The position numbers were made by a program, and so were the translations under genes. Positions 1 through 58,445 of a DNA stretch of 58,445 bases are shown in pieces. The notes under the pieces were generated by a model. It saw only the letters and a program-made list of their open reading frames with translations, was not told the DNA's origin and did no database searches. The DNA lies in NCBI RefSeq assembly GCF_009936035.1, contig NZ_QWEO01000013.1:1-58445 (forward strand), read 5' to 3'. The stretch's first letter is position 1; the number at the start of each line of letters is the position of its first letter. The stretch is from Neglectibacter sp. X58. GTDB taxonomy: Bacteria; Bacillota; Clostridia; Oscillospirales; Acutalibacteraceae.

Positions 1-416
1 TTCCCATTTGTCAAGCCTTTTTTATGCTTTTTTCTTATTTTGCTCTTTTATACCTTTAACTTAATGACATTGCCCAATTTAACACCCTTTCAAAATCCTA
101 AATCCGTCAATAATAAATAAATATTCCTATGCCATTGTGTTTTAGACAATCTACTTTCTTTACTAACACAACCTCTCCATTTTGAATAGGTGGTTCCAGA
201 TTATAGCCGGATAGGGTTACTGCATAACCTGCTTCTAGAATAGTTACTTAGATAATCAGTATGAGGGATAGTATCATTATTGAAAAAACAGTCTTATGTA
301 CAATCAGAAAACTTGAACAAACACTCGAAAATGCTTGGACATTATGAAAGTGCATAAAGCGGAGAACTTCACAACGTTAGCTTACCCACAAAATTTATTT
401 GCTTTCAACAATTTAT
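1..416. other. AT-rich stretch without a recognised gene
   Basis: No open frame with a plausible ribosome site or protein-like translation is visible here. The base composition is clearly AT-rich compared with the region after 4.8 kb. It lies downstream of the minus-strand gene ending at 417 and may be the edge of a larger accessory segment that continues outside the window. Confidence 0.5.
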
Positions 417-1154
417 TTATGCTTTTGAATGCTTTGCCATAATCTTATCTCGCCATTTCTTTCCGCGAAGGCCAAAATTAGCACCAATAAAATCTCTTCT
501 TTTAGCGGTTTCAATATTTTGTTGAGTAACACGATTGTTATATTGTGTATTTATAGCCCCTATTCTACCCTTGAGGATTGAAATGTTCTTATGAACTTTG
601 CACATCTCACCAATTTCTGCAGACAATTTGCTCCTCTGCTTACCATGCAATCGTTCTTGCTGTCTTTTAGCTACATCAATTTTTTTGCTCCACAAATCTT
701 GCCTATTTTTGCATGATACAAAAGTGCTTTTTATTCTTTGCTGCTCAGTTTTTATGGCTCCAGCCAATAAATGAGAGGCGTAGTGCAGTCCAATATAATA
801 TGCAAAATCCTTATTAAATTTACTGGAATTCCAATAGCTTCTAATCTGTGCTTCAAGATCGTTTGCCTTGTTCAGAATGTTTACCATATAATTGTACTGT
901 GTTTGGTTTGCTTCATTATCAAGATTTTTTGCTTTCTCTAACAATCTATCAATATTTTTATATAGGTTCTCAATATAGGGTCTGAAACTAGCATTAATTT
1001 GCCGATATACACCTTTTCTATAGGACGCATCATTATTAAGATTGTACAAATATCGATCAGAATCCCTATGATCTGAATGATTTCCAAGTCGATAAAGAAA
1101 TATCACAACTAGCACAAGTAGAATGATAAAAATAATCATCCATTTAATCACCAC
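417..1154 (-). CDS. Hypothetical membrane-anchored protein
   Basis: A protein of about 245 residues that I do not recognise. From the chosen start it has one strong hydrophobic segment immediately at the N-terminus (IIFIILLVLVVIFLY), followed by a long polar, lysine/arginine/asparagine-rich helical region with likely coiled-coil character. It should be a single-pass inner-membrane protein with the bulk on one side. The frame stays open upstream to 1256, but a GTG at 1154 sits 6 bases after GGAGG inside the end of the upstream gene and is the likely start; an ATG at 1139 is the alternative. It overlaps the 3' end of the upstream gene by 11 bases, so the two are translationally coupled. Codon use is AT-rich, unlike the core of the window, which suggests transfer. 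Function unknown. Confidence 0.6.
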   Translation of the reverse strand: MVIKWMIIFIILLVLVVIFLYRLGNHSDHRDSDRYLYNLNNDASYRKGVYRQINASFRPYIENLYKNIDRLLEKAKNLDNEANQTQYNYMVNILNKANDLEAQIRSYWNSSKFNKDFAYYIGLHYASHLLAGAIKTEQQRIKSTFVSCKNRQDLWSKKIDVAKRQQERLHGKQRSKLSAEIGEMCKVHKNISILKGRIGAINTQYNNRVTQQNIETAKRRDFIGANFGLRGKKWRDKIMAKHSKA

Positions 1155-1920
1155 AGAATCCCTCCATTTTATCTTTTTGAGAAATGAATTTATCGAATGA
1201 AATGAAGAATGTATCTGGATGTCCGAGAAATTCAAGCATATTTTTGACACCATCAAGTCCAGCCGAAAAAGCTGCGAGGTTGGTATTAGGAACCATTATT
1301 GCTTTTTCAATAATGTCCATAGATCTTTTACTAATTTCTGCTATCATATCACTTGGAGTCGTTTTACTATCACTTAAAAACTTCAGATATTGTCGATATA
1401 AGAAACAATACATTTCATTGCGCCTTATGATTTTTGCATATGCGTTATTAATTTGATTAAGTTCCTGCTTTGCAAAAGAATTTATTTTTAAGACATCAAG
1501 TTCATATTCGTTTCTAATACTTGTCATTCTTTCTTCATGTTGCAAATCCAAACGATGTGATTCCAAAATTAGCCTTTTACTAAGAGAATCCACCTCAGCT
1601 TGAAATGATTTTTCGATATATAAAGTCATTGATCTTCCGCGTTCTTGTATTTTAGCCATTTCTTCTTCAGCCAGAAGTTTGGCTTCATACGCGTCTTTTA
1701 CATACTTTACTGTTTGCACACGTTGCTTACCAGAACTTATTACACTGAGAACATTTCCTGTTGTTTCAATAGCTTGTCCTAATACTCCCCAAGGTGTGCC
1801 CGAAGCCATTGCTTTAAAAAATGATATAACTTTGTCAAACTTTCTCTCTTTTTCCTCAGGAGGAAATAGTTTTTCTATCGTCAATAAGGATGAATTTATT
1901 GGTTGCAAATATTCTTTCAT
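1144..1920 (-). CDS. Hypothetical coiled-coil protein
   Basis: 258 residues, no family recognised. Residues ~90-160 are strongly charged and heptad-like (long Glu/Lys/Arg/Leu run), so a coiled coil is likely; a Gly/Ser/Val-rich stretch near residues 35-60 could be an amphipathic or membrane-associated helix. The ATG at 1920 has AGGAG seven bases upstream. It is the first gene of a two-gene operon with the overlapping membrane protein; the pairing of a soluble coiled-coil protein with a single-pass membrane coiled-coil protein suggests the two products may interact. AT-rich codon use matches its partner. Function unknown. Confidence 0.6.
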   Translation of the reverse strand: MKEYLQPINSSLLTIEKLFPPEEKERKFDKVISFFKAMASGTPWGVLGQAIETTGNVLSVISSGKQRVQTVKYVKDAYEAKLLAEEEMAKIQERGRSMTLYIEKSFQAEVDSLSKRLILESHRLDLQHEERMTSIRNEYELDVLKINSFAKQELNQINNAYAKIIRRNEMYCFLYRQYLKFLSDSKTTPSDMIAEISKRSMDIIEKAIMVPNTNLAAFSAGLDGVKNMLEFLGHPDTFFISFDKFISQKDKMEGFCGD

Positions 1921-2095
1921 ATATTATCTCCTTCGCTCTGTGAAGATTTTATGAATTTGGGGTTGAAATACCTTAGAATAATTTCTTGGAGAAAATTGAA
2001 AATATTATTATAAAAATAATGGGTGGCAAAAGCATCAGATTACAGGTGATCAAACACCTCGATACTATCTGGAGCGCTATAGAAATCATTCCTAG

Positions 2096-2928
2096 AGTCT
2101 GTTTTGAAACCCTCAAAGTAACCAAACGAGGATGGCGAGGAAAACAACAGCATGGAAATAAGGAGCGTTCTTTTCGTGTCTGGTAGCAAAGCGGCGATTG
2201 TTTTGAGTTTAAGGAACAGATTTTCCACCAAATAGCGCTCTTTATATATGTGTACGTCCGTTTTTCTGAGCAGTTGGAAGTAATGCTGCTTGGAATCACC
2301 ACGCTTCCGCCCCGTTCCTCTAGCCAACGTACAAACTAATCGTAGCCTTTATCTGCCAGTATGGGTTTACCGTTCAGATCAAAAGAATCCAGCAGAGCCT
2401 GTGTTATACAGATATCGCTGCGGTTTCCGCTGGAGAGCAAAAAGCGCAATGGATTCCCAAGCCCCTCCGTTACCGCATGGACTTTCGTGGTCAAGCCTCC
2501 CCTGCTCCGCCCGGTTTCCTCGTGATATCCCCTTTTTTTATTCCCGCTGGCGTGTTGGTGGACCTTAGTCGTGGTGCTGTCAAGCATCAGCGTCGCCTCG
2601 TCCAGCAAATTCTGCTCAATCAGGGCTGTGAAGATATCTTTTCATACTTCGGTTTCGTCCATGTCCGAAACCGGCTGTACACGCCTTGACATAGCCCGAA
2701 CCGTTCCAGCAGATCCCGCCACGGTACCCCGGTGTCCAGCCAATACAAAATTGTGTTGAGCATATTTTACGGTTGCTTTTGCCGGGCCGGCCTCCCTGGG
2801 GGTTTCTCTCAGGAGGAAACATGTCCTTGATCCTATTCCATTGCCCTTCACTGATTTCATGTCTCTTCATGTGCTCTATTCCATCACTTCGTCGTTTTGT
2901 ACGCAATAGATGAGTTTTAAAACAGACT
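2096..2928. mobile_element. Degraded IS5-type insertion sequence
   Basis: Both ends are still visible: AGTCTGTTTTGAAAC at 2096-2110 and its inverted copy GTTTTAAAACAGACT at 2914-2928 (14 of 15 matching). The 833-bp span fits an IS5-type element. Between them lies the minus-strand remnant of one transposase gene broken by several frameshifts, so the element is not autonomous. A clean target-site duplication could not be fixed; the flanks are CTAG and ATAG. Family assignment rests on the recognisable transposase text; the sub-group is not certain. Confidence 0.8.
2113..2870 (-). pseudogene. IS5-family transposase, multiply frameshifted
   Basis: Reading on the minus strand, the typical IS5/IS4-type transposase can be pieced together from different frames: an N-terminal part beginning near 2870 (RHEISEGQWNRIKDMFPPER), a middle block at 2336-2608 with the catalytic-core text (LDEATLMLDSTTTKVHQHA, GYHEETGRSRGGLTTKVHAV, ADKGYD) and a C-terminal block near 2200-2320 (KERYLVENLFLKLK). 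At least three frame changes separate these parts. DDE transposases of this type cut and paste the element at its inverted ends; this copy cannot make a full-length enzyme. Confidence 0.85.
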
Positions 2929-3101
2929 ATAGAGAAAAAAGTCGTGCTTCCCTTTTCAACAAAAGAAATTGGCCTCCATTCTGTAACAGAATCAAATCAT
3001 TACTGAAATTCTATCTCACAATGCAATTTATCAATACGCTTTTTCCCTGGCAAAGAGTGTTCCTTCTCAATATAGTGAACCGGAATCTTGTGGTATAGTT
3101 C

Positions 3102-3686
3102 CTAAAATTTTTTGTCTTTAATAAGCTGGCTAATAACATCACGCCTAAATAGTGCGTCGCCCCACATCTCAAAATCACAAGCAATGAAAGGATGGGCCGT
3201 AGTGCCACCGTTTTTCCCTCGCCTGGAGATAATTCCAATAGCACTTACTCTTTCAATCCATCTGGCAGGAGTCAAGGTGTAGGATGGGGAGCGTACGTCA
3301 ACAATTAATTGCTGAAAAGCCTGCTCGTCAAAATTGGGATTGTTTTCTCTTTCCCACTGGCCCAGGAATGCGATTGTATTCCTACTGCGCAGCCAGCTTT
3401 GAATCACATAGCTTGGGCTCCCTGAATCAAAGCGCTTTGCGATATCTGTCAGTGAGATATAGTCATCTGCTGGATACAAATACTTTTCTACAACCGCTTG
3501 AAGCCTTTGATTCTCCTTCGGGTCATGTATGTTGGCCTCTCCACGATTGATAAGTTCAAAGATACGGTCTCGTATAAACTCCAGGTCTTCCGCTTTGAGC
3601 AGCGATTTTTCACTTAGCCTCTTGGCATACTCATCTCTCGTTATCGCATAGGCCCATAGTAGCTCAGATTGACTTGCTCGTTCCAT
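3102..3686 (-). CDS. KilA-N domain protein
   Basis: 194 residues. The C-terminal half matches the KilA-N DNA-binding fold found in phage anti-repressors and Clostridia accessory genes: SWLRSRNTIAFLGQWE (~residues 100-115), then WIERVSAIGIISRRGKNGGT and the characteristic AHPFIACDFEMW near residues 140-175. The N-terminal ~80 residues are helical and unassigned. The usual family C-terminal helices after the KilA-N core are missing: it stops shortly after the core, so it may be C-terminally shortened. The start overlaps the recombinase-like gene by 46 bases and has GAGG about nine bases before ATG. Likely role: nucleic-acid binding, exact function unknown. Confidence 0.75.
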   Translation of the reverse strand: MERASQSELLWAYAITRDEYAKRLSEKSLLKAEDLEFIRDRIFELINRGEANIHDPKENQRLQAVVEKYLYPADDYISLTDIAKRFDSGSPSYVIQSWLRSRNTIAFLGQWERENNPNFDEQAFQQLIVDVRSPSYTLTPARWIERVSAIGIISRRGKNGGTTAHPFIACDFEMWGDALFRRDVISQLIKDKKF

Positions 3687-4036
3687 TCTTCATCGTCCTC
3701 GATATTCCGATTGGGATTTCTGCACCGCTTTGATTTCATTTCTTCCACAGCCATGTAAGTGGCATGGTCGATAATGCCAAACGTGTACTTGTAATTGTTT
3801 AGCAGTTTGTTCAAGACATCACGGCTCCACACTGTTCTCCCGGATGGAGAAGGAATACCTTGCTTGCACAAATGCTCTTGAATCTTCTCCAAACTGTTTC
3901 CTGACAGGCAAAGGGCGAATATCTCCCGCACAGTTTCGGCTTCCTGCTCAACTGTTTCTACTCTCTTGTTCCTGTCACGCCGAAAGCCATAGCATACTTT
4001 GCCGAAGATTTTTGATTCCAATGGGGACAACTTCAC
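3641..4036 (-). CDS. Serine-recombinase 'recombinase' domain fragment
   Basis: 131 residues resembling only the middle 'recombinase' domain of large serine integrases: ETVREIFALCLSGNSLEKIQ followed by GIPSPSGRTVWSRDVLNKLL and NYKYTFG. The N-terminal catalytic resolvase domain (with the nucleophilic Ser) and the zinc/coiled-coil tail are absent. It starts at a GTG at 4036 preceded by AAGGAAG at six bases, so it is probably translated as a stand-alone protein rather than simply being a dead fragment. The next gene (KilA-N) starts inside its 3' end. It may act as a DNA-binding accessory factor, or be a relic of an integrase; the sequence cannot decide. Confidence 0.6.
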   Translation of the reverse strand: MKLSPLESKIFGKVCYGFRRDRNKRVETVEQEAETVREIFALCLSGNSLEKIQEHLCKQGIPSPSGRTVWSRDVLNKLLNNYKYTFGIIDHATYMAVEEMKSKRCRNPNRNIEDDEEWNEQVNLSYYGPMR

Positions 4037-4242
4037 GATTATCTTCCTTTCTTACATTATATTCGATTACTCAAGCATTTTCAAGTAGAACCTACAAATT
4101 AGTAGAATTGATTGTGCCATTTTATCCTGCTGAACCTGATTATTAGTGGCTTATCATGCGATTCTTGTATATTTAAGAACAAAAAAGCGCGAATTATGAC
4201 GCTATCCACGCTTTTTATTTCTGCAATGGAATTTTAGGGCAC

Positions 4243-4282
4243 AAAAAGAGGAGACAAAAGCCTCCAAAATGCTTTTGTCTCC
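4243..4282 (-). terminator. Terminator of the tRNA operon
   Basis: Perfect 12-bp stem (GGAGACAAAAGC at 4250-4261 with GCTTTTGTCTCC at 4271-4282) followed on the minus strand by a run of five T. It lies just after tRNA-Gln. A second weaker hairpin with AAAAAGCG/CGCTTTTT arms sits at about 4182-4216. Confidence 0.85.
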
Positions 4283-4285
4283 TTT

Positions 4286-4361
4286 TGGCTGGGCTGGCGG
4301 GATTCGAACCCACGGGATGACGGAGTCAAAGTCCGTTGCCTTACCGCTTGGCGACAGCCCA
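4286..4361 (-). tRNA. tRNA-Gln (UUG)
   Basis: Full cloverleaf on the minus strand: acceptor TGGGCTG/CAGCCCA, anticodon loop CTTTGAC with anticodon TTG, T-arm GTGGGTTCGAATCCC, and an encoded CCA end. Last gene of the four-tRNA operon. Confidence 0.95.
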
Positions 4362-4411
4362 ATATGGGAACACGGAGCCTAATTACGAGAATTAAACTCC
4401 GCGTTTATGTA

Positions 4412-4489
4412 TGGGGTGGGTGAAGGGATTCGAACCCTCGGTCTCCAGAGCCACAATCTGGCGCTTTAACCAGCTAAGCTACATCCACC
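4412..4489 (-). tRNA. tRNA-His (GUG)
   Basis: Cloverleaf with anticodon loop TTGTGGC (anticodon GTG), T-arm GAGGGTTCGAATCCCTT and encoded CCA. The extra 5' G (position -1), the identity element of tRNA-His, pairs with C73 in this sequence. Confidence 0.95.
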
Positions 4490-4493
4490 ATAT

Positions 4494-4570
4494 TGGCGCG
4501 CCAAAAGGGACTCGAACCCCTGGCCTACTGCTTAGAAGGCAGTTGCTCTATCCAGCTGAGCTATTGGCGC
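4494..4570 (-). tRNA. tRNA-Arg (UCU)
   Basis: Cloverleaf with acceptor GCGCCAA/TTGGCGC, anticodon loop CTTCTAA (anticodon TCT, reading AGA), T-arm CAGGGGTTCGAGTCCC and encoded GCCA end. Confidence 0.95.
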
Positions 4571-4661
4571 ATAAAATAAAGGAATGAAAACATTCCTGGC
4601 CTTAACTTTCAAGGCCCCTCTCAGCACTAAAATATTTTTCAGCATCCTGCTGATACGGAAG

Positions 4662-4735
4662 TGGAGCGGGTGATGGGAATCGAACCCACACGACCAGCTT
4701 GGAAGGCTGGGGTTCTACCATTGAACTACACCCGC
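4662..4735 (-). tRNA. tRNA-Gly (UCC)
   Basis: Cloverleaf with acceptor GCGGGTG/CACCCGC, anticodon loop CTTCCAA (anticodon TCC), T-arm GTGGGTTCGATTCCC and encoded TCCA end. First gene of the operon, about 60 bases after the promoter. Confidence 0.95.
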
Positions 4736-4794
4736 ACATTACACAGCAAATACTACTGCGAACAGGCCACAGGCCTTCCCCGAATGTGTTTATT

Positions 4795-4823
4795 ATTATA
4801 GCACAGGGGAAAGAATTCGTCAA
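4795..4823 (-). promoter_or_regulatory. Sigma-A promoter of the tRNA operon
   Basis: Minus strand TTGACG (4818-4823), 17-bp spacer, TATAAT (4795-4800): near-consensus and correctly placed before tRNA-Gly. The 17-bp repeat at 4830 begins only seven bases upstream of the -35 box, so the prophage inserted immediately upstream of this promoter. Confidence 0.85.
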
Positions 4824-4829
4824 GAAGTT

Positions 4830-4846
4830 TTTCTAAGGCAGATATC
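4830..4846 (+). repeat. Putative att direct repeat (tRNA side)
   Basis: TTTCTAAGGCAGATATC, repeated exactly and in the same orientation at 7671-7687. The two copies enclose only phage-type genes and an IS30 fragment, as expected of attL/attR left by site-specific integration. No integrase remains inside. Confidence 0.7.
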
Positions 4847-4889
4847 GGAAATGTCAAGAGCAAATGCGAAAAAATTTGAAATGTTTTTT

Positions 4890-5015
4890 TCAGAGGGCGG
4901 CGACGGCGGCACGAAAGATCATTTCAGACGTTTTCCAACCTAATATTTTGCGCGGATAGTTGGCAATCCAGCCTTCCGCGCGCTTGACATCTACCTTTCG
5001 GCGCGCTTCACTGTT
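4890..5015 (-). pseudogene. IS30-family transposase C-terminal fragment
   Basis: 41 codons open to a TGA at 4890, containing the characteristic IS30 C-terminal text WIANYPRKILGWKTSEMIF. Nothing upstream in frame continues the transposase (a TAA precedes the fragment), so only the last ~12% of a usual transposase is left. It probably marks the site where an IS30 element joined or deleted part of the prophage tail region. Confidence 0.65.
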
Positions 5016-5070
5016 TTAACTGTGTGATATGGCCGCTTGCGTTTCGGCTTTTCCGGCAAGTCCGCGTTCG

Positions 5071-5142
5071 TCAGGCGAAGGAATACGCCCTTTGTTCTTT
5101 GTCAAGGACGATCGGCAAACGCCCGTCTTTAATCGCGCTCAT
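5071..5142 (-). pseudogene. Truncated tail-assembly chaperone start
   Basis: ATG at 5142 opens 23 codons (AIKDGRLPIVLDKEQRAYSF) that resemble the N-terminus of siphovirus tail-assembly chaperones, which normally follow the major tail gene, as here. The frame stops at 5071. No good ribosome site is seen and a hairpin terminator lies just upstream. The family call is tentative because so little is left. Confidence 0.35.
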
Positions 5143-5152
5143 AACAAAATGG

Positions 5153-5180
5153 GGGGAAGCCCCCGTGAAGGGGCTTCCCC
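5153..5180 (-). terminator. Hairpin after the major tail gene
   Basis: GGGGAAGCCCC / GGGGCTTCCCC stem with a short loop, about 20 bases after the tail protein stop. In intact phages high tail protein expression is commonly closed by such a terminator. The T-run is short. Confidence 0.6.
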
Positions 5181-5198
5181 GTTCCTCCTTTTCAGATT

Positions 5199-5759
5199 TT
5201 AGGCCGCGTCTTCTTTCGGCTCCCGAACCGCGCTGAACCAGCTTGCCGCCGCCGCTTCCGTGGGAACGGCCACGTGTTCAGCCTTCCACCGCCCATCCGG
5301 GCGTTTGATAAACTGCCCCGTGATTTCCGGCGTGACAAATTCGATTCCGTCCCCCTTTGTCTGGTACTTCTCGGACGGAATAGCGAACTTCACCTTGTAA
5401 AGCCAAATGTATTTATACATTCCGTCGGCCTTCTTCGCGCGGAATCCGATTGCCATATACGGGGGATCGTCTTCCTCTCCTGCGTATACCACGCCGTCCG
5501 CGTCCTGCGTCTGCCCCAACAGGGCGGCAAGATCGGCGGGCATAAGATCGTTTACGTTCAGTTTCAGCTCCCCGGAAACAAACTCCTTCACCACTTCGTC
5601 AACGCCGTCGTCGGCGTGCAAAATGGCTTCGGCCACCTCTACGGACATTTCCGCGCTAATGGCCTTCGCCATGCGCACGGGCGTTCCATATATTTCCTTG
5701 CCGCTTTCGTCAACCGTGATCGGCGCACGGTAAAGATCGCGCAAACCAATAGTTGCCAT
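5199..5759 (-). CDS. Phage major tail tube protein
   Basis: 186 residues from the ATG at 5759, which has GGAGG nine bases upstream; an in-frame extension to 5795 overlaps the preceding gene and lacks a better site. The sequence (MATIGLRDLYRAPITVDESG start, acidic centre DDGVDEVVKEFV, then YMAIGFRAKKADGMYKYIWLY) is that of TP901-1/phi13-type major tail proteins that polymerise into the siphovirus tail tube. Length is normal for the family. It is the last complete gene of the remnant; the tail chaperone, tape measure and baseplate genes that should follow are gone. Confidence 0.85.
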   Translation of the reverse strand: MATIGLRDLYRAPITVDESGKEIYGTPVRMAKAISAEMSVEVAEAILHADDGVDEVVKEFVSGELKLNVNDLMPADLAALLGQTQDADGVVYAGEEDDPPYMAIGFRAKKADGMYKYIWLYKVKFAIPSEKYQTKGDGIEFVTPEITGQFIKRPDGRWKAEHVAVPTEAAAASWFSAVREPKEDAA

Positions 5760-5764
5760 AGTTT

Positions 5765-6109
5765 TTATACCTCCGTTTTTTCGTAGTATCTGCATTCAAT
5801 GGGAACGTGGTAAAAGCCTGTGTCCGTTTCGTAGGTTTCCGGATCAATCACGATCCCATAGAAGCCCGTTGCCTTCAACGCCTGCTTCGTCCGGCGCAAC
5901 AAGGCTATATAATCCCGCTTTGAATAAAGGTCAACGCGGTAAATATATTCCGTCCCCTGCATTTCGTCTTCTGCCGCGTCTCTGTCCTGCGACAAAACGA
6001 GCTGATATGTGAAGAACGTGCCAGCTTTCCCGCGGTAAAGCTGGCGTTCCGCATTCGGGCAAAGGGCGGTAAGCGTGGATTTTACCAGCGCGTCCACGGT
6101 GTCAATCAT
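5765..6109 (-). CDS. Phage tail completion / head-tail connector protein
   Basis: 114 residues starting MIDTVDALVKSTLTAL at 6109, overlapping the upstream stop by four bases as usual in phage morphogenesis operons. The pattern (short N-terminal helix, then YQLVLSQDRDAAEDEMQGTE, DLYSKRDYIALLRRTKQAL and a C-terminal YHVPIECRYYE strand) matches small tail-completion proteins that cap the tail tube at the head interface. Its place between the gp10-type gene and the major tail gene agrees. Structural phage remnant, likely not used. Confidence 0.7.
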   Translation of the reverse strand: MIDTVDALVKSTLTALCPNAERQLYRGKAGTFFTYQLVLSQDRDAAEDEMQGTEYIYRVDLYSKRDYIALLRRTKQALKATGFYGIVIDPETYETDTGFYHVPIECRYYEKTEV

Positions 6110-6495
6110 TCGGCCCCGCCTCCTTGCTGTTTCTCCCATTCCTGCCGCATTGCCTCTTGTACCTCTCCCGCGGCCTTCTCATTCGCGCTTGTGAACCACG
6201 GGCGCGCGGGCATATTGGATCGCCCGTATTGGTGGACAAATCCCACCGTGGCGTTACGCTCCCCGCGGCGGTTTGTCGCCTGCGGGTATACCTCCACGTA
6301 TTGCGTGCTGTCCTTCTTCTTGACGGACGTTGCTTTGATAGAACTTGCAAGATCGCCCGTTACTCTGCCGCTGTGAAAGGTGCTTCGGATTTCCGCTTCC
6401 GTGTATACGTCAACCTTCAATTCCGCGGCATAGCCCGCAACTGCGGCTTTGTAAAACTCCGAATAGCCTACGGATTTCTTGTTGCCGAAAAGCAC
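6106..6495 (-). pseudogene. Chimera: head-tail adaptor N-part fused to HK97 gp10 C-part
   Basis: The open frame (GTG at 6495; no stop back to about 6535) encodes two unrelated halves. The first ~45 residues (ETRTVLFGNKKSVGYSEFYK, AAVAGYAAELKVDVY) look like the N-terminal region of SPP1-type head-closure/adaptor proteins. From about FHSGRVTGDLASSI onward the text is the C-terminal half of an HK97 gp10-type minor protein (VGFVHQYGRSNMPARPWFTS, EAMRQEWEKQQ). These are normally two consecutive genes, so an internal deletion has fused them in frame. The ribosome site before 6495 is weak. The product should be non-functional in assembly. Confidence 0.6.
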
Positions 6496-6514
6496 CGTTC
6501 GCGTTTCCTTCGGC

Positions 6515-6781
6515 TCATTCGGGAAGCAGGCTTTTCAAAACGTCTTTCGCTTCTTTATCTTTTGGCCGAACGTCCCACCCGCGATCATAGTTGACAATGC
6601 AGGCCGCTTCCCAACCTTCGCGCCGCCGTTTGTCTTCGTCATAGATCGCCAGCTTGCTAACCCGCCCGTGATTGATCCCGAAGCGCGAAGGCGTGTCATA
6701 TACTTTCGCGGAATAAGAGTATTTCCCGATCGTCCCTTTGAACCACCCACGGCACAAAGCGGTTGTTATTTTGTATTCCAT
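6515..6781 (-). CDS. Small DUF7678-like phage protein
   Basis: 88 residues from the ATG at 6781, with AAAGGAG about nine bases upstream. Text such as WFKGTIGKYSYSAKVYDTPS and FGINHGRVSKLAIYDEDKRR is typical of short beta-rich proteins carried by Clostridia phages and integrative elements (domain name recalled, not verified). It has no known function. Its stop (LLPE, then TGA) lies exactly at the point where the reading frame of the fused head-tail gene begins, so one deletion endpoint is probably here. Confidence 0.55.
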   Translation of the reverse strand: MEYKITTALCRGWFKGTIGKYSYSAKVYDTPSRFGINHGRVSKLAIYDEDKRRREGWEAACIVNYDRGWDVRPKDKEAKDVLKSLLPE

Positions 6782-6804
6782 GTTTGAATAGCTCCTTTCT
6801 CTGC

Positions 6805-6999
6805 TTATGCCCGCCGCTTGTGCCGGAAGTCCCCGGCGTTCTGGCAAGTCTTCCAATGCGGCACGAAAGCAACGGGAAGATCGCGGCTTTCCTCTTCCGG
6901 ACGGGCAACGCGTCCGGTGATAACCTCCCCTTCGTCCGTTACAAAGCGGTCATTCCCGCCGCCTTCAATCACAAAGACGGGCGCGGGATCAACGGGCAT
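6805..6999 (-). CDS. Hypothetical small phage protein
   Basis: 64 residues, start ATG at 6999 with GGAAAG close upstream. Contains RFVTDEGEVITGRVARPEEE and a C-terminal HWKTCQNAGDFRHKRR. No family recognised. Order and spacing fit the same minus-strand phage transcript. Confidence 0.45.
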   Translation of the reverse strand: MPVDPAPVFVIEGGGNDRFVTDEGEVITGRVARPEEESRDLPVAFVPHWKTCQNAGDFRHKRRA

Positions 7000-7058
7000 A
7001 TTCTTTCCGGCACCCGTCCTGATCCAGTCGATTTCTTACCCGCACCCCCGGCAAATGC

Positions 7059-7280
7059 TCATTCTGAACGCCCCCGTTCTTCTGTGGCCGCCTGCGCCAG
7101 CCACCACGCCGGATTATTCCGGCACGCCTCATTCGGGCAAGCGTCGCAATCTGTGGCGGCGCACCCGGCGCAATATTGCTTCTGGAAAGCCCGATCCCAC
7201 GGGGCTTCTATTACGGGCAATTCCCGAAGAAATGCCGCCAACGCCTGCGGGCTTTGCGTGATCCGTTCATACTCTGTCAC
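7059..7280 (-). CDS. Small Cys-rich phage protein
   Basis: 73 residues from a GTG at 7280, which has GGAGG eight bases upstream; that site overlaps the end of the HTH gene (stop at 7285), so the two are coupled. The sequence has CAGCAATDCDACPNEACR, a cluster of five cysteines probably binding zinc, followed by NPAWWL. Similar short proteins occur in Clostridia prophages; function unknown. Confidence 0.55.
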   Translation of the reverse strand: MTEYERITQSPQALAAFLRELPVIEAPWDRAFQKQYCAGCAATDCDACPNEACRNNPAWWLAQAATEERGRSE

Positions 7281-7284
7281 GGTC

Positions 7285-7548
7285 TTAACCTCCCTTCCCA
7301 GCCGTTGCCGCCGTCCGGCCCCGCCGCTTGAAATGCTCTTGAACGGTTGCTTGCGCCCGCTCCGCTTTGTAGATTTCCCTTTGCTTGCTGTCCAGCTCCC
7401 CAACGTAACCACGCTTTAACTCGTTGTAGATCGTCGCCGTATGTACGCCCAGCCGCGCGGCCATTTCAAGCGGGCGATCCCCGCGGGCGTGCCACACTTC
7501 GATTTTCTGCCGATCCTCAAACGTCAGGTATTTATACTTCCCCGCCAT
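7285..7548 (-). CDS. Helix-turn-helix protein (IS30/Hin-like HTH)
   Basis: 87 residues. Residues ~5-45 (YLTFEDRQKIEVWHARGDRP, AARLGVHTATIYNELKRG) form an HTH like that at the N-terminus of IS30 transposases and of small phage regulators; the C-terminus is basic. AGAGAGGTG precedes the ATG. First gene of the remnant operon. It could be a phage regulator or the surviving N-terminal part of an IS30-like transposase; an IS30 C-terminal fragment lies at the other end of the block, but the lengths and spacing do not show that they were one gene. Confidence 0.65.
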   Translation of the reverse strand: MAGKYKYLTFEDRQKIEVWHARGDRPLEMAARLGVHTATIYNELKRGYVGELDSKQREIYKAERAQATVQEHFKRRGRTAATAGKGG

Positions 7549-7670
7549 GCTTTCACCTCTCTTATTGACATTTTCCGCGCTTCATGGTATAAAAAAAATA
7601 AATGCGGAAGAACTGTCCCGCCCCGCTTTGGGGGCTTCGTGTTCTTTCGCATTTAATATTACAACCTACG

Positions 7671-7687
7671 TTTCTAAGGCAGATATC
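7671..7687 (+). repeat. Putative att direct repeat (glg side)
   Basis: Second exact copy of TTTCTAAGGCAGATATC (first at 4830-4846). Flanking bases differ on both sides of both copies, so the identity is limited to these 17 bases. Confidence 0.7.
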
Positions 7688-7798
7688 ATAATTCATCTTG
7701 ACATTTTGGAAATGGGGTGGGACAGGGTGTGCAGCATTCCACGGCGTATATATGCGGCCGGAATTTTCCGTTACACAGCACTGCCCAAGAAAAAAAGA

Positions 7799-7828
7799 GC
7801 CGGGAAAGCTTTTTACAGCTTTCCCGGC
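7799..7828 (-). terminator. Terminator of the glycogen operon
   Basis: 12-bp stem GCCGGGAAAGCT / AGCTTTCCCGGC followed on the minus strand by CTCTTTTTTTCT. It sits 25 bases after the glgA stop. Confidence 0.9.
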
Positions 7829-7853
7829 AAAATAAAGGGGATCTGGTATACGC

Positions 7854-9281
7854 TTAGTTTTTCAAAATTTCCTTATACAGGCGGATGTATTCTCCAGCAG
7901 ACTTGCCCCAACTGTTGTCGCAGCCCATAGCCCGGTCTACCAGAACACCCCAGCCCTCCTTGTCGGAGTTGTATGCATAAATGGCCCTGTGCAGGGAATT
8001 GAGCATATCCCCGGCATTATAGGTGAGGAAGGTGAAGCCGTTGCCCTTTCCATCCCCGCTGTCAGCGATGGAGTCTTTCAAGCCGCCGGTTTCCCGCACT
8101 ACAGGGATAGAGCCATACCGCAGGGCTATCATCTGGGAGAGGCCGCAAGGCTCACTCTTGCTGGGCATGAGGAAAATGTCAGAGGCCGCGTAAATCTTCC
8201 GGGACAGCTCCGGCACGAAGCCCAAGCACAGCACAAACCTGCCGGGATACTTCTCCTGCATCCACTTGAAGTAGTTTTCATATTCTAAATCACCGCTGCC
8301 CAAAATTACGATTTGCGCATTGGAATACTCCATAATATTGTCCACAGCATCTTTCACCAGATCCAAGCCCTTGTGGGACACCAGCCGGGTGACCATGCCA
8401 ATGAGGGGCACGTCCGGATCTACATTGATACACAGCCGTTCCTGCAGCTTTTCCTTGTTCACAGCCTTATTTTTCTTATCCTTCTGGCTGTAATTCGCAA
8501 AGAGGGCCGGATCTGTCTCCGGATCATAGTTTACAGTGTCAATGCCGTTCAAAATGCCGGAAAGCTTCCAGGAACGCTCCCGCAGGATGGGATCCAGCTT
8601 ATGGGCAAACCAGGGATCCAAAATCTCCTGGGCATAAGAGGGGCTTACAGTGGACACCCAGTTGGAGCACTCGATAGCGCCCTTCATCAGGTTCACGTCC
8701 TTGTTAAACTCCAAAAGCTGGCTCTCATAATTCGGTATGCCAAACACGTCCTCCAGGATTTCCTTGCCATACTGGCCCTGATACTGGATGTTGTGAATGG
8801 TAAACAAGGTTTTTATGCCGGAATACCACTCGTTGTTGGCATAGAACAGCCGATAGTAAACAGGCACCAAGCCGGTTTCCCAGTCGTTGGCCTGGATGAT
8901 GTCCGGCTTGAAATCTACATAGGGCAGCATCTCCAGGATGGCCCGGGAGAAGAAGGCAAAGCGCTCCGCGTCATCAAAATGCCCGTAGAGGCTGTTGCGC
9001 TTAAAGTAATACTGGTTATCAATGAGATAATAAATTACATTGTTAATCTTGGCCTCGAAAATGCCGCAGTACTGCCGCCGCCAAGCCACCGGCACGCTGA
9101 TGCTGGTGATAAACTTCATGTTGTCCCGCAGCTCCTGGGGGACGCAGTCATACAGAGGCGTTACCACACGGCAGCCAATCAGCCTCTGCCGCAAAGCCTG
9201 GGGCAGGGATCCGGCTACATCAGCCAAACCGCCGGACGCGGAAAACGGGAGGGCTTCACTGGCGCAAAACAGAACCTTCAT
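7854..9281 (-). CDS. glgA: Glycogen synthase (ADP-glucose)
   Basis: 475 residues, the usual GlgA length. It transfers glucose from ADP-glucose to the growing alpha-1,4-glucan in the cytoplasm. The N-terminal ASGGLADVAGSLPQAL motif (the KTGGL-equivalent that binds ADP-glucose, with A-S replacing K-T), DIIQANDWETGLVPVY, the GT5 linker and the C-terminal LMPSKSEPCGLSQMIALRYG and VRETGGLKDSI blocks are all present. AAGGAAG lies before the ATG. Last gene of glgB-glgC-glgD-glgA, followed by a strong terminator. The first residues of the substrate loop (SASGG rather than KTGG) are a common Firmicute variant. Confidence 0.95.
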   Translation of the reverse strand: MKVLFCASEALPFSASGGLADVAGSLPQALRQRLIGCRVVTPLYDCVPQELRDNMKFITSISVPVAWRRQYCGIFEAKINNVIYYLIDNQYYFKRNSLYGHFDDAERFAFFSRAILEMLPYVDFKPDIIQANDWETGLVPVYYRLFYANNEWYSGIKTLFTIHNIQYQGQYGKEILEDVFGIPNYESQLLEFNKDVNLMKGAIECSNWVSTVSPSYAQEILDPWFAHKLDPILRERSWKLSGILNGIDTVNYDPETDPALFANYSQKDKKNKAVNKEKLQERLCINVDPDVPLIGMVTRLVSHKGLDLVKDAVDNIMEYSNAQIVILGSGDLEYENYFKWMQEKYPGRFVLCLGFVPELSRKIYAASDIFLMPSKSEPCGLSQMIALRYGSIPVVRETGGLKDSIADSGDGKGNGFTFLTYNAGDMLNSLHRAIYAYNSDKEGWGVLVDRAMGCDNSWGKSAGEYIRLYKEILKN

Positions 9282-9344
9282 ACGGAAATCTTCCTTTCTT
9301 ACGTCAATTGGTAAAAAGTCTTTGCCCGCTGGGAGAGAGCAGGA

Positions 9345-10457
9345 TTATACCTGCCCGCCCTTGGCCACATAGACGGGATATGTCTGGTAGCCAGCCATGG
9401 TGCGGTTGTCAGCAAAGGTCACGTTCTTGTCCGCCACCACATAGTCAAGCTTGGTGTTCTCGCCGATGACGCAGTTCTGCATAATCACACAGTTCTTCAG
9501 CTTCGCGCCCTTCTTCACCTTCACACCCCTGAAGAGAATGCAGTTCTCCACCTCGCCGTCAATAATGCAGCCGTCCGCAATAATGGAATTGCTGGCAGAG
9601 GAGCCTAAGCCGTAGCGGGCGGGCATTTCGTCACGCACTTTCGTATAGATGGGGTGGTCAGGGATAAACAGGGAGCTGCGCACCTTGGGATCCATCAGGG
9701 CCATGTTGGCGTTGAAATAGCTGCTGAAGGAGGTAATGGTATAGGCGGCGCCTGTGTACTCATAGCCGCAGATACGCAGATCCCCCAGGTTGCGCTGCAT
9801 TAAATCCCTGTCAAAGTCGGAGAGGTTCCGGCTCATGCAGTCCTGCACCAGGTTGATAAGCAAGTCGCGCTTCATCAGGCGCATACCCACCGCGTAATTG
9901 CAGTCGGCATCGCTGCCCCGCTTAATGAGCATATCCCGCACCACGCCTTCGGGATCCACTGTGTACACCACATTCTTGTCGGTGTCAGGGGACATGCCAT
10001 GGCGGTAAATCACCGTAATATCTGCCTGCTTCTCGGTGTGGAACTTGAACACATCCCGGTAATCAATATTCATAACCGTGTCGCAGTCGGACAAAAGCAC
10101 ATATTCCTCGTGGGAATTCTGCAGGAAACGCATGATAGAGGCCAAAGACTCAATTTTCCCGTCTGTGCGCCGGGTGTCTGCCCCAAAGGGAGGCAGCATA
10201 TACAGGCCCTCGCTTTTGCGGGAAAGGTTCCACGCCTTGCCGGAGCCTAAATGATCCATCAAAGACTGGTAATTTTCTTCTGTAATGACGCCCACCTTGT
10301 TCATACCGGAGTTTACCATGTTGGACAAAGGGAAGTCTACCAGGCGGTAGCGCCCGCCAAAGGGGATGGAAGCCATCACCCGGTTCTGGGTCAGCTCCCG
10401 CACACGCTCCTCATGCACATAGGCAAAAAGGATGCCAATAACTTCATTGCCGCGCAT
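9345..10457 (-). CDS. glgD: GlgD, non-catalytic ADP-glucose pyrophosphorylase subunit
   Basis: 370 residues. Nucleotidyltransferase fold (residues ~20-240) with left-handed beta-helix C-terminus (INSIIADGCIIDG-like hexapeptides, ~285-350). The catalytic loop found in GlgC ([12 protein letters not shown]) is replaced by FAYVHEERVRELT, so, as known for Firmicute GlgD, it should act as a regulatory partner of GlgC rather than as an enzyme by itself. The start ATG overlaps the glgC stop (TAATG), implying coupled translation and equal amounts. Confidence 0.92.
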   Translation of the reverse strand: MRGNEVIGILFAYVHEERVRELTQNRVMASIPFGGRYRLVDFPLSNMVNSGMNKVGVITEENYQSLMDHLGSGKAWNLSRKSEGLYMLPPFGADTRRTDGKIESLASIMRFLQNSHEEYVLLSDCDTVMNIDYRDVFKFHTEKQADITVIYRHGMSPDTDKNVVYTVDPEGVVRDMLIKRGSDADCNYAVGMRLMKRDLLINLVQDCMSRNLSDFDRDLMQRNLGDLRICGYEYTGAAYTITSFSSYFNANMALMDPKVRSSLFIPDHPIYTKVRDEMPARYGLGSSASNSIIADGCIIDGEVENCILFRGVKVKKGAKLKNCVIMQNCVIGENTKLDYVVADKNVTFADNRTMAGYQTYPVYVAKGGQV

Positions 10458-11668
10458 TATTTCTCCACCTCCTCAGCATCGATCATAGCCTTGGGGGGCA
10501 CCACGCTGCCTGCGGGCAGCTTGCAGTCCGGGCCTACTACAGCCACGCCCCACTCGTCCTTGTTTTCCACTTCCTCGGGCCGCTTGCCTACAACAGAGTT
10601 AGGGCCTATCACAGCATTTTCCGCCACAATGGCATACTGCACATGGGCGCCCTCCTCTATCCTTGCGCCGGGCATGACGATGGAATCCGTCACCACAGCG
10701 CCGGGGGCTACGTACACCCCTGCGAACAACACAGAGAACTCCAGCTGCCCGTACACGTTGCAGCCCTCTGCAATTAGGGAGTTCTGCACATGGGCGCCCT
10801 TTGCCACATAGTGAGGAGGCATAACCGGGTTGCGGGAATAGATGCGCCAGTCGGCGTCGCTTAAATCCAGGGGCACGTTGGGATCCAGCAGATCCATGTT
10901 GGACTCCCACAGGCTGTCAATGGTGCCCACATCCTTCCAGTAGCCCTCAAACCGATAGGCAAACATCTTCTCGCCAGCGTTCAGCATGGCGGGCAGCACG
11001 TTCTTGCCAAAGTCATTGGAGCTTTTGGGATCCTCATCGTCAGCCAGGAGGAACTTGCGCAGCTTCTCCCAGGTGAACACATAAATGCCCATATTGGCTA
11101 AGTCAGACTTGGGCTTCTTGGGCTTCTCGTCAAACTCATAGATGGAATCGTCCTCATTGGTGTTGAGGATGCCGAAACGGCTGGCCTCTTCCATGGGCAC
11201 AGGCTGTACGGCAATTGTCACTGCCGCGCCCTTTTCCTTATGGAAGGAAATCATCTTGGAATAGTCCATCTTATAGATATGGTCGCCGGAGAGCACCACC
11301 ACATAATCCGGGTTATACCGCTCGATAAAAGGGATATTCTGGGTGATGGCATTGGCAGTGCCCTTATACCAGTCGGTCTTTTTCCGCTTTTCATAGGGAG
11401 AGAGCACATGTACGCCGGCGTTCATGCTGTCCAGATCCCAAGGCTGCCCGCTGCCGATGTATTCATTCAGCTCCAGGGGCTGGTACTGGGTAAGCACGCC
11501 TACCGTCTCAATGCCGGAATTGACGCAGTTTGACAGCGGGAAGTCGATGATGCGGTATTTCCCTCCGAAAGGCACGGCGGGCTTGGCGATATCCTTCGTC
11601 AGCACCCCCAGCCGGCTGCCCTGGCCGCCTGCAAGCAGCATGGCCACAACCTCTTGTTTGGGTAACAT
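10457..11668 (-). CDS. glgC: Glucose-1-phosphate adenylyltransferase
   Basis: 403 residues. Makes ADP-glucose from ATP and glucose-1-phosphate, the committed step of glycogen synthesis. Intact activation loop [20 protein letters not shown] at residues ~13-32, [11 protein letters not shown], the [11 protein letters not shown] metal-binding segment and the glucose-1-P site region [21 protein letters not shown]-terminal beta-helix present. RBS GGAGG eight to nine bases before the ATG. It probably forms heterotetramers with GlgD encoded next. Confidence 0.95.
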
Positions 11669-11773
11669 TTCTTTGTCCTCCTAAATCATATATTTTATTT
11701 ATTGCCTGTATAAAAAGCCCTGTTTCCAAAACGGTAAAAAACATGCGCTTTGCCTGACCGCAGCAGTCCCCTA

Positions 11774-13792
11774 TCAGGGGGCCTGCACCCCCGCCGCCCG
11801 TGGCTTGGGCGCCTGCTTTGCCTCTGGCTTTTGGGGGACGGGCAATGCCGCGGGCCTTTCTTTTTTGGGGATTTTCTCCACGCACTCCAGGAAGAACACG
11901 GAATTTCCCGGCAGGGTCAGGCTTACGCTCTGCTGGCAGCCATGCATAGGCTCGTCCACAGTTTTGATTTTCCTGCCGTTTGTCACGCCCTCCCCGCCAA
12001 ACTCCTTGGCGTCAGAGGAGAACACCTCGGCCCACACGCCCCGGAAGGGCACGCCTATGCAGTAGTTCTCCCGCTGCACCGGCACAAAGTTGCACACAGC
12101 CACCAGCTCCTTGCCGTCCTTTGCCTTGCGGCGGAAGGCAATAACGCTCTGTTGGTAGTCGTCATTGGATATCCATTCAAAGCCTTCCCAGGAGAAGTCG
12201 ATTTCCCACAGCTCCGGGCGGCTGAGATAGAAGTGGTTCACAGCTTTAAAGAACCTCTGGGCATCCTGGTGCTCCTTATACTGGAGCAGGCCCCACTCCA
12301 GCTCCTTTTCAAAATTCCACTCGTTTTTCTGGGCAAACTCTGTCCCCATAAACTGTAATTTCTTCCCAGGATGGGCCATCATGTAGCTGACAAAGCACCG
12401 CATTCCGGCGGCCTTCATCTCATCGTCCCCGGGCATCTTATTGATAAGGGAACCTTTGCCGTACACCACCTCGTCGTGGGAGATGGGCAGCACAAAGTTC
12501 TCAGAAAAGGCATAGAAGAAGGAAAAGGTCAGGGAATTGTGGTTGCCGCTTCTGAACAGGGGATCCATGGACATATACCGGAGCATGTCGTTCATCCAGC
12601 CCATGTTCCACTTGTAGTTGAAGCCCAGGCCCCCCAGGTAGGCGGGCTTTGACACCATGGGCCAGGAGGTGGATTCCTCCGCAATCATCATGGGGTCGGG
12701 TATCTCGGCAAACACAGCTTCATTCAGGGCCTGGAGGAAAGCGATGGCCTCCAGGTTTTCCTTGCCGCCGTCCTTGTTGGGCACCCACTCCCCATCCCGC
12801 CGGTTGTAGTCCAGATACAGCATAGAGGCCACCGCGTCCACACGCAGGCCGTCTATGTGGTATTCCTTCAGCCAGAACACAGCGCTGGAAATGAGGAAGC
12901 TTATGACCTCAGGCCTGCCATAGTCGAACACCAGGGTGCCCCACTCCTTGTGCTCGCCCTTCCTGGGATCGGCATATTCATAGCAGGGGGTGCCGTCGAA
13001 TTTGGCAAGGCCAGCCGCGTCCCGGGGGAAGTGCCCGGGCACCCAGTCCATAATCACGCCGATGCCCGCCTCGTGGCAGCGGTCTACAAAGCGCATAAAG
13101 TCATGGGGTGTGCCATACCGGGAGGTGGGGGCAAAATATCCCATCACCTGGTAGCCCCAGGAGCCGTCATACGGGTATTCCGTCAGGGGCATGAACTCAA
13201 TATGGGTGAAGCCCATATCCCGCACATAGGGAATCAGCTCATCCCCCAGCTTTTCATAGGAGAACACGCTGCCATCCGCATATTTGCGCCAGGATCCGGC
13301 ATGCACCTCATAGATATTCACTGGCTGGTTATAGTGGGGGCTTCGGGCCTTCTGGTCATACCAGGACTTATCGTGCCACTGATACCCCTCCAGGTCATAC
13401 CACCGGGAGGCCGTGCCGGGCCGCGTTTCGCAGTGGCTGGCATAGGGGTCTGCCTTGTAGGCATCCTCTCCCCCTGCTGTTTTGATATAAAATTTATACA
13501 GCTCATAGGGAGCAAACTCAAAGTCTGTATAGCCCTCCCACACTCCGTCGTCCAGGCGCTGCAGGGGGTATTTGGCAGCATCCCAATTACAGAAATTTCC
13601 CACTAAAGACACAGCTTTGGCGTTAGGCGCCCAAACCCGGGCCACCATGCAGGGCTTGCCGTCCTTCACAGACTTGTGCAGGCCCATATACTCATAGGCG
13701 CGGCGGTTTTTCCCGCCGCGGAACAGGTAAAGGGGAAGATTTTCCTCTTGTATTTTCAGTTTATCAGGGGCTGTAAGCTTATCACTATCCAT
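11774..13792 (-). CDS. glgB: 1,4-alpha-glucan branching enzyme
   Basis: 672 residues. CBM48 at ~25-120 (ARVWAPNAKAVSLVGNFCNW), GH13 catalytic barrel with DGLRVDAVASMLYLDY (nucleophile Asp), MMIAEESTSWP (acid/base Glu) and LPISHDEVVYGKGSL (transition-state Asp), then the C-terminal all-beta domain. It moves chain ends to alpha-1,6 positions to branch glycogen. The last ~30 residues (Lys/Pro/Ala-rich, ending AAGVQAP) are a low-complexity tail not usual for the family. ATG with AAGGAG at eight bases. First gene of the operon; 105 bases separate it from glgC. Confidence 0.95.
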   Translation of the reverse strand: MDSDKLTAPDKLKIQEENLPLYLFRGGKNRRAYEYMGLHKSVKDGKPCMVARVWAPNAKAVSLVGNFCNWDAAKYPLQRLDDGVWEGYTDFEFAPYELYKFYIKTAGGEDAYKADPYASHCETRPGTASRWYDLEGYQWHDKSWYDQKARSPHYNQPVNIYEVHAGSWRKYADGSVFSYEKLGDELIPYVRDMGFTHIEFMPLTEYPYDGSWGYQVMGYFAPTSRYGTPHDFMRFVDRCHEAGIGVIMDWVPGHFPRDAAGLAKFDGTPCYEYADPRKGEHKEWGTLVFDYGRPEVISFLISSAVFWLKEYHIDGLRVDAVASMLYLDYNRRDGEWVPNKDGGKENLEAIAFLQALNEAVFAEIPDPMMIAEESTSWPMVSKPAYLGGLGFNYKWNMGWMNDMLRYMSMDPLFRSGNHNSLTFSFFYAFSENFVLPISHDEVVYGKGSLINKMPGDDEMKAAGMRCFVSYMMAHPGKKLQFMGTEFAQKNEWNFEKELEWGLLQYKEHQDAQRFFKAVNHFYLSRPELWEIDFSWEGFEWISNDDYQQSVIAFRRKAKDGKELVAVCNFVPVQRENYCIGVPFRGVWAEVFSSDAKEFGGEGVTNGRKIKTVDEPMHGCQQSVSLTLPGNSVFFLECVEKIPKKERPAALPVPQKPEAKQAPKPRAAGVQAP

Positions 13793-13836
13793 TGCGCCAT
13801 ACTCCTTATTCCGGTATCACCGGGTTGTTTGGTACT

Positions 13837-13864
13837 ATCATATCATATTTTGGAAAAATTTCAA
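13837..13864 (-). promoter_or_regulatory. Candidate promoter of the glg operon
   Basis: Minus strand TTGAAA (13859-13864), 16-bp spacer, TATGAT (13837-13842), about 45 bases before the glgB start. Confidence 0.6.
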
Positions 13865-13989
13865 GTAGTTTTTAGTAATTTGATTAAAAACTTGGTGTAG
13901 TTTTCTGAAAACTTTGTCTCCATTTCCCAATATAGCTGCTAAATCCAGGCAGCGGCTCTCCCCTCCCCGCAGGCAAAGCCCCTTTTGTC

Positions 13990-14094
13990 CTATAGTAAAC
14001 GCACTTGAAAACCGGTATAGCCCACTTTCCAAACATGCGGCATCGCCACTGGTTCAAAAAAGCTGCTGCCTCTTTTGAGCTGCGTTAACTATAG
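13990..14094. repeat. Cloverleaf-type intergenic repeat, copy 1
   Basis: 105 bp with inverted ends CTATAGTAAACGC and GCGTTAACTATAG (12 of 13 complementary). Inside are three potential hairpins: CTTGAAAACCG..., ATGCGGC-ATC-GCCAC, and a TTCAAAAAAGC/GCCTCTTTTGA pair. The second copy at 34890-34995 has the same layout and better-paired arms. It lies between glgB and trmO. Nothing in it codes for protein. Confidence 0.75.
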
Positions 14095-14214
14095 CACATT
14101 TTTGCCCCGAAGCCTGTCAGTTAAGGTAGTTCAAAAGAGATATGCGATCTCTATTATAACCCAGCGGCGGATTCTCAAACCCTTTGAGCTGAATCCCCCT
14201 GCGAAAGCAGAAAC

Positions 14215-14238
14215 GCCGCAAGCAAAAGCGCTTGCGGC
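14215..14238 (-). terminator. Hairpin after trmO
   Basis: Perfect 9-bp stem GCCGCAAGC / GCTTGCGGC. T-runs are present on the plus side (CCTTTTTC) and weakly on the minus side. Confidence 0.6.
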
Positions 14239-14254
14239 ATCCTTTTTCTGCAGT

Positions 14255-14941
14255 CTATTCCTGTTCCACCGCCCTCACCTGCAGCACCCCTTCCGCCACG
14301 GCAAACTTCACCTCCAGGCCGGAAAAAGGCAGGCCATACACCCGTTCCGGGTCATTATGATAGCCAGGGCGGGGATCCCCCTCTAAAATGCCCCAAAGGG
14401 CTTCCCGCAGCTCCTCCGGCACCTTTGCAAGCAGCGCCGGGGGAAAGTCCACAGAAAGCCTGTCTGCCCGGTGATCGTCGGAAAAGCCCCCTCTGGCCTG
14501 GGGCCGGCAGTCGGAAAGGGGCACATAGGGCTTGATGTCCAGAATGGGCGTGCCGTCCAGCAGATCCCCGCCGCCCACTGTGAGGACAGGGCCTTCCGGG
14601 GTGTAAAGATCGATGCCCTCCAGGGTCACGCAGGACATGCCAATGGGGCTGGGCCGGAAGGGGGATCTGCTTGCAAACACCCCCACCCGCTGGTTGCCTC
14701 CCAGCCGGGGCGGGCGCACGGTAGGCGACCAGCTTTCCCGGCGGTTTGCGGAAAACTCCCACAGCAGCCACAGATGGGAAAAGCCCTCCAGTCCCCGGAG
14801 GGCCTCGGGAGAGCGGAACTCCGGCTCAAAAACGATTTGCGCCCGCAGGGCCTCCACCAGCCCGCTCTGCCGGGGAATTCCGAATTTTACAGAGAAGCCG
14901 CTGCGCGCCCGGGCCACCACCCGCATTTCTACTGTTTCCAT
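14255..14941 (-). CDS. trmO: tRNA m6t6A37 methyltransferase, TsaA/TrmO type
   Basis: 228 residues from the ATG at 14941 (GGGAGGAG just upstream; the frame is open to 15025 without a site). TrmO uses S-adenosylmethionine to methylate N6-threonylcarbamoyl-A37 in tRNAs reading ACY codons. The TsaA beta-barrel signature is clear: GFSVKFGIPRQSG, LRGLEGFSHLWLLWEFS, FASRSPFRPSPIGMS and DGTPILDIKPYVPLSD. A C-terminal domain of ~70 residues follows, as in the E. coli protein. Stands alone between two hairpins. Confidence 0.9.
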   Translation of the reverse strand: METVEMRVVARARSGFSVKFGIPRQSGLVEALRAQIVFEPEFRSPEALRGLEGFSHLWLLWEFSANRRESWSPTVRPPRLGGNQRVGVFASRSPFRPSPIGMSCVTLEGIDLYTPEGPVLTVGGGDLLDGTPILDIKPYVPLSDCRPQARGGFSDDHRADRLSVDFPPALLAKVPEELREALWGILEGDPRPGYHNDPERVYGLPFSGLEVKFAVAEGVLQVRAVEQE

Positions 14942-15071
14942 ACGCACTCCTCCCTCTGCCGTCTCCGCTCTCTTTCCCGGGAAATGCCAAATCCCTGAAT
15001 GCAATTTAAGAATGGGCAGGGCCAAGCCCTGCCCATTTCAAAGGGTTCTGCTGTTTCAAAATCTTCCGGCC

Positions 15072-15662
15072 TCAGCCAATATCCACTATATACTCATAGC
15101 CAGTTTCATCCCGGTAAGTATACACTGTATAGCCGCCTATGGCCAAAATACCGTCCTCGCCGGTGCCCATACTGCTGCTGGTATAGGAACTGCTGGTGGG
15201 GACGCCATACACGCTGGTAAAGGCCCCCAGGCTACCGCCAATATAAGAGGAAATGTCCGGCGGCGAAGGAATCGGTTCCGGGGTGGACTCAGGAGGAGGT
15301 TCCGGCGTAAAGTCCGGGGCGGGGGTATCCGCCGGCTCAATTATCGCGCCGGGAGGAGGGGTGCCTTCCACGCCCTGGCTGGGGCGCTGGCTGCTCTCGC
15401 TGCTCTCCTCAGAAGAGGATTTTTCTTCCTCCTTCTCCTGCCGGGACGAAGAGGAAGGCTTCTTGCTGGCCTTGGGGCTTGCCTTTGGCCTTTTGCTGGC
15501 CTTGGGCTTTACAGAGGGGCTTGCCTTGGGGCTGGGGCTGGCACTAGGGCTGGGGCTGGGCGAAGCAGAAGAGCTTTCCGCCTCGTCTTTGCCGCCGCAG
15601 GCGCACAGGGCCAGGGCCAGCAGAGCCGCCAGCATCCATACCATAAGCTTTTTCATAAACAT
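15072..15662 (-). CDS. Ser/Pro/Lys-rich lipoprotein
   Basis: 196 residues. Signal peptide with lipobox ALALCAC places Cys at about residue 20-22 as the lipid-anchor site. Residues ~28-140 are a low-complexity linker with repeated SPSPS, KASP and KKPSSS units, then Pro/Glu-rich spacer, before a short globular C-terminus (GAFTSVYGVPTSSS, DGILAIGGYTVYTYRDETGY). The linker is long enough to cross the peptidoglycan, holding the C-terminal domain outside. Start ATG has AAGGA at eight bases. No family recognised for the C-terminal domain. Its own promoter lies at 15915-15944. Confidence 0.75.
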   Translation of the reverse strand: MFMKKLMVWMLAALLALALCACGGKDEAESSSASPSPSPSASPSPKASPSVKPKASKRPKASPKASKKPSSSSRQEKEEEKSSSEESSESSQRPSQGVEGTPPPGAIIEPADTPAPDFTPEPPPESTPEPIPSPPDISSYIGGSLGAFTSVYGVPTSSSYTSSSMGTGEDGILAIGGYTVYTYRDETGYEYIVDIG

Positions 15663-16065
15663 TCCATTCCTTTCCGGCTAGAGGGCGGCGCCAGAAAGGG
15701 CCTGCTCCCAGCTTTGATAAAATTTATCCCAAAACCTTTCCTGCCGCCCGGGCCGCCCTCCGGTTTTCCGGAAGGCTCCCCTTCTGCCAGCAAAGCGTTT
15801 ATCCTCCGTTTATAGGCCGTTTCTCCTTGCGTATAGTTACAGGCAAGGCCGGCGGGAATACCGCCGGATTCTGCAGGGGAAACCAGAAAAAAGCAGAATA
15901 TAGTACGCGAATTTATAATAGCACAAAATCCCGGGGAAAGTCAAGCCGCTTTCCCGTAGGGACAAAGCCCCGCCGCCTGCTGTATACCTGATTTAGACAG
16001 CAGAGAGCAGAAATAAGGCAACAGGTTATTCCTGAAAATTTTCTAGAATTTCTCCACATGCAAAA
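15663..16065. other. Intergenic region between the lipoprotein gene and ptsI
   Basis: About 400 bases without a gene. It holds the lipoprotein promoter (15915-15944) and an imperfect palindrome near 15850-15875 (GCCGGCGGGAATACCGCCGG). The stretch from 15680 to 15800 is C/G-rich with no supported reading frame. Confidence 0.5.
15915..15944 (-). promoter_or_regulatory. Candidate promoter of the lipoprotein gene
   Basis: Minus strand TTGACT (15939-15944), 18-bp spacer, TATTAT (15915-15920). It implies a long ~250-base leader before the gene at 15662. Confidence 0.55.
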
Positions 16066-16093
16066 CCCGGCGCTGCCGCAACGCCGCGCCGGG
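16066..16093 (-). terminator. Terminator of ptsI
   Basis: Stem CCCGGCGC / GCGCCGGG with an inner GCC/GGC extension, followed on the minus strand by TTTTG; 62 bases after the ptsI stop. Confidence 0.7.
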
Positions 16094-16155
16094 CGGTTCC
16101 TGAACGGGCAGCAGGCTTTTTCCCTCCATGCCTGTTCCGGAAGAGCAACCTGTGT

Positions 16156-17871
16156 TTACAGGGGCTGGGTTTCCGGGCGCTGGCGCAGATAGCGGCTGAT
16201 TTCCTCCTCAGTGTCCATGGCCATCACCGCTTCTGCCGCAAGGCGGGCTTCCGCCAAAGACCAGTGGGAAATAAAATTGCGCACTGTCAGGACAGAGGCT
16301 GGGGCCACGCTGAAATCTGTCAGGCCGAAAGCCAGCAGCAGGGGGGCCATCAGGGCGTCGGCGGCGGCTTCGCCGCACATGCCCACCGGGATATGATGGG
16401 CGTGCGCCTGCTGGACAATGTGCCGTATAGTCCGCAGGACACAGGGCTGGAGGGAAGAAAACATGCCGGAAATCTGGGGATTGTTCCGGTCGCAGGCCAG
16501 CATGTAGCCGGTCAGGTCGTTGGTGCCGATGCTGAAAAAGTCCGCGTCCCGGGCCAGCACATCCGCCAAAAGGGCGGCAGACGGGGTTTCCACCATAATG
16601 CCCACAGGAATGTGGGGGTCAAAGGCCATGCCCTGGGCAGTCAGCTCCACTTTAGCCTTTTCCAGCAGGGCGCGGCCTGCCCAAAGCTCCTCCGGGGTGG
16701 AGATGAGAGGGAACATCAGCCGCACATTCCCCCAGGCGCTGGCCCGGAGGACGGCCCGGAGCTGGGTGTATAAAATTTCCGGGTGCTGCAGGCAGTACCG
16801 GATGCCCCGCAGGCCCAAAAAGGGGTTTTCCTCCTTGGGCATGTTCAGGTAAGGCAGGGCCTTGTCCCCGCCTAAATCCAGGGTGCGGATGGTCAGGGGC
16901 CTGTCCCCCAGGACTGCCGCCGCCCGCTTATAGGCGGCAAACTGCTCTTCCTCCCCGGGAAGCCTTTCCCTGTCCATAAAGAGAAATTCCGTGCGGAAAA
17001 GGCCCACGCCTTCGCCGTCCTCCTCCAGCACCTTCTCCGCGTCCTCGGGCTTGCTGATATTGCAGTAAAGCCCGTAGGTTTCCCCGCTGGCTGTTTGGGT
17101 GGGCGCGCCCCGGAGCTTGTTAAGCTGCCGCCTGCGCCGCAAAAACCGCGCCCGACGCTGGCGGTATGCCTGCACCACTTCCCCGTCCGGCTCAGGGATT
17201 ACCTGGCCTTCGGTGCCGTCCACAATGACAAAGGAGCCGGGCTTTAAAAGGGTGGTGGATCCGGGCAGGCCCAGCACAGCCGGCACCTGCAAGGCCCGGG
17301 CCAGAATGGCGGAGTGGGAAGTCCTGCCGCCGATTTCCGTTACAATGCCCACAATGTTTTTCGGGTTAATCCCCGCCGCCACAGAAGGGGAAATCTCCTT
17401 TGCCACCAGCACTGTGCCCTTGGGGGCCTTTGTCACCTCAATTTCCTTCAGGCCCAGCAGCACGCACAGCAGCGCTGTGCGGATGTCCCGGATATCTGCG
17501 GCCCGCTGCTGGGTCATATCGTCCCCGGAAGCTAAGAACATGGCGATAAAGAGCTGGCAGATTTGATCCAGCGCCGCCTCGGCCCGCTGGCCCTCTGCAA
17601 TGCGCTTTTCAATCTCCCCTTGGAAATAGGGGTCGGAAACCATCTGGATGTGGGAGGAGAGGATCTGGGCCTCCTTGTGCCCGGCAGATCGGCGCAGCAG
17701 CTCCGCCTGCTTTGCCGTATTCTTGCAAAAGGTTTCCATGGCCCCCTGGAAGCGCAGCAGCTCCGCCTTGGGGTCTGCCGGGGGCAGGTCGCTGTAAACA
17801 AGGCTGTGTTCCTCCAAAAGCATTACCCTGCCTAAACCAATGCCGTCCGAAGCGGCAATCCCTTGCAGCAT
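16156..17871 (-). CDS. ptsI: Phosphoenolpyruvate-protein phosphotransferase (enzyme I)
   Basis: 571 residues, normal length. Enzyme I takes phosphate from PEP onto its active-site His and passes it to HPr, feeding all PTS sugar transporters. The phospho-His motif GGRTSHSAILAR (His186), the PEP-binding GLFRTEFLFMDR, MVETPSAALLADVLARDADF and the GMCGEAA loop (Cys499) are intact. HPr (ptsH) is not adjacent, as is common in Clostridia. A near-consensus promoter lies about 50 bases upstream and a hairpin terminator follows, so it is monocistronic. Confidence 0.95.
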   Translation of the reverse strand: MLQGIAASDGIGLGRVMLLEEHSLVYSDLPPADPKAELLRFQGAMETFCKNTAKQAELLRRSAGHKEAQILSSHIQMVSDPYFQGEIEKRIAEGQRAEAALDQICQLFIAMFLASGDDMTQQRAADIRDIRTALLCVLLGLKEIEVTKAPKGTVLVAKEISPSVAAGINPKNIVGIVTEIGGRTSHSAILARALQVPAVLGLPGSTTLLKPGSFVIVDGTEGQVIPEPDGEVVQAYRQRRARFLRRRRQLNKLRGAPTQTASGETYGLYCNISKPEDAEKVLEEDGEGVGLFRTEFLFMDRERLPGEEEQFAAYKRAAAVLGDRPLTIRTLDLGGDKALPYLNMPKEENPFLGLRGIRYCLQHPEILYTQLRAVLRASAWGNVRLMFPLISTPEELWAGRALLEKAKVELTAQGMAFDPHIPVGIMVETPSAALLADVLARDADFFSIGTNDLTGYMLACDRNNPQISGMFSSLQPCVLRTIRHIVQQAHAHHIPVGMCGEAAADALMAPLLLAFGLTDFSVAPASVLTVRNFISHWSLAEARLAAEAVMAMDTEEEISRYLRQRPETQPL

Positions 17872-17921
17872 ACCTCTGCCCCCTTTCTAGTCCTGCGGAA
17901 CGGTATCATACTATATGGGAT

Positions 17922-17950
17922 ATTATACTGGATTCTCCTCCAAAATGCAA
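17922..17950 (-). promoter_or_regulatory. Promoter of ptsI
   Basis: Minus strand TTGCAT (17945-17950), 17-bp spacer, TATAAT (17922-17927), 50 bases before the ATG. Confidence 0.8.
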
Positions 17951-18003
17951 GCCGGAAAATCCCGGTTCTTTGGGAAAAAGAGACAAGAAAAAAACAAAGA
18001 AAA

Positions 18004-18021
18004 AAGGCCCCGAAGGGCCTT
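18004..18021 (-). terminator. Terminator of the sigma/anti-sigma operon
   Basis: AAGGCCC-CGAA-GGGCCTT tetraloop hairpin directly after the anti-sigma stop, followed on the minus strand by TTTTTTCTTTGTTTTTTTC. Confidence 0.9.
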
Positions 18022-18023
18022 CT

Positions 18024-18815
18024 TCACTTTGCCGCAGGGTCTTTGTCCCGCTCCCATACCAGCGTGCCATAATCCTGCACAGCCTGTTTGATTTCTTCCG
18101 GCGGCAGCCCGAAGCTTACATGGTTCATCATGTCGTAATCCTCGAAATAGTACGCCTTGGAAATAAAATTTCCCCATTCTTCCTTTGGCGGATCTATGCC
18201 ATAAAAGGAGGCATACGGCGCATAAAATGTCCAGTCCAGATCCAGGTAGTATAAATTCGGCCCCGAGTTCCGATAGTCCATCAAATGCAGCTTTGCCAGC
18301 AGCATATGCCCCAAGGTCGCCCGCCGGCTTATTAAAAGCGCCCACTCTGTATCCTCCCGGCTCTCGTCTAGGGGAACGGCCTTGCAGTTCAGCCCCACCT
18401 GGGGGGAATCCTCGGAAAAGGTCAGCCGCAGTGCGCTGTCAATGGGCGTACCGTCCCCCCATTCCGTGGTAAACTGCACGTCCAGCAAGTCGTCAACAGG
18501 GAAATCCACCGTGATAACGTTCAGCAACACCATCACCCCGGCAGCCGCCCCTCCCACCACCAGCAGGACGGACAGGGCAACCAGCATATATTTCATGCGG
18601 ATCCGCCGTTTCACCCGCTGCAAGGCGGAAACGCCGGGGGGCGGGGCCAATGGCACAAGGGCCAGTTTTTTTTCATCCTGCAAATTGTGATAAACCTCCT
18701 GGCAGGGCTCGCAGCCTGCAAGGTGCTCCTCCACGGCGGCGGCGGTTTTCGGGGCGCACACGCTGTCGTGGTACAGGGGCAGCAGATCCCGTATAATGGA
18801 ACAGGGCAGTTTCAC
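18024..18815 (-). CDS. Membrane anti-sigma factor with zinc-finger N-terminus
   Basis: 263 residues. Residues 1-45 carry the zf-HC2 anti-sigma pattern (an N-terminal Cys, then EEHLAGCEPCQEV giving HxxxCxxC), a transmembrane segment lies at ~95-117 (YMLVALSVLLVVGGAAAGVM), and the remaining ~145 residues should be extracytoplasmic. It presumably holds the sigma factor encoded just upstream inactive until an envelope signal is sensed. Start ATG overlaps the sigma stop by four bases. The sensor domain (DLLDVQFTTEWGDGTPID, FAPYASFYGID-like text) is not recognised. Confidence 0.85.
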   Translation of the reverse strand: MKLPCSIIRDLLPLYHDSVCAPKTAAAVEEHLAGCEPCQEVYHNLQDEKKLALVPLAPPPGVSALQRVKRRIRMKYMLVALSVLLVVGGAAAGVMVLLNVITVDFPVDDLLDVQFTTEWGDGTPIDSALRLTFSEDSPQVGLNCKAVPLDESREDTEWALLISRRATLGHMLLAKLHLMDYRNSGPNLYYLDLDWTFYAPYASFYGIDPPKEEWGNFISKAYYFEDYDMMNHVSFGLPPEEIKQAVQDYGTLVWERDKDPAAK

Positions 18816-19282
18816 GATAATTCCTCCTTTATTTTCAGTTTCGCCCGATGGTAGGTCACCCTGGCCCAGCTCTCCGTTTTGCCGAACAGGGCGGCTATCT
18901 GGGCAAAGGGCAGTTCTCCCAGCGCCCGCAGCCAGAACACCTCCCGGTACGGCTCCTCCAGGGTGTGGAGCACCCGGTGGATGGCCAGGGCCTGCTCCTT
19001 GTCGGCAAAGCGGCTTTCCATATCAAAGGGGTCGGGGGCGTCCTCCGGCAGGGCCTTGGTGCGCCTGTGCTTTTCCAGCAGGGAGAAATAGGTGTTTTTG
19101 GCAATCTGGCACAGCCATGCCCCCATACTGCACTCTCCCCGGAAGCTGCCGATTTTCCGCAGGGCCTTAAAGAAGGCCTCCTGAGTGGCCTCCTCCGCCA
19201 AATCCGGATCGTGGCTCAGCTTCAGAATGCAGCCGTATACCGCTTCAAAATATTCGGTATACACCTGGTCAAACTCCTTCAT
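18812..19282 (-). CDS. ECF-type RNA polymerase sigma factor
   Basis: 156 residues, typical for ECF sigma factors. Region 2 (DLAEEATQEAFFKALRKIGS, AWLCQIAKNTYFSLLEKH) and region 4 (LPFAQIAALFGKTESWARVT, YHRAKLKIKEE) are complete. It would direct RNA polymerase to an envelope-stress-type regulon together with its cognate anti-sigma factor. The leader contains one copy of the hairpin repeat described at 19365; the ATG that ends this repeat opens a 27-codon frame (19352 to 19269) that overlaps the sigma start codon out of frame. Confidence 0.92.
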   Translation of the reverse strand: MKEFDQVYTEYFEAVYGCILKLSHDPDLAEEATQEAFFKALRKIGSFRGECSMGAWLCQIAKNTYFSLLEKHRRTKALPEDAPDPFDMESRFADKEQALAIHRVLHTLEEPYREVFWLRALGELPFAQIAALFGKTESWARVTYHRAKLKIKEELS

Positions 19283-19351
19283 CTTCCCCGCCCCCTTTGT
19301 CTTTTAGACCGGCAAAAAGCCTTTTCGTTACAAGTCTTTTTGGAAAAAACA

Positions 19352-19446
19352 TGAAAATCGCCATGCGAACCAGAATACGCACAAAAAGAGATGAAAGTTC
19401 AGCCTTTTGTGCCCGGTATCGTTCCCTTCTCTGCATTTTTCACACT
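19352..19446 (-). repeat. Hairpin leader repeat, copy 1
   Basis: One of three related ~75-bp leaders (others at 32036-32110 and 47367-47446). Minus strand: GGGAACGATACCGGGCACAA, arm CAAAAGG paired with CTTTTTGTGC, then TTCGCATGGCGATTTTCATG. The outer stem (GATACC with GGTTCG) is imperfect in this copy. The terminal ATG (19352) is followed by a 27-codon open frame rather than directly by the gene. Confidence 0.65.
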
Positions 19447-19479
19447 AATCTTTTCAGGCAGGGCACAGCCGTTCATACA

Positions 19480-19510
19480 GGAAACCCCCGGCGCGGTGCC
19501 GGGGGTTTCC
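19480..19510 (-). terminator. Hairpin after the GH25 operon
   Basis: 13-bp perfect stem GGAAACCCCCGGC / GCCGGGGGTTTCC, 12 bases after the stop at 19522. No long T-run, but the stem is very strong. Confidence 0.65.
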
Positions 19511-19521
19511 TCCTCCATACG

Positions 19522-20457
19522 TTAGTACGGCTCAAAGCAGATGTTTAAATCCACTGTAGTGCTGATGCCCGGGATGGTGCCCTGGTCGGAATACTGCCAC
19601 ATGCGGAAATTGTAATACAGGCTTGGCTCCCTTTGATACTCTGCCAGCCAGATGGGATAGTCCTTTACAGCGTCCATATCGAAAAATTTATAGATCATGT
19701 TTTTGTTGGAGTAAAAGCAGGGCTTATAGCCCCCTTCCTCCACCCGCTTGCAGAAGGCCGCGCCAAAGCGGGCCACATCGGCCCCTTGCGCGTTATAAGC
19801 CCTGAGATCCTCGGCAGGCAGGTTTTCCCCGGGAACAGGCGGCTCCCAGTCAAAGGCAATGGGGTAATCAAGGCCGCGCCCGTCCAGCACAGAAAGGGCA
19901 TAGTCCGCCTCGGCCTCAGCCTCGGCTTCCGTAATGGCTTGGGAGAAGAAATAAACCCCTACGGGCAGGCCCGCGTCCACAGCCCCCTGGTAGTTTTTCT
20001 CAAAGCACTCGTCCGTCACCAGCAGGCCCTGGGTCATGCCCCGGTATCCCAGGCGGATGATCACAAAATCCACCTGCTCGGAAGCTTTCACCTGTGCCCA
20101 GTCAATATCCCCTTGGAACTCGGAAACGTCGATGCCCATCAGGGCCTTGCCGTCCTCATACCGGACAAAGCGGCCCACGTCGTTGAACTTTTCCCTTTCA
20201 TACTGGCACACCGGCAGGTCAAACTTGGGGATAAGCCGGGTGCCCTCATAGATATCCTCCACCTGGAGCATGTTCTCCGGGATGAGGGAGGAGGCGGGCG
20301 GCTCTGGTTCCGGCTCGGCAAAGCGGAGGATGTAAAAGAGGGAAAGCCCGATAATCAGCAGGGCCACCAGGGCGCAGGCCGCGGGAAGCAGCCACTTCCG
20401 GTATTTTCTCAGCAGGACGGCGCGCCGGGAGGGGGGCCGTCTTTTTTGTGTTGCCAT
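19522..20457 (-). CDS. Membrane-anchored GH25 lysozyme
   Basis: 311 residues. A basic N-terminus and one transmembrane segment (~21-45, LLPAACALVALLIIGLSLFY) anchor a GH25 muramidase domain (~100-311). The catalytic residues are present: Asp110 in LMGIDVSEFQGDIDW and the Asp203/Glu205 pair in IAFDWEPP. GH25 enzymes cut the MurNAc-GlcNAc bond of peptidoglycan. The enzyme would work on the cell's own wall from the outside of the membrane, so growth or division remodelling is more likely than attack on other cells. Third gene of an operon with an inactive paralogue just upstream. Confidence 0.9.
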   Translation of the reverse strand: MATQKRRPPSRRAVLLRKYRKWLLPAACALVALLIIGLSLFYILRFAEPEPEPPASSLIPENMLQVEDIYEGTRLIPKFDLPVCQYEREKFNDVGRFVRYEDGKALMGIDVSEFQGDIDWAQVKASEQVDFVIIRLGYRGMTQGLLVTDECFEKNYQGAVDAGLPVGVYFFSQAITEAEAEAEADYALSVLDGRGLDYPIAFDWEPPVPGENLPAEDLRAYNAQGADVARFGAAFCKRVEEGGYKPCFYSNKNMIYKFFDMDAVKDYPIWLAEYQREPSLYYNFRMWQYSDQGTIPGISTTVDLNICFEPY

Positions 20458-20490
20458 AAGCGTTCCTTTCTGTTTGCAAGTTTTAGTCCT

Positions 20491-21378
20491 TCAGGGCTTA
20501 TATTCCTTCAGGCTGATGGTGATGGGTACCGGCTTGCTGATGCCGGGCACCTCCCCGTCTTTGGTATACTGCCACATTTTATAGTCGTAATAGAAGCTGG
20601 GGGCCGGCTGGTACTCCGCGTACCACATGTCGTGATCTGTCAGCCGGGACAAATCCAGGCTTTCATACCCCATTTTCTTGTCCGCGTAAAAAGCGGTTTT
20701 ATAGCCTACAGTCTTGATTTTCTTTAAAAAGGTCTGGATGAATCCTGTCACCTGGTCGCCGTTGCAGCGCACGGTGCGGGATTTCTCGTCCACCTCCCCG
20801 CTGTCCTTGCGGTCATATTCCCAAAAGATTGCCACCGGGTAGGTCATCTGGTAGGGGCGGATTTGCTCCAGCACAAAATTTGCCTCCTCCTCAGCCTCCG
20901 TGTCTGTAACGGCCTTGGAATAGAAATATACCCCCACAGGCAGGCCTGCCTCTGTGGCCCCTGTAATGTTCGCCTCGAAGTTACTGTCCAGGGAGATGCG
21001 GCCCTTGTCATTGCCCCGGTATCCCACCCGGATCATGGCAAATTCCACGCCGCTTTCCGCCACAGCGTTCCAGTCTATTTCTCCGGCCTTCTGGCTGACG
21101 TTAATGCCCACAAAGGAGTCCCCCGCGTAGGTGACCACGCCGTTTTTCTCCTCGAAGTCCTCCGGGTTGTAGTTGCTTGTGCGGATATCATAATAGGGGA
21201 TAGTCATGTCCCCCTCGTACATATCGTTCACTTTGGCGGTGTTCCCGTCCTTTTCCAAAAGCTCCACCGAGCTGGTGCGCGGCCCCCGGGCCAGCATCAC
21301 AGCGGAAATAACGATAATCACCACCACCAGCAGGGCTGTGGCCCCCAGGAACAAAGTTTTTCTGCCTGTATCTCCCAT
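20491..21378 (-). CDS. GH25-like protein with lost catalytic residues
   Basis: 295 residues from the ATG at 21378 (AAAGGAGG nine bases upstream). Same build as its neighbour: transmembrane segment at ~8-30, then a GH25 fold. The two catalytic aspartates are replaced: FVGINVSQKAGEIDW has Asn93 instead of Asp, and VAIFWEYDRK has Phe185 instead of Asp (the Glu187 remains). It should bind but not cleave glycan, or have another role. The rest of the fold is well kept (FAMIRVGYRGNDKG, GLPVGVYFYSKAVTD), so it appears maintained by selection. A partner or regulator of the active neighbour is a reasonable inference. Confidence 0.85.
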   Translation of the reverse strand: MGDTGRKTLFLGATALLVVVIIVISAVMLARGPRTSSVELLEKDGNTAKVNDMYEGDMTIPYYDIRTSNYNPEDFEEKNGVVTYAGDSFVGINVSQKAGEIDWNAVAESGVEFAMIRVGYRGNDKGRISLDSNFEANITGATEAGLPVGVYFYSKAVTDTEAEEEANFVLEQIRPYQMTYPVAIFWEYDRKDSGEVDEKSRTVRCNGDQVTGFIQTFLKKIKTVGYKTAFYADKKMGYESLDLSRLTDHDMWYAEYQPAPSFYYDYKMWQYTKDGEVPGISKPVPITISLKEYKP

Positions 21379-21415
21379 ATTGCGCGTGCCTCCTTTCCCC
21401 AATTGCGCAGGGAAT

Positions 21416-22198
21416 TTACCGCCCCCGCAGGCTGTCCAGGTGCTTGGCCTTTTCAAAGGCCCTGTACAGGAAAACGTCCGGCGGCAGCTCCTGATAATCC
21501 CAATACATAGGCTCCAGGGCGGTAACGCCCTTATAGCCTGTGGCGGCGATGGCCTGCATCACCCTGGCCCAGGGGACGTCCCCGTCAAAGGGCAGGCGGT
21601 GCTGAATGCAGCAGCTCCGGCTGGCGCCGCCGTTGTCGTGCAAATGCAGGGCCATCAGCCTGGCGCCGTACATTCCCAGCAAGTCCTCCTCCGGCGCGTC
21701 ATTATAATGGTGGCAGCAGTCATAGCACAGCCCTAGCCGGGGGGAATCTATCTGCTGGAAGGCCCAGGCAAGGTTTTTCAGGTTCTGCAGGTTTTCCAGG
21801 GCCACGTTCACCTCCAGCCGCTCCGCCCGCTCCACCAAGCGCCAAAGCCTTTTAAGGCCCTGCTCTGTGGGGGCAAAGTCATCCCCGGGCAGGTGCAGCA
21901 CCATGGCGGGCACCTCTGCCGCCTTGCAGTCCTCCAGGCAGGACAGATAGCATTCCGCCGCTTCCTCCCCGGAAAGGCCCTCCTCCCACAAGGCATGCTG
22001 CAGCTCTGTGGGCGCATGGAGGTTTTCCACAAAAAGGCCCGCGTCCCGGGCGATTTCCGGGGCCAGGCGGAAATCCATCCCCCGGCCCAGCCGGTGCCCC
22101 CACAATATCATTACCCCGGAAAAGCCCGCCTTTTTAATCAGGCGGTAACGCTCCTCCATGGTCAGCCTGTAGCCAAACCAGTCAAAAATTGAGAGCAC
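21416..22198 (-). CDS. TIM-barrel sugar phosphate isomerase/epimerase family
   Basis: 260 residues from a GTG at 22198, with AGGAGGG eight bases upstream; the open frame extends further without a site. Xylose-isomerase-like (AP2EC) barrel: VALENLQNLKNLAWAFQQID, LGLCYDCCHHYND, LMALHLHDN and the final VTALEPMYWDY supply the usual Glu/Asp/His metal ligands. The substrate cannot be told from sequence. First gene of an operon with two GH25-type wall proteins, which hints at a cell-wall sugar but does not prove it. Confidence 0.8.
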   Translation of the reverse strand: MLSIFDWFGYRLTMEERYRLIKKAGFSGVMILWGHRLGRGMDFRLAPEIARDAGLFVENLHAPTELQHALWEEGLSGEEAAECYLSCLEDCKAAEVPAMVLHLPGDDFAPTEQGLKRLWRLVERAERLEVNVALENLQNLKNLAWAFQQIDSPRLGLCYDCCHHYNDAPEEDLLGMYGARLMALHLHDNGGASRSCCIQHRLPFDGDVPWARVMQAIAATGYKGVTALEPMYWDYQELPPDVFLYRAFEKAKHLDSLRGR

Positions 22199-22297
22199 AG
22201 GACACCCTCCTCTTGCAGCCAGATATGGCAAATTGCCTTGCCCCGTCCTGCGGGGCCGCAAAATGCCCCAATTTTCGCAGTATGCAGTATATCGTAT

Positions 22298-22326
22298 ATT
22301 ATACAGGAAAACTGTCGAAAGTGCAA
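22298..22326 (-). promoter_or_regulatory. Promoter of the isomerase/GH25 operon
   Basis: Minus strand TTGCAC (22321-22326), 17-bp spacer, TATAAT (22298-22303), 100 bases before the GTG start. Confidence 0.8.
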
Positions 22327-22404
22327 TATGCAATAGTTGGCGGGGCACGTTCATTTTGGAAACTTTTTGTATATTTTCCGCCGCGCAGCATGTTTTCCCT
22401 GCAA

Positions 22405-22437
22405 AAAACGGGCCGGAAGCTTTGCCCCGCCCGTTTT
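22405..22437 (-). terminator. Terminator of the aroD-AAA operon
   Basis: AAAACGGGC / GCCCGTTTT stem with an inner GG/CC part, followed by TTTTTT on the minus strand; 8 bases after the AAA gene. Confidence 0.85.
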
Positions 22438-22444
22438 CCTTATG

Positions 22445-24529
22445 CTATTCCAAATCGAAATCTTCCGGCAGGAGCAGTTCCAGATCCCGCTTTTCCTCCG
22501 GCTCCTTCATGTTCCGGCGGGAACAGGCAATAACCGCCTGCTCCACCTTGTTCCGGGCCATGCGCCCGTTGCCTTTGTCCCGTTCCCCGTTCTGCCCCAT
22601 CCTTTCAAAATACTGGAGCAGCGGCGCCTTGCAGGCTTCGTCCATCCGGTATCCCTTCCCGTTCACAATGCCCTGGGTAATCTCCCACAGCTCCTCCGGG
22701 CTGTAATCGGGGAACTCAATGATATGGGGGAACCGGGAGCGCAGGCCGGAGTTTGCCGTTAAAAACTCCTCCATCTCCCGGGAATACCCTGCCAGGATGA
22801 CCACCAGGCTTTCCCGGTTGTCCTCCATGCCCTTTACTAAGGCGTCAATGGCCTCCAGGCCAAAGCTGTCGTCCTTGCCCCTGTAAAGGGCGTAAGCCTC
22901 GTCAATGAACAGCACGCCTCCCAGGGCAGCCTGTATGGCCTTTTGGGTCAGGGGGGCGGTGTGCCCCACATACTGGCCCACCAGATCCGCCCGGGCCACC
23001 TCCACAAGCTGCCCGCCGGAAAGCAGGCCGATGGCCTTTAAATACCGGGCCACAATCCGGGCCATGGTGGTTTTGCCGGTGCCGGGGTTCCCGGTGAAAA
23101 TCATGTGCATGGAAGGGGAGTCCGCCTTCAGGCCCCGGGCCTTGCGCATCTGCTGGATTTTGAAGTTGTCCTCCAGGGAGAGGATATAGTCCTTCACAGG
23201 GCCAAGGCCCACAATTTCCTCCAGCTCCTTTTTCACCTGCTCCAAAGCCGCCTGCTGCACCCCCAGGCCCTCTGTGCCGGGCAGGCGCACCTCTGTTTCC
23301 CCGCCCTCCCAGGTATAAAACGCGCTTAAAGCCCCGTCCTTAGCCGCAAGCCGCCCCTGCCAGGGGCCAGTGATGGACTTGCGCAGCTTTTCTTCACTAT
23401 AGGCCTTATAGAGCCGCTGGGCCTCATTGTCAATGGCCCCCGCGCCCTGGGCCGGGGTGTATACCCCTGCCAGGGCCTCTTTCTCCGCCTCCCCAAAGGA
23501 CAGGGCAAGGGAAAGCTGCTTCTCCGCCCGGCTCCGCAGCTCCAGAAGGGCGTTTTGCGCTATCTGCCCCAGGGCCTCCCGGGTGAAGTCCTCTGTATAC
23601 AGCACGTCGTCCAGGGCCGAGAGGAAGGGCGCGCCAAAGGCGTCCCCCAGCCCGGCCTCGCTTTTGCCCGCCACCAAAAACAGGTATTTCCCCCCTGCGG
23701 AAAGGGTGGAAACCGCGCCGGGGGCCAGGGCTGTGCCGATGTCTGCCAAAATCCCCTTCTGCTCCACATACCGCCCGGGCAGGGCCACTTCCCCCTGCCG
23801 GAACAGGCTGGAAGCCATGGACAGCACAGAGGGATGGCACTTTTCATAGTTTTCAAACAGCAGGGCCGCTGCCCCGCCTTTCAGGGCCGCGTACAAATCC
23901 TGCACAAAAAGCTTTTCCATGCCAGGGGTATGGTAGGCTGATAGGTCCAGCGCCGCGGTTTTGGGGCTTTTCAGCACCCCCTGCCTGCCCAGGGAGGCGG
24001 TCATAGCCTTAATGGCGCTGTGCCTGCCGGTGCCCGTCCCGCCCAGCACAGCCGCCCGGCACAGGGGGGACTCCTTCCCGGCCCCTGCCACAAAGGGCCG
24101 CTTGAACGCCAGGGCAAGGGCCTCTATAAATTTCTCCTGGCCCAGCACCTGCCGGGCCGTTTCCTGCCGGGCAATGTCAAAGGCTTTGTCCATGTCCGCA
24201 GGGGATCCGCTGTTTGCCGCCCTCTCTTGATTGTCCACCCCGTCCTGTTCCAGCCGGCGCTGAAGGCCTTCCATGTCTGCCCTGGCTTCTTGGGTCAGCC
24301 TTTCGATGCTCTCCTGCAAAGAACGTGACAGCCCGTCATTTACCTGTTCCACTGCCCCCAGGGCCTGCCCGGCCTGCTGCTGGGCCTGGAGGGCGCCCTC
24401 CAGGGGGGGCTGCCCCTTATCGGGAACAGGCGGGGCTGGCCTGGCGTGCTTTAACTCCCCGGTGCTTTTAAAATGCAGCCTGCCGCCCCGGAACATGGAT
24501 TCCAAAATGGAATCAATATCATTTTTCAC
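22445..24529 (-). CDS. Two-domain AAA ATPase, CbxX/CfxQ type
   Basis: 694 residues from the GTG at 24529 (AAGGAGG eight bases upstream); the open frame runs on into aroD without a site. The C-terminal module is a CbbX-type AAA ATPase: Walker A GNPGTGKT (480-487), Walker B VLFIDEA (~541), sensor/arginine region SGLRSRFPHIIEFPDY. Upstream, at ~120-400, is a second domain with ClpB/AAA2-like order but degenerate loops (GGTGTGRHS at 163-171 lacks the Walker Lys; the Walker B equivalent is ALLFENYEK), so it probably does not hydrolyse ATP. N-terminal 110 residues are Gln/Glu-rich and helical. CbxX proteins remodel other proteins; the target is unknown. Start overlaps the aroD stop. Confidence 0.85.
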   Translation of the reverse strand: MKNDIDSILESMFRGGRLHFKSTGELKHARPAPPVPDKGQPPLEGALQAQQQAGQALGAVEQVNDGLSRSLQESIERLTQEARADMEGLQRRLEQDGVDNQERAANSGSPADMDKAFDIARQETARQVLGQEKFIEALALAFKRPFVAGAGKESPLCRAAVLGGTGTGRHSAIKAMTASLGRQGVLKSPKTAALDLSAYHTPGMEKLFVQDLYAALKGGAAALLFENYEKCHPSVLSMASSLFRQGEVALPGRYVEQKGILADIGTALAPGAVSTLSAGGKYLFLVAGKSEAGLGDAFGAPFLSALDDVLYTEDFTREALGQIAQNALLELRSRAEKQLSLALSFGEAEKEALAGVYTPAQGAGAIDNEAQRLYKAYSEEKLRKSITGPWQGRLAAKDGALSAFYTWEGGETEVRLPGTEGLGVQQAALEQVKKELEEIVGLGPVKDYILSLEDNFKIQQMRKARGLKADSPSMHMIFTGNPGTGKTTMARIVARYLKAIGLLSGGQLVEVARADLVGQYVGHTAPLTQKAIQAALGGVLFIDEAYALYRGKDDSFGLEAIDALVKGMEDNRESLVVILAGYSREMEEFLTANSGLRSRFPHIIEFPDYSPEELWEITQGIVNGKGYRMDEACKAPLLQYFERMGQNGERDKGNGRMARNKVEQAVIACSRRNMKEPEEKRDLELLLPEDFDLE

Positions 24530-25287
24530 AGCGCTTCCTCCTTCCCCGGCTCTTCCGGGCTGAGATCCTCCAGGATGGCCCGCAGATCCTCCGCCCCTAA
24601 CTGCCCTGGCGCAGAGGCGCTTTTCCCTGCCCCAAAGGTCACGCAGGAGCCAAACGCCTGCCCGCACACCCGGCTTACCTTCCCCAGCGGCCCCATGGCC
24701 ATGGTGATAACCGGGCCTGTTTCCCTGCTGGCCCGCAGGGTGGCCCCCAAAAGGGCCAGCACATCCTCCGGGCGCCGGGGGGTTACGGCATATTTGGGCA
24801 GGCAAGGCCCCAGTTCCCGCATCTGCATAAGGGTCCCGGCAATTTCCTCCTCCGGCGGGGTGCCGGAAAAGTCGTGCCGGGAAACAACGGCGGCAACGCC
24901 CTTTTCCGCCGCCTTTTCCAGCAGCCGCTTTGCCCGGTCCCTGCCCTTGGAAAGCTCGATATCTAAAAGCCCGAAGCCCCCCCGCTCCAGCAGGGCCAGA
25001 AGGAACTCCTCATAGGCCTCCCCTTCCAGGGGGATTTTTCCCCCTTCCTGCTGGGTGCGCACCGTACACAGCAGGGGCCTGGGGGCAAGGGCGCTTTTCA
25101 GGGCGGACAGGGCAAAGCCCACGTCCTCCTCAAAGCAGTCCATCCGCCATTCATACAGATCGGCAGGCAGGGCGCGCACAAAAGCGGCCTCCTCCAGCAG
25201 GGCCGGCAGGCGGCTTTCTGTTAACGGCACGCATATTTTAGGCAGGCCCTGGCCAAAACGCAGGCCCGCCGCTTCAAACCATTTCAA
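24526..25287 (-). CDS. aroD: 3-dehydroquinate dehydratase, type I
   Basis: 253 residues, normal length. Shikimate pathway enzyme converting 3-dehydroquinate to 3-dehydroshikimate through a Schiff base. Active-site residues are visible: EWRMD (Glu46), SRHDF (His138), PKYAV (Lys165) and ITMAMGPLGKVSRV near the C-terminus. No other aro gene is next to it. The AAA ATPase starts within its last codons (GTG at 24529 overlapping the TGA). A near-consensus promoter lies 50 bases upstream. Confidence 0.93.
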   Translation of the reverse strand: MKWFEAAGLRFGQGLPKICVPLTESRLPALLEEAAFVRALPADLYEWRMDCFEEDVGFALSALKSALAPRPLLCTVRTQQEGGKIPLEGEAYEEFLLALLERGGFGLLDIELSKGRDRAKRLLEKAAEKGVAAVVSRHDFSGTPPEEEIAGTLMQMRELGPCLPKYAVTPRRPEDVLALLGATLRASRETGPVITMAMGPLGKVSRVCGQAFGSCVTFGAGKSASAPGQLGAEDLRAILEDLSPEEPGKEEAL

Positions 25288-25333
25288 TGGCAGGTCAACT
25301 CCCTAGTAAAGTTATGATAATCCTCTATAAAAC

Positions 25334-25362
25334 AGTATACTGGCGGCGGGGGCAAATGTCAA
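25334..25362 (-). promoter_or_regulatory. Promoter of aroD
   Basis: Minus strand TTGACA (25357-25362), 17-bp spacer, TATACT (25334-25339). Confidence 0.8.
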
Positions 25363-25685
25363 TTTCCATCTCACGAAAAGTGCTTACTTTTCTCTTACAG
25401 CCCATTTTTTTCAAAGGCCCGGTATATCTTCCCGCCAGCCTGTATAGGATATTCACATCACTTCCTCATCATTTTTTGTACAAGGTAAAGGCAATACCGC
25501 ATAATTCTAAGTGGTATACCGCGGAAGAGATTTTTTCGTCAGGGGGCATAAAGGCTGCGCAGGCAAACTGGCGTTTGTCAAGCAGGCTTTGCGCGCTATG
25601 ACGGAAAAATAGCCCGCGAGATGCCGCTTAAGACGGCGGTCGTGAATTGTGCGGTGTTGCCTAAAAATCCAAGGAGGCTTTTGTT
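25363..25685. other. Intergenic region before the dehydrogenase gene
   Basis: About 320 bases with no gene. A possible plus-strand promoter is TTGTAC (25477-25482) with CATAAT 18 bases later. The ribosome site AAGGAGG for the gene at 25686 is at its end. No riboswitch pattern recognised. Confidence 0.45.
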
Positions 25686-26711
25686 ATGCAAAAGATAAAG
25701 GTTGTGCAGTATGGCTGCGGCAAAATGAGCAAATACACCCTGCGGTATCTCCACGAGCATGGGGCGCAGATTATGGGGGCCATAGACGTAAATCCGGATA
25801 TCGTGGGCATGGACGTGGGAGACTATGCCGGGCTGGGGGTGAAAACAGGCGTGCTCATCAGCAGCGATGCCGACCACGTGCTGGATAGCTGCGATCCGGA
25901 TATTGCCATCGTCACCCTGTTCAGCTTGGTAAGCGACTGCTATGAACACTTTGTAAAATGCCTTTCCCGGGGAATTAACGTGATTACCACCTGCGAAGAG
26001 GCCACCTACTGCTGGACTACCGATCCGGCCCGGGCCAATGCCCTGGACGTGCTGGCAAAGGAAACAGGCTGCACCTTTGTGGGCAGCGGCATGGAGGACA
26101 CCTTCTGGGTGAACCTTGTAGGGCTGGCGGCGGCAAGCTGCAACAGCATCCAAAAGATAGAAGGGGCGGTAAGCTATAACGTGGAGGAATATGGCCTGGC
26201 CCTGGCCAAGGCCCATGGGGTTATGCTGACCCCTGAGGAATTTGAAAAGCAGATAGCCCATCCGGAGGTGCTGGAGCCTTCCTATGTGTGGAACTCCAAC
26301 GAGGCCCTGGCCTCTAAACTGGGCCTGACAATCAAAAGCCAGACTCAGAAGTGCGTGCCCTATTTCCACGATGCCGACCTCTATTCTGAAACCATGGGCG
26401 CCACCATCCCCAAAGGAAACTGCATTGGCATGGCGGCGGTAGTTACCACAGAAACCTTCCAGGGGCCTGTTATAGAAACCCAGTGCATCGGCAAGGTATA
26501 CGGCCCGGAGGATGGGGACATGTGCGACTGGAAAATCACCGGGGAGCCGGACATGGAATTCCACGTGGTGAAGCCTGCCACAGTGGAGCACACCTGCGCC
26601 ACCATTGTCAACCGCATTCCCAGCGTGCTGCTGGCCCCTGCCGGGCTTGTAACCATCGACCAGCTTGAGGAGCTGCGCTTCCCTTCTTATCCCCTGGAGT
26701 TCTATTGCTGA
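25686..26711 (+). CDS. 2,4-diaminopentanoate dehydrogenase-like oxidoreductase
   Basis: 341 residues. N-terminal dinucleotide fold starting [18 protein letters not shown], then [35 protein letters not shown] and a C-terminal dimer domain, in the style of the dihydrodipicolinate-reductase-like family that includes Ord, the 2,4-diaminopentanoate dehydrogenase of Clostridial ornithine fermentation. AAGGAGG precedes the ATG. No other ornithine-fermentation genes are nearby, so the substrate is open; an NAD(P)-dependent amino-acid dehydrogenase is the safe statement. Confidence 0.75.
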
Positions 26712-26750
26712 AGGCTGTGCCCATGGACGCTCCCCAAAAAAATCTCCGGG

Positions 26751-26779
26751 TTGACAAAATCCCTCAAAAGCTTTACAAT
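26751..26779 (+). promoter_or_regulatory. Promoter of the TPP riboswitch / thiT unit
   Basis: TTGACA (26751-26756), 17-bp spacer, TACAAT (26774-26779), about 20 bases before the riboswitch. Confidence 0.85.
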
Positions 26780-26796
26780 GGATACAGAAAAATGAA

Positions 26797-26903
26797 AACA
26801 GGGGTGCCGCCTGTGTGCGCAGGCAGCTGAGAGGAGCTTCGAGCTTAAACCCTATGCCTTCTGGCAGGAACCTGATGCGGATAATACCGACGTAGGGAGC
26901 ATT
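26797..26903 (+). promoter_or_regulatory. TPP riboswitch (THI element)
   Basis: The conserved segments are present in order: GGGGTGCC, GCTGAGAGG, ACCC, GGAACCTGATGCGGATAAT and ACCGACGTAGGGA. It binds thiamine pyrophosphate in the nascent RNA and should reduce expression of the transporter gene downstream. Confidence 0.95.
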
Positions 26904-26962
26904 TCATCATAAGGGCAGGGCTGTTTTGCGCGCAAGCTGCCCGCCGGGGGAATGTTTTTCAC

Positions 26963-27000
26963 TGCCATTTGGATTTTTTCCAAGTGGCATTTTCATTTTT
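26963..27000 (+). terminator. Riboswitch expression-platform terminator
   Basis: TGCCATTTGGA (26963-26973) pairs with TCCAAGTGGCA (26979-26989), followed by TTTTCATTTTT, ahead of thiT. A second GGGCAG/CTGCCC hairpin lies at about 26913-26943 and may be the competing structure. This points to transcriptional control. Confidence 0.7.
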
Positions 27001-27032
27001 CACCGAGCTTTTTTCAGAAAGAGGGATGAATC

Positions 27033-27668
27033 ATGAACGCACGTTCTGCACGCACACTGAACCTTGTAACAGGCGGGGTGCTGGTGGCCCTTGGCACAGC
27101 CCTTTCCTTTATCAAGGTGTTCGACCTCCCCTATGGGGGCAGCATTACCCTGTGCTCCATGCTGCCAGTCATGCTCTTTGCCTACCGCGCCGGCACAAAA
27201 TGGGGGCTGGGGGCAGGCTTTGTTTTCAGCGTTTTAGAATTGCTCTTTGGCCTGGACGCTTTAAAGGGCATTTCCGGCGCCACTGTGGCGGGTTCCATTT
27301 TTCTGGACTACCTGCTGGCCTTCACAGTACTGGGGCTGGCAGGCATTCTCCGGCACAAGATCCAAAACGATCCCCTGGCCTTCACCCTGGGCTGCCTTAT
27401 CGCCATGCTGGCCCGCTATATCGCCTCCATCCTTTCCGGCTGGCTGCTGTGGGCGCAGTTTATGGAGGTAAGCTACATGCAGGAACTGGTGGCGGCCTTC
27501 TTCCCCGGGCTCAGCTCCCTTACAGGGAACCAGTTGGCCATTATCTACTCCACCTGCTATAACGGCACCTACATGCTGCCTGAAATCCTTATCACCTGCG
27601 TGGCCGCTTTCCTGCTCATGCAGTTTGCGGGCAAGCAGATCCTTTCCTTGGGAAATGGGGAAAAATAA
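27033..27668 (+). CDS. thiT: Thiamine ECF transporter S component
   Basis: 211 residues with about six hydrophobic helices. ThiT binds thiamine in the membrane and works with the shared ECF energy module encoded elsewhere. The family text is clear: GGVLVALGTALSFIKVFDLP, GSITLCSMLPVMLFAYRAGT, KWGLGAGFVFSVLELLFGL and CYNGTYMLPEILIT. The riboswitch directly upstream supports thiamine as ligand. Terminator follows. Confidence 0.93.
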   Translation: MNARSARTLNLVTGGVLVALGTALSFIKVFDLPYGGSITLCSMLPVMLFAYRAGTKWGLGAGFVFSVLELLFGLDALKGISGATVAGSIFLDYLLAFTVLGLAGILRHKIQNDPLAFTLGCLIAMLARYIASILSGWLLWAQFMEVSYMQELVAAFFPGLSSLTGNQLAIIYSTCYNGTYMLPEILITCVAAFLLMQFAGKQILSLGNGEK

Positions 27669-27689
27669 GCGCTTGCCATATGCGCGCAC

Positions 27690-27722
27690 AAAAGCCGGGG
27701 CTTCCCCCGGCTTTTGTTTTTC
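27690..27722 (+). terminator. Terminator of thiT
   Basis: AAAAGCCGGGG / CCCCGGCTTTT stem with short loop, then GTTTTTC. Confidence 0.9.
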
Positions 27723-27744
27723 CGGTTTCCTTGCGGAAAGAGGG

Positions 27745-27773
27745 TTGACAAAGGTGGTTAGTTGTGATAAACT
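27745..27773 (+). promoter_or_regulatory. Promoter of the small Cys-rich gene
   Basis: TTGACA (27745-27750), 17-bp spacer, TAAACT (27768-27773). An imperfect inverted repeat TAGTT-N6-AACTA overlaps the -10 region (27759-27774). Confidence 0.65.
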
Positions 27774-27789
27774 ATAGGCAGCTCAAGAG

Positions 27790-27803
27790 TTAGCTCCAGC
27801 TAA
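27790..27803. promoter_or_regulatory. Candidate metalloregulator operator
   Basis: Perfect palindrome TTAGCT-CC-AGCTAA just after the predicted transcription start. It resembles TTAG(N)CTAA sites of DtxR/MntR-type iron or manganese repressors. Inference from pattern and from the gene downstream. Confidence 0.4.
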
Positions 27804-27867
27804 TCACTTCGCAAATCTTTTCCCACCCCAGTCCCATAAACCCATAGAAGTTAAGGAGGCTTTCCAA

Positions 27868-28038
27868 GTGAATCTTCCAACCATCATTATTGGCATACTG
27901 GTGGCGGCTGTTTTTATAGCCGTGGCAGCCAGGTGCGTTTACAATTGGAAGCAGGGCAAAGGCGGATGCTCCTGTGGCTGCGGCGGGTGCCCCCACAGCG
28001 GGTTCTGCCATCCCGGCAAAAAAGCGGGGAACAAATAG
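27868..28038 (+). CDS. FeoB-associated Cys-rich membrane protein
   Basis: 56 residues from a GTG at 27868 (TTAAGGAGG about nine bases upstream). One transmembrane segment (TIIIGILVAAVFIAVAA), then a basic linker and GGCSCGCGGCPHSGFC, a cluster of Cys with one His. This is the pattern of the small proteins that accompany the ferrous iron transporter FeoB. No feoA or feoB is adjacent here, which is unusual. The TAG stop codon is contributed by the first bases of the 165-bp repeat at 28036. Confidence 0.8.
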   Translation: MNLPTIIIGILVAAVFIAVAARCVYNWKQGKGGCSCGCGGCPHSGFCHPGKKAGNK

Positions 28039-28200
28039 GGCTTGTTTGAAAAATCGAAAACATTGTCTTTTTGCCCATAAGCGGCCATCTTCTACGTCAA
28101 AAATCCTCGTCAACCGGCAGGTTGACCTGCGGTTTTATCCTGGAATCTGACCACTTCTGACCAAAAATTCGTCATTTCCTCTATTTTCAAACAAGCCCTA
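28036..28200. repeat. 165-bp inverted-end repeat, copy 1
   Basis: Ends TAGGGCTTGTTTGAAAA and its exact inverted copy TTTTCAAACAAGCCCTA (17 of 17). Interior shares blocks with the second copy at 36758-36922 (AATCG...AACA..GTCTTTTTG, AAATCCTCG, CTATTTTCAAACAA). No coding capacity. Size and perfect terminal inverted repeats fit a MITE-like element. Confidence 0.85.
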
Positions 28201-28232
28201 ACAGCAAACAAGGAACATTTCCTCCCTTACGG

Positions 28233-28270
28233 AAAAGGGCCGCAGCACCTTGACAGGCTGCGGCCCTTTT
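28233..28270 (+). terminator. Strong bidirectional hairpin
   Basis: 14-bp stem AAAAGGGCCGCAGC / GCTGCGGCCCTTTT. It lies between the repeat and the next promoter and would isolate the two units. Confidence 0.75.
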
Positions 28271-28288
28271 CCTGCTCCAAAAATATGT

Positions 28289-28317
28289 TTGCACTTTTGG
28301 CCTGATTGCGGTACAAT
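28289..28317 (+). promoter_or_regulatory. Promoter of the DUF4317 gene
   Basis: TTGCAC (28289-28294), 17-bp spacer, TACAAT (28312-28317), 40 bases before the ATG. Confidence 0.75.
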
Positions 28318-28357
28318 AGGAAAGAAAATCTCAAGAAGGAACAGAAAGGAATCCGCT

Positions 28358-29488
28358 ATGAACGAAAAAGAAATCGGTGAAATCCGCCGCCGCTTTAATC
28401 CGGAAAAAACCAGCATCACCCAGGTGCGCGGGTGCTATGTCAGCGCCAAGGGGGAAATCACCTCCCAATTTGGCCAGTCCCTGGCCTCCACCCCCCAGGA
28501 GGAGGTGGAGAACCTGCTTTCCACCCTGAAGCGCACCCTTTCCGGCAGCCTGGGAAAAAATCTGACGGATATCGTTTTCACCACCCAGCAGGTGGCGGAC
28601 AGCGACGAGCACCGGCTGCTTATGGCCCTGCGGGAGACAGAGCTGAAGGATGAGGAAGTTACCACTGCGTTTTATGAAAAAATCACCAGCAGCCTTGCCC
28701 TGGACACGCCTTATATGATTCTGCTGGCCTATGACAAATATGACATCCCTTACCGGGCAAAGGACGGCGGCATGCTGCCGGACGGCTCCAACGATGTGTA
28801 TGCCTATATCCTGTGCAGCATCTGCCCCATTAAAGAGACAAAGCCCGTTTTAAGCTATAACGTGCCGGACAACGTGTTTGAGAACCGTGGCGTGGAGCGG
28901 CTGGTGTCCCCGCCGGAGCTGGGCTTCCTGTTCCCCGCCTTTGACGACCGCTGCGCAAACCTGTACAGCGCCCTGTATTACTCCAAGCGGGCGGAGGAGA
29001 ACCACCCGGAGTTTATCGACTCTGTTTTCCGGGTGGAGCCGCCCATGCCCGCCGCCGTCCAGCAGGAAACCTTCCGCACCCTGCTGGCGGAATCCCTGGG
29101 GGATCAATGCAGCTATGACGTGGTGCAGGGGGTGACAGACCGCCTGCGGGAAATGGTGGACAACCACAAGGCCCGGAAAGACCCGGAGCCTCTGGTAGTC
29201 TCCAAGCGCGTCCTGTCGGAGGTGCTGCGGGACTGCGAGGTGGAGGAGGAGAAAATTTCTGCCTTTGCCCAGCAGTACGAGGAGGAATTCGGGGAGCAGG
29301 CTGTCAGCCCCAAAAACCTGATTGACCAGAAGGAAACCCAGGTGCGCACGCCTAACATCCTTATAAAGGTGGAGGCGGACTTTGCCCATCTGGTGGAAAC
29401 CCGGCTGATAGACGGGAAAAAATACATACTCATCCGGGCAGAGGACGGGGTGGAGGTAAACGGCGTGGCGGTGTCCGTCACGGAGTAA
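28358..29488 (+). CDS. DUF4317 family protein
   Basis: 376 residues from the ATG at 28358 (AGAAAGGA upstream); a longer in-frame start at 28250 lies upstream of the promoter and is excluded. The beginning (MNEKEIGEIRRRFNPEKTSI, VRGCYVSAKGEI) and the block LALDTPYMILLAYDKYDIPY are typical of this Clostridia-restricted family. Predicted cytoplasmic, no membrane segment or signal. Function is not known for any member. Monocistronic: own promoter and own terminator. Confidence 0.85.
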   Translation: MNEKEIGEIRRRFNPEKTSITQVRGCYVSAKGEITSQFGQSLASTPQEEVENLLSTLKRTLSGSLGKNLTDIVFTTQQVADSDEHRLLMALRETELKDEEVTTAFYEKITSSLALDTPYMILLAYDKYDIPYRAKDGGMLPDGSNDVYAYILCSICPIKETKPVLSYNVPDNVFENRGVERLVSPPELGFLFPAFDDRCANLYSALYYSKRAEENHPEFIDSVFRVEPPMPAAVQQETFRTLLAESLGDQCSYDVVQGVTDRLREMVDNHKARKDPEPLVVSKRVLSEVLRDCEVEEEKISAFAQQYEEEFGEQAVSPKNLIDQKETQVRTPNILIKVEADFAHLVETRLIDGKKYILIRAEDGVEVNGVAVSVTE

Positions 29489-29510
29489 AGGCCTGTATCC
29501 CGGGTTCAGA

Positions 29511-29550
29511 AAGGCTGCGGCTTCGCTACCAGGAGCCGTAGCCTTTTTTG
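29511..29550 (+). terminator. Terminator of the DUF4317 gene
   Basis: AAGGCTGCGGCT / AGCCGTAGCCTT stem followed by TTTTTG. Confidence 0.85.
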
Positions 29551-29626
29551 TGAGGGAATAAGGCAATGGGATATCCCCATGAAAAAGGCCCCTTAGGGTT
29601 TATTTGCAAAAATTGACAAAATTCTA

Positions 29627-29655
29627 TTGAATCATCCGCAAAAATATGAGATAAT
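29627..29655 (+). promoter_or_regulatory. Candidate promoter of the MFS gene
   Basis: TTGAAT (29627-29632), 17-bp spacer, GATAAT (29650-29655). A TTGACA at 29613 is also present but has no -10 at proper spacing. Confidence 0.55.
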
Positions 29656-29688
29656 GACTATATTGATATGAAAGGGGGCTGCTGCTCC

Positions 29689-30978
29689 ATGAAAACCACC
29701 AAAAAGTTTACCAAGGTGGAGAAAAGCTGGATCCTGTACGATTGGGCCAACTCCGTCTACGCCACCAACATCCTGGCGGTCATCTTCCCCATTTACTTTA
29801 ACTCCGTCTGCAAGGCTTCTGGCGCGGACAACCTGGTGCTGTGGTCTTACGGCACCTCGGCAGCCACCTTCCTGGTGGCGGTGCTGGCCCCGGTGCTGGG
29901 GGCGCTGGCGGATCACAAGGGCCACAAGAAAAAGCTTTTTGCCGCCTTCCTGTTTATCGGCGTGGCATTCACCCTCTCAAACGCTTTTGTGGACAGCTAT
30001 CAGCTTCTGCTTGCGGGCTATGTCCTCAGCCACATCGGCTTTTCCGGTTCCTGCCTGTTTTATGACTCCTTCCTCACCGACGTTACCACCCCAGAGCGCA
30101 TGGACAGGGTGTCCTCCTGGGGCTATGCCATGGGATATATCGGCGGCAGCACCATCCCCTTTGTGCTGTCTATCATCCTGCTGATGGTCATGGGCATGGA
30201 CAGCGTGCTGGCCTTCAAGCTGGTGATCATCCTCACAAGCCTGTGGTGGCTGGTGTTCAGCATCCCCATGCTGAAAAACGTGAAGCAGGTACACTATATT
30301 GAGCCGCAGAAAAACCTGGTGCGCTCCTCCTTTTCAAACCTGTGGCGCACCGCAAAGGAGATTTTCCAGGACAAAAAAATCTTCCTCTTCCTTGTGGCCT
30401 ATTTCTTCTATATTGACGGGGTGAACACCATTATCTCCGTTTCCACCTCCTATGGCACCAAGCTGGGCCTGAACAGCATCAGCATGATTCTGGCCCTCTT
30501 GATGACCCAGATAGTGGCGGTGCCCTTCTCCATCCTCTTTGCCCGGCTGGCGGAGAAAATCGGCTCCATCAACCTGTTAAGCTGCGCGGTGGGCGTGTAT
30601 TTCTTCATCACCCTGGTGGGTTTCTTCATGGGCTTCAATATTGAGCAGCACCCCGGCGACGACGGCGCCCGCACCCTGTCCCTGGTGCTTTTCTGGTGCA
30701 TGGCCTTCCTGGTGGGCACAGTGCAAGGGGGCATCCAGGCCATTTCCCGCTCTTATTTCGGCAAGCTCATCCCCTCGGAGCGTTCTAACGAATATTTTGG
30801 CTTCTTCGATATTTTCGGGAAGTTTGCCGCCGTCATCGGCCCCCTGCTGGTAGCTACCTTCACCCAGGCCACAGGCCGGGACTCCATCGGCGTTATCAGC
30901 CTTGCCATCCTGTTCCTCATCGGCCTCTTCCTGCTCTTTACCCTCCGCCGTTCCCTTGCTGCCTCAAAAAGCCGATAG
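29689..30978 (+). CDS. MFS transporter, UMF1/Atg22 type
   Basis: 429 residues with about twelve hydrophobic segments. The N-terminal WILYDWANSVYATNILAVIF is the family hallmark (YDWANS). Also VLAPVLGALADHKGHKKKLF between helices 2 and 3. The ATG at 29689 is preferred over an in-frame ATG at 29668 because GAAAGGGGG sits between them at proper spacing. Probably an exporter of small molecules; for bacterial UMF1 proteins the substrate is generally unknown. Monocistronic. Confidence 0.88.
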   Translation: MKTTKKFTKVEKSWILYDWANSVYATNILAVIFPIYFNSVCKASGADNLVLWSYGTSAATFLVAVLAPVLGALADHKGHKKKLFAAFLFIGVAFTLSNAFVDSYQLLLAGYVLSHIGFSGSCLFYDSFLTDVTTPERMDRVSSWGYAMGYIGGSTIPFVLSIILLMVMGMDSVLAFKLVIILTSLWWLVFSIPMLKNVKQVHYIEPQKNLVRSSFSNLWRTAKEIFQDKKIFLFLVAYFFYIDGVNTIISVSTSYGTKLGLNSISMILALLMTQIVAVPFSILFARLAEKIGSINLLSCAVGVYFFITLVGFFMGFNIEQHPGDDGARTLSLVLFWCMAFLVGTVQGGIQAISRSYFGKLIPSERSNEYFGFFDIFGKFAAVIGPLLVATFTQATGRDSIGVISLAILFLIGLFLLFTLRRSLAASKSR

Positions 30979-30997
30979 AGCCTGCTTCCAGACAAAA

Positions 30998-31033
30998 CCC
31001 CCGTCCCGGAGAACTCTCTCTCCTGGGCGGGGG
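30998..31033. terminator. Shared terminator between convergent genes
   Basis: CCCCCGTCCCGGA / TCCTGGGCGGGGG stem between the MFS gene (plus) and the hydrolase gene (minus). Confidence 0.7.
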
Positions 31034-31051
31034 CTTTCCTTTGCGGCTTTC

Positions 31052-32035
31052 TCACCGCCTGTTCTGCCATTTCACAGCAGCCTTCTGCTCAATGGGGTAG
31101 CACACAAGCCTTTCCCCTTCCAAATCCTCACTGTACAAGTCCACCCCTGTCAGGCCGCTGTTGTGATAAGAGGTATAATAATAGCGGCCTTTTGTAACGT
31201 TGATGCAGCAGGTATAGGTAGTTGTCTCCAGCTTCCCCTCCGGGGTGACCACGCTGCCCCGCACCATAGCCACTGCCCCCAGCAGGTGAAAAAATTGGGA
31301 CAGGCAGCTTTCCTCGTCTCCATGGCAGATGGAATTGGCAGCAAGGTAGGCCGCCTTTACAAACCGGGAGGCAGGGGAGAAGTCCCCGGGCAGGCCCACG
31401 CTGCCCAGGCCATAGCCGAAAGGCTCCAGGCCGTCTATGGCGGAAAAGCAGTTGCTGGGGGTGCCGGGGCTTAGGTTCAGATACTGGCACAGGTTCTGCA
31501 TCTGGAAGGGGAAGGGGGGATTGTTCGTCACCACCCCCACAGGGTTATCATAAATATGCATCCCGTCCCTGGTGGATTCCAGCACGAGGGAGCCGCTCCT
31601 GTCCGCAATATGCCAGTGCAGGGGCGACAGGCCCACCTGAGGGCTGAAGGGGACTGCCACCAGCCAGGTGTTCTCCAGCAGGCACCGGGCCTCCCCCAGC
31701 GTGGCGCACTGGCCCAGCACCCAGGGGATCAGCTCAAAGGGGGAAATATTGTTTTTCACCGGATCCGGCTGGGTAGCATACCAAGCGTTCTGCGGGAAAT
31801 TCAGCCCAGCCATACACAGCCCCTTTTCATTGGAAGCTTCCGCATACAGGGGATATCCCACGTCCAGCATCCCCATGCCCAGCATGGCATAATGGCGCTC
31901 CATGGGCTGGGCTTTGCGGAAATGGAAGGGGAACCGGCGGGGCGTAACCACCACCTGTTCCCCCATGCCGCACTCCCAGTCCATGTTGCGCCCAAAATAG
32001 AAGCAGTCCCTTGTCATGGCAATGCTGGTACACAT
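31052..32035 (-). CDS. Choloylglycine hydrolase / penicillin V acylase family
   Basis: 327 residues from the ATG at 32035, giving MCTSIAMTRDCFYFGRNMDW. After Met removal, Cys2 becomes the N-terminal nucleophile of this Ntn-hydrolase family, which cleaves linear amide bonds (bile salts, penicillin V, acyl-homoserine lactones). The ..GRNMDWE.. Arg/Asp, the NEKGLCMAGLNFP block and VVTNNPPFPFQMQNL with Asn are in place. Which substrate is used cannot be told. An in-frame start at 32065 is inside the hairpin repeat. No Shine-Dalgarno sits directly before the ATG; it lies on the far side of the leader hairpin. Confidence 0.85.
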   Translation of the reverse strand: MCTSIAMTRDCFYFGRNMDWECGMGEQVVVTPRRFPFHFRKAQPMERHYAMLGMGMLDVGYPLYAEASNEKGLCMAGLNFPQNAWYATQPDPVKNNISPFELIPWVLGQCATLGEARCLLENTWLVAVPFSPQVGLSPLHWHIADRSGSLVLESTRDGMHIYDNPVGVVTNNPPFPFQMQNLCQYLNLSPGTPSNCFSAIDGLEPFGYGLGSVGLPGDFSPASRFVKAAYLAANSICHGDEESCLSQFFHLLGAVAMVRGSVVTPEGKLETTTYTCCINVTKGRYYYTSYHNSGLTGVDLYSEDLEGERLVCYPIEQKAAVKWQNRR

Positions 32036-32110
32036 AAAAAAACACCATGCGATACAGGTTCGCACAAAAAGGGAGGAAGCATCCGCCCTTTTTGCCCGGT
32101 ATCGCTCCTT
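32036..32110 (-). repeat. Hairpin leader repeat, copy 2
   Basis: Minus strand GAAAGGAGCGATACCGGGCA, arms CAAAAAGGG / CCCTTTTTGTG, then TGTATCGCATGGTGTTTTTT and TATG. CGATAC (32104-32099) pairs with GTATCG (32055-32050). The ATG that ends the repeat is the start codon of the hydrolase gene. Confidence 0.8.
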
Positions 32111-32198
32111 TCGTCATATTGTCCGCGGCAGGTTTCCCAGCCGCCGCAGGCCCTGTATCTATAGCATATGCGCCAAAGCGCCCTGTTATACAGCCGCC

Positions 32199-32540
32199 CT
32201 ACAGCAGGGTGGTCATCATCCCAAGCTCCGCCTGGGTGGTATCCACCCGGGAATATTGCAGGGCCACTTCCCGGCTGCACTCCACCACCGCCGCATAAGG
32301 GGTGTCCTGGGGCACAGGCTGCCCGGCATGGTTTGTAAGCTTGTCCATGCGGATATGCTTTGTCCGCCTGGCCTCCACTGTCACATGATAGCCGGAAACC
32401 GGCTCCCTGTCCTCAAAATACAGGGTGATGTCCAGTTCTGCCGGCTCGTCCCCCTGGTTTAAAACACAGATGGCCTCATGGCTTACATATGCCCCGTTGG
32501 CGGAACTGGGCCAATAGCAGTCTGGTATCACCTTTTTCAT
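32199..32540 (-). CDS. ASRT-family (sensory rhodopsin transducer-like) protein
   Basis: 113 residues. The text SHEAICVLNQGDEPAELDIT, LYFEDREPVSGYHVTVEARR, TKHIRMDKL and ALQYSRVDTTQAELGMMTT matches the Anabaena sensory rhodopsin transducer family (PF07100), small all-beta soluble tetramers. No rhodopsin gene is in the window, and anaerobic Clostridia rarely have one, so the name should not be read as function; a carbohydrate- or ligand-binding role has been suggested for the fold. Sits between a HAD phosphatase and the hydrolase on the same strand. Confidence 0.8.
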   Translation of the reverse strand: MKKVIPDCYWPSSANGAYVSHEAICVLNQGDEPAELDITLYFEDREPVSGYHVTVEARRTKHIRMDKLTNHAGQPVPQDTPYAAVVECSREVALQYSRVDTTQAELGMMTTLL

Positions 32541-32567
32541 ACTGTGCCCCTCCTTTTCCCCGGCGCG

Positions 32568-33353
32568 TTACAGCACGCCGAAATGCTTTAATGCGTGATA
32601 AATCCCGCCCTGGCCTGTCGGGATGGATATGTAGTCTGCCGCGGCCCTGGCCTTTTCCGAGCCGTTGCCCATAGCCACGCCCACTCCGGCCCAGCGCAGC
32701 ATCCGCTGGTCATTGTCCCCGTCGCCAAAGACCATGATTTCCTCCCGCCTGATGCCGTAATGGGCAGCCGCGGCGGCAATGCCCACTTCCTTGCCGCCGC
32801 CCTTGGGGATAATGTCCTGGATGTGCCCCCCGGCGCTGGTAGGCTCAACGTGGGGCAGGCAGGCGATATAGGGCAGGTTTTCCAGGCCGTATACCAGAAA
32901 CTGCAGCACCGGGTGCTCCTCCAGCCTCCCGATGTCATACTGCCGGGGCAGGGCCACCCCGGCCCGCCTGTGGTGCTGGGTGACAGCCTCGCCGTCGAGT
33001 ACGTAAAAGCTTTCATGTTCCTCAATGATCAGGCAGGGGAACTTTTCCTTTTTCACAATCTCCACCAGCCGCCGGATATCCTCCGGGTTGTGGGCCATGC
33101 GGTGGAGCACTGTGCCGTCCCGCAGCACAACAAGCTGCCCGTTTAAGGAAACAAACCCGTCAAACTGGAAATACTGCTCAATAAAATCCACCATGGTGGG
33201 GGGGCGCCCTGTTGCCACAAAGAGCTTCACCCCTTTTTCCCGCAGGGCGCAAAGGCTCTCCTTGGTGGACTGGGGCATAACGCTGCCCCCCTCATGGTCG
33301 ATAAGGGTGCCGTCAATGTCGAAAAAACACGCTTTAATGTCCCGCTCCATCAT
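32568..33353 (-). CDS. Cof-type HAD phosphatase
   Basis: 261 residues. HAD motif I FFDIDGTLIDHEGG, motif II LFVATGRPP, and motif III/IV EIMVFGDGDNDQRMLRWAGV; the C2B cap between them (~85-190) defines the Cof/IIB group, which dephosphorylates sugar phosphates or FMN-like compounds. Start ATG lies 20 bases inside the murC 3' end, so the two are probably co-translated. Physiological substrate unknown. Confidence 0.88.
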   Translation of the reverse strand: MMERDIKACFFDIDGTLIDHEGGSVMPQSTKESLCALREKGVKLFVATGRPPTMVDFIEQYFQFDGFVSLNGQLVVLRDGTVLHRMAHNPEDIRRLVEIVKKEKFPCLIIEEHESFYVLDGEAVTQHHRRAGVALPRQYDIGRLEEHPVLQFLVYGLENLPYIACLPHVEPTSAGGHIQDIIPKGGGKEVGIAAAAAHYGIRREEIMVFGDGDNDQRMLRWAGVGVAMGNGSEKARAAADYISIPTGQGGIYHALKHFGVL

Positions 33354-34743
33354 TCCCTGCCTCCTGCCGCTGCTTATATTTTTCCACTATCAGGTTGGCG
33401 CATTTATACACGTCCCCGCCGCCTAAAGTCAGCAGCAGATCCCCAGGCCCCGCGTGGGCTATGGCATAGTCCGCTGTCTCGGGGAAGCCTTCAAACCACA
33501 CGCTGCCCGGCACTTTTTGTGCCAGATCCGCTGTCTTGATGCCGTAGATGTTTTCCTCCCGCACCGCCAGAATCTCTGTCAATATCAGGTGGTCGGGGAT
33601 AGCCAGGGCCTTGGCGAAATCCTCTAACAGTGTGTAGGTGCGGGAATAGGTGTGGGGCTGGAAAATGGCCCACACCTTCCGGTAGCCCATCTTCATGGCA
33701 GAGGTGAGGGTGGCCGTCAGCTCTGTGGGATGGTGAGCGAAATCGTCCGCCACCGTAACCCCCTCAAACTTCCCCAGCACCTCAAAGCGCCTGTGTACCC
33801 CGGCAAAATGGTGCAGCGCCTGGCACAGGGCTTCCGGTTCCGCGCCTAAAGCGTGGGCGCAGGCAGCGGCAGCCAGGGCGTTGAGCATGTTGTGGCGCCC
33901 GGGCACAGAAAGCTCCACCCGGCCTAAAGGCTTCCCCTTATGCATCAGGGTGAAGTCCTCGCAGGCGGAAGGCTCCTCGTTCATCTCCTGGGGATAGTAG
34001 TCGTTTTTATCGCTGAGGCCAAAAGTGACAAGCTCCTTGTCAAGGCCCGCCACGCTTTCCATGGCCTTTTTGTCATCCCCGTTTACCACCAGCAGGCGGG
34101 TTGCCTGGCTGGCATATTGATGAAAGGATTTCACAATATTATCCAGGGTCTTAAAATAGTCCAGATGATCCGCGTCCACGTTCAGAATTACCGCCACTGC
34201 CGGGGTGAGCTGCAGGAAGCTGTCTACATACTCGCAGGCCTCGCACACCATGGTTTCGCTGTTCCCAGCCCGGCTGTTGCCGCCGATGAGGGGCAGCTTG
34301 CCGCCGATAATGGCGCTGGGATCCATGCCGCATTCCATGAAAACCTGGGTGAGCATGGCTGTGGTGGTGGTTTTGCCATGGGTGCCGGAAACGCCTACAG
34401 TCTGCTGGAAGCGCCGGGTGAGCATCCCCAGCATGACGGCCCGCTCCAGGGTGGGGACGCCTTTTTCCCGGGCGGCCACAAGCTCGGGGTTATCGTCCCG
34501 GCAGGCGGCGGTATACACCACAGCCTCTGCGTCCCCGATGTTTTCCGCCCGGTGCTCTGTGAAAACCGGGATGCCCATGGCCCGCACCCGCTGGAGGGTG
34601 TCGGACTCGTTGCGGTCAGAACCTGTAAGCACATAGCCCCCATGGTGCAGAAGCTCTGCCATGGGGCACATGCCCGAGCCGCCAATGCCTACAAAGTGCA
34701 GGCGCTTTACCTTGTCCAGCAGATTTTCATCAAAATTTGTCAT
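33334..34743 (-). CDS. murC: UDP-N-acetylmuramate--L-alanine ligase
   Basis: 469 residues, usual size. Adds L-Ala to UDP-MurNAc with ATP in the cytoplasm. N-terminal UDP-binding VGIGGSGMCPMAELL, ATP P-loop GVSGTHGKTTTTAML (~115-130), VILNVDADHLDYF, and the C-terminal GVHRRFEVLGKFEGVTVADD, FAHHPTEL. No other mur gene is adjacent. Its end overlaps the HAD phosphatase gene. The promoter is not clear; AT-rich TATAAT-like text lies 70-90 bases upstream. Confidence 0.95.
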   Translation of the reverse strand: MTNFDENLLDKVKRLHFVGIGGSGMCPMAELLHHGGYVLTGSDRNESDTLQRVRAMGIPVFTEHRAENIGDAEAVVYTAACRDDNPELVAAREKGVPTLERAVMLGMLTRRFQQTVGVSGTHGKTTTTAMLTQVFMECGMDPSAIIGGKLPLIGGNSRAGNSETMVCEACEYVDSFLQLTPAVAVILNVDADHLDYFKTLDNIVKSFHQYASQATRLLVVNGDDKKAMESVAGLDKELVTFGLSDKNDYYPQEMNEEPSACEDFTLMHKGKPLGRVELSVPGRHNMLNALAAAACAHALGAEPEALCQALHHFAGVHRRFEVLGKFEGVTVADDFAHHPTELTATLTSAMKMGYRKVWAIFQPHTYSRTYTLLEDFAKALAIPDHLILTEILAVREENIYGIKTADLAQKVPGSVWFEGFPETADYAIAHAGPGDLLLTLGGGDVYKCANLIVEKYKQRQEAGNDGAGH

Positions 34744-34889
34744 GTCCAGTATCTCCTAACCTGTATAATAGGAAAGCCGCGCTTCCCGTTTCCGCTGCGA
34801 AGGGCAGAACCGCTTTTTATATTATATTGCAATCTGGCCCCAAAATAAAGCCCTTTCCTTAAAAATCAGGATAAAAAACAGCCGGGGGC

Positions 34890-34995
34890 GTATAGTAAAC
34901 GCGCTTGAAAATCGGTATAGCCCGATTTTCAAGCATGCGGCATTGCCGCTGGTTCCAAAAAGGCTATTGCCTCTTTTGAACTGCGTACCCTATAC
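34890..34995. repeat. Cloverleaf-type intergenic repeat, copy 2
   Basis: 106 bp, inverted ends GTATAGTAAACGC and GCGTACCCTATAC. Internal hairpins: CTTGAAAATCG / CGATTTTCAAG (perfect 11 bp), GCGGC-ATT-GCCGC (perfect 5 bp) and TTCCAAAAAGGC / GCCTCTTTTGAA. Same order as copy 1 at 13990, but with better pairing: several substitutions between the copies change or restore pairs. It lies between divergent murC and the TlpA-type gene. Confidence 0.8.
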
Positions 34996-35011
34996 ATGCT
35001 GTTTTTCGCCC

Positions 35012-35040
35012 TTGCCGATTTCCCCGGCAGGGGGTATAAT
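35012..35040 (+). promoter_or_regulatory. Promoter of the TlpA-CXXC-ferredoxin operon
   Basis: TTGCCG (35012-35017), 17-bp spacer, TATAAT (35035-35040), 50 bases before the ATG and 17 bases after the cloverleaf repeat. Confidence 0.7.
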
Positions 35041-35089
35041 AAGCCTTAGCACCTATTACTTGACTTTTTCTAGGAAGAGAGGGAAAACC

Positions 35090-35629
35090 ATGCCATTAAG
35101 AAAACTTGTCATACGCCTTTTGCCCATGCTGCTGGCAATTGCCCTGCTGGCCGCAGGCTGCTCTGCCGGGGAGGCGGCGCAGGCCTTCACCGCCCAAACC
35201 CTGGACGGCGGCAGCTTCACAGAAAAGGACATTGCCGCAAAAGATCTGACCGCTATTAACTTCTGGGGCACCTTCTGCTCCCCCTGCATTGCGGAAATGC
35301 CGGATTTGGCTGCCTTTGAAAAGGCCCTGCCGGACAATGTGCAGCTTATCACCGTGTGTACCGACGCCCAGGGCAACGAGGGCAAAGCCAAAGCCCTGCT
35401 GGAGCTTGCCGGGTATGAGGGGATTACCCTTGTCAGTGGGGACGAGGCCTTCCAAAGCCTTCTGACTGATATCCAGGCTATCCCCACCACCATTTTCCTG
35501 GATTCCTCCGGCAAGCAGGTGGGCAAGGCGGTTATCGGCGGGCAGGCAGACTTGTCCGGCGTATTCCTGGACGCCATGAACAAGGCCCTGCAGGAGGGCG
35601 GAAAAAAGGAGATCACCCTTGAAACGTAA
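35090..35629 (+). CDS. TlpA/ResA-like thiol-disulfide lipoprotein
   Basis: 179 residues from the ATG at 35090. Signal peptide with lipobox LLAAGC (Cys24), then a thioredoxin fold with the redox motif TFCSPCIAEMP (Cys63/Cys66) and the cis-Pro region IQAIPTTIFLD. It should be anchored outside the membrane and exchange disulfides there. Followed, with overlap, by a tiny membrane CXXC protein and a membrane ferredoxin; these three together form a recurrent set in Clostridia. The partner proteins probably supply electrons to it. Confidence 0.85.
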   Translation: MPLRKLVIRLLPMLLAIALLAAGCSAGEAAQAFTAQTLDGGSFTEKDIAAKDLTAINFWGTFCSPCIAEMPDLAAFEKALPDNVQLITVCTDAQGNEGKAKALLELAGYEGITLVSGDEAFQSLLTDIQAIPTTIFLDSSGKQVGKAVIGGQADLSGVFLDAMNKALQEGGKKEITLET

Positions 35630-35765
35630 AGGGATCCTGGCAGCGCGGTACGGCCTGCTGGCCTTGGCGGCTGTATGCATCCTCCTGGGCCTTTTAGGAC
35701 AGGAACACATGGGGGTTTTGCAGAAGGCGGTGAAAATATGTCTGGAATGCATCGGGATAGGCTGA
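35619..35765 (+). CDS. CD1871A-like small CXXC membrane protein
   Basis: 48 residues from a TTG at 35619 (AAAAAAGGAG about eight bases upstream), overlapping the end of the TlpA-type gene by 11 bases. One transmembrane helix (AARYGLLALAAVCILLGLL) and a C-terminal VKICLECIGIG with CLEC as a CXXC pair. It matches the small CXXC proteins seen between TlpA-like and 4Fe-4S membrane proteins in Clostridia. Likely a thiol relay in the membrane; this role is inferred from the motif and the neighbours. Confidence 0.8.
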   Translation: MKRKGILAARYGLLALAAVCILLGLLGQEHMGVLQKAVKICLECIGIG

Positions 35766-36646
35766 AAAAGGGGAAGCTTTCCTTCCAGCGCAGGGTGCAG
35801 CTCCTTGCCGCCGCAGTGGTAAACGGCTATGCCATAGGCTTTGCCAAGGGGAAAATTTTCACAGGCGGCACAAAAGCTGTCTGCGTGCCTGTCCTCAACT
35901 GCTACTCCTGCCCTGGCGCCCTGGGGGCCTGCCCCATCGGCTCCCTCCAGGCCGTACTGGGCGGCTCCAGCCGCCGCTTCCCCTTTTATGTGCTGGGCCT
36001 GCTTATGCTCTTCGGTGTAGCGCTGGGCAGGCTTATCTGCGGGCTTCTGTGCCCTTTCGGGCTGGTACAGGATCTGCTCTTTAAAATCCCCTCCCCCAAG
36101 CTGCGGGTGCCAAAGAAAATAGACAAGCCCCTGCGGTGGCTTAAGTATGCTGTCCTGCTGGTGCTGGTGGTGCTGCTGCCCGCCTTTGCTGTGACAGATA
36201 CCGGAGTTGCCCCGCCCTATTTCTGCAAATACCTCTGCCCGGCAGGCACCCTGGAAGGCGGCGTGCCCCTGCTGCTGGCAAACCCCTCCCTGCGATCCCT
36301 CATGGGGGCGCTTTTTAGCTGGAAAGCCCTGGTGCTGGTTGTAATCCTGGCGGCCTGCGTGTTCATTCCCCGGGCCTTCTGCCGCTATCTCTGCCCCTTA
36401 GGCGCTTTTTATTCCCTGTTTAACCGCTTCAGCTTTTACCAGATAAAGCTGGACAAAAGCAAATGTACAGGCTGCAAAAAGTGCGAACATGCCTGCCCCA
36501 TGGCAGTGGAGGTTACAAAAGGCTGCGGCGGCCCAGAGTGTATCCGCTGCGGAAAGTGCCGGGATGCCTGCCCTGCCGGGGCCATCACCTCCGGATTTGC
36601 CTGTAAAGACGAACAGGAAGGCGCCGAACCGGGAAATTGCCCGTGA
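35738..36646 (+). CDS. Membrane 4Fe-4S ferredoxin-type protein
   Basis: 302 residues from the ATG at 35738, overlapping the CXXC gene by 28 bases. Several membrane helices carry Cys-rich loops (NCYSCPGALGACPIGS, RLICGLLCPFGLVQDLL, CKYLCPAGTLEGG, FCRYLCPLGAFYSLF) typical of the NapH/CcdA-associated 4Fe-4S family, and the C-terminus has two 4Fe-4S sites (CTGCKKCEHACPM and CIRCGKCRDACPAGA). It should pass electrons from the cytoplasm across the membrane; with the two upstream genes it would reduce extracytoplasmic disulfides. Confidence 0.85.
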   Translation: MSGMHRDRLKKGKLSFQRRVQLLAAAVVNGYAIGFAKGKIFTGGTKAVCVPVLNCYSCPGALGACPIGSLQAVLGGSSRRFPFYVLGLLMLFGVALGRLICGLLCPFGLVQDLLFKIPSPKLRVPKKIDKPLRWLKYAVLLVLVVLLPAFAVTDTGVAPPYFCKYLCPAGTLEGGVPLLLANPSLRSLMGALFSWKALVLVVILAACVFIPRAFCRYLCPLGAFYSLFNRFSFYQIKLDKSKCTGCKKCEHACPMAVEVTKGCGGPECIRCGKCRDACPAGAITSGFACKDEQEGAEPGNCP

Positions 36647-36671
36647 CTTTCCCCGGCCCCTGTGCTATAAT
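36643..36671 (+). promoter_or_regulatory. Candidate promoter before the M28 peptidase gene
   Basis: GTGACT (36643-36648), 17-bp spacer, TATAAT (36666-36671). The 165-bp repeat copy 2 lies between it and the gene, so the transcript leader would contain the repeat. Confidence 0.6.
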
Positions 36672-36757
36672 GTCCAAAGGGCATAGAAGCCTAGCAAAAC
36701 GGCGCGACCCCGGGCTGTGCCAGTCTAAATTTGAAAGTAAAGAAAAACCGGAATAAC

Positions 36758-36922
36758 TAAGGCTTGTTTGAAAAATCGTAAACACCGTCTTTTTGTCCAA
36801 AACGTGCGTTTTCTGTGTTGGAAATCCTCGACAGGCGACAGCCTGTCTTGCGGGTTCCGCCTTGAAACCGCCCTGTTTTGTCTCAAAAATTCGACACTTT
36901 CTCTATTTTCAAACAAACCCTA
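36758..36922. repeat. 165-bp inverted-end repeat, copy 2
   Basis: Starts TAAGGCTTGTTTGAAAA and ends TTTTCAAACAAACCCTA, i.e. 15 of 17 inverted matches. Same length as copy 1 (28036-28200) with diverged interior; shared text includes CTTGTTTGAAAAATCG, GTCTTTTTG and GAAATCCTCG. It ends 22 bases before the M28 peptidase start. Confidence 0.8.
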
Positions 36923-36943
36923 AAAAAGAGAGGAAGGCTGCAA

Positions 36944-38227
36944 ATGGATATCTGTGGAAAAAGGGAAATGGAACTGCTGGAAAAAATCGGGTTCACCCGC
37001 ACAGCAGGCTCTGCGGAGGAGCTGCAGGCGGCGGAGATTTTAAAGGCGGAATGCGAGGCCCTGGGGGTGCCTGTTATCCTCCAGGATTTTGAAATTGAGG
37101 ATGCGGAGGTTGAAACAGCCACCCTGGAAATTTTAGAGCCATACCAGCAAAGCTATCCTGTCACAGGCTATAAATGTGCCCAGAACACCTTCGGCGACGG
37201 GCTTGCCGCTGAATTCCTCTATGTGGAGGACGGGGACGAGGTGAGCCTTTCTGAAGCCAAAGGGAAAATCGTGCTGGTAAACGGCTTTATGCGGGTGCCG
37301 CTGTTCAAGAAGCTGATGAAGGCCGGCGTGGCGGGCATCGTCACCATGGAGGGGGAGCTGCGGGATAGCCGGGACGAGACGGATTTAGCCACCCGGAAGC
37401 TGCGCCGCACCCTGCGGGCCTTTGGCAATGTGCCCATGGTGCATACCCGGGTGCTGGACGCCTTCGACATGGTGAAGCGGGGGGCCGCCAAAGCCCGCAT
37501 TGTGCTGAAAAACACCACAGTGGAGCGCACCTCCCACAATGTTATCGCCACAGTGGTGGGCACAGAAAAGCCGGAAGAAATCGTCTCCTTCGGCGCCCAT
37601 TACGATTCTGTGGACTTTTCCAAGGGCGTGTACGATAACGGCGCGGGTTCTGTTATCAACATGGAAATCCTGCGGTATTTTGTGGAGAACCCGCCCCGCC
37701 GCACGGTAAAATTCATGTGGTACGGCTCAGAGGAAATTGGCCTGGAAGGAAGCTGGGCCTATGTGAAGGCCCATAAAGAGGAGCTTGCCGACCATTTGCT
37801 GATGATAAACGTGGACGTGGGCGGCCCTGTGCTGGGCGTGGACAAGATAGCTGTGACAGCGGAGGAAAAGCTTGTGGCCTTTGCGGAATACATGATGAAA
37901 ATATGCGGCTGCGGGGCGGCTGTCCGGCAGGGCATCTATTCCAGCGATTCCATCCCCTTTGCAGACAGCGGCGTGCCCGCCATCAACTTCAGCCGGGACG
38001 GCGCCCCGGGCGCGGCCTATATCCACAACCGCTTTGATACCTTAAGCTTCCTTTCCCCGGAGGCTTTGGAAAAAACCACCCGCCTGGTGCTGGAGGTTTC
38101 CCGGGCGCTGATTAACGGCAGGGTGTTCCCTGTAGAGCGCAAGGTGCCCCAGAACATGGTGGAGGAAGTGGAAAAATACCTTTACAAAAAGGATCTGGCG
38201 GAGGTTTCCGAGGAAAAGAAGGGGTAA
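36944..38227 (+). CDS. M28-family metallopeptidase with PA insert
   Basis: 427 residues from the ATG at 36944 with GAGAGGAAGG upstream; the frame is open to 36878 but that part lies in the repeat. A protease-associated-type insert lies at ~95-205 (GKIVLVNGFMRVPLFKKLMK). The zinc peptidase part has VSFGAHYDSVDFSKGVYDNG (His/Asp ligands), FMWYGSEEIGLEGSW (Glu pair), LMINVDVGGP and a final AAYIHNRFDTLS (His). No signal peptide, so it is probably a cytoplasmic aminopeptidase. Confidence 0.88.
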   Translation: MDICGKREMELLEKIGFTRTAGSAEELQAAEILKAECEALGVPVILQDFEIEDAEVETATLEILEPYQQSYPVTGYKCAQNTFGDGLAAEFLYVEDGDEVSLSEAKGKIVLVNGFMRVPLFKKLMKAGVAGIVTMEGELRDSRDETDLATRKLRRTLRAFGNVPMVHTRVLDAFDMVKRGAAKARIVLKNTTVERTSHNVIATVVGTEKPEEIVSFGAHYDSVDFSKGVYDNGAGSVINMEILRYFVENPPRRTVKFMWYGSEEIGLEGSWAYVKAHKEELADHLLMINVDVGGPVLGVDKIAVTAEEKLVAFAEYMMKICGCGAAVRQGIYSSDSIPFADSGVPAINFSRDGAPGAAYIHNRFDTLSFLSPEALEKTTRLVLEVSRALINGRVFPVERKVPQNMVEEVEKYLYKKDLAEVSEEKKG

Positions 38228-38237
38228 AAGCCTATAC

Positions 38238-38270
38238 AAAAAGCAGGCCGCATATTGCGGCCTGCTTTTT
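38238..38270. terminator. Bidirectional terminator
   Basis: AAAAAGCAGGCCGCA-TAT-TGCGGCCTGCTTTTT, a 15-bp perfect stem with A/T tails that serves both convergent genes. Confidence 0.95.
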
Positions 38271-38274
38271 CGCG

Positions 38275-38466
38275 CTATTCTTCTTCTGTCTCTTTGGGGC
38301 TGCCTTCTTCTTTTTCCCGCTCGTATTTCTCTATGCCCTTTTTCACAGCCTTGGCAATTTCATTTTTGCTGTCATCAATGGCGCTGCTCACTGCGGATTT
38401 CACCACAAAATACAGGGCGATAAGGAGGATAATGGCTGTAACGAGGTCGAAGCCCAGGCGCTCCAT
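38275..38466 (-). CDS. Small single-pass membrane protein
   Basis: 63 residues: transmembrane segment at ~9-25 (VTAIILLIALYFVVKSA), then a highly charged helix ending EKEEGSPKETEEE. Start four bases from the end of the ECF S-component gene, so co-transcribed. Family and role unknown. Confidence 0.65.
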   Translation of the reverse strand: MERLGFDLVTAIILLIALYFVVKSAVSSAIDDSKNEIAKAVKKGIEKYEREKEEGSPKETEEE

Positions 38467-38469
38467 GGG

Positions 38470-39051
38470 TCAGCCCCTTTGCAGCTTATCCAGCAGATGG
38501 CTTCTTTTCAGCGCCGCCCGCACTACCGCGCACAGGGGCACTGAAATCACCACAGCGATGATGGCGTTGATGCCGGAGGTGGCGGCCTTTGTGGCAACGG
38601 CGACCAGCACCGCCCCCAGTTCGCTGCCAACCAGCAGGCCCTGCACAAAAGCCTTTGAGAGGTACAGCGCCATGTAAACGAGGCTGCCCGCAGCCGCGGC
38701 GCAGATGTTCAGCTTGTGGTTTGCGCCCTCCTGCTGCCGGGCATAGGCCACCCAGCCGCACACAGCAGCCAGCAGGAACTTGAACACAAAGGTGAAGGGC
38801 GCGGAGGCGATGTAGGCAGGGTTTGTCACGTCATACAGGGCAGAGCCGATGCCCGCCGCCAGCCCGCCTCCCACAGGCCCCAGCACAAAGCCGGACAGCA
38901 GGCAGAAAATATTGCCCAGGTGGATGCGGCTTACGTCCCCGATAGCCACAGGGATAGGGATGCTGATTAAGTTGGATACGAAAACCAAAGCGGCGAATAT
39001 ACCGACTGCCGCAATTTTGTAAACGGACTTTTGGGAGTTTCCCATCTTCAT
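38470..39051 (-). CDS. ECF transporter S component
   Basis: 193 residues, about six hydrophobic segments. GNIFCLLSGFVLGPVGGGLA, GIGSALYDVTNPAYIASAPF and FVFKFLLAAVCGWVAY are characteristic of the folate/queuosine-like S-component group, which carry a vitamin-size ligand with the shared EcfAAT module. No riboswitch or biosynthetic neighbour reveals the ligand. AAGGAATG lies just before the start. Confidence 0.8.
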   Translation of the reverse strand: MKMGNSQKSVYKIAAVGIFAALVFVSNLISIPIPVAIGDVSRIHLGNIFCLLSGFVLGPVGGGLAAGIGSALYDVTNPAYIASAPFTFVFKFLLAAVCGWVAYARQQEGANHKLNICAAAAGSLVYMALYLSKAFVQGLLVGSELGAVLVAVATKAATSGINAIIAVVISVPLCAVVRAALKRSHLLDKLQRG

Positions 39052-39123
39052 TCCTTCTTTCCTAAGTTCCGGCCTGCAATGCCAGCGGCCGCAAAAACAG
39101 GATAGCGCCTCCTGGGGGTTTTG

Positions 39124-39432
39124 TCAAGTGCTTTTTGAGACAAGGAACACCCTCTCTGCAAAGCCTCCCCGGGCTTCGTGCTTTTTCCGACAGGCTGTAT
39201 CCAGTTCCTCCAGGGTGTGCCCGTCCGCTTCACACAGGGCGAAAACCACCTCCAGGATGTCCGCCAGTTCTGCCAGCTCCCGGCTTTCCCGGTACTCCCC
39301 GGCTTCCTCCAGGAGCTTTTGCTCCAGCGCGGCGTGGTATTCCTCTTCCCCTAAGATTCTAATAACAGGCTTTTCCCCCTGGGACTCTATCATCTGTGGT
39401 ATTTTATCTCGCACCAGCTTGTTATATTCCAT
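39124..39432 (-). CDS. MazG-like nucleotide pyrophosphohydrolase
   Basis: 102 residues from the ATG at 39432 with AGGAGG close upstream. The text YNKLVRDKIPQMIE and EEAGEYRESRELAELADILE gives the all-alpha NTP-PPase EExxE...ExxD metal site. Small enzymes of this type clean up non-canonical nucleoside triphosphates. A frame extension to 39495 has no ribosome site. Confidence 0.85.
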   Translation of the reverse strand: MEYNKLVRDKIPQMIESQGEKPVIRILGEEEYHAALEQKLLEEAGEYRESRELAELADILEVVFALCEADGHTLEELDTACRKKHEARGGFAERVFLVSKST

Positions 39433-39548
39433 AAGCATCCTCCTAATCCATTCTAAAACGCGGGCCGTAAGCCTGCCCATTCTCACAATCTGCATGCGCG
39501 AAATTCCAAAGGCGGGACGCTCTTTGGCGGATTCCTAAATGCGGAGCC

Positions 39549-40721
39549 TTAAGCCCGGGCTGCGCCGGAATCCTTGGCGGCCTGGGCCACAGCGGCGGCG
39601 ACGGCGGGGGCCACGGCGGGGTTAAAGGCGGAGGGGATGATATTGTCCTCCCTGAGGTCTGCGGGGGAGATGAGATCTGCCAGCGCCTTAGCTGCGGCAA
39701 CCTTCATCTTGTCGTTAATCTCCCTGGCCCGCACATCCAAGGCTCCCCGGAAAATGCCGGGGAAGGCCAGGACATTGTTTATCTGGTTGGGATAGTCCGA
39801 GCGACCGGAGCCAACCACCCTGGCCCCTGCCGCCAAGGCTTCCTCGGGGAAAATCTCCGGGGTGGGGTTGGCGCAGGCAAAGATGATGGGATCCTTTGCC
39901 ATGGTGCGCACCATCTCCCCTGTGAGGCACCCTGGGGCGGAGAAGCCCATGAACACGTCCGCGCCCCGTATAACGTCGGCAAGGGCGCCCTTTTTCTTTT
40001 CCGGATTGGTTGCGGCGGCTAAAGCCTGCTGGGCCGGGGTGATGCCCTCCATGCCTTCATAGAGCGCCCCTGCCTTATCGCACACCACCACATTTTTAAG
40101 CCCCAGAGCCATGAGCAGCCGGGTGCAGGCGGTGCCCGCGGCCCCCGCGCCGTTGACCACGGCGGAAACCGTCTCCAGCTTCCGTCCTGTGAGGCGCAGG
40201 GCGTTTATCATAGCGGACACCGTCACCACAGCAGTGCCATGCTGGTCATCATGGAACACCGGGATGTCCAGGCGCTCCTGAAGCTTCTCTTCAATCTCAA
40301 AGCACCGGGGGGCTGCGATATCCTCTAAATTGATGCCCCCAAAGGAGCCAGCCAGCAGCTCCACTGTGCGCACAATTTCGTCTACGTCCTTGCTGCGTAT
40401 GCACAGGGGGAAGGCGTCCACCCCGGCAAAAGCCTTAAACAGGGCGCACTTGCCCTCCATCACAGGCATCCCCGCCTCGGGGCCGATGTCTCCCAGGCCC
40501 AGCACAGCGGTGCCGTCCGTCACCACAGCCACCAGGTTGCCCCGGCGTGTGTACGTATAGGACAGCTCTTTATCCTTGGCAATCTCCAAACAGGGGGCCG
40601 CCACCCCCGGGGTGTAGGCCACAGAAAGATCGTCCCTGCCTGCCAGGGGGCAGGGGGTGTCCACCCTGATTTTCCCCTTCCATTCCCTATGCATTTCCAG
40701 TGCTTTTGCCGCGTAATCCAC
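39549..40721 (-). CDS. NAD(P)-dependent malic enzyme
   Basis: 390 residues, the short bacterial form. Malate to pyruvate plus CO2, giving NAD(P)H. Motifs: [14 protein letters not shown] (catalytic Tyr region), [37 protein letters not shown] and the nucleotide loop [15 protein letters not shown]. The final ~25 residues are Ala-rich. Cofactor preference is not evident. AAGGAGGAAG precedes the start. Confidence 0.92.
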
Positions 40722-41082
40722 GTTTCTTCCTCCTTATGCCGAGCCTGTTCTTTTTTACAAATTATACCATAAGCGCGAAACGCGTTGGTATTGTGTCCAT
40801 CGCCTGCCTGACCGAAGGAAAGGCTAAGGCGGGACACATTTTAGATCAAGTATAATAGCCGCTTTGCGGCTATTATACCACAGGGGCTGAGGGGAATCAA
40901 TAGAGGGAAATCCAGGGGGAGTGTCCGAACACGCAGTTTATATCTACGGTGCATACCTATAGGGCTTTGAGTCTCGCCTGCCGGCTCGATCAGCTCATAG
41001 CAACCACCCCACACCCCGCAACCCCTTTTGAAAAAGGGGCGATCCCAAAACAACAGCTTTCCCCCCATTTTGCAACATCCTT
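40722..41082. other. Intergenic region between malic enzyme and uxaC genes
   Basis: 360 bases without a supported gene. It holds a TATAAT-like -10 for the malic enzyme on the minus strand near 40757, the long palindrome at 40850-40878, and a CCCCTTTTT/AAAAAGGGG-type hairpin at ~41021-41038 downstream of uxaC. Confidence 0.5.
40850..40878. repeat. 13-bp perfect palindrome with TATAAT on both strands
   Basis: GTATAATAGCCGC-TTT-GCGGCTATTATAC: a perfect 13-bp stem with a 3-base loop. Each arm contains TATAAT. Could be a hairpin near the end of the uxaC transcript, an operator, or a relic of an inverted-repeat element. Confidence 0.6.
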
Positions 41083-42522
41083 TTAGATGGTTTCCAGGTC
41101 AAAGCCAAAATAGCGGACAGCGTTGTTATAGCAGATGTCCTTCACAATTTTCGTAAGCTTTTCCATGTCATAGGGATACTCCCCGTTTTCCACCCAGCCG
41201 CCCAGCAGATCGCAGAGAATGCGGCGGAAATACTCATGGCGGGGATAGGACAGGAAGCTGCGGGAATCGGTGAGCATACCCAGGAAATTTCCCAGCAGGC
41301 CTGTGTTTGCAAAAGAGGTCATCTGCTTTATCATCCCTGTTTTGTGGTCGTTAAACCACCAGGCCGCGCCCTGTATCACCTTGCCCACAGTGCCTCCCTC
41401 TGCGAAGCAGCCGGTGATAGAGCAGAGAGGCTCGTCGTCGTTGGGATTCAGGCTGTAGAGGATGGTTTTGGGCAGCGCGTTTTTCTGGGCCAGGGCGTTT
41501 AAGAAGGCCCCGGCGCTGACGGCAGGGGAACCGCTGTGGACGGCGTCGAAGCCGCTGTCCGGGCCAAGCCGCCCGAACATGGCGGTGTTGTTGTTCCGGG
41601 TGCAGCCGAAGTGTATCTGCATCACCCAGTTCAGCCGGACATATTCCCCGCCTACAAACTGCATGAAGGCGGTTTTAAACTGTTCCTCTTCCTCCCTGGT
41701 GGGCATAACGCCTGCCAGGCGCTTTGAGAAGATTTTCTCCACATCCTCCTGGGGGGCGGGGCTGTACATAAGATATTCCAGGCCGTGGTCGGACTGGCGG
41801 CAGCCCATGGAATGGAAGAAAGCCATGCGCTTTTGCAGCGCTGCCCGCAAGTCCCCAAAGCCTGCAATCTTCATGCCCGCCGCTTCCTCCAGGCTGGATA
41901 TGGCGGAAAGGTAATCCGGCTTTTCCAGGTTCATGGCCCTGTCGGGGCGGAAGGCGGGCAGCACCTGCACCGGGAAGCTTGCGTCTTCCGCAAGTGCCTT
42001 GTGCCAGCGGAGATCGTCGGCAGGATCGTCGGTGGTGCAGAGCAGCGTGACCCCGGACTGGGTGATAAGGCTGCGGGCGCTCATGGCAGGCTCTTGCAGC
42101 TTCTCATTGCACAGGTTCCATACCTCCTCCGCCGTATCAGCCCCCAGCACGCCTTTATACCCGAAAAACCGCTGCAGCTCCAGATGGCTCCAGTGGTAGA
42201 GGGGGTTGCCGATAGCCTTGTCCAGGGTTTCCGCCCATTTCTGGAAGCGCTCCCTGTCTGGGGCGCTGCCTGTGACAAACTGCTCTTCCACGCCGTTCGC
42301 CCGCATCAGCCGCCACTTATAGTGATCCCCGGCGCAGCCGCCCGCCGGGTTCTCCCCGCCCAGCCACACCTGGGTGATATTCTCAAACCGCCTGTCCTCG
42401 AAAATCTCCTGGGGGCTGATGTGGCAGTGGTAATCCAGAATGGGCAGCCCTGCGGCACAGCCGTGGTACAGCTCCTTTGCCGTTTGGGTGGCCAGCAGAA
42501 AATCTTTGTCCATAAATGCTTT
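41083..42522 (-). CDS. uxaC: Glucuronate isomerase
   Basis: 479 residues from a TTG at 42522, which lies nine bases after GAGGAGG and gives the usual family N-terminus (KAFMDKDFLLATQTAKELYH). Converts D-glucuronate to D-fructuronate (and galacturonate to tagaturonate) in hexuronate catabolism. Metal-binding DYHCHISPQEI near residue 30, WSHLELQRFFG and the C-terminal ARHEYFRRILC-like SYPRHEYFRRILCDLLG are present. No other uxu/uxa or kdg genes are in the window. Own promoter at 42612. Confidence 0.93.
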   Translation of the reverse strand, partial: KAFMDKDFLLATQTAKELYHGCAAGLPILDYHCHISPQEIFEDRRFENITQVWLGGENPAGGCAGDHYKWRLMRANGVEEQFVTGSAPDRERFQKWAETLDKAIGNPLYHWSHLELQRFFGYKGVLGADTAEEVWNLCNEKLQEPAMSARSLITQSGVTLLCTTDDPADDLRWHKALAEDASFPVQVLPAFRPDRAMNLEKPDYLSAISSLEEAAGMKIAGFGDLRAALQKRMAFFHSMGCRQSDHGLEYLMYSPAPQEDVEKIFSKRLAGVMPTREEEEQFKTAFMQFVGGEYVRLNWVMQIHFGCTRNNNTAMFGRLGPDSGFDAVHSGSPAVSAGAFLNALAQKNALPKTILYSLNPNDDEPLCSITGCFAEGGTVGKVIQGAAWWFNDHKTGMIKQMTSFANTGLLGNFLGMLTDSRSFLSYPRHEYFRRILCDLLGGWVENGEYPYDMEKLTKIVKDICYNNAVRYFGFDLETI

Positions 42523-42611
42523 CAAGATGTATAACCTCCTCAGTGGAATGTGTTCAGCTTGCGCGGACACGCTCTAAGTATCAGGGCCTGCGTTTTTTAA
42601 CCCCTGCTATC

Positions 42612-42640
42612 ATTGTATCTCTTTCCTTTCCCACATGCAA
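42612..42640 (-). promoter_or_regulatory. Promoter of uxaC
   Basis: Minus strand TTGCAT (42635-42640), 17-bp spacer, TACAAT (42612-42617). Confidence 0.75.
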
Positions 42641-42693
42641 GAAAAAGAGCTTTCCGGCGGGAAAGTTTTTTAAAGGGAATACCAAAAAAACCC

Positions 42694-42722
42694 TTGACTT
42701 TAGAGGGAAACTGCCGTATAGT
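42694..42722 (+). promoter_or_regulatory. Promoter and likely operator of the XRE gene
   Basis: TTGACT (42694-42699), 17-bp spacer, TATAGT (42717-42722). The -35 and -10 boxes are themselves arms of an inverted repeat, CCTTGACTTTA and TATAGTCAAAGT (reverse complement ACTTTGACTATA), so a dimeric repressor could cover the whole promoter; autorepression is likely. Confidence 0.7.
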
Positions 42723-42759
42723 CAAAGTATGGAAGCAGGGTGGGCATACAGGAGGGCTT

Positions 42760-43359
42760 ATGCGTAGAGAGGAAAACAACGGCGAGATATTCCGCGCCTT
42801 TCAGAAATCCTTCCAGGATTTGCAGGGGGGCATGTCCCTGGAGGCGTTTGCCAAAAAGCTGGGGATGTCCCAGGCTCTGGCGCGGTCTTACCTGACGGGA
42901 ACCCGGTTCCCGGACACCCAGGTGCTGCAGAAAATTTCAGAGCTGTGGGGCGTGTCTGTGGACTGGCTGCTGGGCCGCTCCGCCTTCCGGGTGAAGGAAA
43001 ATGAAAGGATGACTGTCAGGGAGATGGGCCTCAGCGAAAAAGCTGCTGTGCTGCTGCAAAGCGCCCACAACACAGGGGAGCCGGAAGGGCTTAATCCCCA
43101 GCTTGTCAGCGCCATGATTGAGAACGAGCATTTTGCCCGGTTTATGCAGCAGATACAAGTTTATATATCCCGGGCAGAGGAAGTGAGGGAAAAGCTGAAA
43201 GGGGCGGATCCCGGGATGCTGGACTTCTATTCCTACCGCCTGCGGGCGGAAAAGCTGGCGGTGACGGACGTGCTCCATGACCTTTTAAACGGCATGGCGC
43301 CCCTGCCGGAGCTGCAGGAGCGGGAAAAGGCAAAAGGTGTGGAGAAGCCCCCAAAATAA
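42760..43359 (+). CDS. XRE-family transcriptional regulator
   Basis: 199 residues from the ATG at 42760 (AGGAGGGC upstream). HTH_3 at ~15-75: MSLEAFAKKLGMSQALARSY, LTGTRFPDTQVLQKISELWG and VSVDWLLGRS. The remaining 120 residues are helical and not recognised; they may be a ligand or dimer domain. It lies divergently from uxaC with separate promoters 50 bases apart, so it may also control uxaC, an inference only. Confidence 0.85.
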   Translation: MRREENNGEIFRAFQKSFQDLQGGMSLEAFAKKLGMSQALARSYLTGTRFPDTQVLQKISELWGVSVDWLLGRSAFRVKENERMTVREMGLSEKAAVLLQSAHNTGEPEGLNPQLVSAMIENEHFARFMQQIQVYISRAEEVREKLKGADPGMLDFYSYRLRAEKLAVTDVLHDLLNGMAPLPELQEREKAKGVEKPPK

Positions 43360-43372
43360 CGAAACATATAGG

Positions 43373-43411
43373 AAAAGCCGACGCAGCCATCCTAGCTGCG
43401 CCGGCTTTTTT
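43373..43411 (+). terminator. Terminator of the XRE gene
   Basis: AAAAGCCG(A)CGCAGC / GCTGCG(C)CGGCTTTTTT stem with T-run. Confidence 0.9.
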
Positions 43412-43442
43412 GTTTTATACTGTATGGGCAAGGCGGGATTTA

Positions 43443-43602
43443 GAAGCTGTACCGATAGGATTGGTGCGAAGATTTTCGAGGAAATTTTGTGGGATTCAAG
43501 GCGGAAACCGCAAGAAATACTTTCGTATTTCGAGGATTTCCAACACAGAAGCCCGCTAAATTTCCCGAAAAGGTTTGTACAGGAGCCTATTGGTACAGCT
43601 TC
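43443..43602. repeat. 160-bp inverted-end repeat, copy 1
   Basis: Starts GAAGCTGTACCGATAGGATT; the end GAGCCTATTGGTACAGCTTC is its near-perfect inverted copy. About 90% identical by eye to copy 2 at 47451-47610. It ends exactly one base before the stop codon of the GGGtGRT gene (43603). Confidence 0.9.
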
Positions 43603-44610
43603 TTACTTCATGCCCTCATATACTGCCACAGCGCAGGCAACGGTCGCGCCTACCATGGGGTTGTTGCCCATGCCCATAAGGCCCATCATTTCCACGTGGG
43701 CAGGCACAGAGGAAGAGCCGGCAAACTGGGCGTCGCCATGCATACGGCCCATGGAGTCGGTCAGGCCATAGGAAGCGGGGCCGGCTGCCATGTTGTCCGG
43801 GTGCAGGGTACGACCGGTGCCGCCGCCGGAGGCCACAGAGAAATACTTCTTGTCGTTCTCCAAAGCCCACTTCTTATAGGTGCCAGCTACCAGATGCTGG
43901 AAACGGGTGGGGTTGGTGGAGTTGCCGGTAATGGAAACGTCCACGCCCTCATGCTTCATAATGGCTACGCCTTCCAGCACGTCGTTTGCGCCATAGCACT
44001 TAACAGCAGCGCGCTCGCCGTCGGAGAAGGGCTTGGTTTCTTCCACCTTCAGCTCGCCGGTGAAGAAATCATAGTCTGTCTTTACATAGGTAAAGCCGTT
44101 GATACGGGAAATGATGTAAGCGGCGTCTTTGCCCAAGCCGTTGAGGATGATGCGCAGAGGCTCCTTGCGGGCGCGGTTGGCAGTTTTTGCGATGCCGATA
44201 GCGCCTTCGGCGGCGGCAAAAGACTCGTGGCCTGCCAGGAAGGCAAAGCACTTTGTCTCATCCCTGAGCAGCATGGCGCCCAGGTTGCCATGGCCCAGGC
44301 CCACGTTGCGCTGCTCAGCCACAGAGCCGGGAATGCAGAAAGCCTCCAGGCCGATGCCGATGGCCTCGGCAGCTTCGGCGGCGGTTTTTACTCCCTTCTT
44401 AATGGCAACGGCGCAGCCCAGGATGTAGGCCCAGCCGGCGTTTTCAAAAGCGATGGGCTGTACGCCCTTGACGATATCGTAGGGGTCGAAACCCTTGGAC
44501 TTGCAAAGCTCCCTTGCCTCCTCAAGGCTGCCCAGGCCATACTGGTTGAGGCACTTCTCAATTTTGGGCATTCTTCTTTCCTTGCCTTCAAACATGACGT
44601 CATTAGCCAT
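43603..44610 (-). CDS. GGGtGRT protein
   Basis: 335 residues; named for its GGGTGRT motif, here at 262-268 (VASGGGTGRTLHPDNMAAGP). Other conserved-looking blocks: NQYGLGSLEEARELCKSKGF, PGSVAEQRNVGLGHGNLGAM, RDETKCFAFLAGHESFAAAE and AHVEMMGLMGMGNNPMVGAT. No known enzyme activity; Gly-rich loop suggests nucleotide or phosphate binding. Found in strict anaerobes next to a NifU-like Fe-S scaffold gene, exactly as here: the scaffold gene is upstream with a 35-base gap and a shared promoter. TTAGGAGG lies before the ATG. The 160-bp repeat abuts its stop. Confidence 0.88.
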   Translation of the reverse strand: MANDVMFEGKERRMPKIEKCLNQYGLGSLEEARELCKSKGFDPYDIVKGVQPIAFENAGWAYILGCAVAIKKGVKTAAEAAEAIGIGLEAFCIPGSVAEQRNVGLGHGNLGAMLLRDETKCFAFLAGHESFAAAEGAIGIAKTANRARKEPLRIILNGLGKDAAYIISRINGFTYVKTDYDFFTGELKVEETKPFSDGERAAVKCYGANDVLEGVAIMKHEGVDVSITGNSTNPTRFQHLVAGTYKKWALENDKKYFSVASGGGTGRTLHPDNMAAGPASYGLTDSMGRMHGDAQFAGSSSVPAHVEMMGLMGMGNNPMVGATVACAVAVYEGMK

Positions 44611-44645
44611 TTCGTTGTCCTCCTAATCTATGTATGGTCACTCTA

Positions 44646-45338
44646 TTATTCTTCTCTGGGGTCAATATACTTGGCGGCGCCGTCAAAACGGCCATACTGG
44701 CCAATGTTGTTCTTATAGGCCTCGTCAGGGGAAACGCCATGGCGGATGTCCTCCAGCATTTTGCCCAGCTTGACAAACTGATAGCCAATGACCTCGCCTT
44801 CCTCGTCCAGGGCCATCTTGATGACATAGCCCTCAGCCATTTCCATGTAGCGCACGCCCTTGGCGCCTGTGGAGAACATGGTGCCCACCTGGGAGCGCAG
44901 GCCCTTGCCCAGGTCTTCCAGGCCGGCGCCGATGGGCAGGCCGTCCTCGGAGAAGGCGGTCTGGCTGCGGCCATAAGCGAGCTGCTTGAAGATTTCACGC
45001 ATGGCAACGTTGATGGCGTCGCACACCAGGTCGGTGTTCAGGCACTCCAGAAGGGTTTTGCCGGGGAGGATTTCCGCGGCCATGGCGGCAGAGTGGGTCA
45101 TGCCGGAGCAGCCCAGGGTTTCCACCAGAGCCTCCTGCACAATGCCTTCCTTCACGTTCAGGGTCAGCTTGCAGGCGCCCTGCTGGGGAGCGCACCAGCC
45201 GATGCCGTGGGAAAGGCCGCTGATGTCCGAAATCTGATAGGACTTGACCCACTTGCCCTCTTCGGGGATGGGGGCCGGGCCATGATGAGGGCCTTTCTTC
45301 ACCGTACACATATTTTCCACTTCATGGGAATAGTTCAT
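44646..45338 (-). CDS. NifU-like Fe-S cluster scaffold protein
   Basis: 230 residues from the ATG at 45338 (GAAAGGAG upstream). The central part has the IscU/NifU fold signature with cysteines at 49, 56, 77, 99 and 106: GWCAPQQGACKLTL, VETLGCSGMTHSAAMAAEIL and LECLNTDLVCDAINVAMREI. The N-terminal ~30 and C-terminal ~90 residues are extra compared with a minimal IscU. It probably holds an Fe-S cluster for the GGGtGRT protein encoded next; that pairing is seen repeatedly in Clostridia but its product is not known. Confidence 0.88.
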   Translation of the reverse strand: MNYSHEVENMCTVKKGPHHGPAPIPEEGKWVKSYQISDISGLSHGIGWCAPQQGACKLTLNVKEGIVQEALVETLGCSGMTHSAAMAAEILPGKTLLECLNTDLVCDAINVAMREIFKQLAYGRSQTAFSEDGLPIGAGLEDLGKGLRSQVGTMFSTGAKGVRYMEMAEGYVIKMALDEEGEVIGYQFVKLGKMLEDIRHGVSPDEAYKNNIGQYGRFDGAAKYIDPREE

Positions 45339-45407
45339 ATTGGTACTCCTTTCAAAATTTATAATGTTTTTCAGGGCAGGCTTTGCCCGAAATACCAATC
45401 TTATTTC

Positions 45408-45436
45408 ATTATAATCGGAAAGGGCCTACTATGCAA
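45408..45436 (-). promoter_or_regulatory. Promoter of the scaffold/GGGtGRT operon
   Basis: Minus strand TTGCAT (45431-45436), 17-bp spacer, TATAAT (45408-45413), 70 bases before the first gene. Strong promoter. Confidence 0.8.
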
Positions 45437-45475
45437 GCCCTTCGACAAAATTTTGCTGGTTTGCAGGGGGAAAGG

Positions 45476-45760
45476 TCACTGCCGTTCCTCTATCACAACG
45501 TGGATACAATCCCCTTCCTTTTTCCCCAGCTTCTGCCGGATGGATTTCAGTACCCCGATAATATAGACGGTTTCGCCCTTTGGGCCTTTCAGCCCCATGT
45601 TTACAATGCTGCCGTCATAGGGCAGGCCGTCAAACAGGGCGTGTACCTTCACCCGCCCCTTCCCAAACACCTGCCGGATGTCCCAGGGAAAGGCCACATA
45701 GGCCCCGCCCTTCTCCGGTATTTCATGGAGAACCCCATCAAATTCCCATTTCTCCGCCAT
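45476..45760 (-). CDS. DUF1905 protein
   Basis: 94 residues from an ATG at 45760 with AAAGGAGG upstream; the open frame runs much further upstream but across the aldo/keto reductase gene. Text WEFDGVLHEIPEKGGAYVAF, PWDIRQVFGKGRVKVHALFD and SIVNMGLKGPKGETVYIIGV matches this small beta-barrel family of unknown function. It is transcribed divergently from the aldo/keto reductase. Confidence 0.85.
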   Translation of the reverse strand: MAEKWEFDGVLHEIPEKGGAYVAFPWDIRQVFGKGRVKVHALFDGLPYDGSIVNMGLKGPKGETVYIIGVLKSIRQKLGKKEGDCIHVVIEERQ

Positions 45761-45808
45761 AAGCCGCCTCCTTTGCGCTGTTTCTGGCAGCATGTGCCGC
45801 CTGCCGGC

Positions 45809-45846
45809 TTGTAAATAGTATACCATCCATGCTATACTATTTGCAA
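45809..45846. promoter_or_regulatory. Symmetrical divergent promoter with palindromic operator
   Basis: Plus strand TTGTAA (45809) ... TATACT (45833), minus strand TTGCAA (45846) ... TATACT, overlapping almost completely. AAATAGTATA (45813-45822) and TATACTATTT (45833-45842) form a perfect 10-bp inverted repeat covering both. One regulator would control DUF1905 and the aldo/keto reductase together. Confidence 0.7.
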
Positions 45847-45886
45847 ACATGCCTGCAAAGCAGGCGGAAAACAGGAGGACGCGGCT

Positions 45887-46798
45887 ATGAAATATTTGGA
45901 TATCAGCGAGGTGGATGCCTCCGCCATTGTGGCGGGCTGTATGCGCATTGGCAGCATGGAGCCGGAGGCGCTTTCCCGGTTTGTCCATACGGCTTTGGAC
46001 AATGGCGTGAACTTTTTCGACCATGCGGACATTTACGGGGGCGGGGAATGCGAAGCCGCCTTTGGCAGGCTGCTGGCAGCGGAGCCGGGCCTGCGGGACA
46101 GGATGGTTCTCCAGAGCAAGTGCGGCATCCGCAAAAATATGTATGATTTTTCCAAAGAGCACATCCTGGAAAGCGTGGAGGGCATCCTTTCCCGGCTGGG
46201 TACGGACAGGCTGGATTTCCTGCTGCTCCACCGCCCGGACGCGCTGATGGAGCCGGAGGAGGTTGCGGAGGCCTTCAGCCGCCTGGAAAGCAGCGGCAAG
46301 GTGCTGCATTTCGGCGTCAGCAATTTTAACGCCCGGCAGGCGGAATTGCTCCAGTCCGGGTTAAAGCAAAAGCTGGCCGTAAACCAGCTTCAGTTCGGCC
46401 TGGCCTTTACGGGCCTTGTGGATCACGCCATCTGCGCCAATACGGAGTTCCCCCATGCCGCCGACCGGGACGGGGAGGTGCTGGATTACTGCCGCCTGAA
46501 GGGCTTAACCATCCAGGCCTGGTCCCCCTTCCAGTATGGCTTCTTTGAGGGCGTGTTCCTAGGCAGCCCCAAGTTCCCGGCCCTGAATGAAAAGCTGGAG
46601 GAGCTGGCTGAAAAGTATGGCTCTACCCCCCAGGCCCTTGCCACTGCCTGGATTCTGCGCCATCCGGCAGGGATGCAGGTGATAAGCGGCAGCACCAATG
46701 CGGCCCGCCTGCAGGAAATCTGCGCCGGGTGCGACGTGGATCTTGCCAGGGAGGACTGGTACGCCCTCTATCTGGCGGCAGGGAACAAGCTGCCTTAA
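45887..46798 (+). CDS. Aldo/keto reductase
   Basis: 303 residues, TIM barrel. Catalytic tetrad visible: Asp/Tyr in NFFDHADIYGGGECE, Lys in MVLQSKCGI, His in FLLLHRPDALMEP. NADPH-binding end VISGSTNAARLQEI. Closest in pattern to the YdhF-like group. Substrate unknown. AGGAGG lies before the ATG. Confidence 0.9.
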   Translation: MKYLDISEVDASAIVAGCMRIGSMEPEALSRFVHTALDNGVNFFDHADIYGGGECEAAFGRLLAAEPGLRDRMVLQSKCGIRKNMYDFSKEHILESVEGILSRLGTDRLDFLLLHRPDALMEPEEVAEAFSRLESSGKVLHFGVSNFNARQAELLQSGLKQKLAVNQLQFGLAFTGLVDHAICANTEFPHAADRDGEVLDYCRLKGLTIQAWSPFQYGFFEGVFLGSPKFPALNEKLEELAEKYGSTPQALATAWILRHPAGMQVISGSTNAARLQEICAGCDVDLAREDWYALYLAAGNKLP

Positions 46799-46811
46799 CA
46801 AAACAAGCATA

Positions 46812-46855
46812 AAAAAGTCCGGCCCGCAGGTCTCCCTCCTGCAGGCCGGGCTTTT
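46812..46855. terminator. Terminator between convergent genes
   Basis: AAAAAGTCCGGCCcGCAGG / CCTGCaGGCCgGGCTTTT stem serving the aldo/keto reductase and the GNAT gene. Confidence 0.85.
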
Positions 46856-46859
46856 CGCG

Positions 46860-47366
46860 TCAGGGCAGGATGATCTCATAGGCCAGCCGCTCGGTGCCGT
46901 CCTCTATATGGATAATGCCCCGGTAAGAGAGGCCGCTTTTTGCCATCACCCGCTGCATGGCCTTGTTGTCCCGGTGGGTGTCCCCCCGCAGGACGCGGAT
47001 ACCCCTTTCCCGGGCCTGCCGCTTCAGCTCTTCAAAGAAAAGCCCTGCCGCGCCCTTTCCCTTTGCCCTGGGGGAAACGGCTATCCGGTGCAGGAAGCCG
47101 TAAGGCTCTCCCTGGGCCTGCCAGGCGCCCTGCTCTATTACGTCATAGGTGGGTTCGCGGCCAAAGGCCAGGCAGGCTGTGGCAATCACTTCCCCGCCGT
47201 CCTCCAGCACAAAGCCTGCGCCCTTTTCCATATCGGCCCTGGCAGAAGCCCCGTCCGGGTAGCCGTCCTGCCACTGATTTACCCCGGCTGCGCGGAGGGC
47301 GGCCCGGGCCTCGTCATACAGGGCTGCCACAGCGGGAAGGTCTGCGGGGGTGGTTCTACGAATCTG
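46860..47366 (-). CDS. GNAT acetyltransferase
   Basis: 168 residues from the ATG at 47366 (MQIRRTTPADLPAVAALYDE). Acetyl-CoA loop HRIAVSPRAKGKGAAGLFFE and NKAMQRVMAKSGLSYRGI complete the fold. Acceptor unknown. The start codon is the ATG that ends the hairpin repeat; an in-frame ATG five codons upstream (47381) is also inside the repeat. No Shine-Dalgarno lies next to either; AGAAAGGA is on the other side of the hairpin. Confidence 0.88.
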   Translation of the reverse strand, partial: QIRRTTPADLPAVAALYDEARAALRAAGVNQWQDGYPDGASARADMEKGAGFVLEDGGEVIATACLAFGREPTYDVIEQGAWQAQGEPYGFLHRIAVSPRAKGKGAAGLFFEELKRQARERGIRVLRGDTHRDNKAMQRVMAKSGLSYRGIIHIEDGTERLAYEIILP

Positions 47367-47446
47367 CATAAAAATCGCCATTCGATACGGGATTTCCACA
47401 AAAAGCGGGGAAGCCTCCCCTTTTGTGCCCGGTATCGTTCCTTTCT
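47367..47446 (-). repeat. Hairpin leader repeat, copy 3
   Basis: Minus strand GAAAGGAACGATACCGGGCA, arms CAAAAGGGGAgGC / GCTTCCCCGCTTTTTGTG, then CCCGTATCGAATGGCGATTT and TTATG. CGATAC (47437-47432) pairs with GTATCG (47388-47383). It ends at the GNAT start codon. Confidence 0.85.
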
Positions 47447-47450
47447 CTAA

Positions 47451-47610
47451 GAAGTTGTACCGATAGGATTGGTGGGAAGATTTTCGAGGAAATTTTGTGG
47501 GGTTCAAGGCGGAAACCGCAAGGATTACTTTCGTATTTCGAGGATTTCCAACACTAAAGCCCGCTAAATTTCCCGAAAAGGTTTGTGCAGGAGCCTATTG
47601 GTACAGCTTC
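47451..47610. repeat. 160-bp inverted-end repeat, copy 2
   Basis: GAAGTTGTACCGATAGGATT ... GAGCCTATTGGTACAGCTTC. Same length and orientation as copy 1 (43443-43602), few substitutions. It lies directly beside the third hairpin leader, between GNAT and the SRP RNA gene. Confidence 0.9.
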
Positions 47611-47656
47611 CAGGTTTTTTACACGATGCATTTTCTCTTATAATAGCATTTCCCTC

Positions 47657-47685
47657 TTGTTTTTTCAAGAGAAAGCGTTTATAAT
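47657..47685 (+). promoter_or_regulatory. Promoter of the SRP RNA gene
   Basis: TTGTTT (47657-47662), 17-bp spacer, TATAAT (47680-47685). Confidence 0.7.
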
Positions 47686-47691
47686 AGTGGA

Positions 47692-47850
47692 CAGGCGGCC
47701 AAATGGCCCGATAGAATATGGGAGCGGACAGGTCTGCGCGGCGGGACGCCGTGAACCATGTCAGGCGGGGAACCGAGCAGCATTAAGCGGATGTTCCCGG
47801 GCGATGCAGGTCGCCTGTCCGTTCTCATATCTTATCGGGCTGTTGTTTTT
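47692..47850 (+). ncRNA. ffs: Signal recognition particle RNA (large type)
   Basis: The conserved apical part is present: GTGAACCATGTCAGGCGGGG, AACCGAGCAGCATTAAG and CCGGGCGATGCAGG. A long outer helix is formed by ATATGGGAGCGGACAGG with CCTGTCCGTTCTCATAT and, beyond it, GCCCGATA with TATCGGGC, so it is the long Gram-positive form with an Alu-like base rather than the short 4.5S form. Ends uncertain by about 10 bases. TGTTGTTTTT follows as terminator. The place before dnaX is the classic one. Confidence 0.88.
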
Positions 47851-47890
47851 CTATAAAATAAAGATAAACGTATGAAGGGAGGCGGCGTTT

Positions 47891-49570
47891 GTGTATAAGG
47901 TGCTGTACCGGAAATACAGGCCCCGGTTTTTCGCGGACGTGGTGGGCCAGCCCCAGGTTACCGTAACCCTGAAAAATGAGCTGACTCGGGGGCGTATTGC
48001 CCATGCCTACCTGTTCACCGGCTCCCGGGGGACGGGGAAAACCACCTGCGCCAAAATCCTTTCCCGGGCCGTCAACTGCCTTGACCCAAGGGAGGGAGAT
48101 CCCTGCGGGGAGTGCCCGGTGTGCAGGGGGCTGGAGGAAGGGTCCATCCTGGACGTGGTGGAGATTGACGCTGCCAGCAACAACGGCGTGGACAACATCC
48201 GGGGGCTGATTGAGGAGGCAAACTTCACCCCCACCACCGCCAAATACCGGGTGTATATCATCGACGAGGTGCATATGCTTTCGGCCTCTGCCTTTAACGC
48301 CCTTTTGAAAACCCTGGAGGAGCCTCCTGCCCATGTGATCTTCATTTTGGCAACCACCGAGGTTCACAAGCTGCTGCCCACCATCCTCTCCCGGTGCCAG
48401 CGGTTCGATTTCCACCGCATCGATCCCCAGGCCATGGCGGGGCGGCTTATCCAGGTGGCGGGGCTGGAGGAGGCGGAGCTGGACGAGGACGCGGCTTTGC
48501 TTATTGCCCGCATTGCAGACGGCGCTTTGCGGGACGCCCTGTCCCTTTTGGATCAGTGCCTGGGAAGGGGGCGGCACGTCACCCTGGAGGTGGTGGGCCT
48601 TACCGCCGGAGTGGCGGCCCAGGGGTATCTCACCACCCTGGCCCAGGCTGTGGCGGAGCGGGACGCAGCCAAGGCCCTGGAAACCCTGGACGGCCTGCAC
48701 AGGGAGTCGAAGGACATGGTGCGGCTGTGCGAGGAGATGGCGGAATATTTCCGCAGCCTGATGCTGTTTAAAACCATGCGGGATCCGGGAAAGCTCCTCA
48801 CCCTGCCCCCCACCCAGATAGCGGCCCTGGAGCAGCAGGCTTATGGCATGAGCCTTTCCGCCATCCTTCACGGGCTGGACACCCTGGAGGACACGCTGCA
48901 CAAAATGCGGTACATGAACCAGCGCACCCAGTTGGAAATGGCCTTTGTGCGGCTGTGCTCCCCGGAGCTGGACGACAGCACTGCCGCCCTGCTGCGGCGG
49001 ATTGAACAGCTTGAAAGCGGCGTGCCGCCCAGGGCCTTGCCCCCTTTGGAGGAGGAAGCCCCTGCCCGGGCGGAGGAAGCCGCGCCCGCCAGCCCGGCGG
49101 CTGAGCCGGAGCCAGAGGAAATTCCTCCGGTGTTCGACGGCCCCCCCGCCCCGCCGGCGGAAAAGCCTGTCCCAGCCCCGGCGCCTAAAAAGCCCGCGGC
49201 CCCTAAAAGCCAGCCCCCAGTGGACGTGGAGGCCCTTTCCGCCGAGGCCCAGCGCTTCCGCCAGTGGCCGGAGATTCTGCAGGTGATACGGGGCACCACC
49301 AAAAGCGTGGCCATGGCCTTTGACGGCTCTGCCGCCTACACCAGCGGGGAATACCTGCTGATTGAGGCCCCGGAAATCGCCTTTGAGCTTTTAAAGAAGG
49401 CAGAGCAGCGCCAGCGTATGCGGGAGGCGGTTTTCCAGGTGACAGGCCGGGCCTATAAGCTTGGCCCCTACCGGCCCCCCGCCTCTAAGGAAAGCGCTGC
49501 CGCAGACCCGCTGGAGGATTTGCTCCGCCGGGCGGAAGAAGCGGGCATCCCCACCCAGGTGGAGGAGTGA
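47891..49570 (+). CDS. dnaX: DNA polymerase III subunits gamma/tau
   Basis: 559 residues from a GTG at 47891 (GGGAGG upstream). Clamp-loader ATPase: Walker A FTGSRGTGKTT (42-52), zinc Cys63/72/75/78 in NCLDPREGDPCGECPVC, VYIIDEVHMLS (Walker B), ILATTEVHKL. Domain III ends near residue 365; a Pro/Ala/Glu-rich linker (~375-440) leads to the C-terminal domain found in tau. No canonical A-AAA-AAG slippery site was seen, so a gamma form by frameshift is not supported. Confidence 0.94.
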   Translation: MYKVLYRKYRPRFFADVVGQPQVTVTLKNELTRGRIAHAYLFTGSRGTGKTTCAKILSRAVNCLDPREGDPCGECPVCRGLEEGSILDVVEIDAASNNGVDNIRGLIEEANFTPTTAKYRVYIIDEVHMLSASAFNALLKTLEEPPAHVIFILATTEVHKLLPTILSRCQRFDFHRIDPQAMAGRLIQVAGLEEAELDEDAALLIARIADGALRDALSLLDQCLGRGRHVTLEVVGLTAGVAAQGYLTTLAQAVAERDAAKALETLDGLHRESKDMVRLCEEMAEYFRSLMLFKTMRDPGKLLTLPPTQIAALEQQAYGMSLSAILHGLDTLEDTLHKMRYMNQRTQLEMAFVRLCSPELDDSTAALLRRIEQLESGVPPRALPPLEEEAPARAEEAAPASPAAEPEPEEIPPVFDGPPAPPAEKPVPAPAPKKPAAPKSQPPVDVEALSAEAQRFRQWPEILQVIRGTTKSVAMAFDGSAAYTSGEYLLIEAPEIAFELLKKAEQRQRMREAVFQVTGRAYKLGPYRPPASKESAAADPLEDLLRRAEEAGIPTQVEE

Positions 49571-49630
49571 GCGGGGAGAAGTTCAGGATTTGACACTATA
49601 ATATTTTGATTTTGAAAGGATGACAGCTTT

Positions 49631-49981
49631 ATGAAAGCAAGATTACCCCAGGGATATGGCGGCGGAGGGGCTGCCAATTTGCAGCAGCTTGCCCGGCAGG
49701 CCCAGAAAATGCAGGAGCAGATGGAAGTGATTTCCGCTGAGCTGGACGAGAAGGAGTACAGCGCCACAGCCGGGGGAGACGCGGTGAAGGCTGTGGTTTC
49801 CGGCAAGCTGGAAGTGAAGGCTGTGGAGATAAAGCCCGAGGTGATTGATCCGGAGGACGCGGAAATGCTGGGAGATCTGGTGACCGCCGCTGTCAACGGG
49901 GCGCTGCGGGCTGCCGCCGCTGAGCGGGAAGATCGCATGGGCGCCCTTTCCGGCGGCATGAGCATACCGGGGCTGATGTAA
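49631..49981 (+). CDS. YbaB/EbfC nucleoid-associated protein
   Basis: 116 residues. [20 protein letters not shown] and [20 protein letters not shown] fit the YbaB/EbfC family, small DNA-binding dimers always found between dnaX and recR. A Gly-rich N-terminus ([10 protein letters not shown]) precedes the helix. AAAGGATG lies upstream of the ATG. Stop overlaps the recR start (TAATG). Confidence 0.93.
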
Positions 49982-50580
49982 TGGCGGGATACCATGTCCC
50001 GCCCCTGGAAAGCCTGGTGGAAAAATTTGAAAGCCTGCCCGGCATAGGCCACAAAACCGCCCAGCGGCTGGCTTATTTTGTGCTGGACATGCCAAAGGAG
50101 CAGGCGGAAGGCTTTGCGGGGGCCATTCTGGAGGCCCACGAGAAAATACATTACTGCGCTGTCTGCTGCAACCTGACGGACGACGAGCTGTGCCCGGTGT
50201 GCCGCAGCCCTGTGCGTGATAAGGCCTTAATCTGCGTGGTGGAGGAGCCGAAGGATGTGTTTGCCCTGGAGCGGGCCGGGGAGTATAACGGGCTGTACCA
50301 CGTGCTCCATGGGGCCATTTCGCCGCTGTCCGGCATTGGGCCGGAGCAGTTGAAAATCAAGGAGCTGCTGCCCCGGATAGACGGCGGGGTGCGGGAGGTG
50401 ATTATGGCCACCAACCCCACTGTGGAGGGGGAGGCCACCGCCATGTACCTTTCCCGGCTTTTAAAGCCTTTGGGGGTGAAGGTGACAAGGCTTGCCTATG
50501 GCATCCCTGTGGGCGGCGACCTGGAATACGCCGACGAGGTCACATTGCAAAGGGCTATGGAGGGCCGACAGGAATTATGA
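49981..50580 (+). CDS. recR: Recombination protein RecR
   Basis: 199 residues, normal length. HhH region [20 protein letters not shown], zinc finger [42 protein letters not shown], and the Walker-B-like C-terminus [20 protein letters not shown]. Acts with RecF/RecO in single-strand gap repair. Confidence 0.96.
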
Positions 50581-51326
50581 CGGATAAAAGGAAAGCCGCC
50601 CTGTGGCTGGTATTGGTCTATGTTTTTTCCATCTCCCTTTACCTGCCCCGCCTGCTGGAGCTGGGCGGCATGGCAGTCCCCAGGGTTCTGGCAGGCTTGT
50701 CAGGGGCCTTTGTCCTTGTGCCGCCCCTGGCCACCTTAGGGTTCCTGCTGCCTGCCGGCAAGGCGAAATCCCATATCCTGGAAAACTGCCGGGCCTTTTC
50801 CCCCCAAGAGGCAGTGGCCTGCCTGGGCGTCGCAGTGCTGGGGTGTTCTGTGTCGCTGGCCTACGCCCTTGCCACAGAGGCCCATCTGTTCCGGGACTCT
50901 TACGGATCCATAGGGGGCCTTGCGACTAGCTGCGTGTACCTTTACGCCACCGCCTTTGCGGAGGAACTGGCATGGCGCGCGTTTTTCCTGAAAAGCCTGG
51001 CAGCAGGCGAGAAAAAGGCCGGGCCATTGCTGCTGGCGGGCCTGGCCTGGGCCTTCTGGCATATCCCCATGTGGGTTGCCCGGAATGGGATGGGGGCAAA
51101 GGACATCCCGTTCCTGCTGCTCTGGGCAGTGCTGGTTTCTTTTGTGCTGGGATGGCTCTACCTGCGGCATGGGAATTTGCTTTCTGCCGCACTGTGCCAC
51201 ATGTTTTTCAACGTATCCTTTTTGGCCCCGATACAGTATAATGTGGCCGCCTTGTTTTTGTGCATCCTGGCCTTTTGGCTGCTGGGGCGTTGGGCCTTTA
51301 GGAGGAAAAAATGGAAATCCCCATAA
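50577..51326 (+). CDS. CPBP-family intramembrane metalloprotease
   Basis: 249 residues with about seven hydrophobic segments. Motif 1 [15 protein letters not shown], motif 2 WAFWHIPMW and motif 3 [11 protein letters not shown] carry the Glu-Glu, His and His/Asn ligands of the CAAX-protease/bacteriocin-processing (Abi) family. Start overlaps the recR stop by four bases (ATGA), so it is translated with the recombination genes although no functional link is known. Target unknown. Confidence 0.85.
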
Positions 51327-51972
51327 AAAGCAATATTCTGCGCACCCTTTTCCGGGACTGTTACTTTATCAACGGAACGGCCTGCGCCGGGAAATCCACC
51401 ATGGTGCGGCTGCTGGCGGAAAAGCATGGCGGTATCTGCTGCGGCGAAAACTACCACGATGTTTTGATGGATGCTGTTGACCCGGAGAACCAGCCGGCAC
51501 TTTCCTATTTCCAGACCATGGAAAGCTGGCAGGAATTTATCAGCCGCACGCCCCAGGAGTATGCCCAGTGGATTGACGGGTGCAGCCAGGAAGCGGCGGG
51601 CCTGGAGATTGCCCGCCTGATCCAGTTGGCGGGGGAGGGGAAAAGGTGTTTGTGGACACCAACATTTCCCCCGCGTGGCTGAAAGGAATCTCCGACTACC
51701 ACCATGTGGCTTTCCTGCTGGCTCCCCAGAGCCTTTCTGTGGAAAGCTTTTTTGACCGGGAGGATCCGGAAAAGCAGTTTATCCTGTCGCAGATACAGCA
51801 GGCGGAGAATCCGGAAAAGGCCATGGAGAATTACCGGGAATGCCTGGCAGAGGTTAACAGCCCTGCTGTGTACCGCGCGTTTGAAAGCAGCGGCTTTTTC
51901 ACGCTGCTGCGCGACGGCACGCGCACAATAGAAGAAACACTGGCGGTTCTGGAGGAACATTTTGCCCTTTAG
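51311..51972 (+). pseudogene. P-loop ATPase/kinase broken by a -1 frameshift
   Basis: The first frame (51311-51682) begins inside the CPBP gene and has a P-loop, CYFINGTACAGKSTMVRLL. Its text turns meaningless after EIARLIQLAGEGK; the continuation KVFVDTNISPAWLKGISDYH, HHVAFLLAPQSLSVESFF is in another frame down to 51972. Joined, they give one protein of about 220 residues like small AAA/adenylate-kinase-type proteins. The break is at the GGGGGAGGGGAAAAGG run near 51635-51650. A real mutation or a sequencing error in the homopolymer are both possible; no canonical slippery heptamer is in frame. Confidence 0.75.
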
Positions 51973-51989
51973 CAAAAAGGAGGTGCGCT

Positions 51990-52457
51990 ATGGCAGCGAA
52001 ATCCAACACAAAAACCATTGCACAGAACAAAAAAGCCTATCACGACTATTTCGTGGAGGAAAGCTATGAGGCCGGCATTGAACTGGTAGGCACGGAGGTA
52101 AAATCCCTGCGCCAAGGCCGGGTGAACCTGAAGGACGCCTGGTGCTCTGTGGTGGACGGGGAAATGCTCTTAAACGGCTGCCACATCAGCCCCTATGACT
52201 TCGGCAACATTTTTAACCGGGATCCCATGCGGGTGCGCCGCCTGCTGCTGCACAAACGGGAGATCCAGCGGCTTTACGGCGTTGTCAAGCAGCAGGGCTA
52301 CTCCCTTATCCCCCTTTCCCTCTATTTTAAGGATTCCCGGGTGAAGGTGCAGGTGGGGTTATGCAAGGGCAAGAAGCTCTATGACAAGAGGGCAGACGCT
52401 GCCAAGAGGGATGCCCAGAGGGATATAGAGAGAAGCTTAAAGGAGCGCAACCGATAG
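51990..52457 (+). CDS. smpB: SsrA-binding protein
   Basis: 155 residues, standard. Binds tmRNA and brings it to stalled ribosomes. [47 protein letters not shown]-equivalent [14 protein letters not shown] and the basic tail [20 protein letters not shown] are all present. AAAAGGAGG before the ATG. tmRNA itself was not found in the window. The gene's last 90 bases are duplicated downstream. Confidence 0.96.
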
Positions 52458-52624
52458 GCCAGCCTCTTTGACGACGGCATGGAGCGGCTTTCTTGCCCTC
52501 GGGCAAGAAGCTCTATGACAAGAGGGCAGACGCTGCCAAGAGGGATGCCCAGAGGGATATAGAGAGAAGCTTAAAGGAGCGCAACCGATAGGCCTGTCTC
52601 TTTGGCGGCGGCATGGAGCGGCTG
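52367..52624 (+). repeat. Tandem duplication of the smpB 3' end
   Basis: A 134-bp unit starting GGGCAAGAAGCTCTATGACA at 52367 is repeated from 52501. The coding part is identical in both; the non-coding parts differ by several bases (AGCCTCTTTGACGACGG against TGTCTCTTTGGCGGCGG). The second copy repeats the smpB C-terminal codons and stop without a gene before them. The junction reads CTTGCCCTCGGGCAAG, a small palindrome. Confidence 0.9.
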
Positions 52625-52652
52625 GCTTACAAGAACATTCTGCCCTGACGCG

Positions 52653-52696
52653 AAAAAGGCCGGCCCACAGGAAGAGAACCTGCGGGTCGGCCTTTT
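52653..52696 (+). terminator. Terminator of the dnaX-smpB block
   Basis: AAAAAGGCCGGCCCACAGG / CCTGCGGGTCGGCCTTTT long stem with T-run. From 52697 to 52898 there is no convincing gene. Confidence 0.85.
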
Positions 52697-52898
52697 ATGA
52701 TTGCTTTGCGTTTATGGCAGCTTGTTCCCTGCCGACAGGAACCATTGAACCCCTCCCGTCCGCTTCCCTACACCCAGCTTTTCTGCCGTACCTTCCATAA
52801 AGGATTTGACGGCCAACGTCATTTGTCTCTAACCTCATTATGCTGATTTCCATCATAGAAAGGCCCTTAAGGCATTCCCTGTCTCCTTATCCATACCT

Positions 52899-55010
52899 TC
52901 ACTCCTCAATTAAATGCGCCACCCGTTGGTATACGGGGCTTTGCTTTATTGCCGCCACCGCCGGGTCGTCCTCCGGATAGACCGACAGCATCCCCCGCAC
53001 CTTTTCCGCCAAAGCCAGAAGCTCGGGGTCAGGCCGCGCGGCCTGCAGTTGAGGGGTGTGGTCGGTCAAGAATTCAACCACGGCTTTCATGCCCTCATGG
53101 GCCGCCAGGCCCTTGCGTAGCAAGTGGGTGTAGCTAATCACATCCCCCTTGTCCAGCGCGTCAAAAGCCTGAACACAATACCACCCGAAGCGGTGCATAG
53201 GCGGCAGCACAGAGAGGTTTTCCTCTGCCAGCACCTGCGGGTTATAGCATCTGGGCAAAAACACCTTCTCAACGTCTGCGAAAAAGCGTGCCAGGGCCAT
53301 GCCGTCCTCTTCCCTGCCGCTTTTCCAGTTGTGCCTCTGCAGTGCGTTTAGGGACAATCCCCTGGCCCAGCAAAGCTTCTGCCAGTTTTGGGCGAAATCC
53401 TCCTCTGCCGCGCGCTGTACCATGGGGAAAAACACACCCCAGTCTGCAGCCAAACGGCCTGCCAGCTCGTCCATGCTTTCCACGTTCAGGGGCTTCCCAG
53501 GCAGCGGGAACTCCACTCCGGACTCTATGGAGCGGCTGAGGGCCGGGAAGGGCAGCTCTGCCCACTTGCCCACCCGGGCCAGCAAGGCAGCCATTTCCTC
53601 CGGGTCTTCCGTTCCCAGGATAGAGGCAGCCAGGCCCAGCCCGCACTTTTCCGCCAAAGGCGCAAAGACTCCGCAGGCGTGGCGGCAGAAGTTTGCTTTC
53701 TTTGCCTCGTCCTGCTGGTAGTTGGCGGTAAACGCTGCCGAGCCAAACACCATGAAGGTCAGGCGGCGTTCTTCTGCCCGCTTTTCGTCCGGCTCCGGGG
53801 TGGTAATCCCCTCCCACGCTGCCAGTACCAGGGAGTCTGTGTCCTCCTGACTGCGCATGTGCAGGGCGCACAAGGTTTTGGTCAGGTTTTCTGTCTGCAC
53901 CCTGTCCAGGCGGCTGAACTCCAGCTCCTGCAAAAGCGCCAAGGCCCTTCCGGCTTTTCCATCCTCCAGGCAGGCGCTGGCCAGACAAAGCCGCACAGTC
54001 CGCTCATGATAAGGCGAGGCCATCTGCAGCGTGCTGCACGCCTGGCAGTTCAAATCCCCGCGGCCTGCCCGGTAATCCGCATAAGCCTCCAGCAGCGCTT
54101 CCCCCTGGCGGACGCTTTCTGCATACTCTTCCCGCTCAAAGCTCTCCAGCATCCGGTGAACCTTTACGTCGATACGGACAAAATAGGAATCCGGGAACCA
54201 CTCTTCCGCCTGGTCGGCCCACTTTTGGAATTCGGCCAGCTTGCGGTCGTGGGCGATGGAAACTGCGTGGCGGAAAATCGGCGGGCCAAACAGCTTCCAC
54301 CCAGCCACCTTGCGCTTTACCATAGAAAGGGACTTTTTCAACTGGTCTAAGTAGTCCGGCTCCTGAAAACCGCTTTCGATAATCTGCAGGCGGGTGAGAA
54401 GGTTCTTGGGGTCGCTTTTCACCTTATCCCGCAAAAGGCTCATATTCCGCTTAAGCTTTTCCGGGTTCTGGGCCATGTTCACATAGCCGTCGTGATGGAA
54501 AATGGTCTTGGTAAACTGCAAAGCAGAGCCGGCACGCTCCAGGCCCGTCCACGCCTCATGGATGGCCCCCTGATAGCGTGCCCCGATGGAAAGCCTGACC
54601 ATGCGCAGGGTGTAAAAGTCGGCGTAAGAGCCGTCCATAGAATAGTCCCGATAGTTGCGGATGGTAACGCGGCAAAGGTTGCAGGACTGGTTTTCAGTGA
54701 GGAGGAACTGGGAAATCTCCTCCACATCCTCGTCCATGTATTCGTCCGTATCCACAGATAAGTACCATTCGCCTGTGCAGCGGTCTATAACCGCGTTGCG
54801 GGCGGCCGCAAAATCGTTGATCCAGGGAAAATCAAACAAGGTGTCCGCATACTTTTCCGCCACTGCGCGGCTGCCGTCGTCCGAGCCTGTGTCCGCCATC
54901 ACCAGCTCGCAGGGGACAGCGTCCCGCAAGGGCTGGAGCGCCTTCAAGCAGCGCTCGATACAGCGGATGTCGTTTTTAAAAATAATGCCAATGGATAAAA
55001 TGGTGTCCAT
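52899..55010 (-). CDS. Family 2 glycosyltransferase, probable flagellin glycosylation
   Basis: 703 residues from the ATG at 55010 (AAAAGGAGG upstream); a frame extension to 55160 reaches into flagellin. GT2 domain at ~1-220: LSIGIIFKNDIRCIERCLKA, VMADTGSDDGSRAVAEKYAD and YLSVDTDEYMDEDV (DxD). The remaining ~480 residues are helical, Leu/Ala/Glu-rich with TPR-like spacing. Located 128 bases behind flagellin on the same strand, an arrangement typical of glycosyltransferases that decorate flagellin. Sugar not known. Confidence 0.82.
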   Translation of the reverse strand: MDTILSIGIIFKNDIRCIERCLKALQPLRDAVPCELVMADTGSDDGSRAVAEKYADTLFDFPWINDFAAARNAVIDRCTGEWYLSVDTDEYMDEDVEEISQFLLTENQSCNLCRVTIRNYRDYSMDGSYADFYTLRMVRLSIGARYQGAIHEAWTGLERAGSALQFTKTIFHHDGYVNMAQNPEKLKRNMSLLRDKVKSDPKNLLTRLQIIESGFQEPDYLDQLKKSLSMVKRKVAGWKLFGPPIFRHAVSIAHDRKLAEFQKWADQAEEWFPDSYFVRIDVKVHRMLESFEREEYAESVRQGEALLEAYADYRAGRGDLNCQACSTLQMASPYHERTVRLCLASACLEDGKAGRALALLQELEFSRLDRVQTENLTKTLCALHMRSQEDTDSLVLAAWEGITTPEPDEKRAEERRLTFMVFGSAAFTANYQQDEAKKANFCRHACGVFAPLAEKCGLGLAASILGTEDPEEMAALLARVGKWAELPFPALSRSIESGVEFPLPGKPLNVESMDELAGRLAADWGVFFPMVQRAAEEDFAQNWQKLCWARGLSLNALQRHNWKSGREEDGMALARFFADVEKVFLPRCYNPQVLAEENLSVLPPMHRFGWYCVQAFDALDKGDVISYTHLLRKGLAAHEGMKAVVEFLTDHTPQLQAARPDPELLALAEKVRGMLSVYPEDDPAVAAIKQSPVYQRVAHLIEE

Positions 55011-55076
55011 GTTTTTCCTCCTTTTCCTGACCTTGGGGAAACTGCCCCAGGCGGGCGGCTCCCCCAAAAGCAGGAA

Positions 55077-55102
55077 ATGGGACGGGCACACGCCCGCCCC
55101 AT
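55077..55102 (-). terminator. Hairpin after flagellin
   Basis: ATGGG(A)CGGGC-ACAC-GCCCG(C)CCCAT, 36 bases after the flagellin stop. No T-run follows on the minus strand, so it may stabilise the flagellin mRNA end or attenuate read-through into the glycosyltransferase gene. Confidence 0.5.
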
Positions 55103-55137
55103 AACCTTTTTTTGAAATTGTAAAAATGCTGTAAAGA

Positions 55138-57411
55138 TTAGCCAAGAAGCTGCAGAACACCCTGAGGCACTGCGTTGGCCTGGGCCAGCATAGCCTGTGC
55201 GGACTGGATAAGGATGTTGTTCTTGGTGTAAGCCATCATTTCCTCGGCAACGTCTGTGTCGCGGATGGTGGACTCAGCATCCTGAATGTTCTCAGCCATA
55301 ACGCTCAGGTTGTTAGCGGTGTGCTCCAAGCGGTTCTGGGTTGCGCCCAAGTCGCCGCGGATACCGGAAACATAGTTAATGGCGTTCTTGATAACGTCGA
55401 TGGCCTCGTGGGCGCCCTCGGGGGTGCTGATGTTGATGTCCGCAATGGACTTGCCGGAAACAGCCGTCTGCCTGCCGCCCTCTACAACAGACTCCATGGT
55501 GCCCATAGCGCTGGTGTGCATATCGCCAATCTTCACCTGAAGCTGGTTGAAGCTGTCGCTGGTGTCGCCAATCTGCAGTTTCAGGCCAGAGTTGCCTATG
55601 TCGTCTTCGGTGACCTTCTGCACCTTAAAGTTAGCAAGCTTTGCTTCCACAGCCGTCTGGAAGGCTTCCAGCTTTGTCTGTGTGTCTTCTACTCCAACAT
55701 CACTGCTTGCAGCGGCTGTAATGGTGGCTGTGCCGTTGGAAACGGCGGCAGTCAGCTTGCTGCCATTATACCCGGTTGCGGCGGTGTCAGCCAGCGCGTC
55801 CTTCACAGCCTTATCCAGGGCAAACTTGCTCAGCTCTTCGTTGAAGCTTTCAGCCGTTACGTAAATTTCGCTTACCTTCTCATCGGCCTGGGCTGCGGCA
55901 ATATCAGCGGTCAGCTTGTCGCTGGTGGCCCCGACAATCACATAGGTCTTGCCGTCGCCAAAGCTTACGCGCTCGCCTTCCGCAACGTCCACGCTGATGG
56001 TGGGAGACAGCTCCAGGCTGCCTGCTACAGCAGACGTGGTGGGATTAGCAGCGGAGAACATCCCCTTCATGTCATCAACGCTGTAAACCGGCGGGGTACC
56101 GGTGCCAGGCATCTGCTGATCCAAATGGATCGTGTTCGGGCCGACAGAGGAAATATTAAAAGTGGCATCTGATGTGCCATCGCCATCCTTGTCATGCCCA
56201 ATGTTTCTACCAGCCGTGGCAATCTTACGCACAGCTTCCTGCACCTGCTCAGCAGCAGTCTTTTTGCCGCTGACATCAATCACAACTGCTGTAGTACCTG
56301 TGGGTACAGTAGTAGTATCAGGAGTCGTACCCGCTTCTGTCTGGAATACAAATGTCGTATCGCCAATGGTCAGTTGCTTGCCTTGGCCCATCAGATCTTC
56401 GGTGATTGTGAAGTCAATACCGGCCAGGTCTCCTGCTTTCGCTGCAACAGCCTCTGTGATGTCTACAGCACCATGCTCAACACCCTTCTTGTCAATCTGG
56501 GCCGTGCCATCAATCTGCACCTCTGCGCCAATAAGTTCATTAACACTAGCAGCATTCGCACTCGTTAAGGCAGCCGCGGGATCCATAGTGAAGACAAGAG
56601 TACTACCAGTATTGGTTACAGTAAAACCCACACCGCCAATATTAACGGTTGATGCGCTAAGGGCATCCGCGATGGAAGTTGCGAGTCCAACCGCGTTCAT
56701 TGCGCTACCAGCAGTTTGTATGGTTACTGTTCCAAGAGTGATTGCACCAAATTTGATCGAAACTGTCTCATTGGCTGTCCCAGCAGTAGCCGAAAAGCCT
56801 GTCAAATCAATAGTGAAGCTAGCATCCTGACGATTAACTCCGTCTGCGCCTGCGTGCTGTGAATCCGTATTGGCTGTGGTGAAATTAGCATCACCTAAAC
56901 TGATAGCCCCGCCGCCGCCAGCCACGCCAGCGGTAACTGTGCCGCTGACGCTGCTGTTAATGGTAACAGCAGTGCCTGCGGACTCTGCGCGCTGGCCGTC
57001 CATCAGCTTGATGCCGTTGAAGTTGGCGCTGTCCGCAATGCGGTTGATTTCAGACTTCAGCGCGTCCACTTCCTTCTGCAGGTTCTTGCGGTCCACTTCG
57101 TTGTCATAGGTGCCGTTGGCAGACTGGGTGGCCAGATAGTCCATGCGGTTGAGCATGTCCTGGATCTCCTGCATGGCGCCTTCAGCGGTCTTTACCAGGC
57201 TGACGCCGTCCTTTACGTTCTTCTGGGCAGCGTTCAGGCCGGTGATCTGGGCGCGCATTTTCTCAGAAATAGCCAGGCCGGCAGCGTCGTCGCCAGCGCG
57301 GTTGATCTTATAGCCGGAGGACAGCTTCTCCAGGTTCTTGCTCAGCGCGGAAGTGTTGGTATTGTAGTTCCGGTAGGCGTTCATCGCCATAATGTTGTGT
57401 TGAATACGCAT
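55138..57411 (-). CDS. fliC: Flagellin with large central domain
   Basis: 757 residues, far longer than simple Clostridia flagellins (~280). N-terminal D0/D1 (1-145: RIQHNIMAMNAYRNYNTNTS, LEKLSSGYKINRAGDDAAGL, NRMDYLATQSANGTYDNEVD) and C-terminal D1/D0 (~640-757: GDLGATQNRLEHTANNLSVM, DTDVAEEMMAYTKNNILIQS, AMLAQANAVPQGVLQLLG) are conserved and assemble the filament. The ~490 residues between are Thr/Ala/Gly-rich and variable, exposed on the filament surface. The central DNA (about 56.1-56.9 kb) is more AT-rich than the ends. RBS AAAGGAGA before the ATG. Confidence 0.95.
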   Translation of the reverse strand: MRIQHNIMAMNAYRNYNTNTSALSKNLEKLSSGYKINRAGDDAAGLAISEKMRAQITGLNAAQKNVKDGVSLVKTAEGAMQEIQDMLNRMDYLATQSANGTYDNEVDRKNLQKEVDALKSEINRIADSANFNGIKLMDGQRAESAGTAVTINSSVSGTVTAGVAGGGGAISLGDANFTTANTDSQHAGADGVNRQDASFTIDLTGFSATAGTANETVSIKFGAITLGTVTIQTAGSAMNAVGLATSIADALSASTVNIGGVGFTVTNTGSTLVFTMDPAAALTSANAASVNELIGAEVQIDGTAQIDKKGVEHGAVDITEAVAAKAGDLAGIDFTITEDLMGQGKQLTIGDTTFVFQTEAGTTPDTTTVPTGTTAVVIDVSGKKTAAEQVQEAVRKIATAGRNIGHDKDGDGTSDATFNISSVGPNTIHLDQQMPGTGTPPVYSVDDMKGMFSAANPTTSAVAGSLELSPTISVDVAEGERVSFGDGKTYVIVGATSDKLTADIAAAQADEKVSEIYVTAESFNEELSKFALDKAVKDALADTAATGYNGSKLTAAVSNGTATITAAASSDVGVEDTQTKLEAFQTAVEAKLANFKVQKVTEDDIGNSGLKLQIGDTSDSFNQLQVKIGDMHTSAMGTMESVVEGGRQTAVSGKSIADINISTPEGAHEAIDVIKNAINYVSGIRGDLGATQNRLEHTANNLSVMAENIQDAESTIRDTDVAEEMMAYTKNNILIQSAQAMLAQANAVPQGVLQLLG

Positions 57412-57451
57412 AACTTTTCTCCTTTAATATGATTTTAGCGTAAACTTCGCC

Positions 57452-57468
57452 CCGGCGTTCGTCGCCGG
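57452..57468 (-). promoter_or_regulatory. Hairpin in the flagellin leader
   Basis: Perfect CCGGCG-ACGAA-CGCCGG stem about 40 bases before the flagellin start. The flagellin ribosome site AAAGGAGA fits the ANGGA motif bound by CsrA, whose gene is directly upstream. No clear sigma-28 promoter was found. Confidence 0.45.
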
Positions 57469-57560
57469 AGTTCTGTGTGCGTTGCGCCGTTTAGGCAAAC
57501 TGGCCAAGTTCACCCGCACAGCGCTGTATATTTCAACGGGCCGCGCGTGCCCGCAGAAAC

Positions 57561-57920
57561 CTAAATCACTCTGTCTAACAGCCTGCGCATCTCGTGCAGC
57601 TCCGCGCAGTCCCTTGTTTTTTCCAATTTATCCAGAATCGTGCTCATTTCCCGCACAGCGGCATACCGTTCCTCCCGCCTTGCCAAAGCCCGCAGGCGCT
57701 TTTCGTCCCGCCGCTTCTCCGACGGCGGCTTCACCCGCTGGTCTTTCAGGCCATCGGGCCTGCTCTCGCTGCGCTCAAAAACGCCGCTGCGGAAGATGGG
57801 CACTTCCCGCGGGGCCTTTATGGATACCTCAAAGGAATCGCCTGGACGGTCAAAAATCTGTACGGCCACGTCCTCCCCGATGGTAATGTATTCTCCCGAT
57901 TTGATCCTCAAAGTCAGCAT
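57561..57920 (-). CDS. csrA: CsrA-type translational regulator with C-terminal extension
   Basis: 119 residues from the ATG at 57920 (GGGAGG upstream). Residues 1-50 are CsrA: MLTLRIKSGEYITIGEDVAV, then APREVPIFRSGVFER with the RNA-binding Arg. CsrA usually ends near 65-75 residues; here a basic, charged helical tail of ~65 residues follows (KPPSEKRRDEKRLRALARRE, ILDKLEKTRDCAEL). In Firmicutes CsrA blocks flagellin translation and is released by FliW; fliW is not in the window. Position right before flagellin supports that role. The tail may add a partner-binding or RNA-binding surface. Confidence 0.82.
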   Translation of the reverse strand: MLTLRIKSGEYITIGEDVAVQIFDRPGDSFEVSIKAPREVPIFRSGVFERSESRPDGLKDQRVKPPSEKRRDEKRLRALARREERYAAVREMSTILDKLEKTRDCAELHEMRRLLDRVI

Positions 57921-57957
57921 GGGTTCCCTCCCACTCGTTTTTATAGCAATACCGCGC

Positions 57958-57990
57958 AAAGGCCGTTAGCGAGACGTGCGCTAAGCCTTT
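57958..57990 (-). terminator. Hairpin between the resolvase-like gene and csrA
   Basis: AAAGGC(C)GTTAGCG / CGCTAA(G)CCTTT-type stem. No strong T-run; possible attenuator. Confidence 0.4.
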
Positions 57991-58013
57991 TGGGGTGACT
58001 TATTCGAGGCCCC

Positions 58014-58403
58014 TTAAGACTTGTTTGCGCTTTCCACCCGCTGCACCGCCCCATAGAAGGTGCTTTTGGGCAATCCACAGTGCTTGGCAGCGTCCTGCAA
58101 ATTCATCTCATGGCTGCGCCACAGCAGCCGCGCCTCCTCAAAATTATCCGGCAGGGGCCGCAGCTTCCGGCCAAAGCTGACGCCCTTGGCCTTCGCCTTG
58201 GCAATGCCCTCTGCCTGGCGCGCTTTGCGCTCTTTACGTATGCTCTGCCTGGTGGCGCACAAAAACAATTGCGAAACAAAAGCGCTCAGCAGTTCCTGAT
58301 AGTGCTCCGGATCCTGGTCGGTGATGTGTGCGACGATGCTCTCTGCCAACTCGGACAGGCAGTCCCGCAATTCCTGATCATTTTCCGGCAAAAAATCTGT
58401 CAA
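58014..58403 (-). CDS. Resolvase-derived DNA-binding protein without catalytic domain
   Basis: 129 residues from a TTG at 58403 (GGAGG eight bases upstream). Residues ~65-129 (ARQAEGIAKAKAKGVSFGRK, LWRSHEMNLQDAAKHCGLPK, STFYGAVQR) are the E-helix/hinge and HTH of Tn3/Hin-type serine recombinases. The first ~60 residues (ELRDCLSELAESIVAHITDQ) replace the catalytic domain: there is no Ser nucleophile or Arg cluster. It probably binds DNA without cutting it. Its location ahead of csrA and flagellin suggests a role in flagellar gene control. The true family function is unknown. Confidence 0.7.
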   Translation of the reverse strand: MTDFLPENDQELRDCLSELAESIVAHITDQDPEHYQELLSAFVSQLFLCATRQSIRKERKARQAEGIAKAKAKGVSFGRKLRPLPDNFEEARLLWRSHEMNLQDAAKHCGLPKSTFYGAVQRVESANKS

Positions 58404-58445
58404 AGCACGTCACCTCCGCTTCATTTGTCCGGCATTGTGTAGAAC

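Follow-up and report, generated by a model that had tools for sequence, protein, structure and literature searches.

Hairpin-bridged initiation of translation is already documented, in the accessible parts of the literature, for single phage and enterobacterial genes. In bacteriophage T4 a hairpin brings the distance between the Shine-Dalgarno (SD) sequence and the start codon of gene 38 from 22 to 5 nt and that of gene 25 from 27 to 11 nt, and mutations that destabilise these hairpins reduce initiation (PMC3014915). The repeat described here, from Neglectibacter sp. X58, resembles the T4 leaders, as far as that account describes them, in that the SD is far from the start codon and is predicted to be brought to working distance by an intervening hairpin. 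The T4 examples are two single phage genes, whereas here one family is found at ∼80 unrelated chromosomal genes, where it apparently arrived by insertion; compared with the available description of T4, the apex of the repeat is also larger and varies freely, and a second GG is kept 3′ of the stem. The split ribosome-binding site of Escherichia coli thrS likewise concerns a single gene, and not a dispersed repeat that comes between SD and start codon as in the present case. In being short, structured, present in many copies and patchily distributed with lineage-specific subfamilies, the repeat is similar to small interspersed repeats and MITEs such as pneumococcal BOX and RUP. Unlike these, its copies lie mostly at one spot, the SD-start gap, and in a single orientation, and they contain a putative translation start region.

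The window, which is the whole 58,445-nucleotide stretch of DNA analysed, contains three copies of the repeat, and the three related minus-strand leaders of the preliminary description are all present where it had placed them. The copies and the genes behind them are as follows:

47367–47457, minus strand: copy 3 of the hairpin ribosome-binding-site repeat, comprising the covariance-model match (47368–47457; 82.3 bits, E = 1.8e-13) and the host start codon (47369–47367)
47439–47445, minus strand: distal SD GAAAGGA of copy 3
47432–47437, minus strand: 5′ arm CGATAC of the basal stem, P1, of copy 3
47383–47388, minus strand: 3′ arm GTATCG of P1 of copy 3
47378–47379, minus strand: conserved GG 3′ of the stem of copy 3, 8 nt before the start codon, a possible second half of a split SD
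46860–47369, minus strand: GNAT acetyltransferase gene (PF00583, E = 4.5e-12), starting at the ATG behind copy 3
32033–32124, minus strand: copy 2 of the repeat, comprising the model match (32035–32124; 82.5 bits) and the host start codon (32035–32033)
32106–32112, minus strand: distal SD GAAAGGA of copy 2
32099–32104, minus strand: 5′ arm CGATAC of P1 of copy 2, which an outer G-C pair, 32105/32049, may extend
32050–32055, minus strand: 3′ arm GTATCG of P1 of copy 2
31052–32035, minus strand: choloylglycine/linear amide C-N hydrolase gene (PF02275, E = 4.9e-92), starting at the ATG behind copy 2
19350–19441, minus strand: copy 1 of the repeat, with a degraded P1; no long ORF starts directly behind it
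19269–19352, minus strand: frame of 27 codons that begins at the ATG behind copy 1 and overlaps the sigma gene start at 19282
18812–19282, minus strand: sigma-70-type gene (regions 2 and 4; PF04542, PF08281) that follows copy 1 and has a G-rich SD of its own

The 20-mer GAAAGGAACGATACCGGGCA is exact at 47426–47445 and carries one mismatch at both 32093–32112 and 19410–19429. Of the motifs that the three leaders had been said to share, this one is present in every copy, but copy 2 ends in CATGGTGTTTTTTTATG and not in CATGGCGATTTTTATG. No SD adjoins the start codons of copies 2 and 3, and the ATGs at their ends do begin the unrelated hydrolase and GNAT genes, both as originally reported. In copy 1 only three of the five core pairs of the basal stem are retained and the SD is the variant GAAGGGA; its ATG (19352) opens, as claimed, a 27-codon frame that runs across the start of the sigma gene. 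In 24 of the 29 genus genomes, its own among them, the match to the GNAT protein starts at its first or second residue. In the hydrolase the PF02275 match runs from residue 2, which aligns with profile position 1. The frame opens Met-Cys, and orthologues without the repeat open Met-Cys or Val-Cys; Cys2, which we take to be the N-terminal cysteine that the family needs for its role, would therefore be exposed only with translation from the copy 2 ATG. The repeat is absent from all 15 readable genus orthologues of this hydrolase.

A covariance model, which favours copies retaining SD and stem, identified 99 copies in the draft genome at E≤1 and 80 at E≤0.001. With up to three mismatches GAAAGGAACGATACCGGGCA has 55 sites genome-wide, compared with 2 for the reversed control, and together these searches show that the repeat occurs far beyond chance. 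In 81 of the 99 copies an ORF of 60 aa or more begins at the start codon at the 3′ end, compared with 11 of 97 antisense sites and 431 of 1,940 random same-strand sites; 18 copies are not ahead of such an ORF. On the loci compared in relatives, a subset of the relatives' matches, 62 of 67 distinct copies precede an ORF. The finding that would have refuted the earlier suggestion, a majority of copies ending away from gene starts, was thus not obtained. Those of the genes that were examined are functionally unrelated, encoding LGT, TruB, RapZ, an RNB-domain RNase, ribulose-phosphate epimerase, a LacZ-like protein, FliS and a PRA-PH protein, among others. Copies are patchy among relatives, with lineage-specific copies and subfamilies (Acutalibacter sp. 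1XD8-33 is one relative with the repeat), and an order-level search with strict filters (E≤1e-5) was positive in 2 of 295 genomes, its own and G010. There was no exact match to the repeat core in viral contigs and no Rfam match on the repeat (window at the gathering threshold; seven loci at E≤1), and a description of the hairpin repeat was not found in the accessible part of the literature searched.

We consider it likely that these copies constitute an interspersed insertion family that supplies a hairpin-bridged, or ‘accommodated', ribosome-binding site of the type described for T4 genes 25 and 38. In the proposed mechanism a copy of ∼90–95 nt would insert in the gap between the native SD and the native start codon of a gene, 81 of the 99 copies having the sense orientation, and the native SD would be left ∼90 nt farther upstream. 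It would bring with it an A-rich lead (GTGTGAAAAATACAAA), the SD GAAAGGA, the hairpin and a short tail (CATGGCGATT) ending ∼3 nt before the host start. When the basal stem is closed, a ribosome could occupy GAAAGGA at one side of the base with the start codon across it in the P site, so that the gene would still be translated from its old start codon. Such initiation across the closed stem is supported by the covariation of P1, by a distal SD that is retained where a local one is missing, and by a layout like that of T4. By eye, the A-rich lead showed no −35/−10 pattern, and a promoter role was set aside; 24 of the 56 copies with a codirectional upstream ORF begin within 50 nt of its end.

The family displays some of the features of an accommodated ribosome-binding site, namely no SD at normal distance, an SD beyond a hairpin and an intervening structure that covaries. 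In the own-genome alignment 95.4% of P1 cells are paired, with 93 double-change cells compared with 34.7 in shuffled alignments, and none of 500 shuffles scored as high; the same was observed in 55 rows from relatives (0 of 500 shuffles), both alignments used in these tests, A3 and A4, having been fitted to the structure. A3 has 102 rows, 101 of them distinct, some outside the list of 99 and one locus appearing twice. In each of two orthologous copies in common with the relative G040, C89:333199 and C89:126190, a P1 pair has been exchanged between A-T and G-C. The geometry around the stem was derived from 97 of the 99 copies (81 gene-preceding, 16 other), the tandem partners C101:10915 and C32:28908 being left out; short frames of 27 and 42–47 codons, which might be real, follow some of the 16. 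Among the 81, the distal AGG(A/G) is intact in 76, 78 have a 5′ linker of 2 nt and 66 a linker of 14–15 nt from stem to start (7 of these by counting an in-frame downstream ATG). In copies in the main register the first G of the GG 3′ of the stem, at −10, is invariant (51 of 51), and the second, at −9, is present in 92%.

Closing the stem had been expected to bring the SD to normal distance from the start codon. The positions of the SD 5′ and the start codon 3′ of a covarying, T4-like stem agree with that claim. With the stem closed the distance has a median of 16 nt to the core pairs, or 14 nt if the outer C-G pair closes, which is longer than the AAAGGA-start spacing of ordinary genes in this genome (mostly 8–11 nt, with a tail to 13). 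Folded alone, P1 has a predicted probability above 0.5 in only 54 of the 81 gene-preceding copies; the value is 0.34 for window copy 3, whose minimum-energy fold lacks P1, and 0.00 and 0.10 for the two copies in common with G040. None of five leaders folded clearly better than its own shuffles (z −0.14 to −1.34). A model-free scan for bridged SDs revealed no excess outside the family. In the organism's own loci there were 49 matches (43 known or model copies, one in L108) versus 39, 17, 11, 8 and 6 for five control motif sets, the first of which is contaminated because GAAAG overlaps GAAAGGA; in G040 there were 33 matches (at least 8 family copies) versus 35, 39, 29, 21 and 9. The scan thus gives no sign of a general use of bridged SDs.

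The loss of the local SD is evident from comparison with G040, in which ∼1.96 Mb was compared; 55 of the 81 proteins matched and the 47 with at least 50% identity were used, some of the chosen starts being 1–2 codons off the aligned one and the C102:90378 match beginning at residue 51. In this set the median local SD energy is −2.6 kcal/mol for the repeat-preceded genes versus −10.3 for the G040 orthologues (n=47, p=8.8e-9), and it is −10.0 in 60 ordinary genes of the same genome. A core SD motif is local in 4 of the 81 genes. Nearly all examined orthologues in one relative lack the repeat. The start codon is at the aligned residue in 42 of the 47 G040 orthologues, two of which also carry the hairpin, and the three bases before it are nearly random across copies. 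Judged by these alignments the start codon belongs to the host gene, and not to the repeat as the preliminary description held.

Several observations point to insertion. When the flanks of the repeat are joined, a strong relic SD appears in about a third of the copies with an anchored SD and enough flank (24 of 76, compared with a background of 8.3%; p=6e-9), while 52 of the 76 have none. Orthologous sites at C116:17581 and C49:34189 are empty, the difference being an insertion of ∼90 nt between SD and start codon; two other loci are not clear. Multiple similar copies and empty orthologous sites, at these two alignable loci, are the marks of a MITE or insertion element. At C125:110538, an apex-deleted copy with a local GGAGG, the alignment pairs the GAAAGGA of the repeat with the native SD and not with an upstream relic. 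The left end, as tabulated, is not sharp, and terminal repeats or a target duplication are not evident, another possible departure from BOX, RUP and MITEs; by eye, TT flanks both sides at some loci. Palindromic elements derived from IS200/IS605 are hairpins whose insertions have a fixed orientation and lie 3′ of a short target, and insertion of this type would explain the placement of the repeat. The genome has four Y1 transposase loci, yet no repeat ends (five motifs) were found in the ∼3.2–3.3 kb around each of them, the one partial match, at L276, being unrelated, and this origin was set aside. The idea of a mobile translation-initiation cassette is supported as to dispersal, by the lineage-specific copies, relic SDs and empty sites. 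The unit would presumably move as DNA, although neither its ends nor the Y1 loci gave a sign of how.

A more specific form of the proposal, possible although we hold it only tentatively, is that the repeat is a selfish element specialised for the SD-start gap. Its AAAGGA 5′ and GG 3′ half-sites would pair with the 16S rRNA tail across a three-way junction and in this way restore AAAGGA-GG as an SD at normal spacing, and the element would survive splitting the host initiation site because it carries them; insertion at core genes would be tolerated and dozens of genes would depend on a mobile ribosome-binding site. The conserved GG occupies the place of the GG in an ordinary SD. It is, however, predicted to be unpaired only 0.35 of the time, which speaks against a split SD.

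Alternatively, the hairpin may be the cis-regulatory RNA of a regulon, one that binds a protein or a ligand or senses temperature, bridging being secondary. Many genes are preceded by the repeat, and a consensus 3′ bulge (GAAT) and an apical stem are found in many copies. The part inside P1, however, ranges from 7 to 47 nt, and the apex can shrink to a few nucleotides, be lost or be replaced (as in the relatives' locus L123) with SD, P1 and spacing unchanged. The unrelated functions of the downstream genes, the absence of the repeat from nearly all examined orthologues in one relative and from those of the hydrolase, and the lack of an Rfam match also make a regulated leader unlikely. Very unlikely is a neutral mobile repeat whose GAAAGGA is just repeat sequence, the genes being initiated without help from an SD. 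The 5 of 81 gene-preceding copies without a clear SD would fit this, but an intact SD with a full P1 is kept in 71 of the 81 versus 5 of the 16 others, where they have decayed (p=9e-6), and the linker between stem and start is mostly fixed. It is scarcely credible that translation starts at the ATG adjoining the stem (ATGGCGATTnnnATG), yielding an N-terminal tag or leader peptide. Although 44 of 81 copies have this ATG, 29 of them in frame, it is missing in 37 and out of frame in 15, the A at −12 is kept in 70% versus 100% for the G at −10, most orthologues align from the second ATG, and in the hydrolase, which presumably needs Cys2, it opens a different frame of 73 codons.

An insertion family that provides a bridged ribosome-binding site, the reading we favour, suggests that a gene need not be silenced when an insertion takes over its translation initiation. 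Gene callers that rely on the SD may misjudge the starts or the strength of genes preceded by the repeat. Its presence before ∼80 unrelated genes, core genes such as those for LGT and TruB included, would amount to a natural library of divergent sequences kept working by selection, and would reveal which elements of a bridged initiation site are important.

The three hairpin leaders of the window belong to a large repeat family. Their positions and sequence are as the preliminary description gave them, apart from minor details in copies 1 and 2. The leaders and the features around them are as follows.

19350-19441, minus strand: leader copy 1, upstream of the sigma gene
32033-32124, minus strand: leader copy 2, before the hydrolase gene
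47367-47457, minus strand: leader copy 3, before the GNAT gene
19269-19352: 27-codon frame behind copy 1, ending with a stop codon 11 nt into the sigma gene
47506-47522 and 43498-43514, plus strand, and 36847-36863, minus strand: second interspersed repeat, core AAGGCGGAAACCGCAAG
47726-47823, plus strand: small SRP RNA gene (RF00169), ∼270 bp from copy 3 and on the opposite strand
4289-4735, minus strand: cluster of four tRNA genes

In the draft genome that contains the window (3,357,762 bases, 185 contigs), a 20-mer core of the repeat has 55 sites at ≤3 mismatches versus 2 for the reversed control. A search with a covariance model derived from 25 copies found 99 at E≤1 and 80 at E≤0.001, and tandem copies are present on contigs C101, C32 and C161. 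The repeat had no Rfam match in the window or in seven loci, and literature searches found no description of it. The core of the second repeat has 31 genome sites at ≤1 mismatch versus 1 for its reversed control; this repeat adjoins copy 3 on its upstream side, and at C138:9565 (locus L028) it comes after a truncated hairpin copy.

The consensus begins with an A-rich lead, GTGTGAAAAATACAAA, followed by the Shine-Dalgarno (SD) sequence GAAAGGA and a basal stem, P1 (CGATAC/GTATCG; CGATTC/GAATCG in the relative G057). P1 encloses a 1x1 mismatch, a helix of two pairs, a 3'-side GAAT bulge and an apical stem, GCACAAAAGG/CTTTTTGTGC; the 3' end comprises CATGGCGATT and, separated from it by three variable bases, the start codon. 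Stem cells are 92.1% paired (P1 alone, 95.4%) in an alignment of 102 rows, 101 distinct, and 90.4% paired in one from other genomes (55 rows, 53 distinct), the structure having been used in fitting both, which favours pairing. Double changes number 93 against a shuffled mean of 34.7 in the larger alignment, with none of 500 shuffles as high, and 52 against 15.5 in the other. Sliding the partner by 1-3 columns in the 102-row alignment lowers pairing to 48-63%. Folded singly, five leaders showed no clear gain in stability over their shuffles.

Most copies in the genome end at the start of an ORF. Within a span from 9 nt upstream to 5 nt downstream of the 3' end of the model match, 81 of 99 copies have a start codon for an ORF of ≥60 aa (≥100 aa in 78), compared with 11/97 on the antisense strand and 431/1940 same-strand upstream sites. 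Among relatives' loci, 62 of 67 distinct copies precede an ORF (60 aa, or a frame running off the locus after at least 30 codons), and the SD is present in 70 of 71 rows. Pfam searches (E≤1e-8) with 30 of the 78 element proteins of at least 100 aa left three without a match. The remainder include xylose isomerase-like barrels, amidohydrolase, LGT, PRA-PH, P-type ATPase, YceG, ParA, Mntp, FliS, an RNB-domain RNase, ABC proteins, TruB, RapZ, ribulose-phosphate epimerase and a LacZ-like protein, with no shared function seen among those annotated. Behind copy 1, the overlap of the 27-codon frame with the sigma gene could couple translation of the two.

Comparison of ∼1.96 Mb of the relative G040 with proteins translated from the second ATG gave 47 orthologues at ≥50% identity, and in 42 of these the aligned residue coincides with a start codon. 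Of 81 copies, 37 have no first ATG, and in 15 of the other 44 it is out of frame. In copy 2 the first ATG opens a different frame from the hydrolase, and thus a working enzyme is predicted only from the second ATG. The hydrolase belongs to PF02275, a family with Cys2 as its N-terminal nucleophile, and its profile match begins at residue 2. Counting the own genome, 18 of 29 genus genomes have a match to the hydrolase; 14 of the 17 others start M-C or V-C, and the match in G041 begins GTG-TGT. The starts in G006 and G023 are unreadable, leaving 15 usable genomes, in all of which the 95 nt upstream of the hydrolase lack the hairpin and contain purine-rich bases.

Genes behind the repeat have largely lost a local SD, measured as anti-SD pairing over −20 to −4. 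The median is −2.6 kcal/mol versus −10.3 for the G040 orthologues (n=47, Wilcoxon p=8.8e-9), and a core SD motif is present in 4/47 versus 33/47 (4 of all 81 element genes). Ordinary own genes (n=60) score −10.0, with 11/60 weaker than −5 versus 36/47 element genes. At two orthologues, own C89:333199 and C89:126190, both species carry the hairpin, P1 differing in each pair by an A-T to G-C swap; the G040 counterpart of C89:126190 keeps the 14 nt and GG at −10/−9. Folded alone, P1 has a probability of 0.00 and 0.10 in these own copies.

A second, orphan SD often sits just 5' of the repeat's left end. When the flanks at that point are joined to the three pre-start bases, a strong SD (≤−8) results in 24 of 76 genes versus 8.3% at distant joins (p=6e-9); the figure for higher-scoring copies is 14 of 33. 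For C116:17581 and C49:34189, both flanks align with the G040 orthologue, which is an empty site; relative to it, the own loci carry an insertion of ∼90 nt that separates the native SD from TTTT-ATG or TTCTC-ATG. The left flank of C89:219407 was not placed by the aligner, though AAGGAGGAAA and CATATG match by eye; at C125:110538 the repeat's GAAAGGA aligns with the native GAAAGGA, not with an upstream relic. On the simplest reading, insertion would have parted the native SD from the native start codon, and the repeat's own GAAAGGA would then have replaced it in function; we infer that the repeat spreads in this manner.

Its distribution is patchy. Genus genomes hold 102 copies (own), then 20, 6, 5, and 1-2 or none, with 11 of 29 positive, own included, at E≤0.01. 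Under stricter filters, and with no more than 17 candidates per genome scored, the family has 12 positive genomes of 250, own included. At the order level 2 of 295 genomes are positive. Among 84,980 species genomes the exact core pattern occurs in 19 stretches, titled Oscillospiraceae, Ruminococcaceae, Acutalibacter, Clostridia or Clostridiales, plus bacterium D16-76. The nearest neighbour lies in the same genome for 60 of 113 copies, against a mean of 30.8 and a maximum of 48 in 2000 label shuffles, and therefore lineages have amplified versions of their own. A 77-nt copy is identical in G006 (locus L143, C32:1994-2070) and own C125:80456-80532, reflecting either transfer or contamination of a draft genome; two other proteins compared between these genomes are only 78-80% identical.

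The linker from GAAAGGA to the P1 core is 2 nt in 78 of 81 gene-preceding copies, and 66 of the 81 have 14 or 15 nt between P1 and the start codon (seven of these counting an in-frame ATG two codons downstream). Inside P1 the length varies between 7 and 47 nt, which makes the linear distance from SD to start codon 33 to 79 nt. In the rumen relative RUG11193 (L132; reverse complement of about 3438-3700) the repeat halves are ∼220 nt apart and the SD lies ∼250 nt from the start codon, which is still at the end; that end reads ATGAAAGTTTTAGTAGTC... The repeat itself, its placement and this bridged layout are well supported, and we infer that initiation is itself bridged. With the stem closed, GGA and the start codon would lie 14-16 nt apart, in contrast to the 5 and 11 nt across the closed hairpins of T4 genes 38 and 25 (PMC3014915); AAAGGA spacing in ordinary own genes is mostly 8-11 nt, with a tail to 13. 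Downstream of the stem, conservation among unpaired bases is highest for GG at −10/−9 (51/51 and 92%); of 18 short-apex copies, all keep the first G and 15 keep GG. This position, 6-9 nt from the ATG, is that of the last GG of an ordinary AGGAGG, so one split SD may consist of AAAGGA and GG, with which the 16S tail would pair across the stem base. Folding predicts GG to be unpaired only 0.35 of the time. P1 probability exceeds 0.5 in only 54 of 81 gene-preceding copies folded alone, and the SD is unpaired 0.68 versus 0.55 with shuffled interiors; some leaders may thus rely on the ribosome to shift them to the closed form.

Both parts of the layout are better preserved in front of genes. The SD is intact in 76/81 gene-preceding copies versus 10/16 others, P1 is paired at 5/5 positions in 72/81 versus 8/16, and both hold in 71/81 versus 5/16 (p=9e-6), the bias of the search model to intact copies applying to both groups. 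Above 40 bits the last comparison is 59/64 versus 3/10, and above 70 bits 41/43 versus 3/7. Copy 1 of the window, which is not directly at a long ORF, has a broken P1. In view of the 71/81 versus 5/16, the SD and stem seem to be retained where a gene depends on them.
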